Assembly: GCA_023078555.1 (NCBI GenBank)
Contig: CM041198.1
Coordinates: 1,662,800 to 1,726,799, forward strand
DNA from: Ulva prolifera
Lineage: Eukaryota > Chlorophyta > Ulvophyceae > Ulvales > Ulvaceae
Length of the DNA: 64,000 nt
Reading direction: 5' to 3'
The notes below the pieces were generated by a model. It saw only the letters and a program-made list of their open reading frames with translations, did no database searches and had not been told where the DNA came from. Position numbers and translations under genes: made by a program. The stretch's first letter is position 1. Every line of letters begins with the position of its first letter. Shown in pieces: positions 1-64,000 of the stretch.

Positions 1-39
1 CCGCCGGACAACGGATACATAGATACATAGACAAGCGAC

Positions 40-60
40 GAGCCCCCCTTCGGGGGGCTC
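40..60. repeat. Perfect short hairpin
   Basis: GAGCCCCCC (40-48) and GGGGGGCTC (52-60) form a 9-bp GC stem with the 3-base loop TTC. It resembles a bacterial terminator in shape but lies in a eukaryotic repeat field with no upstream gene, so no terminator role is claimed. Confidence 0.6.
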
Positions 61-847
61 TTGCGCTTTGATACTCGAAGCTGAAGCATGAAGCTCGATG
101 CTGAAGCGGAGCGCTGCAGCCAGCGTGGCCAGAGGTGCATCGCAGCTGCGGCGCTCTGCTGCTCGATGCACGGTGCTCGACGCTCGATGCGAGCGATTTC
201 TGTCGCGGTAAATGTGATGCATAAGTTGTGATCAGAACATGTGATGTCTCAGCAGTGCTCGAAGCGGCCGCGTCCGTGGCGGAGCGCCGCTGAAAAGCTC
301 GGCAGCCAGTAGACGTGGCCCGAAGGGGGGCCCGACGGGGGGCCTGTCGGTCCTCGACGCTTGAGAAAACCGATGCTCGAAGCCGACGCAAGCGATGCCT
401 GACACCCCGAAAACAATGCAAACGCTACACATAAGTGCTGTGATGCCTCGGCTGGCTCCGATGCGGTCGCATCCGTGGCGGAGCGCTGCAGCCAGCGTGG
501 CCAGAGGTGCAGCGCTCCGCTGCGCGATGCGTCATGCTCGAAGCTCGATGCAATTCGTTTCTGATGCATTAGATATGAAGTACATAATTTAATTAGAATA
601 TGCGACGCCCCGGCTGCCCCAGAAGCGGCCGCGTCCGTGGCGGAGCGCCGCTGAAAGGCGCGTGGCCAGAGGTGCAGCGCAACTTCGGCGCCCCACAGCG
701 CTGCAGAGGAACGATGCGACCGCGAAGCGACCTGCGTCGCGGTGTTTCCGGAAGCAGATGCACCGATGCGAAGCCGACGCCGAGGCCCCGACGCGGAGGC
801 GAGGCCGGAACGGAGCAGCCGCCGGACAACGGATACATAGATACATA

Positions 848-905
848 GATACAGTGATGCTGAATATAATACTTATGATACAGTGATGCTGAATATAATA
901 CTTAT
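848..905. repeat. 29-bp direct repeat, two copies
   Basis: GATACAGTGATGCTGAATAT and its continuation occur twice head to tail (848-876 and 877-905), ending just before the segment upstream of the acidic-repeat gene that is conserved between the two gene copies. Confidence 0.85.
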
Positions 906-1071
906 GATATGCACATCATGCATGAACACACAACGTTGTGTACAGGCTGTGTATGAAGGAAGTTTCCATGCACATGTGTCACAACTAGTCATGCATCTTA
1001 CCTGGGCGATGATGTTTTTGGAGCTGTGCTTTCGAATTTTTTAATCGAGAAAACCTGGGTCATGCATACAG

Positions 1072-2339
1072 GATTTACGCCGCAGCTACCGTTGGCCTGA
1101 TGATGGCCGGAGCCGTGATGGCCCCCGAGCCCTCCAGCGCCGCCCTGGCCACCCCCTCTGGCTCCCAGCCCAGCCGCGGCCTCCTCTCCAAGGACAATGA
1201 CGGCGATGAGGGCAACGAAGGTGACGAGGGAAACGAGGGTGACGAGGGCCTTGACAACTTCCGCCGCAACCGCGGCAATGACGGCGACGAGGGGGATGAG
1301 GGCGATGAAGGCAACGAGGGTGACGAGGGCGACGAAGGTGACGAAGGCAATGAGGGCAACGAGGGCAACGAGGGCGATGAGGGCAACGAGGGCAACGAGG
1401 GCAACGAGGGCAATGAGGGCGATGAGGGCGATGAGGGCGACGAGGGCGGTTCTGTCAACACAAGCTCAGGCTCCACTGTATCACGCGTGGAGTGTGTCAG
1501 CCAGGGCACCGCCCGCACCATTTCTGCATTCAATAACGCCCACGCCACTGCCATCGCCAGAGTGTTCACCGAGTTCTGCCGCCCCGACTTTGACGGCCGC
1601 GTCGCGCGCGCCGCCATGGCCGCAGAGGACTCCGCCGTCGCCTTTGCCACCGCCATGGCCGCGACCCAGGCTGCTTGCGTCTCCCAGGGCAACGCCTTTG
1701 GCTGTGCGTCCGCCTCTGCTACCGCAACCGCGTGGGCAGAGGCCACCGCTGAGGCGCACGCGACCGCCGTCGCCGCTTCTGCAGAGGACTGCGACTGCCT
1801 CGCCGACGCCTCCGCGCTGTCCGTCGGCACAGCATCGACCTTCATCGAGCTCATCGCTGATGCGTTTGCCCGCAGTGAGGTGACTGCGTGCTCCGAGGGC
1901 GATTCCACCTCCTTCGCGGCCGCCTACGCCAGCTGCTCTGCTGTCGCCTACGCTAGCGTGTGGACCAAGGCCATCGCCGAGGCGCTGCTCGAGGGCAACT
2001 GCTACTCGACCAACGTCGCCACCCGCATCGTCGCCGAGACCAGCGGCACATTCGGCGTCATCGAGGGCTGCGAGCGCGATGACTTCTCCTTCGGTGATGC
2101 CTTCGGCTCCACCGACGGCTCCACCGCCGAGGGCGTACGCTCCCCTGTCCCCGTCCCTGCTATGAGATGGTGCAACGCTGTTCTACTCTGCTGGTGATCT
2201 AACATAGGATCCTCATCACAGTCTCAACATCCCTATTCTTGCCCCTGCTCCCCCCCCCCCCCCCCCCCCTCCCCGGCACTCTTTCCGTTACTTGCGTGAC
2301 GTTTCTTGCGCTGTGCAGCAGGCCAACGAATCCGAATAG
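1072..2339 (+). CDS. Acidic (D/N)EG-repeat, Ala/Cys-rich secreted-type protein, copy 1
   Basis: The frame opens after an AG at 1070-1071 and runs to 2134, then splices to 2319 and stops at 2339. After a hydrophobic start (residues AAATVGLMMAGAVMA) come about 30 DEG or NEG tripeptides (about 1200-1445), then a roughly 220-residue Ala/Ser/Thr-rich domain with ten Cys in short motifs such as VECVSQ, AACVSQ and EDCDCLAD. The intron (2135-2318, GTACGC...GTGCAG) is supported by copy 2: sequence diverges at the donor, yet both copies resume with CAGGCCAACGA and end QANESE or QANDSN. The intron holds a run of 20 C (2250-2269). The hydrophobic start and paired cysteines suggest an extracellular or wall protein; I do not recognise the family. 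The first coding exon is probably upstream and was not found; otherwise ATG 1100 or 1103 would be the start. Confidence 0.75.
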
Positions 2340-4066
2340 GCGCCCCGCGCTCGGACCAGCTCTGGTGCTCTGACAAGGCTAGGCTATTCTTGAAGTTGGT
2401 ACATAAGAGGCAGGAGGGTAGGCAGCATGCACGGTTAGCAGCGTCAGCTGCCCCCACACGAGCGCGCGCCCGTGTTGCCGCACCCGCTACGTGCTTTGAT
2501 GGACTTGTGATCTCGAGTGCTGTCAGGGGTAGGCTGGGCGATGCTTACGGCAGCGCTGCCAGCCGTCCTGGCTGTTGCTGCGGCAAGCCCAGCATGTGCA
2601 TGTGCCTGGAAGAGGTGCATGCATGTCTTTATTACTTCGGCGCCGTTTGGTAGATGTTTTGTTCCGGCATCGGCATGTTTGATATCTTTGAGCGACAAGT
2701 AGTGCAATGGCAGACTGTGTGTTGATGGAGGTCATATCACTGGATTGCCACACAGACCTAGGCGCAGATGCATGGCACTGTTGCAGTCCGAGCTGCCCTA
2801 GCTCATTCACTGCCACAGTGTGGCTGGCCGCAGAACCAGATGCGGCAATGTAACACTGCACATCCATGACAATCTCTGATTACCTATTATGTGCTTTTCG
2901 GTGTGCTTATTGGAGCAGCTTTGTGCAGAGGGCACATGCTGTGTTTGCTTGACTGTGGTGTCAAAGTTTCGCCCTCCGCAAGACCAGTGTTGTATGTGAC
3001 GTGGAGCCAACGCTGCACGCAGCAGCGTTAGATGCACATGTCGTGGCGGGTGCGAATGGATGCATGCTGTGGATCTGTTGCGCAGCATATGCGCATGTGC
3101 TTGATTCTGATGATGACCACGCCTTTGTATGATACCAAGCTTCGCATAAAGATGCCAGAATTGCACAATGAAGCAAGACCCGTGCTCTTTGTTGTTCACT
3201 GCATGTCCCCGTGCGTTGGGAGATGGGTCAACACCGAGCCAGAGTGTGCGGTGAGGAGAACCAATGTTTTCGCATGCATGCGTGCACCATCGCCACAGTG
3301 CGCATGCAGTACAGGCCAGCGGTGTCAAAGGGCACCGAAGCAGACAGGAGATCTTACCGTGTGCATGACATCAGACCAACTATTTTTTCTCCAAAAGTTT
3401 CATTGTACAGATGGCGATTGCTGGGCCCCCCAGCAAGCCTCACCAGGACATCTATTTCGCGATATAGCGAGAGGTCCATGGTTGATCCATGGTACGACAC
3501 CGCATCCCGTAGAGGCACATGTTCAATGTGTCTGCACATCATCAATCAATGCCACACTGCGGGCAACTCTCGGTCACACAGACTGCAGGCATACAGGGCC
3601 CGGCACTGGTCCCCACGGGCTGCTCTGCGCAGAACGCGCGAACGTCATTGATCTGACGCCATACTGGTAGATCTGCCCTGATGCTTATGGTACTGATCCA
3701 GCAACGACATCACTTGCCTTAAGAACACTGTTGTGGCTGCTGGTGCATGCTCACGTGACGTTCTGTAAATGCATGTCCTTGCAATTGAGCTGCAGGTCGT
3801 GGCGGAGGTGGACAAGCATTCTGAAGGCAGGCGTCTCGGACCGATATCCCTGGGAGGTACACACACAGCATCAAGACATTCACAGCCTTTAGAAATTTAT
3901 TTTGTGTGCCCGATAATGTAGTGGTTTATGTTGCGGTCGTGGTCGATGGAGTGCTTTTGCGATGGGCGCTCTGTGATTCGGCGATCCACTCTGCAACAAA
4001 GTTGCTGCCCTGGTACATACCTGCTTCCTTCACAGACGCCTAATGCTACCTTCCACGCAAGATGCG
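2340..4066. other. Intergenic stretch, no gene seen
   Basis: Only short, overlapping open frames without recognisable motifs occur. The stretch separates the acidic-repeat gene from the first sHSP gene and is rich in TGCATG words. A 22-bp segment at 2730-2751 is repeated in inverse orientation at 17675-17696. Confidence 0.5.
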
Positions 4067-4067
4067 C

Positions 4068-4080
4068 TTCCAGAATCCTC
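4068..4080 (+). promoter_or_regulatory. Heat-shock-element-like site upstream of sHSP copy 1
   Basis: TTCcaGAAtcCTC gives three alternating 5-base units with one mismatch in the third, about 140 bases before the TATA box. Heat-shock factor binds alternating GAA/TTC units. The equivalent position in the second gene copy has lost the GAA, so only copy 1 has a good site. Confidence 0.45.
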
Positions 4081-4217
4081 TGCTGTCTCTGCAACACGTG
4101 GCATGTATTGTGTATCGCCTCATCACTTCCGACCTGCTACAGACGTCCCAGACGTTTCCACACGATGAACACAGCCGTAACATCCAAGCACGAAACCATC
4201 GATCGCTGTCGATGCGT

Positions 4218-4229
4218 TTATATATTTAA
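4218..4229 (+). promoter_or_regulatory. TATA box, sHSP copy 1
   Basis: TTTATATATTTA lies about 130 bases before the ATG at 4354. Sequence between about 4090 and this box is recognisably related to the region before sHSP copy 2 (15420-15500), which supports a shared promoter. Confidence 0.6.
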
Positions 4230-4353
4230 GCAGCGCGCAAGGAGCATGGGCATCCATCGTGTGCAACTGCTGATGCCTGGTGTTGACCGACGTACCAGCT
4301 ACCCACGCCAGCGCCATTTTCATTTCAACAGAGAGTCTCTAATTTAAATCATT

Positions 4354-5334
4354 ATGTTTTGTGGACGTGCGTTCGATCATCATGCCTTCAACCCTTTCTT
4401 CGCGGAATCGCTGATGTTTGACCCGCTGCGCATGGGCGCCATGGGTGGAGCGCCGGGATGGTGTCGCAAGGTCAAGGCGCACTGCCAAGAAAGGAATCTA
4501 GAGAGCAACATACTCATTGATGTGACGGAGGTGTGTGCGACGGTCTTCAATTATGTCTCCATGCGATCCTGTACCTTGACCTTGTTTCAGAACCTGTCGT
4601 TCCCATGCAATTAAGGGGTGCCTGCACACCAGCTTCACCCACCGCCTATCACGTTAAAGTGTGTTGAAAATGCGCAGCCAGAGAGTTCTTCTGTGTGATC
4701 CCTTGGGGCTGCTATCACTGTTTCCTTGCATCAAGGTTCATGTCCTGTACAGACGTCTCCAGCGGTGGTGTCCGGACAGACGTGCCTCTGCACATGTGGC
4801 AGCCTCAATCCCATGAAGTCTCCTCGTCCACTGCCCCAGCTCCAATTTCTTTGCCAGACCCTCACAGCCATGTGTGCTGTACAGACAGAAGACAGCATTC
4901 AGATCGTGGCGGAGGTTCCTGGGGCCACCAAAGACACAGTGCAGATCGAGATCGAGAATGCGGTGCTGGCAATCAGCGTCGCCCCTCCTGATGAGCCAAC
5001 ACCCGTAGACACCGGAGCGCCGCCCCGCCCACCCGCCAACGAGGTCGATCCTGCTGATGTAGCAGGCCCATCCTCTGCTCCTCCGCCTCCTTCTCAGCAA
5101 GGCAGCCCTGCAGCCGACCCGGCAGAGGTGGGCGCGGAAGGCACTCCTGACGAGGGCTCGCAGCGCCGTGTGCTCCTACAGGAGCGGCCAACGAAGTTTG
5201 CCAAGCGCATCGTGGAGCTGCCAGAGGGGGCTGAGGCCCTCAAGGCTGAGGCCTCCTGCAGTGATGGCGTGCTCACCATCACCATCCCAAGACAGCCGGC
5301 CCCAGAGTCAAAGACCCGCGTCCCTGTTGCCTGA
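4354..5334 (+). CDS. Small heat-shock protein (HSP20/alpha-crystallin type), copy 1
   Basis: Two exons, 4354-4530 and 4885-5334, give about 208 residues. Exon 1 encodes a Phe/Met/Gly-rich N-terminus ending SNILIDVTE. The phase-0 intron opens GTGTGTGCG and ends CTGTACAG. Exon 2 continues TEDSIQIVAEVPGATKDTVQ, the start of an alpha-crystallin domain, and closes with the typical late strand motif SCSDGVLTITIP. Between the two halves lies a Pro/Ala/Asp/Glu-rich insert of about 55 residues, a loop expansion of the kind known in green-algal HSP22 proteins. sHSPs are ATP-independent chaperones that hold unfolding proteins; no transit peptide is obvious, so cytosolic action is assumed. The same intron position recurs in three other genes here, which strongly supports this model. 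Confidence 0.88.
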
Positions 5335-7011
5335 AGGTTCCCGACGCTGCCCACACCGCGCAAGTGATGGCCTTTCTCTCTGGATTTGGTTACAAGACTT
5401 CTGGAGGCTGTTCTCCTGTTGGGGATGTGCAGGCAGCTGTGAACGTAGGCCCTTCCAGCACTGTCGTGCTGTTTTCTCTCTAGTGTTGCAAGCAGCTCAG
5501 GCTGATGGGCAAGCAGCCAGCAGCGCCCACGAGGGGTGTGGGACCGTAGTATGTGACCTGGCCATTGGCATGTGCGCTGGCCCTCCCTCTACAGGAAACA
5601 CTGAGAACTACTTGGCCTGGGCATGCAGCCTCCAGCAGCTGTCCCTGGCCGCTGCTTCTGCAGCGTGCAATAACATTCGACTCTGTGTTCTGCAATGTGG
5701 TGGTGCCGCACACCAATTGGGCTTAAGCCTTCTTTAATTCCGGGGCCTGCGCCTCTGCTGGCACAGTGACGAGCATTGCCCGATTAGCTCTTTGCAATCT
5801 GTGCTGGACAACACTTCTGTGATGCTTCTGCACATACAACTAGAATGTGTGTGACACATGTGCTCTGTTGGACCGCTGATGTCCTCCTGCTCGGCACAAA
5901 CACAATCACATACACATGTTTCAGATGTTCCAGCCCGCTGAGACCAGTTGCACCGTGGCAGCCCAACACTGCAGCCGAGTCTGTTCAACAGCCGACGGAG
6001 CTGCACCACTCCACACTCTGAACCGTACCCGCACACCGACGCTGACAGCACACCCATGCAAGTGGTTCTGAAATCCTCGTCGGTCAAACGCCTCCCAAAC
6101 ATCACCTGCCCACTGGCATTGCAGTCAAACCTACACAGAAGCTCGCTCTTGGCATACATGCATGCACACAACTCCCGTGGGTGTGACATGTACTGAACGG
6201 GAACACAGCTCGAGCACCACCGCCCCGACGGACGGGCCTCTGCCTTAGAATCGCGACGGCCATCCCGGGCGTGGGCGGACAGAACACATGCACACAGTGT
6301 TGGCACTTTTGTATTTCGTATGGCATACGCTGGGCAGCGAATACGGTATGCAAATACGTTTGCGGTGGGGGAATACGTGTGTCAAAGTGCACTTGAGGCA
6401 GGAACATAGCAACGGGGGTGCGGGGGCGCAGCCCCCGCCGACCAGAGCATCGATATCTGTGCATGCACCAAGACAACAGCAGCTCATTCTGTTGCAACAT
6501 CCTCGTCCACGTGTCAGCTACCACTTTCACAACTGTTCCCCAAGAACCGCTGCATCGTGAACAGCACGCTGCACGTAAGCCGCAATGTCTCATGACCTCT
6601 GACAATACTACAGACACTGGCACGACGAAACGTTACACGAGGCTCTGCGTGGCGGCATGCGCAGCGCAGCGGCCGCGGCAGGTGACTATTGAGCCTACGC
6701 GCTTGTCGACAAGCGTCTACAAGCGCAATCTGTGTACAGCGCTAGCCCTTAGGCGCCCACACGCTGGCCAAGTCCAACGTATGCCGTATTCCATACGCTG
6801 TGGCCATAATACGCGTATTTCATACGTTTTTTCCGAGAATACGCGTATTTTGCCATCACTGCACACAGCCCACCGGTACTCCCACAACACTAGCACTGGC
6901 CGTTGCAAGCAAAGTGCCAGCACTCACCGCATCCAGCGCGGCCTTGCGCGAGGGTCTGGCAGGCGATGCAACTACTGCAGTTTGTTGCATGCAACAAAAG
7001 ACACTGTGCAA

Positions 7012-7055
7012 CTGAGTGCCTCCCAGACAGTAGCTGAGTGTCTCCCAGACAGTAA
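7012..7055. repeat. 22-bp tandem pair
   Basis: GAGTGYCTCCCAGACAGTA followed by RST is present twice head to tail, the copies differing at a few bases. No coding context is apparent. Confidence 0.6.
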
Positions 7056-8518
7056 GTGAGTGATGGCCAGACATCCCCACACACACCTCTCACAATTTGC
7101 AGGTCTGGAGGTGAGGTTGCATGGCAGCATTGCCGCACACCCATGCAGCCCCGCATGATATGGAGGCCCCGCCAACGTGCACAACCGGACAGGCACTCCG
7201 AACGCGCAGGCCAGCACATCATCTGCACTCCGTGAAGCCGCACCTGGGCAGAGCAACGCCAGCACCGTGAGCATGGCGGAGAACATCTCCTCAGCACGCA
7301 GAAGTCCAGTGGCGCACGCAATCGCAAGAGCCGCGGCGGCTCATCGGGTTCCGTGCATTGTGTAAGTGATGCACGGAGCAGGCGAGCATGGGCCCTCAGG
7401 CGGAATTGCTGAAGTGACATCTGGCATCTCCGGCTGGGTCACAAGCGGGCAGCAGGCAGCAACTGCTTCAAGTGCTTGTAGCCACTGACGCTCGCTGTTC
7501 ATATCCTATATATATAGGTATACTCTGTGGCGGGCTGTGGCCATGGCCATGGGGCGCCGCGGACGTGCTCACAGGCCCCCCGACGCGATGTCCTGTGCTT
7601 TCTATGGCGTTCTATGATTATGAGAAGCCATTCGTATGTGTTCGCCTTTGCAACGTTGTATATTTTGGGGTTTCCACCTGTAGGTAGGCCTGCTGGCTCC
7701 TCTTGCTGAGTGGTACATCATATGATCCACCACACTCGACACATGCTCACTGGCTGGGCTGCCAAGTCATTGCACGGCAAGCTTGTGGCCGGCAAAATCT
7801 GCACCTGCAAGCTCTGCATTGTGTAGGCGGCATGACATCATGGTGCTTGTCATGGGCATACATGCATGCTTGTGGGCTTGAACTTCACTGGTTCTGCAAG
7901 TGGGAGGTTCTTGGGCCTGTCAATTAACTTGAAAACAAGGTGCTGTCAGCGCCTGCAGCACGCTCGGCGCCTTCAGGACGCCCTCAGGAGGAGAGTCTCG
8001 TGCCCTGGAAGACAAACACCAATGCATACAGTTCCAGTGTTGCTCAAAGAGTGCACAGCGCCACATGCATGCGATTCACAGCATTCCGCTGCAGGCCATG
8101 AAACATGCCAGCTCAGCCACACCCCGACCGGACGGATCCGCCCCGGCCGCCGACCTCTCGCCGCTCGCTGGCCATCGATGATCATGATGGAGTGGCGGCG
8201 ATGGGCCCGACAGGAGTGCCCTCCTTCACACCACATGCATGTTCTATCGGATTCCTGTATACGCGCTGGGGCCGGCATTTCATGTTTGTGGCCGGGGCGG
8301 GCTTGAGGTACGTACCTACTAGTGGGCGGTCTTCAAGGAGCCGATGAGCCGAATCCCGGGCCTTGTGCAGCGAGTCGGCGCCCGGCGCAGCTGCAAAGGC
8401 CAGGATCTATGAGGTGCCGTGTTGGGTCGCTTTGCATGCAGCAGTTCCAGGGCTACCACCCAGAAACTAGACCTGAATATTCAGAATTGTTACATATGAT
8501 CGGGCCCGACACACTTTT

Positions 8519-8578
8519 GAGGTGATGCCATCACCTCAACAGTATGCCGGGTGGCAAAACGCAGTGCGTTTTGCCACC
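8519..8578. repeat. Two adjacent perfect hairpins
   Basis: GAGGTGAT/ATCACCTC with a 3-base loop (8519-8537) is followed 12 bases later by GGTGGCAAAACGC/GCGTTTTGCCACC with the loop AGT (8550-8578). The second stem is 13 bp and perfect. No gene ends here, so a termination role cannot be argued. Confidence 0.75.
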
Positions 8579-9335
8579 AAATGAGGTACCGGTGCAGTGG
8601 CGACTGCATGCGCGTTCGCGACCAAAATTTCCGGCGCACCCATAAAGTGCTGCTGCAGACTGGTGTGGGCGGTTGCGACTGCGTGCTACTATAGCAGCTT
8701 GTGTGCTATGCCTGTGTTTGCTGTTTGCTGGTTTCGGTGTGTTTTTGTCAGCTGCAGGCTGTGCCGGGCTGGGCGGGATGCCTGCAGAAATTGTTTTGCA
8801 TCTGCATTCTGGGGGCCGTGGTGTTCATTCGCAGGTGATGTCGCGCTGCGAGGTGTTGTGTTATGCATACTGTACATGCGGGCTGCGTGTGCTGCATTGG
8901 TGGTGTACACCACATGTATTATGTGGTGCTATATATTGGTCGACCTGCTTCTCTGACGCCGTCCCTGACCTCCAAGTTGCGGGCAACACCGTGTGACAAG
9001 AAAGCACTGTCACCAATGCACACACTCTTCTGCCGAAGCACCAGCCTACATGGACGTCTCCGGCCGCTGTAGTGGACAAGGCTGTGTACAGTGCCGGCCT
9101 ACACTCACCCACGTGAACCGCTATGCATATGCATGCATCCACTGGCGTTGGCAATGGCAGCGCCAGTACATGTGGAGCAGCCTGTTCCTGACTGAGTGCT
9201 CACAGTTGCCTGCGGGCAACTATAGCTAGTACCTCTGCATGCAGGAGCCCCACGTATCTGCGCCGATAGCTTGCACGAGATATGATGTGTGCATATGCAT
9301 GCCACCGGGCGCCCATCACTTGCGTGTTAAAATGA

Positions 9336-9401
9336 CAAAGTCACAGAGGCCGGTAGCACCGCCAGGGCGCCCTGGCGGTGCTACCGGCCTCTGTGACTTT
9401 G
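9336..9401. repeat. 66-bp perfect palindrome with no spacer
   Basis: The centre lies between 9368 and 9369 (GCCAGGGC|GCCCTGGC). Both 33-bp arms match without a mismatch out to CAAAGTCACAGAGG...CCTCTGTGACTTTG. Such long spacer-free palindromes are unstable and usually young. No open frame or terminal duplication links it to a transposon. Confidence 0.9.
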
Positions 9402-11771
9402 GCGCAGCACACAGGCTTACTAAGTAAGCACACCGGCAGTAGCAAATTCAGACAAACATTGAACGCGGCCTTGGTTGCCCAGCACAGCACGACGGCGACA
9501 CGCGTCGCGCCAGCGCGCAGATGTGCACACTCACGCAGTCAACCCCCAAACCACACGCCCCAACCACGCAGCCCCGGGCCCGCGGAACGCTCACGGAACG
9601 ACCCCGCGCCCGCGCGGCGGAGGTGGCCCAAGCTGACAGCCCGGCCGCGGCCGACCCCCCTTCGCTTGTGTGCACATATACACACTCTGACGGAGAACCA
9701 CGCGTACTTTCGTGTACAGGCCTCTGGCGTGCTGTGTGCAGTACATATGAAAAGCCCAAACGCATGCAATGGCTGCCAGCAATTGGCAAGGTTGGACGTT
9801 CATGGCCATCGATCATACCCGTACACGTGTCATTGGCTATTATTTGGACTGTACTCCGTATGGTTGAGCATGACACGTCAAGATTATTTTTTCTCTGCAG
9901 GGACCCAGCTGGGTCGCAGTGATTCCAGAATGTTGGGTCGACCCGATCCAGACAGCACAGAACAACATTGACTGATCTCAGATCTCATGAGAGGTTGCAC
10001 CTTGATCAATGTGTTGTTGTTGTTCCTGCACTGTTTTTAATCTTGCAGTATCCAACAGATCTACACATTGATGGCCCAGGGAGCACTGGCATGCTGGAAG
10101 CTCATGGTCAGAAAAAAAAAATCTGAGTTCAAAATCAATCTGGGTATCGATGTCACCCATGCATGCCGACACGAAGAAAATATCAACAAAATGTTGTTAC
10201 AGTGGAGTAGTTGGGCATAGACATACACAGCAAAAGCATCTCTTCAAGAGAAGAAGTTCTGAATCAAGATGCGCAGGGCACGCGCAGCAAAATGCGTTTC
10301 CCAGCATGTGCTGTGGTGCACATGCCATGCATGCCAGTGCAGGGTTCACCGCATGCGGTGGTGCACCTGCAGGGTTCAGTTTGCATATGCAAGATATGTG
10401 TACATATGTGCCCCGGCCTGAGACACTACTAGCAGTGCTGCATCTCATGGCAATTTTGGGCAGCCCCAAAAGCATTGCCATTTGAGGGCGCGTCAAATCA
10501 TCACTGGCAACGTTGGCAGTGCCAGCTGCCGACATGCATGTATCGGCCGTAGTGCTCTGAACCATATGAGATGTATCTTGTACGATGTAGACTTCTAGTA
10601 TCATGTACAGTCAGAAAGAGTATCCTGAGGTCTCTACACCTGCACTGTACATGTCAAAATTTGTGCCGCCTCATGAGCAGAATGCACTGCTGAATATCAT
10701 AATGATGGAGATCTGCACAGGTGGCCAGATCACCATGGTGACTTATTTTGGGCTGTCAGCATGGGGCCATGTGAGCCTGCATAACATATGTTAAACCTCG
10801 CCTTAGCCAGGCAGCACTATCTTGAGATGTTGCATGATACCTTGCACTTGCCTCTAGCAACTGTGAGTGTTACTATGGGTTTCTCTTCCTGCTCATGATG
10901 CTCTGCCTCACACGTTTCCATGCTGCAGCTGTGGGGTTGTGAAATTCACCAGCCTCCTGCGCATCTATCTTCAGATACATGCCGCAGCTGCAGGTGTTTA
11001 ATTAGTGCACATGAGGAGCTCCATAATATGACCTATTTTCGCATATCCCATGGTCCATGTGTCCCGTTGACAACACGTACACGGTCATCGGGCTTGTGAA
11101 GTCTAACTTTTTTAAAGTTCCTCTACAAAGTCCTGACACTGTGCTTCCGGGTTGTTGACGGTGTGTGCACCTGGAAGGAATTCCAGCCGAGCTGCGAGTT
11201 CACAGGGCACGCGGTGCGGTTCGATCCGTGTGCACAACAACGGATTCGTACGACACACGTGTGCAGCACCGCGGTGCACCGAGCCGAAACGTTAACGCTG
11301 GCCAGCGGACCACACGTCCGCACGGTAGGCTGGCGACCTGGCGCATTCCGTGCTTTGCTCGCGCCGCACGGTCCTATGAGCGTTACGCCACCTACATGTA
11401 CGTATACGAGAATTCATGGTTGACGAGAGATATCGTGTAAGCTTTCTGGAGCGAATTGCGCAGGGTGCCGGCGCAATTAGTACAACGCGAGGCGGCTGAA
11501 TCAGAATTCGAATTTAGTACATGTATCCGCAAGTTGGTCCCGCAACATGAGGCCGGCCGGGAAGTAGTCTAAGCTTGCGCGACAGGTGTGGATGTCACGT
11601 AATACGCGCGACGCCGTGCGGAGAGTCGGTGGAAGTGGCTGCGAGGCACCTGTATCTCGAGATACGCCATGTCCACGTCGACCACCTCAAGAGTGCATTC
11701 AGCATCGCGAGAGGTGGCTTGCTGTGTGATCTGAAGGCGAGCAGCTTTTGTTTAGCACTGGCCTGCTGCTG

Positions 11772-11779
11772 GTATATAA
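11772..11779 (+). promoter_or_regulatory. TATA box upstream of a candidate first exon
   Basis: GTATATAA lies about 125 bases before the ATG at 11901. The spacing matches the two sHSP promoters at 4218 and 15563. It may serve acidic-repeat copy 2 if the first exon proposed for that gene is right. Confidence 0.45.
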
Positions 11780-11900
11780 GCCATGCGCAGCACATCATTC
11801 GACACAGTCTCTTCTTTCGCTCACCGGCTCTCTGCACGCAAGTAGCTACACACCTGAATTTGATCGTTCTGCTCCGACACATTCAAACCGTCCGAAGAAA

Positions 11901-13927
11901 ATGTGCGCCCACCCAACGACGCCGGCATGCTTGACCGCATTCCTGACCACAGCAGCGCTGATGTATAATAAGTTTCACAATGTCAGTATCTTGCCATTGC
12001 CAAAAAAGCGCATAACAGGCAAATGCACTTGGCCCGACGCAGGGCAGTCCCGGTCACTAGTACTGCATGCTCTGGCATGACAAAACCGAGCTCGAGGCCA
12101 TGCATATGACAACGTCATATCTCGACAGCCCTAACCGTGTGGTACCTGACGTCACTCAGTTTTGGTCACCGCGATCGGTCATTGCCACAGTGGCTTCAGG
12201 TGATCATGATTTTAAACGTTGTAGCTGTATGAATATTCAGAGGATATCAAACTGAAGATCTTGACCTCCTCGAGGATCTTTGCACAACTCCCTGTTGGGA
12301 TCAACCAACATTGTGGTCTGACATTAATCAAACTGTGATGCATGCTATGCCCATATAAATGTGCTGAAACGAAGCCTGGCATGCTATGCACATCATGCAT
12401 ATACACACAACAGGCTGTGTATGAAGGATGTTTCCATGCACATGTGTCACAACTAGTCATGCATCTTACCTGAGCCATGATGTTTTTGGAGCTGTACATG
12501 TGCTTCAAAAAAATTTAATCGAGAAAAGCTGGGTCTTGCACACAGGATTTACGCCGCAGCCGCAGTTGGCCTTATGATGGCCGGAGCCGTGATGGCGCCC
12601 GAGCCCTCCAGCGCCGCCCTGGCCACCTCCTCTGGCTCCCAGCCCAGCCGCGGCCTCCTCTCCAAGGACAATGACGGCGACGAGGGCAACGAAGGTGACG
12701 AGGGCAACGAGGGTGATGAGGGCCTTGACAACTTCCGCCGCAACCGCGGCAACGACGGCGACGAGGGGGATGAGGGCGATGAAGGCAACGAGGGTGATGA
12801 GGGTGACGAAGGTGACGAAGGCAATGAGGGAAACGAGGGCAACGAGGGTGATGAGGGTAACGAGGGCAACGAGGGCAACGAAGGCAATGAGGGCGATGAG
12901 GGCAATGAGGGCGACGAGGGTGGGTCTGTCAACACGAGCTCAGGCTCCACAAGGTCACGCGTGGAGTGTGTCAGCCAGGGCACCGCCCGCACCATTTCTG
13001 CATTCAACAACGCCCACGCCACCGCCATCGCCAACGTGTTCACCGAGTTCTGCCGCCCCGACTTTGACGGCCGCGTCGCGCGCGCCGCCATGGCCGCAGA
13101 GGACTCCGCCGTCGCCTTCGCCAGCGCCATGGCCGCGACCCAGGCTGCTTGCGTCTCCCAGGGCAACGCCTTTGGCTGTGCGTCCGCCTCTGCTACCGCA
13201 ACCGCGTGGGCAGAGGCCACCGCTGAGGCGCACGCGACCGCCGTCGCCGCTTCTGCAGAGGACTGCGACTGCCTCGCCGATGCCTCGGCACTGTCCGTCG
13301 GCACAGCATCGACCTTCATTGAGCTCATCGCTGACGCATTTGCTCGCACCGAGGTGACCGCGTGCTCCGAGGGCGATTCCGCCTCCTTCGCGGCCGCCTA
13401 CGCCAGCTGCTCTGCTGTCGCCTACGCGAGCGTGTGGACCAAGGCCATCGCCGAGGCGCTGCTCGAGGGCAACTGCTACTCGACCAACGTCGCCACCCGC
13501 ATCGTCGCCGAGACCAGCGGCACATTTGGCATCATCGAGGGCTGCGAGCGTGATGACTTCTCCTTCGGTGACGCTTTCGGCTCCACCGACGGCTCCACCG
13601 CCGAGGGCGTACGCTCCTACTGCCCATATATATGCATGCATGCGCCAGCTGACTGTGACCTGTCCTGGTTGTGTTGTGACTTGTGAATTGGAGTCTGCAA
13701 TCAAATGAATACGAGTAGTGTACTAGTAATACAGAACAGCACTAGCACCTTTCTGCATGGTCACATGTACAGCTGCGCTGCCAGCGTAGGCTACTCATAT
13801 GCATCCACGTGCACACTACGCAAGATCAGTGTCGTCCAGATTGCATGCACACAAGGCTGACCTTTCGAATGACACACAGTCCTTGACTGCCTCGTGTGCT
13901 ATGCAGCAGGCCAACGACTCGAACTAG
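11901..13927 (+). CDS. Acidic (D/N)EG-repeat, Ala/Cys-rich secreted-type protein, copy 2
   Basis: The firm part is 12546-13608 joined to 13907-13927. It is closely similar to copy 1 through the tripeptide block and the ten-Cys Ala-rich domain, and ends QANDSN. The intron 13609-13906 starts GTACGC and ends ATGCAG. It differs in length and sequence from the copy 1 intron, although the flanking exons match. A possible first exon is 11901-11962. It starts MCAHPTTPACLTAFLTTAAL, would leave through GTATAA in phase 2 and join the G before ATTTACGCC. That gives one continuous hydrophobic stretch running into GLMMAGAVMA, as expected for a signal peptide or anchor. The first exon is inference, at about 0.4; the rest is strong. 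A secreted or wall role is suggested by composition only. Confidence 0.7.
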
Positions 13928-15560
13928 GCGTAGCAGCTGTTGCCGGCGACATGCATGGTGGCTGCAACGCAGCGCAACAGCCTGAGCCTATAGTTGCAGC
14001 CGCAGGCATGGTCAGGCGTATTCGGCGCCGGCGTGCGCAGGCAGCTCTTGAAACCGCATGTGACGATCGACCCCAGCGCGTGGAGTTGAGGAATTGTGCA
14101 AGGATGTGGCGTTTGAGACTCCGAGTCTGTGGCCGTTCGCATGAAGATCGCCCCTGAAGCCTCACATGCTGGGTCAAATGGAATGACGTCTGATATCGAT
14201 ATTGGTGAGAGCACTAGTACCATGGGTGCGGGTAACAGTGTGAGCTATGTGATCGTCGATGTGGATGATTTCGTTGCCAGAGATAATGTGACGCACCCCC
14301 GTGATGCGGGTGCAGCCACTCACGTGCAGCGCGAGTGCGGCACGTCTTTGGATTAACAGCTGCATTTGCATTCAATGGAGCAGTTGGGCCGGATTATCCG
14401 GCCATGGAATGATGTCGAGCTATTGGTGAGGCAACCTCGGGCCATGCCCAGGCCACCATTTTACTGCAGATTGTTTTGTTGCGATGAGTTTGCAATGCCA
14501 TGCGTGCTTGCACGCTTTATGAATTCGAAACAGAGTTGTAACGACTGCATTTGAAGCTCACGCATGCCACCGCCACATGCTGCTTCTCCGCTGTGCGATG
14601 ATGTTGCAATCTGTGATGCACAGCAGCAACTGAGTGACAGCCGCGGCAACTGCAGCCGAAAACAAGGGGTGCTTCAGCAGCACAACGGACGGAACATCAA
14701 CACGTGCTGCAGTGGTGCTGATGTGGCAATGCAATCATATATTGCTAGTACCATAGATGTGGCAATGCAGTGTAATTTTGACTGCAGATACACAGCGGTA
14801 CACCGCTGGACCTGGCACCAGCTGCAACTACCTCAAGCCTCGCACAGAGTGCCCAGCTGGTGAGCTTCGGTGTTCAGGTATACTGCAGCGTATACCTGAA
14901 CTTATACACTGTATATGTCTAAGCATGCGTCGCTGCAGGTTGCTGTGTCTGTGGTGCTGTTGTGACGAACCTGGCCAGCCAAGAACAAAGCTCTTGCACT
15001 TCAGCTGTTGGAAGTCATCACAACTTGACCATGTATCAGTGACAGTCAATAAGTATCCGCATTTGCTTCTGATACGGATGTCAGCGTCAGTGGCTCCATC
15101 TTTGCAATGGATGGTGTATCGTGGCCGCGACTATTCTGACCGGCGTGGCGTCGATGCCTGAGAGACTGTGGCGCAGGTGCGGGACGGTACCTGCGGCAGG
15201 ACGTCGTGCCAGCGCGCGCAGCTATAGCCAGGTCACATTATACAAGTAGCTGCTACAAAGATAAGGGTACTGGAGGGTCTGTCGGTCAGTGCAGTGCTGT
15301 TCGACCCGCCTCCTTCTGCTTCAACCCTTGGGTTTCCGCTGAGCTTTTACAGTCCACTGACCGGCGCATGAACGTAGTGCAACCTTCCATGCAAGATGCG
15401 CATCGTTATCCGTATCCCTTCGCTGCAACACGTGTCACTGATCCTGTATCGCCTCATCACATTCCGCCTGCCTACATTGTCCCAGATGCTTCCAACCGAT
15501 GCGCACGGCACGGGGCCAGGAATGCAACAGTGGAGCATCTTTTGGCATGCAACAAGTCGG
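13928..15560. other. Intergenic stretch, no gene seen
   Basis: This corresponds in position to 2340-4210 in the first gene pair but shows similarity only near its 3' end (promoter of the sHSP gene). It contains a 12-bp-arm hairpin at 14872-14901. Open frames are short and overlapping. Confidence 0.5.
14872..14901. repeat. Perfect hairpin, 12-bp stem
   Basis: GTTCAGGTATAC (14872-14883) and GTATACCTGAAC (14890-14901) flank the 6-base loop TGCAGC. No gene is attached. Confidence 0.8.
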
Positions 15561-15562
15561 AG

Positions 15563-15570
15563 TATATAAA
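15563..15570 (+). promoter_or_regulatory. TATA box, sHSP copy 2
   Basis: TATATAAA lies about 115 bases before the ATG at 15680. The upstream 15420-15500 segment is related to the promoter of sHSP copy 1, but the heat-shock-element-like TTC/GAA/CTC array is not preserved. Confidence 0.65.
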
Positions 15571-15679
15571 GAGCTAGTCTGAGATGCTGGTGTGTACTCA
15601 ACATTTTCGCGCGGCAGAGCTACACTCGCAAGACAACGACTTTGCACGTTCTCGCAAGACTTGTTCGAATTCAAGCGCA

Positions 15680-16642
15680 ATGATGCACGGACACCATTTT
15701 GGGCCTCCTGGAGCCCATCACTTCGGTGGACATCCATCTATGGGTGACCATCCGTGTCGCATGGGGCCCATGGGTGGTGGACGCGGATGGCGACACAGGA
15801 GGGCCAGGGGGCCTTGCGGAGACAGGGCCTTCGAGCGCGACATGCCCATAGATATGATCGAGGTGCGTCATACTTCTCTGCGTGCCTGCGTGCGTGACCA
15901 CATCAGTTTGCACGACAGTGCCCCTGAGATGTGCTCAGGCAATTCTCTTGACTCGATCACATTTTATGCACACATTGTGCACCCGATGCATTACCTTCAC
16001 TCTTAGAAATAAGAAGCTACAATTTTATCTAGACTCACTGCCGACGGCTGATCTGGTCGATGCTTGAGTTGCAATATTGGTTGTGGGCTGAGCACACAGA
16101 GGCAGCATTCCTGATGTCACTGTCAAATCCCGCTCGGGCACAGCCAAACGCATCTACTGGATCTCATAAGATCGTCGCACATTCATCATGTATCGATTCT
16201 GTGTAACTGTTCCTGATGTAGTGGTTGCCTGGTGCAGACAGAACACAGCATTCAAATCGTCGCAGACGTCCCTGGCGCCAGCAAAGAGTCGATCCAAATT
16301 GAAGCCGATCAAGGCGTGCTCATCATAAACGTGATACCACCAGACGAGCCAGCATCCGCAGATCCCAGTGCACCACCTCATCCAGTCTCTGCTGATGAAG
16401 GCCCAGCTGACGAGGCAGGTCCACCTGTAGAAGATCCTCAAGAGCAGGCAGAAGGAGAAGGTACTGATAAACGACGCTTCATCGTGCAGCAGCGGCCAAA
16501 GAGGTTCTCAAAGCGTGTCGTAGAGCTGCCAGAAGGAGCTGATGCTTACCGGGCGGAGGCCTCGTGCAGGGATGGCGTGCTCACCATCACCATCCCAAGA
16601 GAGCCAGTCCCAGAGTCAAAGAAGAAGATACCAGTTGCCTGA
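15680..16642 (+). CDS. Small heat-shock protein (HSP20/alpha-crystallin type), copy 2
   Basis: Exons 15680-15862 and 16238-16642 give about 195 residues. Exon 1 starts with two Met codons (15680 and 15683) and encodes a His/Gly/Pro-rich arm ending DMPIDMIE. The phase-0 intron opens GTGCGTCAT and ends CCTGGTGCAG. Exon 2 starts TEHSIQIVADVPGASKESIQ and ends with the late alpha-crystallin strand motif SCRDGVLTITIP followed by a basic tail. The acidic/Pro-rich insert between the two halves of the domain is shorter than in copy 1. The order acidic-repeat gene then sHSP gene is the same as in the first pair, so this is the second unit of a segmental duplication. A TGTAA polyadenylation-type signal lies at 16731-16735. 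Role: holdase chaperone, probably cytosolic. Confidence 0.88.
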
Positions 16643-17674
16643 CGGGCCCACGTCTACGCCGGGCAGGCCCCATGATAGGCATCTATGTACCCCTGTTGTA
16701 GACGGACTGGAAATTAGATTGTGACAACACTGTAACGTCCGTCAATTCCTCACCGCTGCAGACATAGATGGTACAAGCTCGTGTTGCCCTTGTTGATACT
16801 CGTTCTGTTGCTGCATATACAACAAAAACATTAAGACAACGTGAGTGCTGCTGGGGAAGCATACATCATCACTTTCCCCGACTTCATAGCCAGAGGTGCA
16901 TACCGCTTTAACAAGAGCCGGCTGTGGCCCAAGTCTGATAGTTGCCGCTCGCACTATGTCGAGTGACAGTGGCGTAGGTGATTGCACAGGAGGCATTTGT
17001 ACTGCGTTACCCCGAGACTGGTATCGTGCGTTTCATCACAGGATGGTCAGCTGTAGCAGTAGCGAGTCACTTGATCGCACAGCTGCCTGCTGAGGTGGCT
17101 GCAGAAGTGGCATGGCATGGCGAGGCAGAACAGGGCTCGGTGACAAGGACACCGTAACAAGATGACGGCCAGGATCCGCACACGAAGACAATTTGGCAGA
17201 CAGCACATCAACAATGCCGGGGTATTAACAGGCTTTGCTACATCTGAGGATTTTTACGAGAACAATTACAACCAGAACAGGCCCGGCAATGTAATGTGTG
17301 TAATGCCACGGATCCCTTGCAGTGAATACACAGCTGCAGCGTGCTTGACCTATGTCGGTCGGCCCATGCATGGCACCGCGCTCGCTAGCAGGCAGCTGCC
17401 ACCTCTCGCGGCAACCGAAAGGTCCTGCCGGGATGCAAGCGGGTGCCCGTCTCCCGCTTACGCGTGATAAATGCTTGCAGCGCTGCGAGGTGCCTCGGGC
17501 TCTGCAGTGGCTCCGCGTGTGGCGTGGCGGCGCCACACGTGCCTGCCTGTTGGGGTGCTGACTCAGCACCGCAGGTCCGATCAGGTGCATTCCACCTGGT
17601 TGGATGTGTTCATTGATAAGTTCCAGGAAGCACAGTTCTGAGCACGCAGACACAGGGGTTAGCTCTGGTGTTCT

Positions 17675-17696
17675 GTGGCAATCCAGTGATATGACC
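17675..17696. repeat. 22-bp dispersed repeat, inverse of 2730-2751
   Basis: GTGGCAATCCAGTGATATGA and the following CC match the reverse complement of 2730-2751 exactly. Here the CAATCCAGTG word is also followed by its own inverse CACTGGATTG about 15 bases later, giving a small hairpin. This suggests a scattered short element. Confidence 0.65.
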
Positions 17697-17818
17697 GCAG
17701 TACCACTGGATTGCGACATGTTGCAACCAATTAAGGGCTTAAGGACAAAGCCATGGCAGGTAGCACCGCAGACCACAAGTAGGCCCCGGGGCACCTCACA
17801 CAGCGCTGATGGTTGCGT

Positions 17819-18055
17819 GACTTCATTACAGGCCTTGCGCCATGTATCGATATATCCGTATACAGACCTCAGCCTAAGTCATGTGCCCCTGTCCTGCCTC
17901 ACCCACACCAGAGCTGATGCTTGCGTGAAACCATCAGCGCTGGTTTCACGCAAGCATCAGCTCTGGTGTGGGTGAGGCAGGACAGGGGCACATGACTTAG
18001 GCTGAGGTCTGTATACGGATATATCGATACATGGCGCAAGGCCTGTAATGAAGTC
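17819..18055. repeat. Giant perfect hairpin, 115-bp arms
   Basis: Positions 17819-17933 are the exact reverse complement of 17941-18055, with a 7-base spacer. I checked both arms base by base and found no mismatch. The 13 bases around the loop (17929-17941) are the reverse complement of 17802-17814, just outside the left arm, which points to a template switch during replication. If transcribed, it would fold into a long double-stranded RNA of the kind processed into small RNAs. No protein frame crosses it convincingly. Confidence 0.93.
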
Positions 18056-19108
18056 TGGGCTGTGCATGCTGTACAAGGACAAGAACTCGGAGGGCGCCAG
18101 GGCTACCTCGCCCCACAAACCTTAAAGGGAGACTCGGGGGGAGAGCTCGGGGGGAGAGGGGGGAGTGAAGACGGAGGGTGATCCTGAGCTGAAGGCACCC
18201 ACGGTTCATTCTTGAACCCATTCACACACAAGAATAGTCTTTGTTAATACATCTGGTCTGGAACACATTCACATGCACACGCCCTCACGCACACACCGGA
18301 ACATAGTCATGACGTACGATGAGCTCACCTGCTTCGAGGGAGGACGCATGTAAGCGTCAAACGAGGACGCATATACACGACTTAGGCCTGCCCCTCTTCA
18401 GGGCATGTGTCTCGACTCAAGGCTCCACTTTGTTCATCGTCGACGTACTCGGGTGGGGCAGGGCCGTGCATGCCGTAGCTGGGGTAAGGCTCCATATGGA
18501 GGTCTGCTACACGGCCATTTGTTTACAAAAGAGTGAACGGGAGAAAACAAACACTGAAACCGAATCTCATCCGCATCAACGTCAACATACATACGGCCAT
18601 TTGTATGTTCGCTTGTATGTTCGCGGGGTGTGTTGTGGATCATGCACCCTGCTCAATTGCACCCTAGACATGCAATGGCACACCATGACCACCATTGCTG
18701 GGGCAAGATGTGGCATACATGGAGATTACAGCGACCACAAGCAGCTAGCTGCAACGCATGCGCAGTGTGCATGCACTATCAGCAGATGGTGCAATGAGCC
18801 AGAGTGCAATGCTGCACTGGCATTCTAATCTGATTGCATTTCGTGCTTTCTTGCTTATTTCTTGCTAATTTGGTGAGCTACTCGCGCGGCTGTAATAACC
18901 CGGTTCAGTGTCACGGTCAGAACGCTGGTCCTTCGCATTTGGAATGCTGCAGATGTGAAGCGCCGTTGGTTGTTGCGCCGCGGATGCGAATGCAGGTGTG
19001 AACCGTTTCATATGACTACATAGTCCCTCACGCCACGTGACACCCTCTCGATCACCTCACATTATATGGGGCCAGATGCAATTGACGCCGCCACGCCTTC
19101 ATGTGACC

Positions 19109-19117
19109 GTAACCTCT
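19109..19117. repeat. Target-site duplication, left, of the KDZ element
   Basis: GTAACCTCT is repeated exactly at 47907-47915. Both copies directly abut the outer ends of the long inverted repeats. Confidence 0.9.
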
Positions 19118-19282
19118 AGTCATGTCTCCCGCTAAACGGGGGTCTCCCGGGTACCCAGCCGACACTAACTATACAACATGACGGCCCGGCCCGGCAGGCC
19201 CCAGCAGTTGCTCTGGGCAGGTCTGGTCACGCCAACACGAACTGTACAGCTGCTGCCTCCAGAACGTCCCAAACACATCAGT
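19118..19282. repeat. Left terminal inverted repeat of KDZ element
   Basis: It matches the reverse complement of 47751-47906. The main difference is a few extra bases in a GGCCCGGCCCGG run of the left copy. Confidence 0.9.
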
Positions 19283-19810
19283 ATGGCATCATGATTGCTA
19301 TAGTATACTGATGCTTGTGATGGTGCAAGTTACGGCGTTGCATGCAGTCGACCGTACATGTACGCATGTACGCATGTAGCGCTCCGCTGCACATAGCCAC
19401 TGCTGTGCTACATTCTTTTGCATTATGGTAACTTCGTTGACACATATTGAGCACCTGGGGTGCTGACATTTCGCCAATTATCGGCTTTCTATGTGTGGAG
19501 TCCAGACTGCATTTACTCGGCATCTTCAGATGCGGAGGTTCGCCCAAACTGTCGACATGTATTTGACAGAGTGTTTCAGACCGTGCAAGGTGCTCGGTAG
19601 CGACATGGCGGGTCCAATAGTGATTTTTTTTGCAGCGCTCTTGATGTATGATGATGATTGCCGCCTGGGGAAGTATGCCTTGCATCTAGAGCCTGCATAA
19701 GTTCGTTGCTCTAAATTTGCTTTTGTCTAGCATGAGTCTGGAGCATTTAGTCCTCTTGCATCGGGGAAAACTGCATTAGCAGCGGAAGAATCAATCTGCA
19801 CAAGAGCAAG

Positions 19811-22800
19811 ATGTTGCGCCGCACTAGAATCAAGCCACCACCAAAGTTGCAACCGTTCGACTTTGGCTCGGAAGGTTTTGTTCAGCCAGAAGATAGAGAG
19901 GCTGATGTTGCAGCAGTTCAAGAGGACTTTCAAAACATGGACATTGTACCACAGGTGGAGCAGCCTGATTATGAACCAGACTTCCCAGACCATGACATTC
20001 ATTTAGACGATGCAGACGACCACATTCTGCCAGCCTTGCAACCCAAGGTGATGCTGCAGCAAACCATCATACACGATACAGACGATGCATGGTTGACGAA
20101 CAAACTTCGAGACGAGAAGGTGAGACGCTCGGTGAGGGTATTGCAAGTGGATGAGAACCGACAAATCTTGATACTTATGCCATCACATGACCAGCGCGCA
20201 CGTACCATCGGGATAGCATCAGGTCACAGCCTTTCAGGAGGGACACAAAAAGCTAGGAAAAATCCATTTTGCTTTCTGAAAATTCGTTTGTTGGCATTTG
20301 AAGATGGGGCTTTTTTCTGTTCATGGTGCACCAACCCGGGGTGTGAACGAAGTTCAGCAGTTCAAGAAAAATTTGCAGCAGAAGTCATGCGCGAGTTGCA
20401 CATGGGCAAACAGTATGCCGATACATTTGGTGATGAACCTCCTTTGTGCCAGTGTGCCAATGCAGTTGTGCATCTGCTCTGGGACTCTGTTGGTGATGTC
20501 GCAGACATTAACCAAGATGACTCCATGGCTTCATTTTACATGGAACATGACCCGTTCAGTGCGATCCGAAATTACACTACAGGGCGATGCGTCATGCATT
20601 GTGCCGTTGCTTTTGCGCATGGTGATCACAGTTGAATCAGCGATGTTATTGTTCATGGCAATCCATCGATGTGCTATCGTTGCAGAAGTACCACAGCGCA
20701 CAATTGCCTTCGGAGACCATTTATACAAGATTGTCTGCTCAAGTGGGCCAGACGCCACATGGGGTGTCCTTCGCAAGCTGAAGCAACCCCGCCGAGATAA
20801 GCTGTGGGAATGCTTGGTTTGTGACAGTGTGTTCTTGTTCCATCGTTATTGCTTGCACAAAGGATGTAGTTCTTCTTGTCGTGCATCAGTGCATTGCCAT
20901 GTCTACACGTTGTTGGTCCGCTGATGTTCAGGGATGAAGACGTCATGCATCCACTGTAACGCGGCAGATGGCGCTCCAAAGGGAGCTGGTCTAAGTGAAG
21001 AGGCATGGAAGAGGGAGCTAGACGAATTTCTCGGGGAAGATGGCAATCGCAGGAGGACATGCATTTCGAGCGCTCATATCCCTGAGGACATCCACAAAAG
21101 TGAGAGGTTTGATGATTACATGAGTATGCAGCTTCCATTGCTATATTTCTTGCAAGTGGTTACAGTGCATCCTCTTTGTTTTGTGAATGTTGAGCAGATG
21201 TCCTGCTTGCCTGCAGGCCTGCGAAAATCGAAGCCATCGGTATTCTATGCTAGCTCAACATCGAAAGAGTGCCCACGTTGTCATGTTCATTGCGAGGAGA
21301 AGAAGTCGCATGCTAAGTTGTTCTGCATACTTGAAGTGGAAGACATCACTATCGTCGATTATGTGTGCCCTAGTCAGTGTGGATACGCTCAACGTCTAGA
21401 TGGGGGCGAGTACTGCATGCTACGGAAGCAGACTACCAGATCTGCAGCATTGGGCCACTATGAGGCCGTCTTCACTTGGGAACTTTTGTACTACATGCGT
21501 GATCAAATTGAAACCGGAGTATTCTATTACTCCATCCTCAAGCAGCTGATGAAATTCTATGAGAGATCACAATGGAGGGAAATCCAGCTGTGTGGGCTTC
21601 AAAGCTTATATTCAATCTTGAAGGAAGCTTTCATGGACTTCATTGACTTGATGAAATTGCCTTTGAATCAGCGGTGGTGTACCTGTGAAGGGGACCACTT
21701 GATTGCAGATGGTGTGACAGTTGCCACGCGACGAGGCTCCATGAATTTCAATGGTGACTGGTACCCAAAGGTACAGTTACAGGGTCAGCCTCAGGTCAAA
21801 GCCCTCTTTGGATCAAAACACCAGGATCGATTTGCTGTGACAGACAAGACGGTGCGCACATTGTTACGCCCCTTGACATCCACGGAGGGATGCCATTATG
21901 CCCAAGTGAATGAGCTGCGTGAAGTGTGCAAAGAGTGTCATGGAGGCATGAAACATTTGTTCGGTGACAACTTCCCATCACCTGCAATCCAGTCTTTCTT
22001 GGATGAACTTGAAACTGGTAGTTGGCGCGTGCCCAAGTGGTCACGTGGTTTCCTCAGAGAAATCTCTGCTGAGTCTCCAGCCTTGGCCATTCTGCCCGTG
22101 AAAGACATACCTCTGCTTCAGCACTGGAATGCATGTGTTCAACAACGTTTGCGTATGATGCCGGAAACAGATCAAGCGTGGGATCGTGAAGACGATGCGG
22201 CGCTCAAGCAATCCTTACCTTGCTTGTGGGAATGCCTGACAACAGTGCACGACAAGGCTTCGAATAGGGAGGAGAACATGTTGTGTGATGCCTTTGCCAG
22301 TCTGGTGCAAGAGCTGATCGAGGTGTGCAAGGCGACCCTCAGCCCATCGTGTCAGCTAAGCCTAGCTGGAAGTGCGCTGCCAGACTTGCAGATGTCACTT
22401 GTAGATGTCACATGTGCAGGCGAGCAAACGGTGCTGTCTACCTGCCAAGGCTCCCGCCGAGCTTGACAGTTTCCAACCACAGCAAAAGCTACGCAAATCG
22501 AGGCGAAGGTCTCAACACATGCCTTGTCGTTCAGCAGATGAAGCAATGTACAAGAGTGGTGTCCATGTGGGCCATTTAACTGAGGAGCAGGCGCAGCGCA
22601 ATGCAGGGTTGCGGCGCATGCCGTTGTTTGCCGCAGATTCTAAACTTAGCAACAAATCTGAGCACGCCTGCACCAAACACAAGTATAGCGCAGGAGCTGT
22701 CGGTCCAGGTCTAATGGTGACGTTCCCCGCAACTTGCATGATGAAGATTGTTATGACTGGGCTATACTCATGGTACATGTATGGGGCATGCTAATACAAT

Positions 22801-23519
22801 TGTGTGGTATAGATTGTCTGGTGTGTGCTCTGCAAGTGCGCAGTGGCCTGGTCCCTGATGGCAGATTCAGAGTCACCGGCCACATTGTTCGAACTGCTTT
22901 ATGTGTTCTTTCCTGCGAACCAGTCCATGCGCATTGTTTATGACAATGGTTGCAATTTCTTGCAATACGCATTGAACAGGGACCCGGTGTGGGCAGCTTC
23001 GAAAAGAGTTTTTGTGGACGAACTTCACGCCAAAGGGCACACAAATTGTGCTGCTAGCTTCGATACTGGTGAGGTTCTCCATGGTTTGGCATGATCCCTT
23101 GCATGGCTGTGTATTTTGTTCACCCAAATTATTTTGTTCACCCCGCTCGATTCAGGCAGACTGTAGATCGATAGTCTTGTCCACGTCACCTGCATGCAGG
23201 GTCATACAAAGACCACCAGAAGAAGAGCAAGGATCCAATTATTGCAAATCCAAGTTTTGCAGAGCAGGAGAATGCACTCCTGAAGAAGCTGAAGTCTTCG
23301 GCAGTTCATATGCGACAGACGCACTTGCTGTGGTTGGTCCGGTTTTTGTTGTATAGACAGTGGCGAAGGAAGAAGCAGCCATTTCTACATCGGAATGCCC
23401 AATCTCAGGCAAACTGCATCCGCATACAAGAGCCGTTCATTGGGCCAAAGCCATCACAGCCTCATGAAGTCGTTCACATATTAGGGATCGTGCCGCCTGA
23501 AGATGCTGTTCAATTGTGA
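19811..23519 (+). CDS. KDZ-family transposase
   Basis: Six exons can be read: 19811-20621, 20686-20826, 20932-22322, 22420 to about 22755, 22837-23068 and 23200-23519, about 1,077 residues. Introns of 64, 105, 97 and 131 bp fit in phase; the fourth donor is unresolved. The N-terminal third is acidic. The splice at 20827/20931 assembles the cysteine cluster CLVCDRMKTSCIHC; a second cluster reads KECPRCHVHCEE...CPSQCGY. The catalytic region carries SESPATLFELL, then VYDNGCNFLQYALNRDP (GAC at 22942), then VDELHAKGHTNC, and the tail reads NPSFAEQENALLKKL. These are the hallmark YD..C and H..GH..C blocks of KDZ transposases, which act on DNA in the nucleus. It starts about 530 bases inside the left inverted repeat. 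A TGTAA signal lies at 23566. No internal stop breaks the model. Confidence 0.85.
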
Positions 23520-23572
23520 TAATGATGATGCCTCATATGCATTTGCATTGTCAATGCAAGCAAGCTGTAAAA

Positions 23573-23836
23573 GATCGGCTGTTTCATGTCCACAGAGGCG
23601 GTGTCTGGCGTGTCAGCAGTGACACAGACCACCATGTTGCAGTCATTACTACGATTTCACTGCTACAACTTCGTCAGCAGATTATCACTTGTGTCCTCAG
23701 AATGCTGTCCAAATTTGAGATCAAACACGCAACGAATGTGTCTGTGATGACCTGAGATTGGCTGTTTCATGTCCACAGAGGCGGTGTCTGGCGTGCCAGC
23801 AGTGACACCGACCACCATGTTGCAGTCATTACTACG
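23573..23836. repeat. 81-bp direct repeat pair after the KDZ transposase gene
   Basis: Copies at 23573-23653 and 23756-23836 are 183 bases apart and differ at only a few positions. They lie between the stop of the transposase gene and the end of the convergent minus-strand gene, so they may carry 3' processing signals or be a local duplication. Confidence 0.85.
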
Positions 23837-24038
23837 GAATCGAGAGTTCTTAGCTAACGCTTGACAGGCATGGTCACTTATGTGTGTGTTGCCAATCACT
23901 GTGTTGCCATACAATCAGTGCGATCTGGGCCTAGGTATCATGGGTGATGCATACTATCTTAAGATTGTGGATCTTACAAAGACCTTCTACCCAACTGCGA
24001 AAACTACTTACACACGATGAAGATTGAAGCACGGACAT

Positions 24039-24941
24039 CTAGTCTTTCTCCTGTGCAGGCGTCTCATCCAAGTGCCCCCCAGCAGGCAGACATTGTAATG
24101 CAGTAGATACCTTGCTTCGCTGCCTGACAGCATTTGTGACTTCCTTCAGAGGGGATCGCTCACCCGCAGTGCGCTTCCGCACTGGACCCCACCGCATAGA
24201 CTGTGTAGAAGCCCCAGCACAGCTGCCATCACCATCATTTGGCGTGAGCACATCTTCGCGATGTGCCACTGGCACCTCAACCATGTGTCGCCGAGCGGTT
24301 CGCCGTTGACATCTGCCCCACTGCTTCAGGGGCTTCTTGTTTGACAATGTAGATGCCCCAACACCATGGACCGCATCCATTGCCTGTGCTGCAGAACCTC
24401 CAATTGCTGATGGTCGCTCTTCCATGTCCGCATCAGACGCCGCAAAATCAAGCCGGATCTGATGATGTTTCCTGCACGTTGGCTTGGGGCGGCTGACAGG
24501 TGCAGCAAGACATTGTGTTTGAGCAGGGGTAGACTTTGACACTGACGGCACATGTTGGTGTTTCATATGTGCTGCAAGCTGAGTTGGGATGTGCAAGCTT
24601 CCAACCTCAATCACCTCTTGTTCAGTCAATTCAGATCCAAAGGTGCGATCAGGCTTGCTGTGCCTGCAAACGATGCAAGTGTGAGGCTTACTGCTCTTTG
24701 AGAAAATTGTATACATACTGCCGTGATCACAGCCGCAAGTTAATCAATTTTCGCACCAGGCCTTAGCAAACTTATCGCATCCCTCCAAAAATGCACGCGC
24801 CTCTTCATTGCCAATTGCTTTCAATTGCATCCGAGCAGCATGGACCCAGGAGTATGGTGGAAAAATGTGCGCCATATCCGAAGCTTGTTGCGAAGCAGAA
24901 TCATCTGATTCGATTGTGGTTGCATCGAGGCTTGTGACATA
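24039..24941 (-). CDS. KDZ element second protein, 3' part (unknown function)
   Basis: This is the C-terminal part of the minus-strand KDZ gene, cut from its upstream exons by the CACTA insertion at 24942. The exon 24941-24757 encodes YVTSLDATTIESDDSAS...EEARAFLEGCDKFAKA. A possible 39-bp intron (24718-24756) then leads to 24717-24039, which contains the Cys/His pattern HTCIVCRHSKPDRTF followed by HIPTQLAAHMKHQH and then a basic, low-complexity tail ending PAQEKD. The intron is unusually short, so the exact join is uncertain. The Cys/His spacing suggests metal or nucleic-acid binding, but I do not recognise a family. It converges on the transposase gene, about 520 bases from its stop. Confidence 0.55.
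24939..24941. repeat. Target-site duplication of CACTA element, left
   Basis: ATA directly precedes CACTAGGAG and is repeated at 44292-44294 directly after CTTCTAGTG. Three-base duplications are the known signature of CACTA transposons. Confidence 0.85.
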
Positions 24942-24942
24942 C

Positions 24943-25500
24943 ACTAGGAGAATGGCGACACTCTGAAACGGATCCGGGTGTCGTCCGCCAGATTACGAAA
25001 GTCCGTTTACTCTCTGATACCTCTCCGATGTCATCGGATGCGAGCAGTCGGATGGACCTTGGACTTTGGCACCGAATCATCCGCCGACCCATGTATAATC
25101 TGCCGGACTGTGGACGTACCTTCCCGCTGCTGCTTGCCTTCGCATGTCCGCGACGGCTGCCATTATACGAGGTCATTTCGGTGAAAGCCCGCGCTAACAG
25201 TGGATCGAATGATACTATTGGTGACTTTGTTACTATACACATAGTATCTGGAAACGACTGGACTGGACACGGTGCAGGTAGACGTGGACCCATACTCATG
25301 GCAACTGACATCGACTTTGGGCAGGAGACGTAGCGGCAGGAAGCTGGAGGCAGGCTCACAATAGCGGTGACTTTCTGCATCGCCCAAGATAGCGTTGGTC
25401 CGTATTTCAGGCTCGGCAGCAGTCCATGTAGTGTTGGTCGTCGCCCTGTGAATGGTGGCCGGAAAAGCGTGCACATAGGTTCCTGGATGCGGTGGTCCAG
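24943..25500. other. Left subterminal region of the CACTA element, no gene
   Basis: Rich in CGGAT, TCCGAT and CCGCC words related to those in 43960-44290. In En/Spm elements such subterminal repeats bind the element's own regulatory protein; here this is inference. No coding frame is supportable. Confidence 0.6.
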
Positions 25501-25764
25501 AGTGGCCATTCGGCGAATGGCCACTCTGTCCGAGTTACGTCATCATGCTCCAGGTAAGGCGTGCGCTCGCCCTCCTGGACACGAATGCATGTGATGATCC
25601 AGAGTGGCCATTCGCCGAATGGCCACTCTGACGGGGTGACGTCATCGTGCTCCAGGTAAGGCGTGCGCTCGTCCTCCTAGACGCGAATGCATGCGCTGGT
25701 CCAGAGTGGCCATTCGCCGAATGGCCACTCTGACGGGGTGCTGTCCTCGTGCTCCGCGGGAGTG
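25501..25764. repeat. Palindrome array 1: 102-bp tandem units
   Basis: Three 25-bp palindromes have arms AGTGGCCATTCG and CGAATGGCCACT around one central base. Their centres are at 25513, 25615 and 25717, spaced exactly 102 bp. The central base is G in the first and C in the other two. The linker repeats TCATCGTGCTCCAGGTAAGG and GCGTGCGCTC words. The third unit decays after about 25764. The plus-strand gene starting at 25973 follows. Confidence 0.93.
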
Positions 25765-28288
25765 CGCAGGTGCCGTTGCAATCGGGGCGTCGTGCTGCAT
25801 GAAATGTACGAATGGAGGATTGTGTGTCTGATACGGTTAATCGCTGGCGGTCGTAGCTTACCTGGCATCGCAATTCGATACGGTCGAAGTGACTTGGAAT
25901 TCCGTTGCAGATCTGCGCATCTCGTCACCAGTGACCGCTTTCGCTAGTAGTATATTGACATACGTATTAGCGATGGATCCACGCGTTGCAGCACTGGTCG
26001 CAGGACTGCCAAGTACCCAGCATGGGCTGACTTCTGCGCGCAGCGGAGACTTGCTTGTCGGTCGCATGCGCACTAACCGAATCCCAGTAGTGGGTAGTTT
26101 GATTTCTAGAGACGGGCGTTTCACTGACCGAGCCCGCGTCGGCACCAATAGCGGTCCAGCATGCGGGCCTGGGGTGGCTGTGTGGTGGGGCCTTGGGGAG
26201 GTCCTGCGAGACAACGTGGTGGTAAGCCGGGGGAGTGAGCTGGAAACGGCCAAGGGAGTGGCCACTACTACCTTTCTCGTGCTCTCCGGCTGGCTCCACG
26301 AGCAGGACATGTTCGTGTCCTCGTGGGAGGGCAAAGGGAGGACCCCTGCTGGGTGCACGGAACCCCTGCGGTGGAGGCCTCTGCTGGGAACGAAGGAGGT
26401 GTGTGCCTCCTGGTAGGCTGGTGGTAGAACTGCTGACCACGCTCTACTGCAACTGCCTGTTTACTGCGGAGGGGCGTAGCCTGACTAAGGAGTGGGTTCA
26501 GTAGTCAGTGCATCCAGCTATGCAGCATAAGGTCACGGGCCACGTCTCTGAGTCAGGATTCCCCAAGACTACAGTCACGGAGGAGCGAGATCCGGAGCTC
26601 GCCGAGCGGTTCGATATCCCACATGCGAAGGTTGGGGAGAAGCGCAAAGCCGCCGACCCCCCGCCTCCTGACGGTGTGCTCACTCCACGTCTGCTGCCCT
26701 TTTTTTTGGGAGTCATGCAGTCCGTGTCCACCGCGGGCGTGCCCAAGGCCACCGCGTCCATGTATAAGGTCCACCTGTGTTCTTGGGCGTGTCCCAGAGG
26801 TGATGGAAGGGGCCCGCTACAAGAGGTGTCGGTGCAGTTTTCTATTGCCCCACCCCCCGGCACGTCGTGTGGGCATGGGCTTCTTTCATGTCTGGCCTCT
26901 CCCCGCATCGTGTCAAACTGTGGACTGCCGGAAAGCGGACACCCGCGGCGGTGGGGGGGGGGTCCGCTAGGAGCAAGGAGAGACCAACCTCCAACCTCCC
27001 TGACGGCCTCAACCCTCTGGTGGCGTGGGTGCTGTATGAAAACGCCCACTACGAAAGTCTGGAGGGCTTCATTGAAAAGAAGCTCGATCCTTCTCAGGCA
27101 ATAGCGCGGCACATTGGGGACCGGTGTCACGCGCTGCTGGCCAACACAAATGGGGTCCCCTCCCAGGTGGTGTACCAACTGACGTCGGGCGCGTCGGTAC
27201 TAGCGGACATGCACGTCTGGCACTCGGACCTCATCGAGGCGTTCGTGCGTTCCTGATGTTTTCTATGATTCCGGTGTGGTCAGGCATGGCTGCCTGTATG
27301 CTTGTGCGTTGTCTGGCTCGGCAGTGCATTCTTTCCACCACGCATGCATGAGTGTGGCTAGGCGGCCTCTGATTCCTCCTACACCTCAAGCCTGCCCAGT
27401 CACAGGCCTGTGAACGATGAGTGTAACATGCCTCAGATCGTGCAGGATATGAAGTTCCTCGGCGAGTTCGTCACCACCCTATACAATCTAGCCCCCTGGG
27501 TGTTGGCGTATGCGGCGGAGCATCCGTTGATGGATTGGTCAGAGGTGCGAGTCGCCACTGTACAGAACATGTTCTGAACATCCCTTGGGCGGCGTGACAC
27601 TGTGGTGCTACTTGGCCTAACCCCCCATGTCGTTCACTCCTGGGTCTGGCCGTGCAGGGAGACAGGGTAGCCCGAGCCCTCCGTCCGGCGTGGCTTTCTG
27701 TCAAGTCATTCTACTCCCACATCATGGGAGCATGTTCAGGGCTGCGGTCGTCTACACAGGACCTGGCGGCTTTCGCCAGTAGCGGGGTCCACCTCTTTAT
27801 GCATGCGTATGTGCGCCTCGTTGCTACAGCAATGACAGGCAACCCTGGGGCGCCTGACCTAGAAAGGCGGGGTGGAGAGGACATCCCGGCGCTGGAGCCC
27901 AGTCTCCTTGATCCCGCCTTTGCCGCCATCCTGGTGTGCACGGTCAATCACAGCTGTGCGTCGCCAGCCTGTCATGTACACCTGTATATGGAGCTGTAGT
28001 GTCCTGTTGTATCCCCCCGGGTGGGTCAACACTACGCTTTGCAGTCAGTGTGAACGCCTGAACCCCGCGGTGCATGCAGGCTTGGTGAAATCGGGGTACG
28101 GTCTGCCTGTCAAGAGGTTGGCTGATGCGCTGATTCCATTGTGCCCGCCCCACACGATCTGGCACTGGGCGCTCAGGAGCTGGCGGCACCTGGCCGTGGC
28201 GCAAACAGTCCCCGCTGCGAGCAGTTCAGGCAATCCCGTCTCCACGCCCGCCGTTCGCCTGAGGCCAGTGACGTTCCCGGATATCAAG

Positions 28289-28296
28289 GACTGGGA
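28289..28296. repeat. Target-site duplication of the 1.4-kb element, left
   Basis: GACTGGGA is repeated exactly at 29730-29737, directly outside the inverted repeats. Confidence 0.9.
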
Positions 28297-29729
28297 AGGG
28301 GGTCAACCACTCCCGCTACATGGTGGGCCCACCTACGGCGCGCAAGATCGGCTGCGATTTTGGCCGCTTGGGGAAGACTTTGGCTATTGTCTATGTCGAA
28401 TGGGCATTCGTAGTGTGCCACCTCGCTGTTGGGGAGTCTCCCCATCGCAAACCCGGGTTTTGTCGAATTTCCGCGCTTTTCCCCAAACGAGGGTCGTTCA
28501 TGCCCAAACGTGTGCCATTGCATCGAGAACACGTAGCACACTCAAAATATGCTATGATACTCACCGGGTTATGACATATTGCTTCTGTCACATTTGTGGG
28601 TAGCGTTCGGTGAGGCACTATTCAACGGCGCGCTAGCTGATCGGGCCGACATTGCGGGGCGCTCACGCACTGGTCAGGCGACATGTCAGCATTGATTGGC
28701 AGCATATTGCGTGTTGAATATTGCGTGTTGAATATTGCGTGTTGAAGGACCCTGCCTCAATTTTATGTGCAATGGGGAATGCCCATGTTTTGTAATGCAC
28801 CGTCACATGTACACCTTATTTCACAGCATGTCACTCTAATGATACCGCAAAATTAATGCGCATCAATGATGTATCCACCGTGTATCCAGCATCCACCGCT
28901 CGATTGAAATGATTCATTAGTTTACAATGGCGAGGCATGATCACAGCAGGCCAGAGTAACTCAAAACGTCTCCAGTGACACTACGCAAAAGATGACCTAA
29001 GCATACCTACGCTGACGTCTTCGTTGAGAAGTACACACCCAGCAAGTGGAATGCAAAGCTCCGGATCATGCTCCATCACAAGGGCCTGTCAGGCCTGTCA
29101 CAGGAATCAAGATACTCATGCGCCCCATGCCGATATCAAACATTCTACGAGAGTGACGATCAATCAGGATCAGGCAGTGAAGCTTTGATATCTCGTGTAT
29201 AATTCAGTTTGAGCCACTATCCCATGCTACACACAGATCGCAGGTAGGACGCCCTGTCCGGATATCCAGAGATTCGGACCTATCCAGCATTATTAGAGGG
29301 ATTAATACGACTCAAATTGCATAGCGTGTGTCACTATGTGGCCAGCCTCCAGGAAACTCAGCCGTATACAGCTTCATGAAGCCTCACCAACGAAAAATAT
29401 GCACATACAGCCTTGCGATCACCAACAAGAGCTTTAAAGAGCTCATTTTAAAGGCGTTTGGGGACGCCTGCGAACGATTGGGGAGGTTTGGGGAGGCGAC
29501 TGAGCGTCTGGGCCGGTTGGGGAGCCAGCGTCGCGAAAGGCCGATTTTCCCCAACCAGACGAGCCATATGGACGATAATGGCCCATTTTCCCCACCCGAG
29601 TGAGATGACACACTACGAATCCCCATTCAACATAGACAATAGCCAAAGTGTTCCCCAAGCGGCCAAAATTGCAGCCGATCTTGCGCGCCGTAGGTGGGCC
29701 CACCATGTAGCGGGAGTGGTTGACCCCCT
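28297..29729. mobile_element. Non-autonomous inverted-repeat transposon, 1,433 bp
   Basis: Both ends read inward start AGGGGGTCAACCACTCCCGC. The inverted repeats extend about 128 bp (28297-28424 and 29602-29729) with roughly six mismatches. GACTGGGA, 8 bp, is duplicated on both sides. The interior has no transposase; it has many CCCCA words, short frames, and a 14-bp triplet repeat at 28704-28745. Eight-base duplications are usual for hAT, P and Zisupton-type elements. The termini lack the CAGGG start typical of many hAT elements, so the superfamily is open. Its own enzyme must come from elsewhere. Confidence 0.92.
28704..28745. repeat. 14-bp repeat, three copies
   Basis: ATATTGCGTGTTGA occurs three times in tandem inside the 1.4-kb element. 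Confidence 0.9.
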
Positions 29730-30023
29730 GACTGGGATTACGCCGGCGCTGAAGAACTCGCCAAGCAGTCCATCGCCAAAGGGATGCAGAGTCCAGCCTG
29801 CTACAGGTGCATACCCCATCGATGTCTGGCCCTACGGCTGGTTGCCATCTGCATCAGAACCTGCTACACGAACGTAATGTCATAGGCGCACACTGCTGTG
29901 GCCACCTCCTATTCTTGTATCAATTGCTCCATCTTAACTGCTGCAAGTGTGACTAGTGCAACAGAGCATGCATGTGCCCTGTGACTCGCGCCGTGCGCTG
30001 CGTGGTGCGCGGCCTTATCGGCT

Positions 30024-31613
30024 ATGGTTCGCAGGGAGGAGCTCCTCAACATCCCCGACGGCATCCTCGCCACCCTCCCCGTGGGTTGCCGGCAGCCCCC
30101 TGTGGCTGCGGCCCAGGCGCCCCCTGGGACAGGGGGTGCCAATGCAGCCCGTGCCCGCGGCCACCACCAGCGTCGGGCAAGTGGGAAGAGCTCGGCGGCA
30201 AAATCATGCGATAAGGCGCGGCTGCTGCAAAAGTGCGGCATTCCAGCACCCCTGAACACGGGCACTGCCGCCGCGGGTACCAACACCGGCGACAGCGCCA
30301 CACAGGGTTCCGGTGACGCGGCAAGCCCCGCCCGCCCAGCGTCCGGCGGCGCGGCGGCGCTTCCTGTGAGCGTCACAGGCGCAGCGGCCGGCGCTGGGCC
30401 CGAGGCATTCGCAACTCGGCAGGAGGGGGGGCTGGGTGAATTAGCAGCGCCTGTGGGGGGTGCGCCTGCGTCGGGGGGGCTGAACCCGGGGGACTCATCA
30501 GCGCCTGTGGGGGGTGCGCCTGCGTCGGGGGGCCTGAACCCGGGGGACTCGTCAGCGCCTGTGGGGGGTGCGCCTGCGTCGGGGGGCCTGAACCCGGGGG
30601 ACTCGTCAGCGCCTGTGGGGGGTGCGCCTGTGTCGGGGGGGCTGAACCTGGGGGCATCAGCAGCGCCTGTGGGGGGTGGGCCTGTGTCGGGGGGCCTGAA
30701 CCCGGGGGACTCGTCAGCGCCTGTGGGGGGTGCGCCTGCGTCGGGGGGGCTGAACCCGGGGGCATCAGCAGCGCATGCGGGGGGTGGGCCTGCGTTGGGG
30801 GGCCTGAACCCGGGGGACTCGTCAGCGCCTGTGGGGGGTGCGCCTGCGTCGGGGGGGCTGAACCCGGGGGCATCAGCAGCGCCTGCGGGGGGTGGGCCTG
30901 CGTTGGGGGGGCTGGCCCCCCACGAGGCAGTCACCGGGGGCCCACGTGGCACCTCTGCGGCCACGCATGCAAAGGCACAGGAACCCCTCCCCACCGCGCA
31001 GCCGCCTGCGGGTGCCGGAGATGGATCAGGGTTTGGTCTGGGCGGTGCCGAGGACATCGCCCAGTTCGCCGAACCCCTTGCTGACGCCTTGTTCCTCGAC
31101 TACGAAGAGACGTTCGGAGGTTATACTTCTGATGACGATTCGGAGCCTGCGGATTTGGCGGACATCTCAGTAGAAGAGGACGAGCTGCCAACATCTGATC
31201 CAGACGTGAGGCCGTCCCAGCGGTACTACCTGCAGGACACTGCTGGCTCGGTGCAGCTCACCGTGGCAGAGTCTCCAGCTGCACAGCAGACCACAGTTCA
31301 ACTGTCCGCCACCTTCGCCACGTCCGAGGGACCTGGTGTCGGGCGAGCTGCTCAGTTGCGGCTCATTGTCGTGGCATGCGACTTAATGATGCTGAGCAAC
31401 CCTCGTCTGCGTGAGGATGATGACGACCGCCTGCAACGCGTCGTGGCCCTCATTTCGGCGTACGGGCTGGAGCCTGACAATGCCACTATAGCAGAGGTTG
31501 TGGCTCTGATCCGGCAGGTATGCTCCGTATTGAGGTTGCCTCTCGTCCCGAGCTTGGCTGTTGCACAGGCCCTCCCTGTCCCCCTGTGGCCACTCTTGCG
31601 TCCTGCCCCCTAA
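30024..31613 (+). CDS. Gly/Pro/Ala-repeat protein of the CACTA element
   Basis: A single open frame of 529 codons starts MVRREELLNIPDG. The N-terminus is basic and Ala-rich (RARGHHQRRASGKSS). From about 30450 to 30915 it has some nine tandem 18-residue units like APVGGAPASGGLNPGDSS, encoded by a 54-bp minisatellite with alternating DSS and ASA variants. A long acidic segment follows (DYEETFGG...EPADLADISVEEDELPTSDP), then a non-repetitive C-terminus (LQRVVALISAYGLEPDNATIAE). The opposite strand is also open through the repeat (30373-30873), an artefact of repeat composition. Function unknown. It lies between the broken gene and the convergent Ulp1-like gene. An upstream exon cannot be excluded. 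Confidence 0.6.
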   Translation: MVRREELLNIPDGILATLPVGCRQPPVAAAQAPPGTGGANAARARGHHQRRASGKSSAAKSCDKARLLQKCGIPAPLNTGTAAAGTNTGDSATQGSGDAASPARPASGGAAALPVSVTGAAAGAGPEAFATRQEGGLGELAAPVGGAPASGGLNPGDSSAPVGGAPASGGLNPGDSSAPVGGAPASGGLNPGDSSAPVGGAPVSGGLNLGASAAPVGGGPVSGGLNPGDSSAPVGGAPASGGLNPGASAAHAGGGPALGGLNPGDSSAPVGGAPASGGLNPGASAAPAGGGPALGGLAPHEAVTGGPRGTSAATHAKAQEPLPTAQPPAGAGDGSGFGLGGAEDIAQFAEPLADALFLDYEETFGGYTSDDDSEPADLADISVEEDELPTSDPDVRPSQRYYLQDTAGSVQLTVAESPAAQQTTVQLSATFATSEGPGVGRAAQLRLIVVACDLMMLSNPRLREDDDDRLQRVVALISAYGLEPDNATIAEVVALIRQVCSVLRLPLVPSLAVAQALPVPLWPLLRPAP

Positions 31614-32416
31614 TCCCATTTCATTATTCGCAGCTGATCACCGTGCAGGGACGCAACGTTGCCGAGTGAAGCCGGACGACGAAGGGGGGCTGCTATGAGG
31701 AGTGCTGGAGTGCGGATTAGGGTGGGGTTGGAGAGGGGGGGGGGGGGGGGTTTCCGTAGAATGTTGACTCTGAAACCTAGCAATGCGAACGATTAATGAG
31801 TAGCACGTACAACAACGAGCAACATCAGCATCTCATGTGCCATTCCACGTGTACATGTAAACAGACGGAAGGTTGTCACGCCTCAGTGCGCTTTCTTAAC
31901 ACAGGTGGCTGTGGCCTTTCGTCGCAGCAGACACACTAATAGTATACAGCTACCCAACACTGCACTACAATATCAACGCCGAGGGACGCCTGTGGCCACA
32001 GTTACACTATCGCATGACTGCTCAGGCGTGCCGTGGTGTCCCGCCACCTAGAAGCCGCCCCCTGGGAGCCTCCTGCGCCAGTCCCCCCCCCTAGCAAGTT
32101 CCCGCCCCACCTGCCAGCTAGTACAATGGGCAACCCTGATGCGAACACCCGCCGACAAGGCGCACAGCGGGCGGTGCATTGAAACCGCACGGCTACCGCC
32201 CCTGCACGCCATGCGGGGATACTCAGATCCGCGTTTTCAGCGGAACGGCCATCAGCTTGTTATACTGTTGACTCAGGGTTGCTACCAGTGGCAGCACCTT
32301 CTTCATGAAGGCGTCGTACCCCGCCTGAAGGTACCACTCCCTGCATAGTACCGGAATCATGTAGGAGTTGTGCCGTCTACGGTGGGGTGGAGGCGAGACC
32401 AGCGCCTATGCAATGA
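31614..32416. other. Gap between convergent genes of the CACTA element, no gene
   Basis: It contains a long G run near 31737-31750 and no coding frame with family resemblance. It holds the 3' ends of the plus-strand repeat gene and the minus-strand protease gene. Confidence 0.5.
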
Positions 32417-35400
32417 CTAGACATAGCCTGCAGGGGCGGGCGAATGACCAACTCGCCAGAGGAGTGGAGGGGCAACGGTGGTGATAACAAGGAGATTGTG
32501 TAGCGCATACCTCAACTCCTCTGCAGACATGTCTGCAAACGGCGGGGTCCGCAGGTGGCGGTCCCATCGTGCATCAGCTAGGATGTTGGTGCCGTCTTCG
32601 GCGGATATACCCACTAGCTGGTCCCCCGCCCTCCCGCCACGGTGCCATTCTTGCAAGAGGGCCCGTGTAAGCAGGATGCGGTACAGCACCGCATGCTGCA
32701 CTTTGAGGCGGGAGATGCGCCGCAGTACCCTACGAGTGGCCCCCTCCCCGTGGACGTCACTAGAGAACAGGTCCCCCTCCTCATGTCGCATTTCACGGAC
32801 GACCTGGCAGACGGCATCGGCGAACATTGCAGTATACACCCCGCAATCATGGCCGTTTGGTTGCTGGGGGGCTCCACCGACCTGTACTCCACCGAGCACT
32901 GATGTAGGTGGCACGCAGGGTCGTCTCAACGGCGAAAACTCAAGTCAATGCTATGACAGGGTGTGGTTATGACAGGGCCCGAGGGGATGAAGGCTGGCGG
33001 GCGGGACGGGTGGAACAAGGGAAGCTGGCCGGCGCCATGCGGTGGATCGCATGGTACCCCGTCAGCGGGTTACAGCAATCGGGAAACCGCAAGTTCAAGA
33101 TACCAGTGCCCGGTGAGAATCGCACCTTAGTCAACTTCAGAGTGATCCTCGCTGTGGAAGCGGGTGGCCTGGTGCCCAAACGCATGTTTTGACGCCGTCC
33201 CGTTACTGCCCCCCTAGTCCCCGACTTAGTTGGGGGATCCGCTGGCAAGGAGGTGGCGGGTGCCTTGCCCTCCGGGTTGTCGAGCGCCATGCACAGCGCC
33301 GTACTCAGCACTGCCTGGATCCGCTCGGCATTGCCGGCGCCGGCGTCCTTCAAGCTGTCAAAGAACGACATGCTAGGGGCCTCGTCCTGCTTCAAGAGCC
33401 CTGCAACACGCCGACACCCTCTGTGGGCCCTTGCAGCGTACTCCCCACATGTGATCGACGAACCTAGAATATGATTCCCGTTGCAAAGTCAGATGAGTCG
33501 AGGGGGCGCACTTGGCTGCCAGATGACGGCCAGTGCCCAGTGACCGTTCCGGGGGACTGGGACAAGGACGCATATCTGCTCGAATATGTGAGCTCGGGCC
33601 ATCCACCGCCCCAACCACCTACTGCGACTGTCAGACCAGGCTGCACCCGCATCCCCAGTACATACCCCGGCCAGGCTCATGCTAGGCAGTGAGATGACGC
33701 CCTGGCCTGCCAGCGTCACACATCTGCTACAGGCGTAGTCTACGTGCGTCGAATCTAGCCAGGACGTGGGCCAGCCTCTTGCGAGGCTTGGCAGCCCCAA
33801 GACAACAGAAACCCGTGCTTCCCCAAAATGCCCCAGCTCCACCGTCACGCCCCCCGGCACTGATGACGGCCCTGGCTCGTCGTCATCGGAGGAGCCCACA
33901 TGCGTTGGGCCGCCCGCGTCACTGGACTGTGCAGGGGCTGGGTTACTCGCCCCCGGGCGGGTCGGCGACCACTGCTGCTTCAGTTTCCCCGGCGGCTTTG
34001 CAGGTATGTCCGTCACCCATGCCGGAGGGGTTACCGGAGGGTGAGCCAATAGTGAGGCCGAGAGGAGCCTAACGCCCTGACTGGCCCCCGGCGGAAGCGG
34101 GGCGACCTTGTCTGCCCCGGGCGACATGCCTGTGTGTGCGGTGGCCCCCCCTAGAGGGTTGGGGCTTGCGCGGGGGCCCTCCCCGGCGGCCGCTGTGGTG
34201 ACCGGTACGTCCTGAGATTCAGGAGTTGGCTCGAGGTCACCTCCTGCGGGGGGGTCTGCAATGCCCCCCTCCCGAGCGTTCTGACCCTCCTCCGCCTGTG
34301 CCAGTGGCCGGGGGGGGGGCGCAGCTGTAGCAGCCACCCCCGGAAGCGGGGGTGGCAGACAGCCGGTGGTCCGGGACGGAGGAGATGCGGCCCTTGCAGG
34401 CCCTTCTGGCTGATCGGGCTCTGGGCGCACCGCCGGAGGGCGAGACCCGACTGCTGCTGGCACTAATGCTGCCGGAGGCTCACGGCTGAGGATCTCCGCC
34501 ACAGCCGCAGCACCCCGCCGGGAGCCACCCCGTGCACTGAAACGTACTTGCGCAGGCCGTTGATGGGTGTTACTGCGGGACCCACGCCCTGCAACCGGTG
34601 CCACTGCCCCTCGTGCCCCCACCCCCCAAAGCCGCTTCGGGGCATGTCTGCCACGTCCCAGCTTTCCACCACCCCTGAACGCGCTGTCACCGCTGGACTC
34701 CGCCCAGGGTAAAGGATCGACCCCCCCCACGCCCGGGGATGTGGCGGCGTCGATGCCCCCCTCCGGAGCGGGGTCATCCGCAGCCCCCCCGCCGTCGGGC
34801 TGTAAGGGAGCGACCGACCCCACTCCCGACGAGGTGGCGGCGTTGATGTCCCCATCCGGAGGGGTGTCATCATCAGCCCCCCCCACATCGAGCTGTAAGG
34901 CTAACAATGGCGCCTGCAGAGGGGCCACAGGCACATCTGACAGTGGCCAAATGGGATTGGGCTGTCGCGGCGCCTCCCTCTCCCGATCTAGCCACTGGAT
35001 AATAGCCTCGGTCCCGCTCGTGCCCAGCACACGCTGGAGCAGGCCGCCAACATCCTCCGCCACCCCCGCTCCGGATTGACAAGCTCTGTACAGAACGATC
35101 TCCTCGGGCCCGCCGGGATACACCGTACGGACCGCGCGCTCGACCGCGACGAGCCGGATGTCGTGCCATAGAGATTGCATCTTCTTCTCGACGACCGCTG
35201 CGTGGTTTGCGGCGTGGGCTACCTGGACGCCTTCCTTCATCGCCCGAATCGAGTCCAGATAATCATCCAGACCATCTCCCCCGGCATCGAGAATGAACCC
35301 CACCATGGTGATGTCAACCGTGGTCAGGATATACGAGTTTCCCATTAGATCTAGTGGGAACCCCGGATCCCTGCTACAGATAGTGAGAACCGGGATCGGT

Positions 35401-35594
35401 TGACCTGGCGTCCATTTCCCCTTGAGGGCCGTTTTCACGAATCTATAGAACGACGACTCGTACGAATTTCTACTTTCTAATGTCGCAATCAAGGTCCTCA
35501 GGTCCCCGTCTGAAATCATACTGTCTAACCAACTCGGGGATGTAAGCAGTCGGGCGTGTTGTACCAATCCTATCGCGTCGCTGTCATCCAGCAT
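32417..35594 (-). CDS. Ulp1-type (C48) cysteine protease of the CACTA element
   Basis: Three exons: 35594-33512, 33400-33207 and 32881-32417, about 913 residues. The N-terminal 550 or so residues start MLDDSDAIGLVQHARLL and become Pro/Gly/Asp-rich and disordered. The protease domain follows. TSWLDSTHVDY and HIFEQICVLVPVPRNGHWAL carry the catalytic His (codon at 33540-33542). SFFDSLKD carries the Asp (33357-33359). QQPNGHDCGVYTAMF carries the oxyanion Gln and catalytic Cys (32843-32845). The triad assembles only across the introns. The first splice (GTGCGC...GTTGCAG, phase 1) is well supported; the second donor (GTAACG) is the best in-phase choice. Ulp1 proteases cleave SUMO-type peptides; plant CACTA and Mutator-like elements can carry such genes, role uncertain. 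It lies just downstream of the transposase gene on the same strand. Confidence 0.82.
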
Positions 35595-35852
35595 GTATTA
35601 CATTTAACTATTAACATATATTTAATCGAACCGCAGTGCCGGTATCAAGATGTCGGAGCCGGCACCGATGCTCGAAGCAGGTGCGAAAGTGGCTACACGC
35701 GCTCCACGTCTGGCGAATGACTGTTGGCTGCTGCCGATAATGCACCGGTGGCCATACAGTGCCGGAGACTGGGCGCCATCTTATCTGCTGTGGCAGGTGC
35801 CGTATTGCAACCCCATGGTATCAAGGGGAGAGCACCCGATGACCCCAGCGCT
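35595..35852. other. Spacer between transposase and protease genes
   Basis: About 260 bases with an AT-rich patch near 35600-35625 (TTAACTATTAACATATATTT), which on the minus strand lies just upstream of the protease ATG and may be its promoter. Confidence 0.45.
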
Positions 35853-38800
35853 TTACACAGTTCGGCCAGAAGCCTTGTTCGCTGTGGCCCAATACTGCAC
35901 ATTTTGTGCACCCCTCCGGACTGGAACTAACTGGCATGGAACTGCGTCCAAGTCTACGACGTATCTGCCGGCATATGCCCGAGACCCCCTGTTTGCACCC
36001 GCCACACCGAAAAACTCGGGGGGACGTTTCAACACGGGATCTGGGGCGCGGGCTCCCGGGGTGGCTGGCAAGGTGCAATTATACAGATCAGCAACCCCCA
36101 GGTACAATGGGTTTGGTTCCGCAACACATGACACGCAACACACGCCATCCCGGGGCTGCAGACACGCCCTCGTGAAATGCTGCAGTTCCCCGACGAAATA
36201 CGTCACTGTCCCGCCACCCCCGTCCCCATCCCCCCCAATGAGGTACCTCAAGAGGCACCACTTGTTGTCTTTCTTCCCTTGCGTACACTGTTGCGCGCAG
36301 CTGAACATGTCTGCAACGCGGGATTGCATCTGGTGGAACTTCATAAGTGTCACTGTGCCCTCACGGCGAGCCTCATCCACAGTGCCATCCACCTTCAGGC
36401 CCAGAGCTCGGTGGATGGCCACCCGACGTGCATAACCAACCCCCAGGCGACTGTGAGTTGGCCAGCCCTCGTCCTGTAGGGAGTCCTGATGGAAGAGGAG
36501 GTACGGCAACCCTGTCAGATTATCTCCCACAAAGTCCAGGGGGAGGACCGCCGCAGTCTCAGACTGGGCAAGGGCCCTGCCCACCCCCACGACCCTGCCG
36601 GTGATCCGGTCACTGTCAATTGGTTGCTCCCCGTCAGCGGATCTTCCATTGCGAGTTCGTGCCCGCCGGCGTTTCTCAGTCGCTATGGCATCTGACAGTG
36701 AAGTCATGGCAGCAGGCAGTGAAGCTGCATCATGCAACAGCCGCATACATGTGCGGCGCAGCAGTTCATCGCTCACATATACTTGTTCAGGGCAACGAGT
36801 CGATCGATACTTGATCAGTCTCTTCAGGAGCTGGACCATCCGCTCGATCCAGAATTCAAGACTGAAGAAGGATGCACCGCAGCACCTCACCTGATCCGGT
36901 AGGTGACTGGCCGCCAGATGCAGCTTGTACGTGCTGAGAGCAGCCCCTTCAAACGTCTCTTCCGCCAGTTTGGCGTACTGCAGCAGCAATCGCTGAGCTT
37001 CCGTGATTCGGGCCGGTGTGTGCTGACCCTCTTCATATCTGAGAAAGTAGAGGGCCCCTGCTCGCAGGAGCCCCCACGACTGCTCAAACACGCTGCGTAT
37101 GCGTTTCTCGGAGGCTTTCCACGGGAGATCGTGCAGGAGGTACAGCGAGAATGTCTCGGTGAAGGCCAGCCAGTCTTCCATGAGCCAGCGACTGCGGTGC
37201 CTACGCAAACAGTCACCCTGACTCAGACGGGATGCTTCAACAGGAGTGCACATGGTTCCTGTGTCCAAGTAACAGTCCGAAAAATGGCGCAGCCTCGGAT
37301 GCGAGCAGGGTGTGCAGGCGATGGGACTGCGCACTTGGTGATGTCGGTGTACACCTTCTTGAAAAGAGAGGTCTGCATGATGTGGGGCGCTCTGGCAGCT
37401 ATCGCCTTGACGACATCCTCTGGCAGTCGGAACAGGGCCCGGAGGCCAGTCAATGGCGCCTTCTTGGACTTCTTCCGGCCCAGGGGAGGGAGCCACTGGT
37501 TCCAGAAGTCCATGAGCACACCGAGCAGAAACACGTGCGCCACTCCGAGCCGGAAGAAATGGCAGGGACTGCAACGCCACAGCGTAATTCATAATCAACT
37601 CCAGACTCAAGGGCGAGGCAGGCAGCAGCAGGCTGGGGGTGCTCGTACTTGAAGTAGGAGAGGAGACTGAACAGCGGAGAACCTTTCACCCCCAGTAGCT
37701 TGTACTCATCTTTGGCGAGCTTGGCCCTGGACTTCGGTGTCTTCCGGTCGCAATAGCGTTTCAAGGTTGGTGCGTGGACCTGCATTACCACAGGCCTGGC
37801 CAGGGTTACCACAAGAAAAGAGCCGTATCACCAACGACGCTTGTTCGGTGTCAGAGGGGTTGGCAAGATGAGTTGCGGCGCACAGAGGGGGGGCAGGGGA
37901 GTAGGCCGCATGTGCACAGTTTGCATTCAATGACACTGTAGGTGGAATTGCACCTGGGCAGCGATCTTGTCGCCCTTTCGGCCCCTGGCCAGGATCTCTG
38001 CCGCCGAGTACTTCAAGCGGTTGTCCGACTCCCAGGACGAGGGCTGCACATGCCGGGGCTCAGACCACGCGGTCCGCGGGGGGTTGCCACCAGTGTCCGG
38101 TTGTACACTCCCAGGCACCATCCGGGGGTTTGCAGCCGAGGATGCTGCTTCTTCCTCCGTGGTGAGTGATTTCCCTTTCAGAGGCCCGTCGGCATAGCAG
38201 GGCACGGGCTGGTGCAGAGGGTGATGGTGTCCCATCCACCTGTGTGGCATGCATGATAGCAGTTATAAGCAGGACAGGTACGTGAGACAGCACTAGCAGG
38301 AAAGAGATTACAAACGTAAGTGAACACCCCGGACCTGACAGTGTTGGAGGGGTAATCCCACACGCCGTTTTGGGCACATCTGAAACATGCCCTCTTCGCT
38401 GTATGGCCGATGCTGTTGGTAAGTTTCTCCAGCCATGGGATATCCCCCTCCACACAGCACAGCACCGGCCACACGTGCAGTACCTCGCCCCCGGGCAGTG
38501 TGATTTTGAGTGCCTCACCCCCAGCTCCTGCACTCCAGCCATCACGTGGTGCGGGGGCCAGACACTACGTGATCGGGAACTGTACACATCACCCGGCAGT
38601 GACCAGGAAGACAAGGTGAGTGCGCGCCCGGATCATGCTTCTTGAAGAACGCCATCACGGACTCCAGAATGCTGGCCATGCATGTTGGTTCGGATGGCCC
38701 CTCCACCACTCCAAGGGGAATCCAGGCCACATTGGTACTTGAGAGATGGGGCGGCAGGTCAAGCAGGCGGATCCCCCAGATTGTGACACCGTGCTGCTTG

Positions 38801-40367
38801 TTGACGTACAGCTGGGCCCCGTCCCCCCCTGCAGGAAGCGACTGTCGGGACACGAGGCAGAGGGTCTCAATTCGCGGAGTTGCATAGGCGTGCCGATGCG
38901 GTGTGATAGCCACCTGCTCAGATGAGGAGGTGGAGCGCACCGAGGCTGAACAGCAGGACAAGCTCCCTATGCTTTGGCTTCAGGATTTTGCCCCCACACG
39001 CCAGGTTGAGGGCCTTTCCAGCCGGGGAGTTGAGGAAGCTGCTTTTGTCTTTGACAGCTGTTGCCCTGGCTTCCCGTACGCTCGTCAGCAGCCCCGGCTG
39101 CAGGAGGAGGTCTTTCAGCGAGGCTTCTTCGCCAAAGAAGAAAGCTGAGCGCACAGGGACACCCTTCCCTGTGAGATCGACATCAAATCGCTGTTGACAA
39201 CAACCTGGGGTTCCACAGGTGTCCGCCAGATGCTGGTGATGGTCACCCGGATCAAGTGGGGGGAACAAGGTCCAGCATTGGGGACAAACGTGGCGCGTTA
39301 CAGAGGAAACAGGCGGGACACCCAAGACCGCCTTGACGAGGTGGAAGGAGGGAGGGAAAAAGTTTCCATCGGGTAGCAGGAGGTAATGTATGAACCTGCA
39401 CCACGTGTCGACGACCACGTGTTGTATGCGGAAGAGGCTCTTCAACTGGGCAATCCACATGCACACTGTGAGGACGGTGAGGGCGCTGCCGGTGTATATG
39501 TGTTTCATGCGTTGCTCATGCCACCAGGCGCCCGTGCCCTTCCGGGCCCCTGTGGTGGGGTCCGGGCCGTCGTCATCCGCCTCCTGCATGTGCAACGATC
39601 AGGCGTGTCCTACGGAGGAGTACGAGCTGATTCACAGCATTGCATGTAATGGAAGATGTGGACACACCTCGGGTTCGTCTGAACTGTAGTCCGTCTCTGA
39701 TGAGAAGGCAATGGAGTCGGCGTCTGAGAAGTCTGAGTCGTCGTCTGAAAATTGTGCGGGGCCCTCGGCGTGATCGCTTTCGGACGGTGGGGGCAGCTGT
39801 ACACAATCCCAACACCTCGGAGTTGCATTGGGCGAGCAGGCAAGAAACAGCTGAGGGACAGGAGCGCTGACACCCATGGCCATCGTGATCACGAGCCGCT
39901 GTCATGCCGATCTGCATCATGATCAGGCAAACCGGGACTTAGCACGGTCAACTACCGAAGGTACGCACGTCGAAGAGGTCGTCGGAGTGGGCAGGCTCAT
40001 CGGGGGGACCCCCCATGTCTGGAGGTGATGGGGATCTCCCAGAGGGACCGGCCCCGTCGTGTCTGCCGCTGCGGTCATCATCGGCAGTAGCGGAGGTCGG
40101 GCCAGCGGCTGGCCTCGAGTCTGGGCCCGCGTCGTCGTGTCCACCAGCGGCTCTCCGCGATGCGGCTGCTGCACTCAGTCGACGGCTGCAAGGACCGTGA
40201 TGGTTTTGGGCGGTGTTGTGCCTCTGAAACTTCTCACCACAGCCTAGACACTGGTATTTAAACGGTTCCTTCCCCGTCGGCTCGGGAGGGACCAGGCGCT
40301 TACAGTTCGCTTTGGCAACCAATTCGTTCACCTCCGCCCTCTTCAGTCTATCCGCCGAACCGGCCAT
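35853..40367 (-). CDS. CACTA transposase (Tnp2 / Transposase_21 type)
   Basis: A multi-exon minus-strand gene. The first exon (40367 to about 39960) starts MAGSADRLKRAEVNELVAKA and has a C2H2-like finger (CLGC...HNTAQNHHGPC). Acidic linker exons follow (about 39800-39680 and 39590 on; FSDDDSDFSDADSIAF). The core reads in order: WCRFIHYLLLPDGNFFPPSF with a CPQC/CGTPGC cluster (39595-38920); GVTIWGIRLLDLPPHL (about 38790); VEGDIPWLEKLTNSIGHTAK with ACFRC (about 38440-38370); GVKGSPLFSLLSYFKYEH (about 37690); AHVFLLGVLMDFWNQWL (about 37540); SRWLMEDWLAFTETFSLYLL (about 37180); HLAASHLPDQVRCCGASFF (about 36900). These match the order of Tnp2-family transposases. The C-terminus has YFVGELQHF and VADLYNC, as in domains next to Tnp2. 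Several exon borders are unresolved, and the finger exon could be a separate gene. Confidence 0.8.
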
Positions 40368-40704
40368 GGTAGCCAGCCGGACTTAAGCATTCTTGTGAAG
40401 AAGTTCAACGATAGCGCGGCCTCTGGTGTTTGTCGTCCCTATGATGGCATTACGTCCCACGAAGACCTCCCTGTCGCATCCCATGTTCGCCCTGACGCCA
40501 CAATCCCAGGCGAGGCGCCGGGGTATCGAGGCAGCCAAACCTTTGAAGGCGGACCGCGCGACGACGCTACATCGGCATACCATTCAAAGCACGGAGCAGC
40601 AAAGCATGTGCGAATGACGCGATATGTTAGCTGTGCCTACGATACGACCATCCACAGTACGGGCCATAGACGTGTGTTAATTCCGCTTTGTCTAATCATC
40701 CACC

Positions 40705-41608
40705 ATGTCCAACCTGCAGTTCACGTTCCTCCGCGCGGCGCCCGTCGTCATCGAGAAAGAAGTTGTAGATGACGCAGACAATGGAGCAGGGATGCTTGAC
40801 GTGCTGGTCAGCAACGTGTGGAGCAGAGGTGCCGGCGTCGACGGGTTGACTTTGACGTCAACCGTCGACAAAGACAGCTCCGTTGATATCGACAGTGTCG
40901 AGAAACTGATGACGTGCGTAAGGTACTTCTTCAGGAAAGGCACTATCGCTGGACTGCTGAAGCCGCCCGTGCTGGTGAAGGCGCTGGGCAAGGGCAGAGG
41001 GAGCGTGGGACAAGCGTCGGCACCCGTCGGCACTGCACACTCCACAGCTACGGCCTTCACTGCGGACCCCGAAGCTGACAGGCGGTGGGAAACGATGAAG
41101 GATGCGGTGATGATGTGGACGGAAGGGATGAGATCCAAGGTGGCGGGAATGGCCGATGCCCACACGCAAGGCAAGAAGGTGCAGGGACTAGTGAACCTGG
41201 CCCTCCCAGACGACGAGAAGGTGTGGGTCGGGAGTATTCTAACGAAAACACAGGCGGACGCACTCGGCAAAGCTGCACATGGGGTACGGCTGCTGTCTCC
41301 GACTAACAACGTGATTGCAAACTGGGGTCCACTACCACCCCGTCAGGGCCACGAGATCCCATGCCACCGACTGTCAGTGTTGTGTCTTGGCGCGTCAGAG
41401 TCGCCATTCGCGGTCAGTATGCAGTGACGGGTATCGTGTACAGGTCGGCAAAACAGGTGAAGCGTACAAAGCTGCGACTAATATCAATCATGCTTTCTAC
41501 CGCCAGCACGCCCATTTGAACGCCGTGACCAAAGAGTGTGCCTCTGCTGATGCTCGGGTTATGCCGTGCCTGTTGCCGTGCCCATGCCGTACCTGCTGCC
41601 GTGTGTAA
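40705..41608 (+). CDS. Unknown protein of the CACTA element
   Basis: Exon 1 runs from ATG 40705 (MSNLQFTFLRAAPVVIEKEV) to 41310. An intron GTGATTGCA...GTGTACAG leads in phase to 41444-41608, giving about 256 residues. The protein is mixed helix/loop with a basic middle (KALGKGRGSVG) and a helical segment (RWETMKDAVMMWTEGMRSK). The last exon ends with a Cys-rich tail (CLLPCPCRTCCRV). No family is recognised. It is divergent from the transposase gene, with 337 bases between their starts, so the two may share a promoter region. Confidence 0.5.
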
Positions 41609-41638
41609 CGACTGTGAAGTCAAGAGACATAGAAGAAG

Positions 41639-41728
41639 AGATCTGTCGTCTACCCTTTAAGGTTCAGCTGCTTATATACTATGAGATCTGTCGTCTACCC
41701 TTTAAGGTCCAGCTGCTTATATACTATA
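41639..41728. repeat. 45-bp tandem duplication containing a TATA-like word
   Basis: AGATCTGTCGTCTACCCTTT and the following 25 bases occur twice (41639-41683, 41684-41728) with two differences. Each copy contains CTTATATACTAT. They could be promoter elements for the next plus-strand gene. Confidence 0.85.
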
Positions 41729-42011
41729 AGACAGCCTGTGTACGACACCTGCCACAGTGTGCTGAGCTCAGCCCACTGTTCCCCGTACTGTGACGTATCG
41801 TCACACCGTGCCCAACGGTGGCCGAGAAGGGAAGCACACAGTATCCGCCCAAACGGAGGTGACCCGATGTGCAGGAAGTTTGCGAAACGGGCGTGGGACC
41901 ATAACACGGGCCTGCGGAGGAATCCCAGCGCCCGCGAGCAGAGGAAGCTGCTCGCGGCAATGAATGTGTTCCAGAACACCAAGGCATGTCCTCCACCTTG
42001 GTCAGAGTTGG

Positions 42012-42359
42012 AGTGGCCATTCGCCGAATGGCCACTCCAGCGCGTCATGCATTGATTTTGCACTGCACGCGCCCGGAGTGGCCATTCGCCGAATGGCCAC
42101 TCCAGCGCGTCATGCATTGATTTTGCACTGCACGCGCCCGGATTGGCCATTCGCCGAATGGCCACTCCAGCGCGTCATGCATTGATTTTGCACTGCACGC
42201 GCCCGGAGTGGCCATTCGCCGAATGGCCACTCCAGCGCGTCATGCGTTGTCTCGCACTGCACGCGCCCGGAGTGGCCATTCGCCGAATGGCCACACCAGC
42301 GCGTCATGCATTGTGTTGCACTGCACGCGCCCGGAGTGACCATTCGCCGAATGGCCACT
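42012..42359. repeat. Palindrome array 2: 64-65-bp tandem units
   Basis: Six copies of the same palindrome as in array 1 (arms AGTGGCCATTCG / CGAATGGCCACT, central C) have centres at 42024, 42089, 42154, 42219, 42283 and 42347. The linker is different from array 1: CCAGCGCGTCATGCATTGAT followed by TTTGCACTGCACGCGCCCGG. Copies 3, 5 and 6 have single arm mismatches. A decayed seventh unit overlaps the start codon of the gene at 42395. Confidence 0.94.
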
Positions 42360-42394
42360 CCAGCGCGGCGCGGCCTGCATGATTCCGCACTTGC

Positions 42395-43483
42395 ATGGCC
42401 ACTGACCTGCCATTCGGCGACTGTGTTCCAACCAATGTGGTTCGTGCGCAGTTCACCGTGAGAGGAGACCGCTTCCCTATCGATAGCGAACCCATGAAAA
42501 CCCCCGAGGCCTGGGCTATGGAGGACGGTGAGTTTGTGTGCGAAGGGATCGCCAAGGTTGCTGCGGCCCGGCGCGCCATCGAAGGGACCGCTGACTCTCC
42601 CGTCCAACGGGGCAAGAGACAAAGGAAGACCGAGAAGGTACAATCTCACCACACGCTGTACTGCCCGCCTGAGGTTGGCCATTAAGTGGTACCGGGATTG
42701 TACGGGCGCCTGTGTGAGCGGCATGTGCCATCATTCGAGGCAGCCATGCGTGTACAGGCTCCTACCGCATCGAAGTCAGGAAGACGGGGCACTCATTCCA
42801 ACAGCGGACGGCGCACAATGCTCGCTGACTTTTCTCCCCGGCGGCCAGGGCTAGAACCAAGGGCAGACCGCACTGCTGATAAGGACAGTGAGCACCAGCC
42901 GGACGTGGAAGAGGTGGGTCACGATCAGATGGGTGAAGAGGAAGAGCCTGATTCTCCCCAGCGGGCAGACGATCGATGCGAGTCCCCGGAGATGGAGTTA
43001 CAAGCCGCAGCGCCGGTATGTCCTCTTATGATTTGTGCCAATTGACGCCTAGTCCGATTGTACTTGCCCCACCCATCAACAGACCAGGTGTAAAAGCGCC
43101 TGTACATTGCAGAAGTCCAACAAAGCTCTTGAGAAGCGAAAGGCCAAGGCAGAGAAGGAGGCCGCCCACCAAGCGCGTAGGGATATTCGGAAAAAGATTG
43201 AGGATTGCGAGGCTAAGCTGGCAAGGCATCAGCCCAGAAGCAAGGGTGCGAGTGTGCAGAAATTAAAACAGCAGCTTGGTGTATTGACGGTATGTCACTA
43301 CCCCGATACACTTGATCTGACCTGTGACACCAATGCCTGCAATTGTAGCACTATTTGTGTGACAGTCGCTCAGACCACGAATGCATTAGAGCCGTGCACT
43401 CATGCAGCTGGTATTGCATGCAGGCCGAGTTGTCAAAGGTGCAAGACTCCATAATTGACGACTTCCCGGACGAGGACGAGTAG
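42395..43483 (+). CDS. Coiled-coil protein of the CACTA element
   Basis: Four exons: 42395-42527, 42687-43015, 43113-43289 and 43424-43483, 232 residues, all splices in phase with strong donors (GTGAGT, GTATGT, GTATGT). It starts MATDLPFGDCVPTN. The second exon has VPGLYGRLCERHVPSFEAAM and an acidic stretch (DVEEVGHDQMGEEEEPDSPQ). The third is a Lys/Glu/Arg-rich coiled coil (NKALEKRKAKAEKEAAHQAR). The end is acidic (DSIIDDFPDEDE). Length, charge and coiled coil would suit a DNA-binding or oligomeric accessory factor, and it lies directly behind array 2, but no family is recognised. A TnpA-like role is a guess. The reading in earlier frames near 42528-42690 was rejected in favour of the GTGAGT splice. 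Confidence 0.65.
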
Positions 43484-44291
43484 GCATGCCAGTGCATTGT
43501 ATGGTTGTATTTGGGCCACCTCAGGACCATCTTGCAGCCTGTACATAGGTCCTTTGCCCGGTCCTGTCCGCGGAATGTCAGGGAGTCTGTCCTGAGGAAA
43601 TGTGTGGGAGTGTGAGCTATGTATGAATCTAGCGATGAACAAGGAAAGCACGCGCCATGTAAGCACCTACAGCATATGAATGCAGGCATATTGCCAACTG
43701 CAGCCCCGTGTTCACGTGCCTCATAACAAAGAAAACAACCACATCATGCTTCCACAAAACCGCGATCCTTCCTGCACTCCGCTTACATGTGCGCGACCAA
43801 GTCTGATCCGGTAATAACGCACATGACGCCTTTGGTCAAGCATTGCGTGTCCACAAGTGCACACTCCACGTAACCATACGTGAGTTTATCTCAAGCCAGA
43901 CGGATACATGTACGTCAAGAGGTCACCAATCCTACGGCCCAGCCTGTACTTCCCGCATCCCCGAGGCGGACGCCATACGGATCCGAGACGGATCCGAAAT
44001 TTAGTGCACGCGTCCGTAGTCCCTCCGTCGGACGCACAACGGAACCGTCTTTTCTTCCGTACATCCTCCGGTTGGGCTCCGAAGGCAGGCTAGTAACAGA
44101 AGGCGTTGCCCTGGGGCGTACCGGACGGGAATCGGAACATCCTACCTGCCTCTGCCCCACCTCCGCCACAAGTCTCCGATACTCCTAGCAACCTACGTCC
44201 GGCCTCCACCGATTCTCCGTAGGCTCTCCAACTGCCCCTCCGCACACACTACGTCAGCTCTCCGATTCACCGTGTCGCCATTCTTCTAGTG
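43484..44291. other. Right subterminal region of the CACTA element, no gene
   Basis: It contains paired ACGGATCCG words near 43977 and 43988, many TCCGAT/TCTCCG words between 44160 and 44270, and the terminal inverted repeat at 44272-44291. Short open frames here look fortuitous. Confidence 0.65.
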
Positions 44292-44294
44292 ATA
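44292..44294. repeat. Target-site duplication of CACTA element, right
   Basis: ATA, identical to 24939-24941. Confidence 0.85.
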
Positions 44295-47200
44295 CTTCCA
44301 TGCTGCTAGTTTGGGGCCAAAGTGTTCATGCTGCAAACAATGAAAAAACAAGTAGAACAGCTGCCACACCGCGGGTGTCCACTGTGTAGCACACTGTATC
44401 AGCCCGAATGCCCTGCACCGGTTGAGCGTGAAGAGCTTGTGAGTCGCAGCCTACTTCAAGTAACTTTCAGATTGGCATCAAATGTCGGTCTGCAATGTAA
44501 CGCACTGGCTTGCGGACACTGCCTTGGCAAAATCCTCCGACGCAGTCAATTTGATTGGGTCATCAAATAACTCCTTCAAGTCGCACGAATCAGACACACC
44601 ACACGTCAGTAAATTCAACATGTGTTCGGTCGCCTCGCGTGCATCAAATGCGTTGTACCTGGCTTCTGCAGGTGCATGTTGACAATAAACATTCCTGCCT
44701 GCGTGAGGACTGCATACTTTCATCACATGCAAACAATCCAGATGATGGGTTGCACATACCGTTCAACACACGGAGCTTGCCTATATCTCTTGCTATCTGT
44801 GTCAAATCTAGCCGCCCATGTGCTACGTCCTGTAATGCTTTCCCAATGACAGCCTGCTTTTTTGGGTTGTTGGGATCGGATGGTGTCTTAGGTGCGACTG
44901 CAAGTTCCAAGACCTGCAGCTGTCACTGCATGATCACGTTTGCCATGCGGGGTTGCATATGTTTGTAGTATGCGGTATTGCAGCCGTGATGGAACACATA
45001 CATAGTTGTATCACACCACTTTGCTGTCTTGTAAACTCCTCCCAGCCTTGCTTTTTAGCTCAGCGGCTGCCCTCAGAGCTAATGGTCTCAGTGTGCTGTC
45101 CGGGTCCGCTAAGATGGCTGAAATTTGTAACGAGTCCGCTTGCGGGTTGTCTATTGATGAAAACAGAAATCCTTGTGTGGGATCATAGCCGAGCTTGTCT
45201 AGAACTTTCATCTTGGCTTCCTTACCAAATTTTGGATCAACAAGCTGGACGCACAAGATGCCCATACTGTAATGCTGAACATGAGGGAAAAGCAGTTGCT
45301 GAGCATACATCGCCACAGGTTATGGGTTTCATAAGCGCTGAGCATAAGTTCCACACCTTTTCTCTGCCACCGACGCTCATCACTTCAGTGGCGATATCCA
45401 GGTTGGCGCTTTCATGCCCCTCGTGTGAGGCATATCCATGATCCTGAGGCCTCCGCACTTCACCGTGCTTGGGCTTGTAGAGGTCCAATGCATGCTTGCT
45501 CGTTGTTTTGCCAAACTTAGTCGTGTCACCAAATGTCAATTGACTGTGCATTGCACTTACTTCCGAATCGGTGAGTCGCCCCTTGCCAAGCGAGTGGAAG
45601 TCTTCGCCACTGGTGCTTTGTAGTGTGTGGATCACGATGCTGTCCCATAGCAGCTGTGTGACGTCATATGTTGCAGCGTCATCTGCATGTGGGATGTGAT
45701 CAGTATCCAATACGATGTAATTCACAACACACACGCAAGACACGAATGCAGATTGTGACCTATGGGAACATAGGTCATGCCTGATGCCGCCTCTGGCTCT
45801 GGCTCCTCGATGGGATTCTGTAGGCCAATCACAACCAGATCACGATGCAGAGGCCCATCTTCTTTGGGTAAAGCTGGTGCCGAGATAGTCTGCATGTGCT
45901 GCAGAAATGCAACCGCTTTCGGGCAGAGTTTGGCCCTTACTTTACGTAACACATCCTCATAGTTGACGCTGTGCTTCCGCATGCAGTCAAAAATGCAAGG
46001 TCTGTGTCCCTTACACAACTCATTCAAGCCGTTACGCGGGACAGGCGGATCTCCACGGTAATCAAACCGGCCTGTACCAAAAAGACTGCTGACCATAACA
46101 CATGGATTGTAGTGTGCATGCAGATTAAGAGTATTTGTACACTCACCACTGGTATGCTTTGTGCGTAGGCTTGTAGAGGCAGATTTGCCGGCAGTCGAAG
46201 GGGTTGCACCATAGCCCCCAGCATCTTCTGATTCCTCTTGCTCACAACCTTGAACTTCCAGGGCTGGGGACGGCGATTCAGCTTTGGGCCAATAGTTGCA
46301 TTCGCCCAGAAGCTCAAGACCATCAAATCCATCTGCAAATCGGACTGTCTCGGAAGTTTGTGATGTTTTCACAATAGATTGGTGCATGGCACCTAAGATG
46401 GCGACCTGGCAGCTCGAGGGCAGCTCAGTGAACTCCGGAGCTTTGCTGCGCATTGAATCCACCTTCAGGCGGTGCATATTTCTCTCAATGCACGCCGGGA
46501 CCATGGCTTGTACATCCAACCAGTCTGGCCCGAACAGGTCCTGCAGGTGAGTGACATCATTGATAGCACAGCCATGCTTGCATGCAGTCCGAACGCATTG
46601 TGGCCACATGCAATTTTGGAGGTGAAGACGCACATGTAGCATTGCAGATGATGCATGATGTATGAATTGGCCACCATCAATGGCGTCACTGTGGAACACT
46701 AAGGCCCACTGCAGATCACGAGGATTAGAGAGTCGACCACTGAGTTTGTGCCATTGCATGATGAATCGTTTTGCCAAGGCTAGGATGAGCCTTTTGACTG
46801 CGGCATCACCCCCCCTTAATTGCCCGTGACGATTCCGTGTTTGTTGTGCTTGCCGCCGCCCATATTTCTGCATGCAAAGGCTACATCAAAGAAGGCGACA
46901 CCGCCAATGAGGTATATATATTATAATGCGTGTTACTGTGCACACCGTTCACATCTACACAGCAGAACATTGTCGCAGTCAAGATGAAATGAGGCATATC
47001 AAATGACACAGTGGATGCAGCAGCTCACATCAAATTGGCTGATGAGTTCAAGCCAGACTTCCAAGGCTTCCACTGCCGCTGTCTTGAGTTCCACGTCACC
47101 CTCAAATTCATTTACATGTGAAAACACACTTTGTACTGCCGTGGTGATGGCCCATTTGAAGTCACTTGTTTCCTGATGGGCTTTGTTGATGCGGCATTTC

Positions 47201-47436
47201 AGCAGGTCCATCTCCTCTTCATTCACCAAGGGGGCCACAGCCTGGAACCCTTTCTCGACGCCATACTTACGGCTGACACACACCAATTCACGTTGCCCAA
47301 CTGCCTGCTTTAAAATGTATTCTGTGGCCGCAGCTTGCGTCGCCTTGCGCGCAGCTGCAAACCAGGAATGATCAGCAATGATCAGCCACAGACGTGATGC
47401 ACAATGAGACATGATCATCCATCGCGCATGACCCAA
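44295..47436 (-). CDS. KDZ element second protein, 5' part (unknown function)
   Basis: Minus-strand exons readable in order include: about 47365-47027 (ARKATQAAATEYILKQAVGQ ... ELISQFD before GTGAGC); 46865 to about 46150 after TGCAG (KYGRRQAQQTRNRHG ... SGE before GTGAGT); about 46095-45740 (SLFGTGRFDYRGDPPVP ... NLHSCL); about 45675-45390 (DDAATYDVTQLLWDSIVIHT); about 45300-45050 (KEAKMKVLDKLGYDPTQGFL); about 44910-44750 (KQAVIGKALQDVAHGRLDL); about 44680-44500 (REATEHMLNLLTCGVSD); and 44330-44295 (HEHFGPKLAAWK). There the CACTA element interrupts, and the same frame resumes at 24941. The total is probably over 900 residues. I recognise no domain. Its presence within the same inverted repeats suggests a helper for KDZ transposition. 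Confidence 0.6.
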
Positions 47437-47750
47437 TTCAATCTAATGCAATGCCTGCTTATACAAGACTCGTTGGCGTTTCAAACCGCAACACGACTGG
47501 CACACCAGAAAGCATCCCGTCGAGGCCCGCGCCCACAGTATTGTCGTCCGCATCATTACCGCTGCAATGTGGGCTCGCAGGGTCGTCTACATTCATTACG
47601 ATTCGAGTGATACCTTAACTGGGGGTAACGCTATCGTAGCTGCGCTTGGCTTCGCAATCTCTGTATACACGTCTGTAAGGACGTTCAAATTTTGTACATG
47701 TAACGAGCTGCTAAAACACTGTCGAGCTGCAAGATACTTAAAAACATGAC

Positions 47751-47906
47751 ACTGATGTGTTTGGGACGTTCTGGAGGCAGCAGCTGTACAGTTCGTGTTG
47801 GCGCGACCAGACATGCCCAGAGCAACTGCTGGGGCCTGCCGGTCATGTCGTGTAGTTAGTGTCGGCTGGGTACCCGGGAGACCCCCGTTTAGCGGGAGAC
47901 ATAACT
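47751..47906. repeat. Right terminal inverted repeat of KDZ element
   Basis: This is the reverse complement of 19118-19282 with scattered substitutions. The direct repeat GTAACCTCT follows at 47907-47915. Confidence 0.9.
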
Positions 47907-47915
47907 GTAACCTCT
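47907..47915. repeat. Target-site duplication, right, of the KDZ element
   Basis: GTAACCTCT, identical to 19109-19117. Confidence 0.9.
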
Positions 47916-48176
47916 TCAGCACGATGACTGCCGCTCGCGCGATCGCGCGCTCGCAGGTCTCCGGGACGTACCGGAGATATTATTGTCGTATCGACCACCC
48001 TCCGCGCTGACTCCGACTGTGACGACAGAAACTTTCTGCTTGAGCTACATGCCAAAGTCTGCATGGGCCGACAGTTGCGATCCTGCAGGACTGTTGTGTA
48101 ACCGTGTTTTGAGACGTGCGTGGCATCCAGCTGCTGACCTCAATCAGAGGTACCGTGTAAAATATTGACTGTAGAA

Positions 48177-49099
48177 ATGAATGCTAGAGTAGTACATACA
48201 TTATTAGCCTCAGATGCTCGGCTGGCCGAACCGATGCTGCTGGCTGCAACGTCAACCGTGCCGCGACCCATCAACATCGCGAAGACACTGAGCCAGATCC
48301 CGGTTGACATGACGGAGGTGCGTATGATTCTTAGCTGGTCCTTGTATCCCGTGACTGGCGCATGTTTGCAGCAATTGCGCGAGGAAAGCTCGCTAGCACT
48401 GTGTCTATGCGACAAGAGTGCTCCACCATTTGGCCCGTTGTTACACATCATCTAGTTCGTCTGACTGCAGTACATTTTTACGCAGCAAAAGGCACCTGTG
48501 CTTTGAACTCTTGAAAGTGATAACTCGCGACGCTTTCAACACTGTGCACGGTTGGCCCGGGCGTGCAGACAAACGCGGCGATCGAAATTCTGGCTGATCT
48601 TCCGGGAGTCCCCAAGCATCTTCTGCAAGTGACGCTGGAGAAGAGCAGTTTAACTATCCAAGTGCACACGATTGTGCCGGAGTGCATCTGCACTCCATGC
48701 GCAAGTCACGCAAGTCAAGATACCCTAGGCCTGAACGACAGCACTTTCCATCGCGCAGCTGGCTATTCGGCCACCCCCGATGCTGTTTCGCGAGGTAGCG
48801 CATGTCAGCTTGACATCGTCAAATCTGCAAGGGACGATGATAGTTCTCGTTCCGGTTCGCGTGGTGCCGAGCGTCGCTGCTTGCAACAGAACCACACAAA
48901 GTCGTATTGGCCACCGGTACGCTCCGTCCTCATAAACGAACGCCCACGCAGCGTTTCCATGGCTCGCACACTGCAGCTACCGGCTAACACGGACGCAGCC
49001 AGTGCGGTCGCGAGACTCGCTGACGGCGTGCTGCGCGCGAATCACCATCTCCAAGATCTTGGTTCGAACGCTGGTCCACGCTCGCTCAGGATCGCCTAG
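48177..49099 (+). CDS. Small heat-shock-like protein, copy 3 (divergent)
   Basis: Exons 48177-48317 and 48569-49099, about 223 residues. Exon 1 ends SQIPVDMTE before GTGCGTATG, matching the DVTE/DMIE ends of copies 1 and 2. Exon 2 begins TNAAIEILADLPGVPKHLLQ after GCGTGCAG, in the same phase 0. The first half of the alpha-crystallin domain is clear. The insert is longer and rich in Ser, Cys and Arg, and the late strand is eroded: LADGVLRANHHLQ replaces the usual DGVLTITIP. It may be diverging or losing function. The KDZ element ends 262 bases before the ATG, so the promoter is probably altered. No good TATA box was found in the remaining upstream sequence. Confidence 0.72.
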
Positions 49100-49690
49100 C
49101 AGGTGAGCCCTCCTCTCCCCCGCGGCTTGACAGCTGTGTGACACCATCAGCCTGGACGAATCTCGTTCTGCTGAGCTGCATGCCGACGTGCTGACCTGCT
49201 CCACTGTTGAGCAGGGACAGCGGAGACAGCTCGCACATGAGAGAGGCTTGTGCGGCAGCTGTATGTACAACACACCTCTCTGCATACCTGTGTTGCTGCC
49301 AGTCAAGCCACATGTGTATCAAGGCCAGAGCTGGAGTGGCTATTCCCGTGTGCATCTCCATGTACTCGTGCGTTGCAGTGGTGGGCCTCAGCGTCTCTGC
49401 ATCCACACAGAGGTTCTATAGGGTATACAGCATGAAGTGCAGAGCTGACAAAGCAGCTGCTGGCTTTGTTGACCAGCCTGCGGCATGCATGGAGCATGCA
49501 CTGTGGTGTGTTTGAAGGACAAAGGCAGCAAGGCGGGCAGCACCGCGAAAGTAGCAAGCAGACGAAGCAAACACCAAGACACCCACGCACATACCCACGC
49601 ACACCTCACCCATCACCGGTGCAGCAAACGACACAGATCCGCAGACCGCCAAGCACACACCCACACACACACACGCACTGTGGTGTGACA
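49100..49690. other. No gene seen
   Basis: Overlapping short frames on both strands, none with a motif. It contains CA-rich microsatellite-like sequence near 49575-49680 (ACACACCCACACACACACAC). Confidence 0.4.
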
Positions 49691-49698
49691 CCCAAGTC

Positions 49699-51473
49699 AG
49701 AGGTCGCCACAGCAGACCTCGGGCCAGGATCATGCACCATGTGGCTCCCTCACGGCCAGAGGGGACCCCGCGTGCCACAGGGTGCTAGGCAGGCCACCAT
49801 GAAGGCTCTTACAGAGATGCTGTCAGAGCATAGAAAGGTACCTTTTAGGAATGATGATGGGGCATGACAGTCGCCAGGGCGCTTGTGAGCAGCCAGGGCA
49901 CCGTGTTTATGGACATGTGGTTAGCGAGCATGACCATGCTGGATATGCATGATTGGGAGTGTGGTGTTGCAGCGGCTGCCACAGTGCGTGTGTGCCTGCC
50001 ATACACTGCATGCGAAGGGTTGCTCTTCCACTCCTCAGTTGCCTCGGCCTCAGTTGACTGCAATTGCGAGGTCGTCAGGGCGGGCCACACTCTCCTGTGG
50101 GGAGCTCTGTCTGTGTCGGGTCACTCCTACGTTTTCTCTGGGACGTTGTCCATGAGGAGACCTAGAAACCGGGGCTCGTCCGAGCCTCGCCGACCGTGGG
50201 ACGTGACACTGGGCAGGGCGCCAGTTGGAACAGCTGCGGCGGCCTCGCCAACGTTTGTAGTGAATGCGTGCAGGGTATGTGCACGTCGTGCCATGACATC
50301 TTGCATGCTGAGTCTTCGTGCGTTACAAGCCGTTGTGCAGCGGGGCTGTGCACGACAGGTGCATGCATTCTATGGAAACGTACCAGGTCAGATGCTCAAG
50401 GGCTTGTCCAGGTGGTTTGTGAAAGCATCGCAAGCGGCAGTGTGAGCAGCGGGTAAGAAGATCGCACGCCAGGCATGGCGATGTCGCTGTATTGTCCAGT
50501 TGAGGATGGGTGGTGGCCGTGCTGTGCCGCAGGTCATTGAGCTGATTTGGTCGGTGCATGGTTGTGGAGACGTGTAAACGCATCCAGCTTTCGCAACCAC
50601 CTTTCATGCGGCAGCATTTATTGCAAATCATTCCGAGACTGACATGATGTAGCCAGGCCAGACCCATGTAGGGGTTCACGTGGCAGTTCCTGATTCTACC
50701 GAGTAAAGCGCATCGCACGATGCTGGCTCCGTCGATGCTGGCACGCCATGTGTTGTCTGACAGATCTGCATACGACGAACAAGCTGCAAGCATGCTCACA
50801 ACCTGATTGATAGAAGCATCAACTCACGGAGCTGCCCATCTCTTGTTGTGGGATGGCACAGCTCAGCAAAGAGGCGGACCCGGCTACTGGTGTGGAGCAC
50901 TGTGCGCACTGCTCACAGCACAGCTCACGGCCTCAATCAAGCAGCAGAATAGCGCCTTCGCCTCTGTGCCATCAGGGCTGGCACTGGCTTGCATGTTGGA
51001 TGCCTACGGCGTCGTGGGGATGACTGGCAATTGATCAGGGCTGGGAACTTCCACCTCAGCGCCATCCTGCGGAGGCTGCTCGTGTCCAAGGCCATGTCCA
51101 AGGCCACATACGCTGACAAATATGCCTCCGGCAGCTCAGATGAGGTCATTCTCAGATGAGATCATGCTCAGATGAGGTCATAGCTTGCAATCTGGAGAAG
51201 CTTTTGCAGCCTGACATACAGGAAGATGTCAAAGCAAGTATGCGAACATGCTGTCTGAAGCAAGTTGCCCCTGGGCTGGAAGCAGCTAGAGTGGTTATAG
51301 TCCGAAATTCTTTGATGTTTGCGAAGATAGTGCGGATCCAAGCTGCCATGGCTCATGGCATCATGGCTGCCAGTGCCAGAGCAGAGACTGGCTGCCTCTC
51401 CAGCCTGTTGGCACCTGTTGGCAACTGCTGGATCAGTGAAAGGCAGCCAACAGCACGCATCTTTCGATAAAGG
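49699..51473 (+). pseudogene. Possible decayed multi-exon gene of unknown function
   Basis: Coding-like segments on the plus strand: about 49699-49837 (RQATMKALTEMLSEHRK before GTACCT), 49873 on (ARALVSSQGTVFMDMWLASM), and 51039 to about 51150 (AGNFHLSAILRRLLVSKAMS) continuing as ACNLEKLLQPDIQEDVKASM to a stop near 51470. Between the last two the frame shifts by 32 bases because a 16-bp unit is present three times (51135-51182). Counting a single unit, the frame runs through SSDEVIACNLEKL. No family is recognised, and whether the pieces belong together is uncertain. Confidence 0.3.
51135..51182. repeat. 16-bp tandem triplication
   Basis: CTCAGATGAGGTCATT, CTCAGATGAGATCATG and CTCAGATGAGGTCATA occur head to tail. 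The two extra units add 32 bases and would shift a reading frame passing through. Confidence 0.9.
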
Positions 51474-52583
51474 TTTCAGTGACAATATTCGATGCTGCGT
51501 ATCAGCGGAGCAGTGTCGATTACATGGGGCTACAGGCTCACACATCGGAACCTGTGCTGTTGGTACAAGGCTGTAGATCGTGGCTCCGTGCAGCATAAAG
51601 CTTCAGCAGATGTGATACTAAGGCAGCAGGGCTGCTGATGCTGGGCACGCCTCATGTTCAAGCTCTGTTCTGGTCAGCCTGGCTTCAGAGATGCACGTGT
51701 GTTATGCGCATGCAAGGAGGTTGTGTTGCTACGACACCTTTGCAGAGTGCAATAGCAGCCTAGTTGGATGCACGAAGATGGCCACTGAGCCGATGAGCTG
51801 TGTGTCGTGGTACGTGCGTACATGTGAAGGGCTGCACAGGGCTCGCGCAGTAGGTTCTGGCTTGCCAAGCCTCGCGACGGGCTGGGCCGCAGATCAGAAT
51901 ACAGCGCAGAGCCGGCCGGTATGATGTTCAAGAACTTCGGGGCTCTCAGCTTCCTGAGTCGCCTGTGATCTCGCAAGGACCCAGCGATGCACAGAACGCC
52001 CATAGGCAGAGTACAGCTGATGATCGCATGCTGCAGATGTGTTTCTCTGAAGACGGCATTTCCGAGTTATCTTGGCAGAACTTCGCGGTTGTGACCCAGG
52101 ATTTTCAGCCCTGACTGATTGATCGCCTGCTGAGGCATGTGACGTGACACCTCGGTCGGAGTTGAATCAGCTAGACAGTCAGGCGGACACATGCAGACAC
52201 ACATGAGATCTCAAAGACGCCATGGCCGCTGTGTGTCGTTCGTCATTCCTGCTCTTGTGACAGGTACGTCCAGCAGCTTCGCATCCATGCCTGGCCCAGT
52301 TCAAGTTCCAGATGTCTCCGCGGCCTTCCGGACGCTTCGGCAGCACATCCGCATGCACAAATTGCCCCGGCTTGTGCATCGGCTGCACTTGCTTCTCACA
52401 TAACAGCCGACGGCCTCACGCATCATCAAGTACGAGTACTGCGTTGATCGGATTTACCTTTACAGCTCACACTTGGACATCGCCTGGGGAGATTTGAACA
52501 CGGATCAGCGTCCACACCAAGCTCCCTGCCGGTGCCATTCACATCGGATCGTTCGTAACAGCTTTCTGGCTGCTTCTGCTGTG
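51474..52583. other. No gene seen
   Basis: Short overlapping frames only. Some of this must contain the promoter of the sHSP copy 4 gene, but no clear TATA box was identified. Confidence 0.4.
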
Positions 52584-53652
52584 ATGGTGTGCCGAGAACG
52601 TTGCTTCTCGTCGTTCTCTGCCGAAGTCCCTCTCCCACAGGCAGTATCTGCTCGTTCCACGCCATCATGGGAACCATCCTCGGCAGCCAAGGCATCGCGT
52701 CGAAAGATCTACGTGGATGTGATCGAGGTGAGGCCCAGCATCGTGCTGCCTGACTGTGCGTGCACTCTCCTGGCGCACTGACACCGTTGCGCCAGCACAT
52801 CGCGTGTGCCTGCACGCCGAGCCTCGTAACGTTGTCCTTGCCCACAGTAATCCGGCGGACTACACTAAGCTTGAGCAGCAAGCCCATGTAGCTTTCATGG
52901 CCTGCATCACTATGCAGAGCTGTGCATACGCCTGTCCACTGATTTCTGCGCGCCTACTTTTTTCATCCTGCCGTGGTCCGTCTGTCTGCATGCGTGTTGC
53001 AGCGCGCCTCAACTGAACTGCCCGTCCACAATCATCACTTGAGTACAGCATAGCGTTCTACCTGCTTGAGTCGTTTCACTGCTTTGAACAACGCGACGTT
53101 GAGGTCGCAGGTCCACTCTCCACGGAAACACGATGTGCCCACCATGCCTTTCCAGCATGTTCCACACAACCAGGCCCCTGCAACAAGCTCCAATGCGCTG
53201 ACCATTTCTCCACAACGATGCAGAACAACGAAGAGATCGAGATCCTGGCCGACATCCCAGGCCTGCACAAGGAGGACATCATCGTCGACGTTGACAGCAA
53301 CACAGTGAGCCTCGATGTCGTCCCTCCCACCACCTCCACAGCCCCTCCAGGCAGCCTCTCTGCCAATCCACGCATCAAGCACTCCTCTTTCTCACCCTCC
53401 TTAGCACACCTCGACTCCCAGGCGCCCTTGGCCCAGCCAGACCATGGCGCGGCGGCGGATGCACTTCCCCAGCATCGTCAGCAGCTCAAGCTGCACTTCA
53501 ATGAACGCTGCAGCCGCTTCACGAGACGCTCCCTCGTCCTCCCACCCTCCGCAGACCTCAGGAGGGCGTCTGCAGCGTACCGGGACGGGGTGCTGCAGAT
53601 CCTGGTGCCGAAGCTCGAGGCCGCTCCCCCGAAGCGCCTCCGGGTGATGTGA
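52584..53652 (+). CDS. Small heat-shock protein (HSP20/alpha-crystallin type), copy 4
   Basis: Exons 52584-52727 and 53224-53652, about 190 residues. Exon 1 (MVCRERCFSSFSAEVPLPQA) ends RRKIYVDVIE before GTGAGG. Exon 2 begins NNEEIEILADIPGLHKEDII after ACGATGCAG. The intron is phase 0 at the same point of the domain as in the other three copies. The insert is short and His/Ser/Pro-rich; the late strand reads YRDGVLQILVPKLE, a good alpha-crystallin end, followed by a basic tail (KRLRVM). An alternative start at ATG 53218 would give the second exon alone, but the conserved DVIE|..IEILADIPG junction favours the spliced form. Role: holdase chaperone. Confidence 0.85.
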
Positions 53653-54846
53653 TCACACAGAGAGCTGATTGCCGGCAGCATCGCCGGTGCTGCCCAATCT
53701 ACCTCTGCTCCGCCCATCACCGATATCAGAGCTCGCCACTGTCGGCAGGCTTGAGAGTAGGCATCCGCGCCGCGATCGCTACGCGTTCCTGTGGCACATG
53801 CATGGCGCATGAGTGTTCATCCGTCCCCTCGATCAGTCCTGAAGTCTGTGCTTCTACAGATGGCTGTTGACCTGGTTTACCAATAGCACGGCAGTTGTAC
53901 TGTGCATTGTGGGCCATCAGGTTGGGCAATCAGGTATGTAGGGTAGATTCGTCGCCGCAGTGGTGGCTGTGATGTGGCTGAGGTGCAGGTGCAGGCAGGG
54001 GAGCGTACTAGTGTGGCGGTTGCCGCCAGGCCTGCATCGAGGAGGTGAGTCGAGCACAGTGTTGGGCTGGCCTGATTGTGGAGCAGCGCTGTGCCAGCCC
54101 TCGGGAGCTGCCGTGCATGGCATCGACACCAGAGGTATTGAGATCATAGACAGGCCATCTGCCGGCCGTAGGAGTGCTGATGTGGTGCATCGATGCCAGT
54201 TGCGGCACAGTGTGCGAGTGCATAGAGACACGCAGCTGTTGTGGCCGCAGAGCAGATTGATGGCTCGGCCAGGTTGAGCAAGCATGCGCAGAGATATTCA
54301 CCAGTGCATAGGTGTAGTGTGGGCCCTGTGCTCATCACGATGGACGCGGTTTTATCTGCAACCTGGGTCGACGAAGCATGCGGCCAATGCTCTCAGTCGC
54401 GTTCGAGGGCAACTACTCATCATGTTTAAGGCAGGCCTAGCCAGGTAATTGGTGAGGCTCTTTTTACTGTTGCATTGTCTCTGATGAGATCTATCTCTAA
54501 TGAGACAGTGTCGGCGGTCGTGGGTGCGGCCGCTGCCAAGTCTGATGTGGCAGTGGCAGGAATTTGATCTGAGGCACGCAAGGCTTCTGTGTTGTAACTG
54601 AGACTCGCAGGCAAATCGTAATGTTATATCACGTGCATGGGATCTAGCAGTGCATTAATGGACGTCTGGTCAATGTGTTACAAGGGCAACGCGAGCGAGG
54701 CAAGTAGTAACGTGGTCAATCTGGTCAATGTGTATTTTCGCTTAACATGTGTCAGCACTATATGATGGTGGTACTCATACGAACATGGTGTGCAACCAAC
54801 GAGTCCTCTTGTTGTCCATACTCGAGAGGTTGTCGGGGATTGCATT

Positions 54847-55018
54847 CTTCAAATCTGGCGGCGGCCTTGTCCCAACAGGTGGCCTGTTTGATACAAGGGT
54901 CCAAACGGTGTCATTTCGCATGTCCCCCCGACATCTCCTTGCCCCACAGAACCTCAGGGAACAGCAGAGGCTGCAGTGACGCTGTACATGCACATGTATA
55001 CATATATGCAATTACAAA
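54847..55018. repeat. Dispersed duplicate segment, short copy
   Basis: It begins CTTCAAATCTGGCGGCGGCC and matches 61419 onward through CTTGCCCCACAGAAC. The last 64 bases (54955-55018) are identical to 61810-61873. The intervening roughly 255 bases of the long copy are missing here. Confidence 0.85.
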
Positions 55019-55493
55019 GGAGAGAGGCCGGCCATGATCGCAGGAACCACCGCAGGAGGCAAGCGTCTATGCTAGACTACTAATTCACCATTCTGTGCAC
55101 GCCCATCAGGGGCAAATGCGCTGCAGATGAGAAAGCTTTCTGGTACTATAGTAAACAAGCTTTCCGAAATTCGAAAAAACGCAGGCACCCGGCTTCACAA
55201 GGATGTATGTTTACATGAATGTTTCCTCAGCTGTATTTCCTCAACTTGCACAGCCATACAATAGAACTGTAGCATTGGCACACAAGATGTGCACAGAAGG
55301 GCATGCCACTTGTGAACTAGCTAGTGAATGAATATTCAATAAAATGTGTTATCGAACAGACACAGCACAACAGTCCCTCTTGAAGCAGCTTACTAGTCAG
55401 GCGGCGGTCGTGAAGGCAGTGCGGGTGACAATGATGCAATTGTTCTTGTGCGTACATACTTGTGCGTATAACAGAGGAGGCGAGCCTCGTGGG

Positions 55494-55590
55494 GGCGGCG
55501 AGGGCACCGGTGGCCACTTCCCACCGAGTACTCCAGCAGCCGGGGGTGTATGAACCTCGGTGGGAAGTGGTCACCGGTGCCCTCGCTGCC
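55494..55590. repeat. Inverted repeat, 35-bp arms
   Basis: Arms 55494-55528 and 55556-55590 (GGCGGCGAGGGCACCGGTGG / complementary) match with two mismatches around a 27-base spacer. Sequence outside is rich in CGAGG/CCTCG words, so the pairing may extend imperfectly. Confidence 0.85.
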
Positions 55591-56966
55591 CTTCCACATC
55601 CGGCCGTCGTTGCCTAGCCTCGTCCGCCTCGTCACCGCCTCGTCACCGTCGCTGCCTTCGCCGCCTCTACGTACCGCCTGTGTTACCCTCACCACCCTGC
55701 AGGATCCAGCTGGATCCCCGCATCTGGCATATGCATGTGCTTGTTTTGCTTTTCGCCAATGATATCCATGGCCGGATCACTGGAGCTCCTCGAGAGTCCA
55801 CGTATGCATGTGTATCATCACGGTGTTCAGTGTCACCACATACATGCGCTGCGACGATGCATGGTCGCTGTGGGAGTCATCAGCGCGTGGGAGATCTTCT
55901 CCAATTCGATCGAACTGTTGCTCGAGTTGCACCGTCGTCTTTGCCGTACACACGTGCACGCCTTGAGAGAATAAATTCAGCGCACCGCAGTTGATCCCTT
56001 TCAAACAGCCACATTCAAAGACTAAATACCTTCAGCAACAGCTCCTCAGAAGCCCTCTTCTCAACAGTCGAAGTGCTCTACACCCACCTCGAGTCCGGTG
56101 GTGACTTCCATCTCCCAGCTGTGCACAGGTATGCAGCATGTATCAATCTGATATAGTTCGGATTCAACGGTGCTCTGTTCGTGCCTGCAAATGTGTTCAA
56201 GCTTGCTGCCTACGTGTCCAGTCGTTTCTTCTATGGCCGAGATCAGACTCCACGTGAAGGCTGCCTGCGATGCCTGCCATAATGCTCTACTCAAAACTAC
56301 GTGATGTAGTAAACGATTCTGCGACGGTTTTGCACGGTATTTTCCCATGCGAGCCTGCGAGGATGCAAAGTCCTGGCGTCGAACCCATGCCAGCGGGCGT
56401 GTTCCACGACAGCGGTAGCGTAGTGTGACAACATTTGTTTCCCTGATTCGGCTGTTATGTTCAGTACGGGCGTGATGTGAGGTGGGCCATGGAGCTCGAC
56501 CGCGCAGTGCCAAGCTTGCCCCCGCGTGCCGGGCTGGTTGTACTCAAGTTTGTGATTAGATGTGCAACGTTTGATTGCTTAATACGCGCGTCCAGATCTG
56601 GCTGCGAGCAAAAGTGATTCTGTTGGCACGCGGATCCTCACTCCGCTTCTTTGTCGATGGCGCTAAGTGCTGTGCGTGCTGCTGCGAACATGTGCACTTC
56701 CATACTTCACGACGTCCTGCGCTGCCCGCGACACATTTCACACCCGGAACGTACACGGCGTGAGTAGAGGTGCCTTGCAGCGGCCAGCTTCCCGAGCTGC
56801 GGCCGAGGCTTGTGCGCTTGCTCGAGCGCGAATGCATGCGATCGATCTCTAGGGCACGCGCGTTCGCAGCGCGAGCCTGCACTGGGGCCCCATGGGGGTG
56901 ATGTCACAGGCACACGCATCTCCCGCCAATGCACCGACCCTACCAAGATCGCTGTGCAGGTATCCA

Positions 56967-58961
56967 ATGGCTTGCATGGCTGAGTTCGACGACGCAGCGA
57001 GCCTGTTCGAGGACCTTGAAGATTCCCTCGGTCAGGGCTTCTACGGCTTCATCGAAGATCTGGACATGGATGACCTGTTTGACCTGGTGTGACCTCCATC
57101 CAAATGCCAGCTACATGCAAATTCCTCTGCCACCATGCACAGCGTAGTGACGGTGTCAATGCCGGGTGGCTCCAGCTGCAGGCGGGCCTCTCTGAGTCAC
57201 TCATGATCAGGCGCCATGCACTGTCATGCAACATATGTACAGGGGCACGTGGGTGTCGTCTATGTGAATGGCACAAAGCGAAGACGGCCTGCCTCCACAG
57301 AGGTGCTGCCTGTGTTTGATGATCATGCTCATGAGCTACAAGCATCGTATGCAAAGGTCCCTCTTGCCGCCATGCCTGCAGCTGCATCAGCCCGCTCGAA
57401 GTGCCTCCACTTCACCGGCATCGCCATATGCACACACGCTGGCCATGTCATCCATGCCTGTCCAAGACCCAGCATGCGACTGTGCAAGCACTAGTGCAGG
57501 ATGATGGCATCATGATGGGGAGCGATTCCGAGGGTGCTGACAGCGACCGCCACACCGACTCTGTCATGGAGATGAATGATCACAGTGATGACAGCATGGC
57601 CGCCCCGGACGACTCGGTGCGACTGCCCCCGACACACTGCCGCTGCTCCCCCTCCCCCATTTGCTGCTGCCGGCCTGCATCGTGTCAAGCATGTGCATGG
57701 CTCCAGTGTGCTGGCAAGACTCTCCCGCCTGTGTGTCTGCTACACGTATGTGCACACCGTGACAGCTCCATTGTTAACCAGCAGCATCAGTGCAGGTTGA
57801 AACCCTGGGGAGCGTGCCACCGGCTGCTGGCCCTGAATGCCACGCCTACAGCGACATGTCCATTTCCGAGCTCGAGTTGGACCCCACCATGTCCCCCGAC
57901 GACCCCGGAATGGAGTTCTTGGAAGAGTTGTACCAAGTTATCTCACGTGAGGTGTGGCACACAGCGGCCTTTTGCAGTGGAACCACAGACGCAATCACGT
58001 GTCCTGCCTTGCGCGCACATTGTTGCTCATCACTGTCCAGAAACATGACGCGCAGCAGCTGTGCAGGATGCATATGCTGCCCCGGGGACAGCTCCACCGG
58101 CGGCCAGCCAGCCCAGCACCGCAGCGGGCCCAGCACCTGGCGGGCGCGGCCAAGGTGGCAAGAAGCAGCCAGAGATTCCATCACAGCTGCTGCTCGCGGC
58201 ACTGTTCAAGCACACTGAGGTAAGCATGCCGCCCTGCGCTGCGACCGTCCACATGCAGTCTGTAGCCACAACACACGTATGCCTGCACACGGCATCCAGT
58301 GGCGCTGCTAGAACACGAGCCTGTCACAGCCGCAGCATACACCCCAGCTAGCATCGTACACAGGCTGACGCATGCATGTGAGGGGGACTAACCGCGCTGC
58401 CCGGGTGTGCAGGGGGTCGAGCTCCAGCGTTCGTACATGCCTGAGGCTCTCGATGTCCACTTTGAGCAAGTGAAGGACAACATCATCCGCGCGGCGGCAT
58501 ACTGCGTCGCGCAACAGCTGCCGGCGAGCCGCTCGCCACCACAGACACAGATGCCTATCGCCATGCCAGCGCAGCCGGTGGAGCCCTGCTACCTGCCCCC
58601 CTACCTGCCCCCCCGCGCTCGGATGTACACCTCGCAGCAGGAAGCGATCAACCTCGCCGGGTTTGCCAGCATCGCATGCGCACGACCCGCATGCACACGC
58701 CCGACTGCCAACCCCGACTGTGTGGAGACGTATGTCCCAAAGTCGCTGCGGCGCGAGGTCCAGCGGGAGCTGCGAGAGAAGAAGGCTCACCGGGCCATGG
58801 CGAAAGAAAAGCTGCGTGTGAAGAGGGCCTCCTTCAAAGTCACCAACAAGGTCAGGTACCCATATCGGCAAGCCAGTGCGCAGGGCCGGGTTCGTCGCAA
58901 CGGGCGGTTCCTGTCCAAGGCCGATGCTACGGGGGCTGCAATGGCACCAGGGCAGGCATAG
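56967..58961 (+). CDS. CCT-like motif protein (possible transcription regulator)
   Basis: Six exons fit: 56967-57086, 57243-57302, 57500-57616, 57796 to about 57946, about 58059-58219 and 58413-58961, roughly 380 residues. Most splices are phase 0 with clear GT/AG words; the fourth junction is ambiguous (GTTATC phase 0, or GTGAGG phase 1). The protein starts MACMAEFDDAASLFEDLEDS, is acidic at the N-terminus, then has a short basic exon (NGTKRRRPASTE), two acidic exons (MMGSDSEGADSDRHTDS; SDMSISELELDPTMSPDDP), a Gly/Pro linker and the long last exon. That exon ends with a basic block, SLRREVQRELREKKAHRAMA then NKVRYPYRQASAQ and VRRNGRFLSKAD. The RY...R...A...R...GRF spacing resembles the CCT motif of CONSTANS/TOC1-type nuclear regulators. 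No B-box or receiver domain is seen. A TGTAA word lies near 59215. Confidence 0.62.
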
Positions 58962-61418
58962 ATGATGATGAGATGCGGTGCGGCCATGAGGAGAGTGATA
59001 GGTGGTTGGTCGAGGCGTGATGAGTTGAGGAAACCTGGTCTGAGATATGATGCTCTCAGCCTCGTGAGTTGAGGATATGACACAGCGGGGCTCGTTGCCG
59101 CCTCCTGGAATAGGAATGCTAGTGTAGAAGCACAGACATGAGCGCATTTGTGGCGTAACATGCAAATAAGGAGAGGTGGCTCTATGGTAGTTGAGAGGTG
59201 AATGGGGTACGTGAAGATGTAACCGTCCAAAGTATGATGCTTGTATGCAGTCGCAATGTCGTGGTGCTGGTCTACATGTGTAGGCAAAGCAGCACTGTGT
59301 GGCTTGATGAGATTCTGTGAGGTGTATCCTCGTGGACTGTGCATGCACCCAGGTGGCTGCAGCCTCAAAATTCTCAATTTGTCGCACTGCTGTATGCGTG
59401 GATAGCACTTACCATTCTACCTGCACACAAAAACTGTAGCTCTGGCCGTTTGTGGACTGGATGGGCTTCTGCCAAACAATGCTCTAAATCATTAGGAGTT
59501 GTGTTGGCATGCTTGGGCCACTCCACACGAGAAACTGAAAGGAATAGAGTTCGACTCGAGCAATGCTGGCAATTCATTCAGTGGATACTTGGTACCATTT
59601 TCAGTGGCTCAATGCCACAACAACGAGGCTCAATAGTGTCACCTGTTGGTAGTCGAAATAGTTGCAGCAGATTGAGAGCAGGAGTGCTGGTTGCTTTTCC
59701 TCGATGTATCTAGAGTTTGCCAGGACTACGGAGTTTGATACCTGGAGAACACAGATATGCGGGTACCACGATGGCAAGGCACTAGAAGTTTTCAACGAGC
59801 AGAGGGTCATGTGAGCTGTGTGAGGACAGATTGCTACTCTCGCTTAGATATGTGCACTCTTTGCAATTTGGAATGCAACGAAGAAGCTCTTATCTCGTGA
59901 GGCACGTAAGACACGAGCGTACTTCTTAAGGTTAGCTGAAGTGACGCAGGACCATACCGCGGTGGTGGCAAAGTGGGTGTGCCATGACTCTCAGAGCTGC
60001 TTGTGCTGTCGTGCAGTGGCTGTCAGTTTGCTGCACCAGTCCCTTCACGCCTTGCAGGACCGGAAGATTAATTCCAAACACCGTAGACTTCCATGCATGT
60101 TCTGATAGGTGGTGACGGGATGTTTCTTCAACGAGTTCTAAGCACATAACTATCGTCTACTCCCGCATTGTGCAGCGAGGCCCACAGCGAACCCCCATAA
60201 ATCGTCAAACATATATTTATGGAAGGCATGAACTGGTTGCTGAGCATATGTTTTCTGTTCATCATGCAGAGGTCGAGGTGAACACATCTGGCCGCAGATG
60301 TGCAAGGCGGACGCTGTTGCCCCCATACTCGCAGCGCACACTTCCGGGCGTAGACGATCTGACGTTGGACGCCTTTATGGAGGAGTGGCGGTCCATGTGT
60401 CTCGCGTGAACAGCAAGTATGTTCGTCTGCACGTCGCCTTGACTGAGCACCCTTCTGGACACCTCTGTGCCTATGACATGCCGAGCCGTTGGCACAGGCC
60501 TTTCCTTTAACGAGAAGCTGACTTCTTCCAATTCCATGCCAGATAAGTGATCGATTTGAGAGGTTCATTTATCATACTTCACATCTGCAAAGGCGACAAG
60601 TTGTGTTTGACAATGCTTTCGAAGTCGTTACTGGTCGGCTTTCTCGCGCTCAATCAGTGACCTCGTCCCCGCTAGATCTCGAGATGAGGCATGCAAGACG
60701 TCATGCCTGCGGCTCTGCAACTCAGGGCAGGTAGTCCGCAAGCGGCGGGAGTCCATCGATTGGCAAGAGACACACAGCGCACAGTCTGCTTGCTTCTTTA
60801 GCTGTGCTGCCCGCCTCGCCACCTTTTATTCTCGTAACGTACAGAGTAGAGTGTGTAGTTCAGAACTTGTGCGGCCCAGATGTGCTGAATCGCAGTAGCT
60901 AGTCCGACCCCCATGGAACAGCCTCCGGCCTTCCTCAGCTCCACCTAATCTGGCACACGCCTGCTTGGGAGCTAGACCATGAGCGTACGTACAGGGGCCG
61001 TGCATGCGCCAAGTAACAGGCATGCACAACATGATCAGCCAACCAGGTCTGGGGCTGGATAGTCTAGTGAGGTGTGTGGGCCATGGCAAAGGGGGCATAG
61101 GTTCCAATGTGCATGAGCCTATGAAGAGCATACTGCCTGCGGCTGATGACTTGTTGAACTGCAAACAACTATTTTTTCGGCCGCCTTGCCACCAGCAGCA
61201 GCCCCTTCATTCATATCACCAGCGGCAATGTCGCCTCCGATGGCAGCGCCAACACCAGCCATACTTGGAAATTACTTTACTAAGCAGCGGCATGCACTGT
61301 TCAGACGGCATGATGAAGGTGCTGTTTTCTTGTACACCGACCGCGCCTCCAGGCTGAGATATATGATAGCTATAGCAGTGGCAAAGAGATCCTGACAGGA
61401 CTCTGCAAACATGTAGGT
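58962..61418. other. Mostly no gene; one possible terminal exon
   Basis: A plus-strand open segment after CATGCAG at about 60270 runs to a stop near 60409 (EVEVNTSGRRCARRTLLPPY ... TLDAFMEEWRSMCLA). It looks like the last exon of a spliced gene, but no upstream exon could be joined. Other frames are short and overlapping. Confidence 0.3.
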
Positions 61419-61873
61419 CTTCAAATCTGGCAGCGGCCTCGTCCCAACAGCCTGAGGTGGCCTGTTGGATCATCGAGACAAGGGTCCAAAGGGCCCGGTC
61501 CATCAAGCATGTCTCCCCCCCCGGACTTCTGCTTGCCCCACAGAACATCGCACCAACGACAAGTTTGGCACCACCAGTCCAGCCACTGGGACGCCCTGGT
61601 ATACAGCAGCGCGATGCTGTGCACCAGTCCTGATTTGCAGACTTGCGGTATCACACGGCGCCGCTCGTCTCTGCCGCTGTCTGCGTCCAAGCCATGTGCG
61701 CCCGTCACTCTGAGTCAGCGAGGTCAAGGCCCAGGCGGCCGCGAAGGTCGACCTCTCGGAGGACGAAGTGGCTGACGCAGCGGCTGATGTAGAGCAGCTG
61801 CGGGTGGTGCAGGGAACAGCAGAGGCTGCAGTGACGCTGTACATGCACATGTATACATATATGCAATTACAAA
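61419..61873. repeat. Dispersed duplicate segment, long copy
   Basis: Related to 54847-55018 at both ends, with about 255 extra bases in the middle. The extra part includes a plus-strand open segment reading KAQAAAKVDLSEDEVADAAA, regular helix-type sequence that continues into the 64-base identical block (GTAEAAVTLYMHMYTYMQLQ). This suggests an exon of an unknown gene, with the 54.8-kb copy internally deleted. Confidence 0.7.
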
Positions 61874-62694
61874 CCTCACATCTATGATTACCATGGCTAT
61901 GATGTGCTAAACGCTCTCGGCAGGGGAGCGGACCGGCTTCCGCGACACGGACACGAACTTGATCACGCGATAGGTTTTCTTGTTGAGTCTTAGTTTCTGT
62001 TTTTGTGTCTTTCGGCGTTCGCCCGCGGGCAGTGACGATGCGACGATGAGGCTGCGCTCGAGTCCAGACGAGGCACTCTCGGCAACTATCGCAACCAGAA
62101 GTCATCCCAGGTGCCAGAACTCACAGATCCCACGTTAGATGTTTTATTGTGTTATGTTGTGCGTTCCTGGCCAGCTTGGTCCGGCAACACCCATTGCCGA
62201 CGCCGTAGCTGTGCTGCGTGGTTGCCGAACTATTGCGCACTGCTTGTTTCTACATGCTTTGCCCGTTTCACACCCACAGAATGCATACCATCTCGCTTAT
62301 AACATCTGATTCCCGATTCTGGCGGGCAGTTGCACGAGCACACGGTAGCTGCGTGAGTGTGTGTCTTCTCGCGCCGCGATGTTTAGTTTCGGGCTGTGCT
62401 AGCAATGCCAAGACGCCGAACTGCGCGGCATGTTGCCGCTCAAAGACAGTTATTGTGTGCCTTTTCCTTTTGTTTACGGGCTCCGCGATGTTCAGGCTCC
62501 GCGAGCCCGTGCCGTCAGCGTTCTTGCTGTGCGGCTACGCCTGATGCACGACTGTAGCGCATGTTGTTGGGCCCGCAGGCCCGAGCCCGTGCATACACTT
62601 GTAGTCATCACAGTCTGTGTGTGTGTGGCGAGCAGACCGCGAAACGTGCAAAGTCTGGGGGGGATCCCGGCGGATGCCCTGACGCACGCCCAAT

Positions 62695-62801
62695 GCTTGT
62701 CCCACGTGAGTGTGCCTGGCAAACTCCCACGGTCAAACGGGCTGTACGAGCCAAGCGCTTGTCCCACGTGGGTGTCCCTGGCAGCTCACGGTCAAGTGGG
62801 T
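62695..62801. repeat. 62-bp-period imperfect tandem pair
   Basis: GCTTGTCCCACGTGAGTGTG and the following sequence recur from 62757 with several substitutions and a small indel. Each copy contains the E-box-like CCACGTG. Confidence 0.7.
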
Positions 62802-63182
62802 GGTTCGGTGGGGGTTCTGTGTGCTATGTCGCGCTCTCCGAATTAAGGGTGGAGAGGGCCTCATAAGAGTAGCCTCGTTCGCTGCCCTCCCGAGTAGACA
62901 GCCTGAGGGCGTAGCTGGCGGAAGCCCGCCACCCCCGAAGACGGCGTACCACGTTAATGACCTGTCCTGCTTTTTGCACGCACACCACAATGCTCTTGGG
63001 GTCTGACTCGTGCGGCCGCTGTGTCCCGATGCCAGCTGCCCGGCCCAGAGTGTTCACAACAAAAGCACAGTGCATGATTCAAAACGCCCTTCCGGGCGAC
63101 TTCTCCATCTCCGGGTCCGGTGCGCGAGTAGCGCGCGCCCGGCCTTATGCCGGGCTTGTTGGTGCGAGGCAGTAGCTGTGTT

Positions 63183-63286
63183 GTGGAGTGTGGTGTCTGG
63201 TCTGGGTTCCGGCTCCTACAGTCCGGTGTGCGTCGTGGAGTGTGGTGTCTGGTCTGGGTTCCGGCTCCTACAGTCCGGTGTGTGGC
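63183..63286. repeat. 52-bp tandem pair
   Basis: GTGGAGTGTGGTGTCTGGTC and the following 32 bases occur twice in a row (63183-63234, 63235-63286), nearly identical. Confidence 0.9.
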
Positions 63287-64000
63287 GTCTCTGCTCTGTA
63301 TTCCGCGTAGGTACACTGGGCTGGGGAGCCCTTGTTGGGCATCCGTACGTGGAAGTGCTGTCAAGTGTTCTCTGTGCTACGTGTTGCAGTCTCCTGCGCG
63401 GTCTGTTTTGATGGTGTGGTTATGTTGGGGGGCGGGCGGTGTCCTCCCCCTCCCCCATTCTGGTGTCTGCTTGACTAGTATGTGGTGGCTGGTGCAATGT
63501 CGCACAGCCACGTGCGTAGTTGTCCATGTGCGCATGCTCGTTTTCGATCCGTACCGCAACAGCCTGGTCCTCTCCCCTCCAACACGACTCTCTATGACTG
63601 AGACAGTGAACGCGCCTGTGATGCAACAAACCGGCATAAGGCATCAGCAGCACAATGAGCATGAGGAGGTGATGCAAGTTGTGCCACCGAATCGCGTAGT
63701 GTTCTCTTTCTTTGGCCCTTGTGACGTTGTCTGCCACACGGGCGCATTCCTCTCCGTGACCTCACACAGCGCCACCCTCTCAATGCTTCAGGCCGCCCAC
63801 CGTACACGACACAGAAATAAAACAACTGGGCAGCCATTCCTCCTGTTGTCCGTCTACAGAAGACTCGACATCGCGAAAATTATCGCACAGGGCGTGGTTC
63901 CTTTTGCCCAAGCATGCTCAGAGGCACTGCTTCCTCGGGGCTGCCGCACGGCTCCCTCTGCCAAAATAGAACTCACATACATGATGTATCCACAAGGCGA

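What the first reader, a model, noticed from the sequence alone, without database searches (positions are those of the whole stretch)
19109..47915. Three transposons nested one inside another, every boundary and duplication readable
The KDZ element (9-bp duplication GTAACCTCT, 156-165-bp inverted repeats) contains a CACTA element (CACTA ends, duplication ATA), which contains a 1,433-bp inverted-repeat element (duplication GACTGGGA). The order of arrival is fixed: KDZ, then CACTA, then the small element. Three superfamilies each left their expected signature, and together they account for 28.8 kb of the window.
Basis: partly seen in the sequence, partly recalled or inferred. Interest (0 to 1): 0.88.

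Follow-up and report, generated by a model that had tools for sequence, protein, structure and literature searches.

The report
Three algal transposons nested like dolls
Three mobile DNA elements sit one inside another in what is probably an algal genome, and relatives elsewhere in the same genome confirm both inner insertions and their order; the nest is clean and real, but nesting of this kind is common.

Summary
The nest is real. Siblings elsewhere in the same genome confirm each boundary to the base or within one base. Two full-length copies of the outer element lack the CACTA and show its empty site with one ATA. Four CACTA siblings lack the 1,433-bp element and show its empty site with one GACTGGGA. 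Duplications match in 14 of 18 CACTA pairs examined (3 bp) and in 20 of 20 small-element copies examined, window included (8 bp). The order outer, CACTA, small follows.

One correction: the outer duplication is 7 bp (TAACCTC), not 9. Siblings put one more base in each inverted repeat; the two extra matches here are coincidence. The element is 19117-47907.

The KDZ label is plausible but unproven: no Pfam model matches. Size, inverted repeats, duplication length and a conserved multi-exon protein fit; the protein motifs are recalled only. A diverged cousin sits inside another CACTA copy, so nesting ran both ways.

Verdict: true, well documented, ordinary. Interest 0.3.

The parts
19110..19116 (.). 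left 7-bp target-site duplication of the outer element (TAACCTC)
   Evidence: sequence; sibling register
47908..47914 (.). right 7-bp target-site duplication of the outer element (TAACCTC)
19117..47907 (.). outer element (KDZ-like; 9,438 bp without the CACTA and one ATA)
   Evidence: two full-length siblings, L009 (9,642 bp) and L010; 76 substitutions in 9,431 aligned bases to L009
19117..19282 (+). left terminal inverted repeat, TAGTCATGTCTCCCGCTAA...
47751..47907 (-). right terminal inverted repeat, CAGTTATGTCTCCCGCTAA... when read inwards
20925..23517 (+). gene 1, candidate transposase: exons modelled at 20925-22322, 22420-22716, 22813-23068, 23200-23517; conserved frames also upstream from about 19751
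   Evidence: open after splicing by hand; 44-85% amino-acid identity per ORF to a diverged cousin, up to 92% in tblastx blocks
24042..24941 (-). gene 2 of the outer element, distal frames; one frame is split by the CACTA insertion
   Evidence: conserved in the cousin at 42-44% amino-acid identity
44295..47442 (-). gene 2 of the outer element, proximal frames
24939..24941 (.). left 3-bp duplication of the CACTA (ATA)
44292..44294 (.). right 3-bp duplication of the CACTA (ATA)
24942..44291 (.). CACTA/EnSpm-type element, 19,350 bp with the small element inside
   Evidence: termini repeated in siblings; empty site in L009 and L010
25487..25755 (.). subterminal 102-bp repeats, three copies of a 27-bp near-palindrome
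42010..42367 (.). subterminal 65-bp repeats, six copies of the same near-palindrome
35853..37685 (-). CACTA ORF with a weak DUF4218 match (a domain I recall from CACTA transposase proteins)
   Evidence: E 0.16, below cut-off
32417..32944 (-). CACTA ORF with a weak Ulp1-type (C48) protease match
   Evidence: PF02902 E 7.8e-4, 19.8 bits against a cut-off of 20.7
28289..28296 (.). left 8-bp duplication of the small element (GACTGGGA)
29730..29737 (.). right 8-bp duplication of the small element (GACTGGGA)
28297..29729 (.). 1,433-bp inverted-repeat element, apparently non-autonomous; arms about 28297-28435 and 29589-29729
   Evidence: 19 siblings with the same ends; empty site in four CACTA siblings

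Best explanation
Three cut-and-paste DNA transposons inserted one after another. First a 9.4-kb, two-gene, KDZ-like element entered host DNA and copied 7 bp (TAACCTC). Then a 17.9-kb CACTA element entered a conserved frame of that element's second gene and copied ATA. Last, a 1,433-bp element in which no gene was recognised, presumably moved by a transposase supplied elsewhere, entered an open frame of the CACTA and copied GACTGGGA. The boundaries, duplications, order and the two inner empty sites are shown. The cut-and-paste chemistry, the source of transposase for the small element and the KDZ assignment are inferred.
For: Outer element: L009 and L010 align end to end and run uninterrupted through the CACTA site. 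Its 7-bp duplication is perfect in 8 of the 11 sibling pairs whose two ends I fetched, with 6 of 7 bases in one more. CACTA: 20 of 20 fetched left ends, window included, begin with the same CACTAGGAGAATGGCGACA (these are the 20 best of 40 scored); 3-bp duplication in 14 of 18 sibling pairs examined. Small element: 18 of 19 siblings perfect, the nineteenth explained by an insertion inside it. Empty site of the small element in four of five CACTA siblings probed; the stretch of the fifth missed the site. No further large insertion is evident from sibling lengths.
Against: No profile names the outer transposase. The CACTA transposase model PF02992 does not match in the window (0 of 14 controls rang). 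No empty site of the outer element itself was found in this assembly. Four of 18 CACTA pairs lack a matching duplication (one of them 31 kb apart and perhaps wrongly paired), and so do two of 11 outer pairs.
Confidence: 0.93

Rival explanations
1. The nest is as described, but the outer element is not KDZ: it belongs to another group that copies 7 bp, such as hAT7 or Dada, or to an undescribed one.
For: No Pfam model is reported for the 756-aa spliced model or its last 290 aa at E up to 10 (the program's filters drop most matches above about 0.1), nor more than weak unrelated matches for ten ORFs of the sibling. hAT families with 7-bp duplications exist, and two Kyakuja families with 7 bp are said to have no inverted repeats (passages of PMC12730594). 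Dada copies 6-7 bp (passages of PMC3706591).
Against: Size, long inverted repeats and duplication length resemble KDZ elements that move in a fungus: 9.2-11 kb, 139-241 bp, 4-8 bp (passages of PMC12810828). The conserved core (VYDNGCNF..YALNRDP..VDELHAKGHTNC, then AEQENALLKKLKSS) resembles KDZ as I recall it. Dada targets small-RNA genes; the nine perfect 7-bp targets here all differ.
Confidence: 0.27
2. The three travelled together as one composite element.
For: Nested insertions that are fixed among multiple copies are reported for giant transposons of Ectocarpus, KDZ and EnSpm among them (passages of PMC12477816).
Against: Both full-length outer siblings lack the CACTA, and the CACTA siblings that could be read at the site lack the small element (4 of 4 readable). 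Each layer has its own duplication.
Confidence: 0.03
3. An assembly error joined unrelated repeats.
For: All three are multi-copy families. No reads were seen.
Against: Each layer ends with matching duplications at exactly the sibling termini, which a misjoin would not give.
Confidence: 0.02

Closest known systems
KDZ (Kyakuja-Dileera-Zisupton) DNA transposons
   Same: about 9-11 kb, long inverted repeats, duplication of 4-8 bp (passages); multi-exon transposases (passages)
   Different: no match to the Pfam KDZ model; 7 bp rather than the 8 bp of Zisupton; unlike the two Kyakuja families described, it has long inverted repeats (passages)
CACTA/EnSpm transposons
   Same: CACTA termini, 3-bp duplication, repeats near both ends, weak DUF4218 and C48 matches
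   Different: the Transposase_21 model does not match in the window
Giant KDZ and EnSpm elements with nested insertions in the brown alga Ectocarpus (PMC12477816, passages read)
   Same: large KDZ and EnSpm elements holding unrelated elements
   Different: [quoted passage not shown] here the nest is private to this copy among those read
Inverted-repeat elements with 8-bp duplication (hAT, Zisupton; P and Merlin: recalled)
   Same: 8-bp duplication, long arms
   Different: no autonomous partner found, so not assigned

Membership tests
CACTA/EnSpm | termini 5'-CACTA...TAGTG-3' | tested here: met
   window; 20 of 20 left-end loci fetched, window included, and the right ends fetched
CACTA/EnSpm | 3-bp target-site duplication | tested here: met
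   window and 14 of 18 sibling pairs examined
CACTA/EnSpm | repeated motifs near both ends | tested here: met
   27-bp near-palindrome 3 times left, 6 times right
CACTA/EnSpm | transposase of the Transposase_21 / DUF4218 type | tested here: inconclusive
   DUF4218 E 0.16; PF02992 not in the window, one sub-threshold match elsewhere, 0 of 14 controls rang
KDZ | KDZ transposase domain PF18758 | tested here: inconclusive
   0 matches in own genome, but 0 of 14 controls rang; spliced model without match
KDZ | target-site duplication of 7-8 bp (4-8 reported) | tested here: met
   7 bp, perfect in the window and 8 of 11 sibling pairs; literature passages
KDZ | long terminal inverted repeats (139-241 bp in Cryptococcus KDZ) | tested here: met
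   166 and 157 bp with the terminal base
KDZ (Kyakuja branch) | CA..TG termini and no inverted repeats (as described for two families) | tested here: not met
   TAGT..ACTG termini with long inverted repeats
hAT, P, Merlin (small element) | 8-bp duplication (P and Merlin recalled) | tested here: met
   20 of 20 copies examined, window included
hAT, P, Merlin (small element) | cognate transposase with matching termini | tested here: inconclusive
   terminus listings are cut short; the one long copy opened holds a retrotransposon-like insertion
Dada | insertion into small-RNA genes | tested here: inconclusive
   the 7-bp targets of the window and the 8 perfect siblings all differ and the window has no Rfam match at gathering score, but sibling targets were not searched for RNA genes

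The most novel reading that the evidence does not exclude
The outer family is a two-gene branch of KDZ-like transposons, or a separate superfamily, in a photosynthetic eukaryote: 7-bp duplication, YAGTYATG inverted repeats whose two ends in most copies read carry alternative forms (TAGTC at one end, CAGTT at the other; not so in the cousin), and a conserved second gene of unknown function on the opposite strand, beyond reach of the present Pfam KDZ model.
Probability: 0.35. Interest if true: 0.45.

Novelty: new member of a known kind. Interest (0 to 1): 0.3.

Why it matters
It is a well-documented stratigraphy: the two inner layers are ordered by empty sites, and a diverged cousin shows the opposite nesting order, so elements of both groups have each served as target for the other. 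It also fixes the duplication length of the outer family, which bears on its classification. The consequence for biology beyond this genome is modest.

Tried and rejected
A 9-bp outer duplication was rejected: outside the 7-bp core, the two extra positions match in only 3 of 16 comparisons across the 8 siblings with a perfect core, about what chance gives (my count from the flanks), and the cousin's empty site also gives 7. An autonomous partner for the small element was sought through a 4.77-kb copy at C1:11116079; it is a sibling carrying a non-LTR retrotransposon-like insertion with an ORF of 1,110 aa (named by eye from its motifs), not a partner. A further insertion inside the CACTA at 37826-41027 was considered because one sibling lacks it; from the overall lengths of other siblings (about 17.6 kb and more) I take it for a deletion there, but I did not read that stretch in another sibling. 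An empty site of the outer element was sought with 300 bases of joined flanks; only the window's own two halves matched. Whole-frame Pfam scans failed because of stop codons. The original KDZ paper PMC3918813 is not held.

Eight contig ends were fetched to look for telomere repeats; in the first and last 80 bases of each that I printed I recognised none. 38 light-harvesting (PF00504) matches indicate a photosynthetic eukaryote; 'alga' is my inference and no species was identified.
Full report
The observation. The strings and inverted repeats reported are all present at the stated coordinates. The window lies at G000:C3:1662800-1726799 of an 88.9-Mb genome in 44 contigs with 38 matches to the chlorophyll a/b-binding family, so the host is a photosynthetic eukaryote, probably an alga (inference).

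Outer element. A search with the first 283 bases of the element found 39 places, two of them the window's own ends. Four of the others form two full-length siblings: C4:6289835-6299474 (L009) and C9:1008405-1017804 (L010). L009 aligns to the window's outer parts at about 99% identity and L010 at about 94%; after alignment, 76 of 9,431 positions differ between window and L009. Both run straight through the CACTA site: CTTGTGACATACTTCC, with one ATA where the window has two. The CACTA therefore came second.

The duplication. Reading the flanks of 11 further copies of the family (those whose two ends I fetched) shows that the matching core is 7 bp, lying one base outside the AGT...ACT ends: GTCATAC, CGGCAAC, GCTGCAG, CGTGACG, CGTGGGC, ACGGTGG, CTTTCGA and AGTACGA are perfect (8 of 11 pairs), L010 has 6 of 7, and L011 and L014 fail. 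The base next to the core is T before AGTC and C before AGTT, so it belongs to the element. In the window this gives TAACCTC, and the additional G and T that made nine are coincidence. A cousin, about 66-71% alike in DNA over the longer blocks, sits inside another CACTA copy (C9:489211-513375, whose own 3-bp duplication CAT is intact); the window's own CACTA serves as its empty site and again shows a 7-bp target (CCGTTTG; one copy has changed by one base).

CACTA. Left-end and right-end searches each scored 40 places, out of 76 and 69 candidates. All 20 left-end loci fetched, the best-scoring ones with the window's among them, start with the same 19 bases. Of 18 sibling pairs whose two flanks I read, chosen from those listings, 14 carry matching 3-bp duplications. 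Near-palindromes of 27 bp repeat three times near the left end and six times near the right. ORFs give weak matches to DUF4218 (E 0.16) and to Ulp1 peptidase C48 (E 7.8e-4, just under its cut-off); PF02992 does not match here. In the outer element the CACTA lies inside an open frame that, joined across the insertion, is 44% identical to a frame of the cousin.

Small element. Of the 20 best loci fetched (window included; 40 were scored of 124 candidates), 19 have identical 8-bp flanks at the exact ends. The twentieth, C1:11116079, carries a retrotransposon-like insertion; its true ends are also flanked by the same 8 bp, GCCACGAC, so 20 of 20. That copy is also the closest: 99.9% over 936 bp and 99.4% over 502 bp. 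CACTA siblings show the empty site in four cases: L091 and L107 identical to the joined window flanks over 121 and 103 bp, L105 and L106 at 79%; a fifth sibling's stretch, L108, missed the site, and two earlier stretches of the L105 and L106 siblings (L092, L093) ended before it. The element lies in a frame of the CACTA that stays open across the empty site; whether that frame is an exon was not tested.

What the outer element is. It appears to have two genes facing each other. Gene 1 on the plus strand can be spliced by hand into an open frame; its ORFs are 44-85% identical in protein to the cousin, with tblastx blocks up to 92%. Gene 2 on the minus strand is 38-55% identical. No Pfam model names either. 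PF18758 found nothing in this genome nor in any of 14 controls, which decides nothing. From passages read: Zisupton copies 8 bp, and two Kyakuja families copy 7 bp with CA..TG ends and no inverted repeats (PMC12730594); three mobile fungal KDZ elements are 9.2-11 kb with inverted repeats of 139-241 bp and duplications of 4-8 bp (PMC12810828). The anatomy fits KDZ in general but not the Kyakuja description. The resemblance of the conserved core to KDZ is recalled from memory and is a lead, not a test. I put KDZ or a close relative at about 0.7.

Is it new? Nested insertions in giant KDZ and EnSpm elements are described in Ectocarpus, and movement of a 31.7-kb KDZ element in Chlamydomonas is cited there (PMC12477816, passages); Zisupton and Kyakuja elements are reported in Chlamydomonas relatives (PMC8226300, passages). 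Nesting is thus known. What is added is a three-layer case, private among the copies read, with both inner empty sites, and a reciprocal case in the same genome. I searched papers for nested transposon, CACTA and KDZ, any two of three, and saw only the listing except for papers named above; I make no claim that this locus is absent from print.

Noticed in passing
17819-18055: A perfect 115-bp inverted repeat with a 7-bp loop about 1 kb left of the outer element.
   Followed up: no
942-5337 and 12410-16645: Repeated blocks about 11.3-11.5 kb apart, 74-97% alike, perhaps a tandem gene duplication.
   Followed up: no
L104 (C1:11116060-11120870): The nearest sibling of the small element carries a non-LTR retrotransposon-like insertion with a 1,110-aa open frame: another nest.
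   Followed up: partly
L102, L103 (C9:491600-503400): A diverged cousin of the outer element lies inside a CACTA copy, the reverse of the nesting in the window.
   Followed up: yes
L012 (C9:4604100-4610500): Outer-family termini at three places, two of them about 20 bp apart, with one 7-bp duplication around the whole: perhaps one copy inserted in the inverted repeat of another.
   Followed up: no
24942-25480 and 43700-44291: The CACTA's left end is nearest to C1:10025993 (96%), but its right end is nearest to C1:3948189 (99%) and only 88% like the right end that pairs with C1:10025993: perhaps a mosaic.
   Followed up: no
L057 and L058: Two CACTA copies on C4 share the last 10 left-flank bases and the duplication ATA, but their right flanks differ.
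   Followed up: no
54955-55018 and 61810-61873: A 64-bp stretch repeated exactly, 6.9 kb apart.
   Followed up: no
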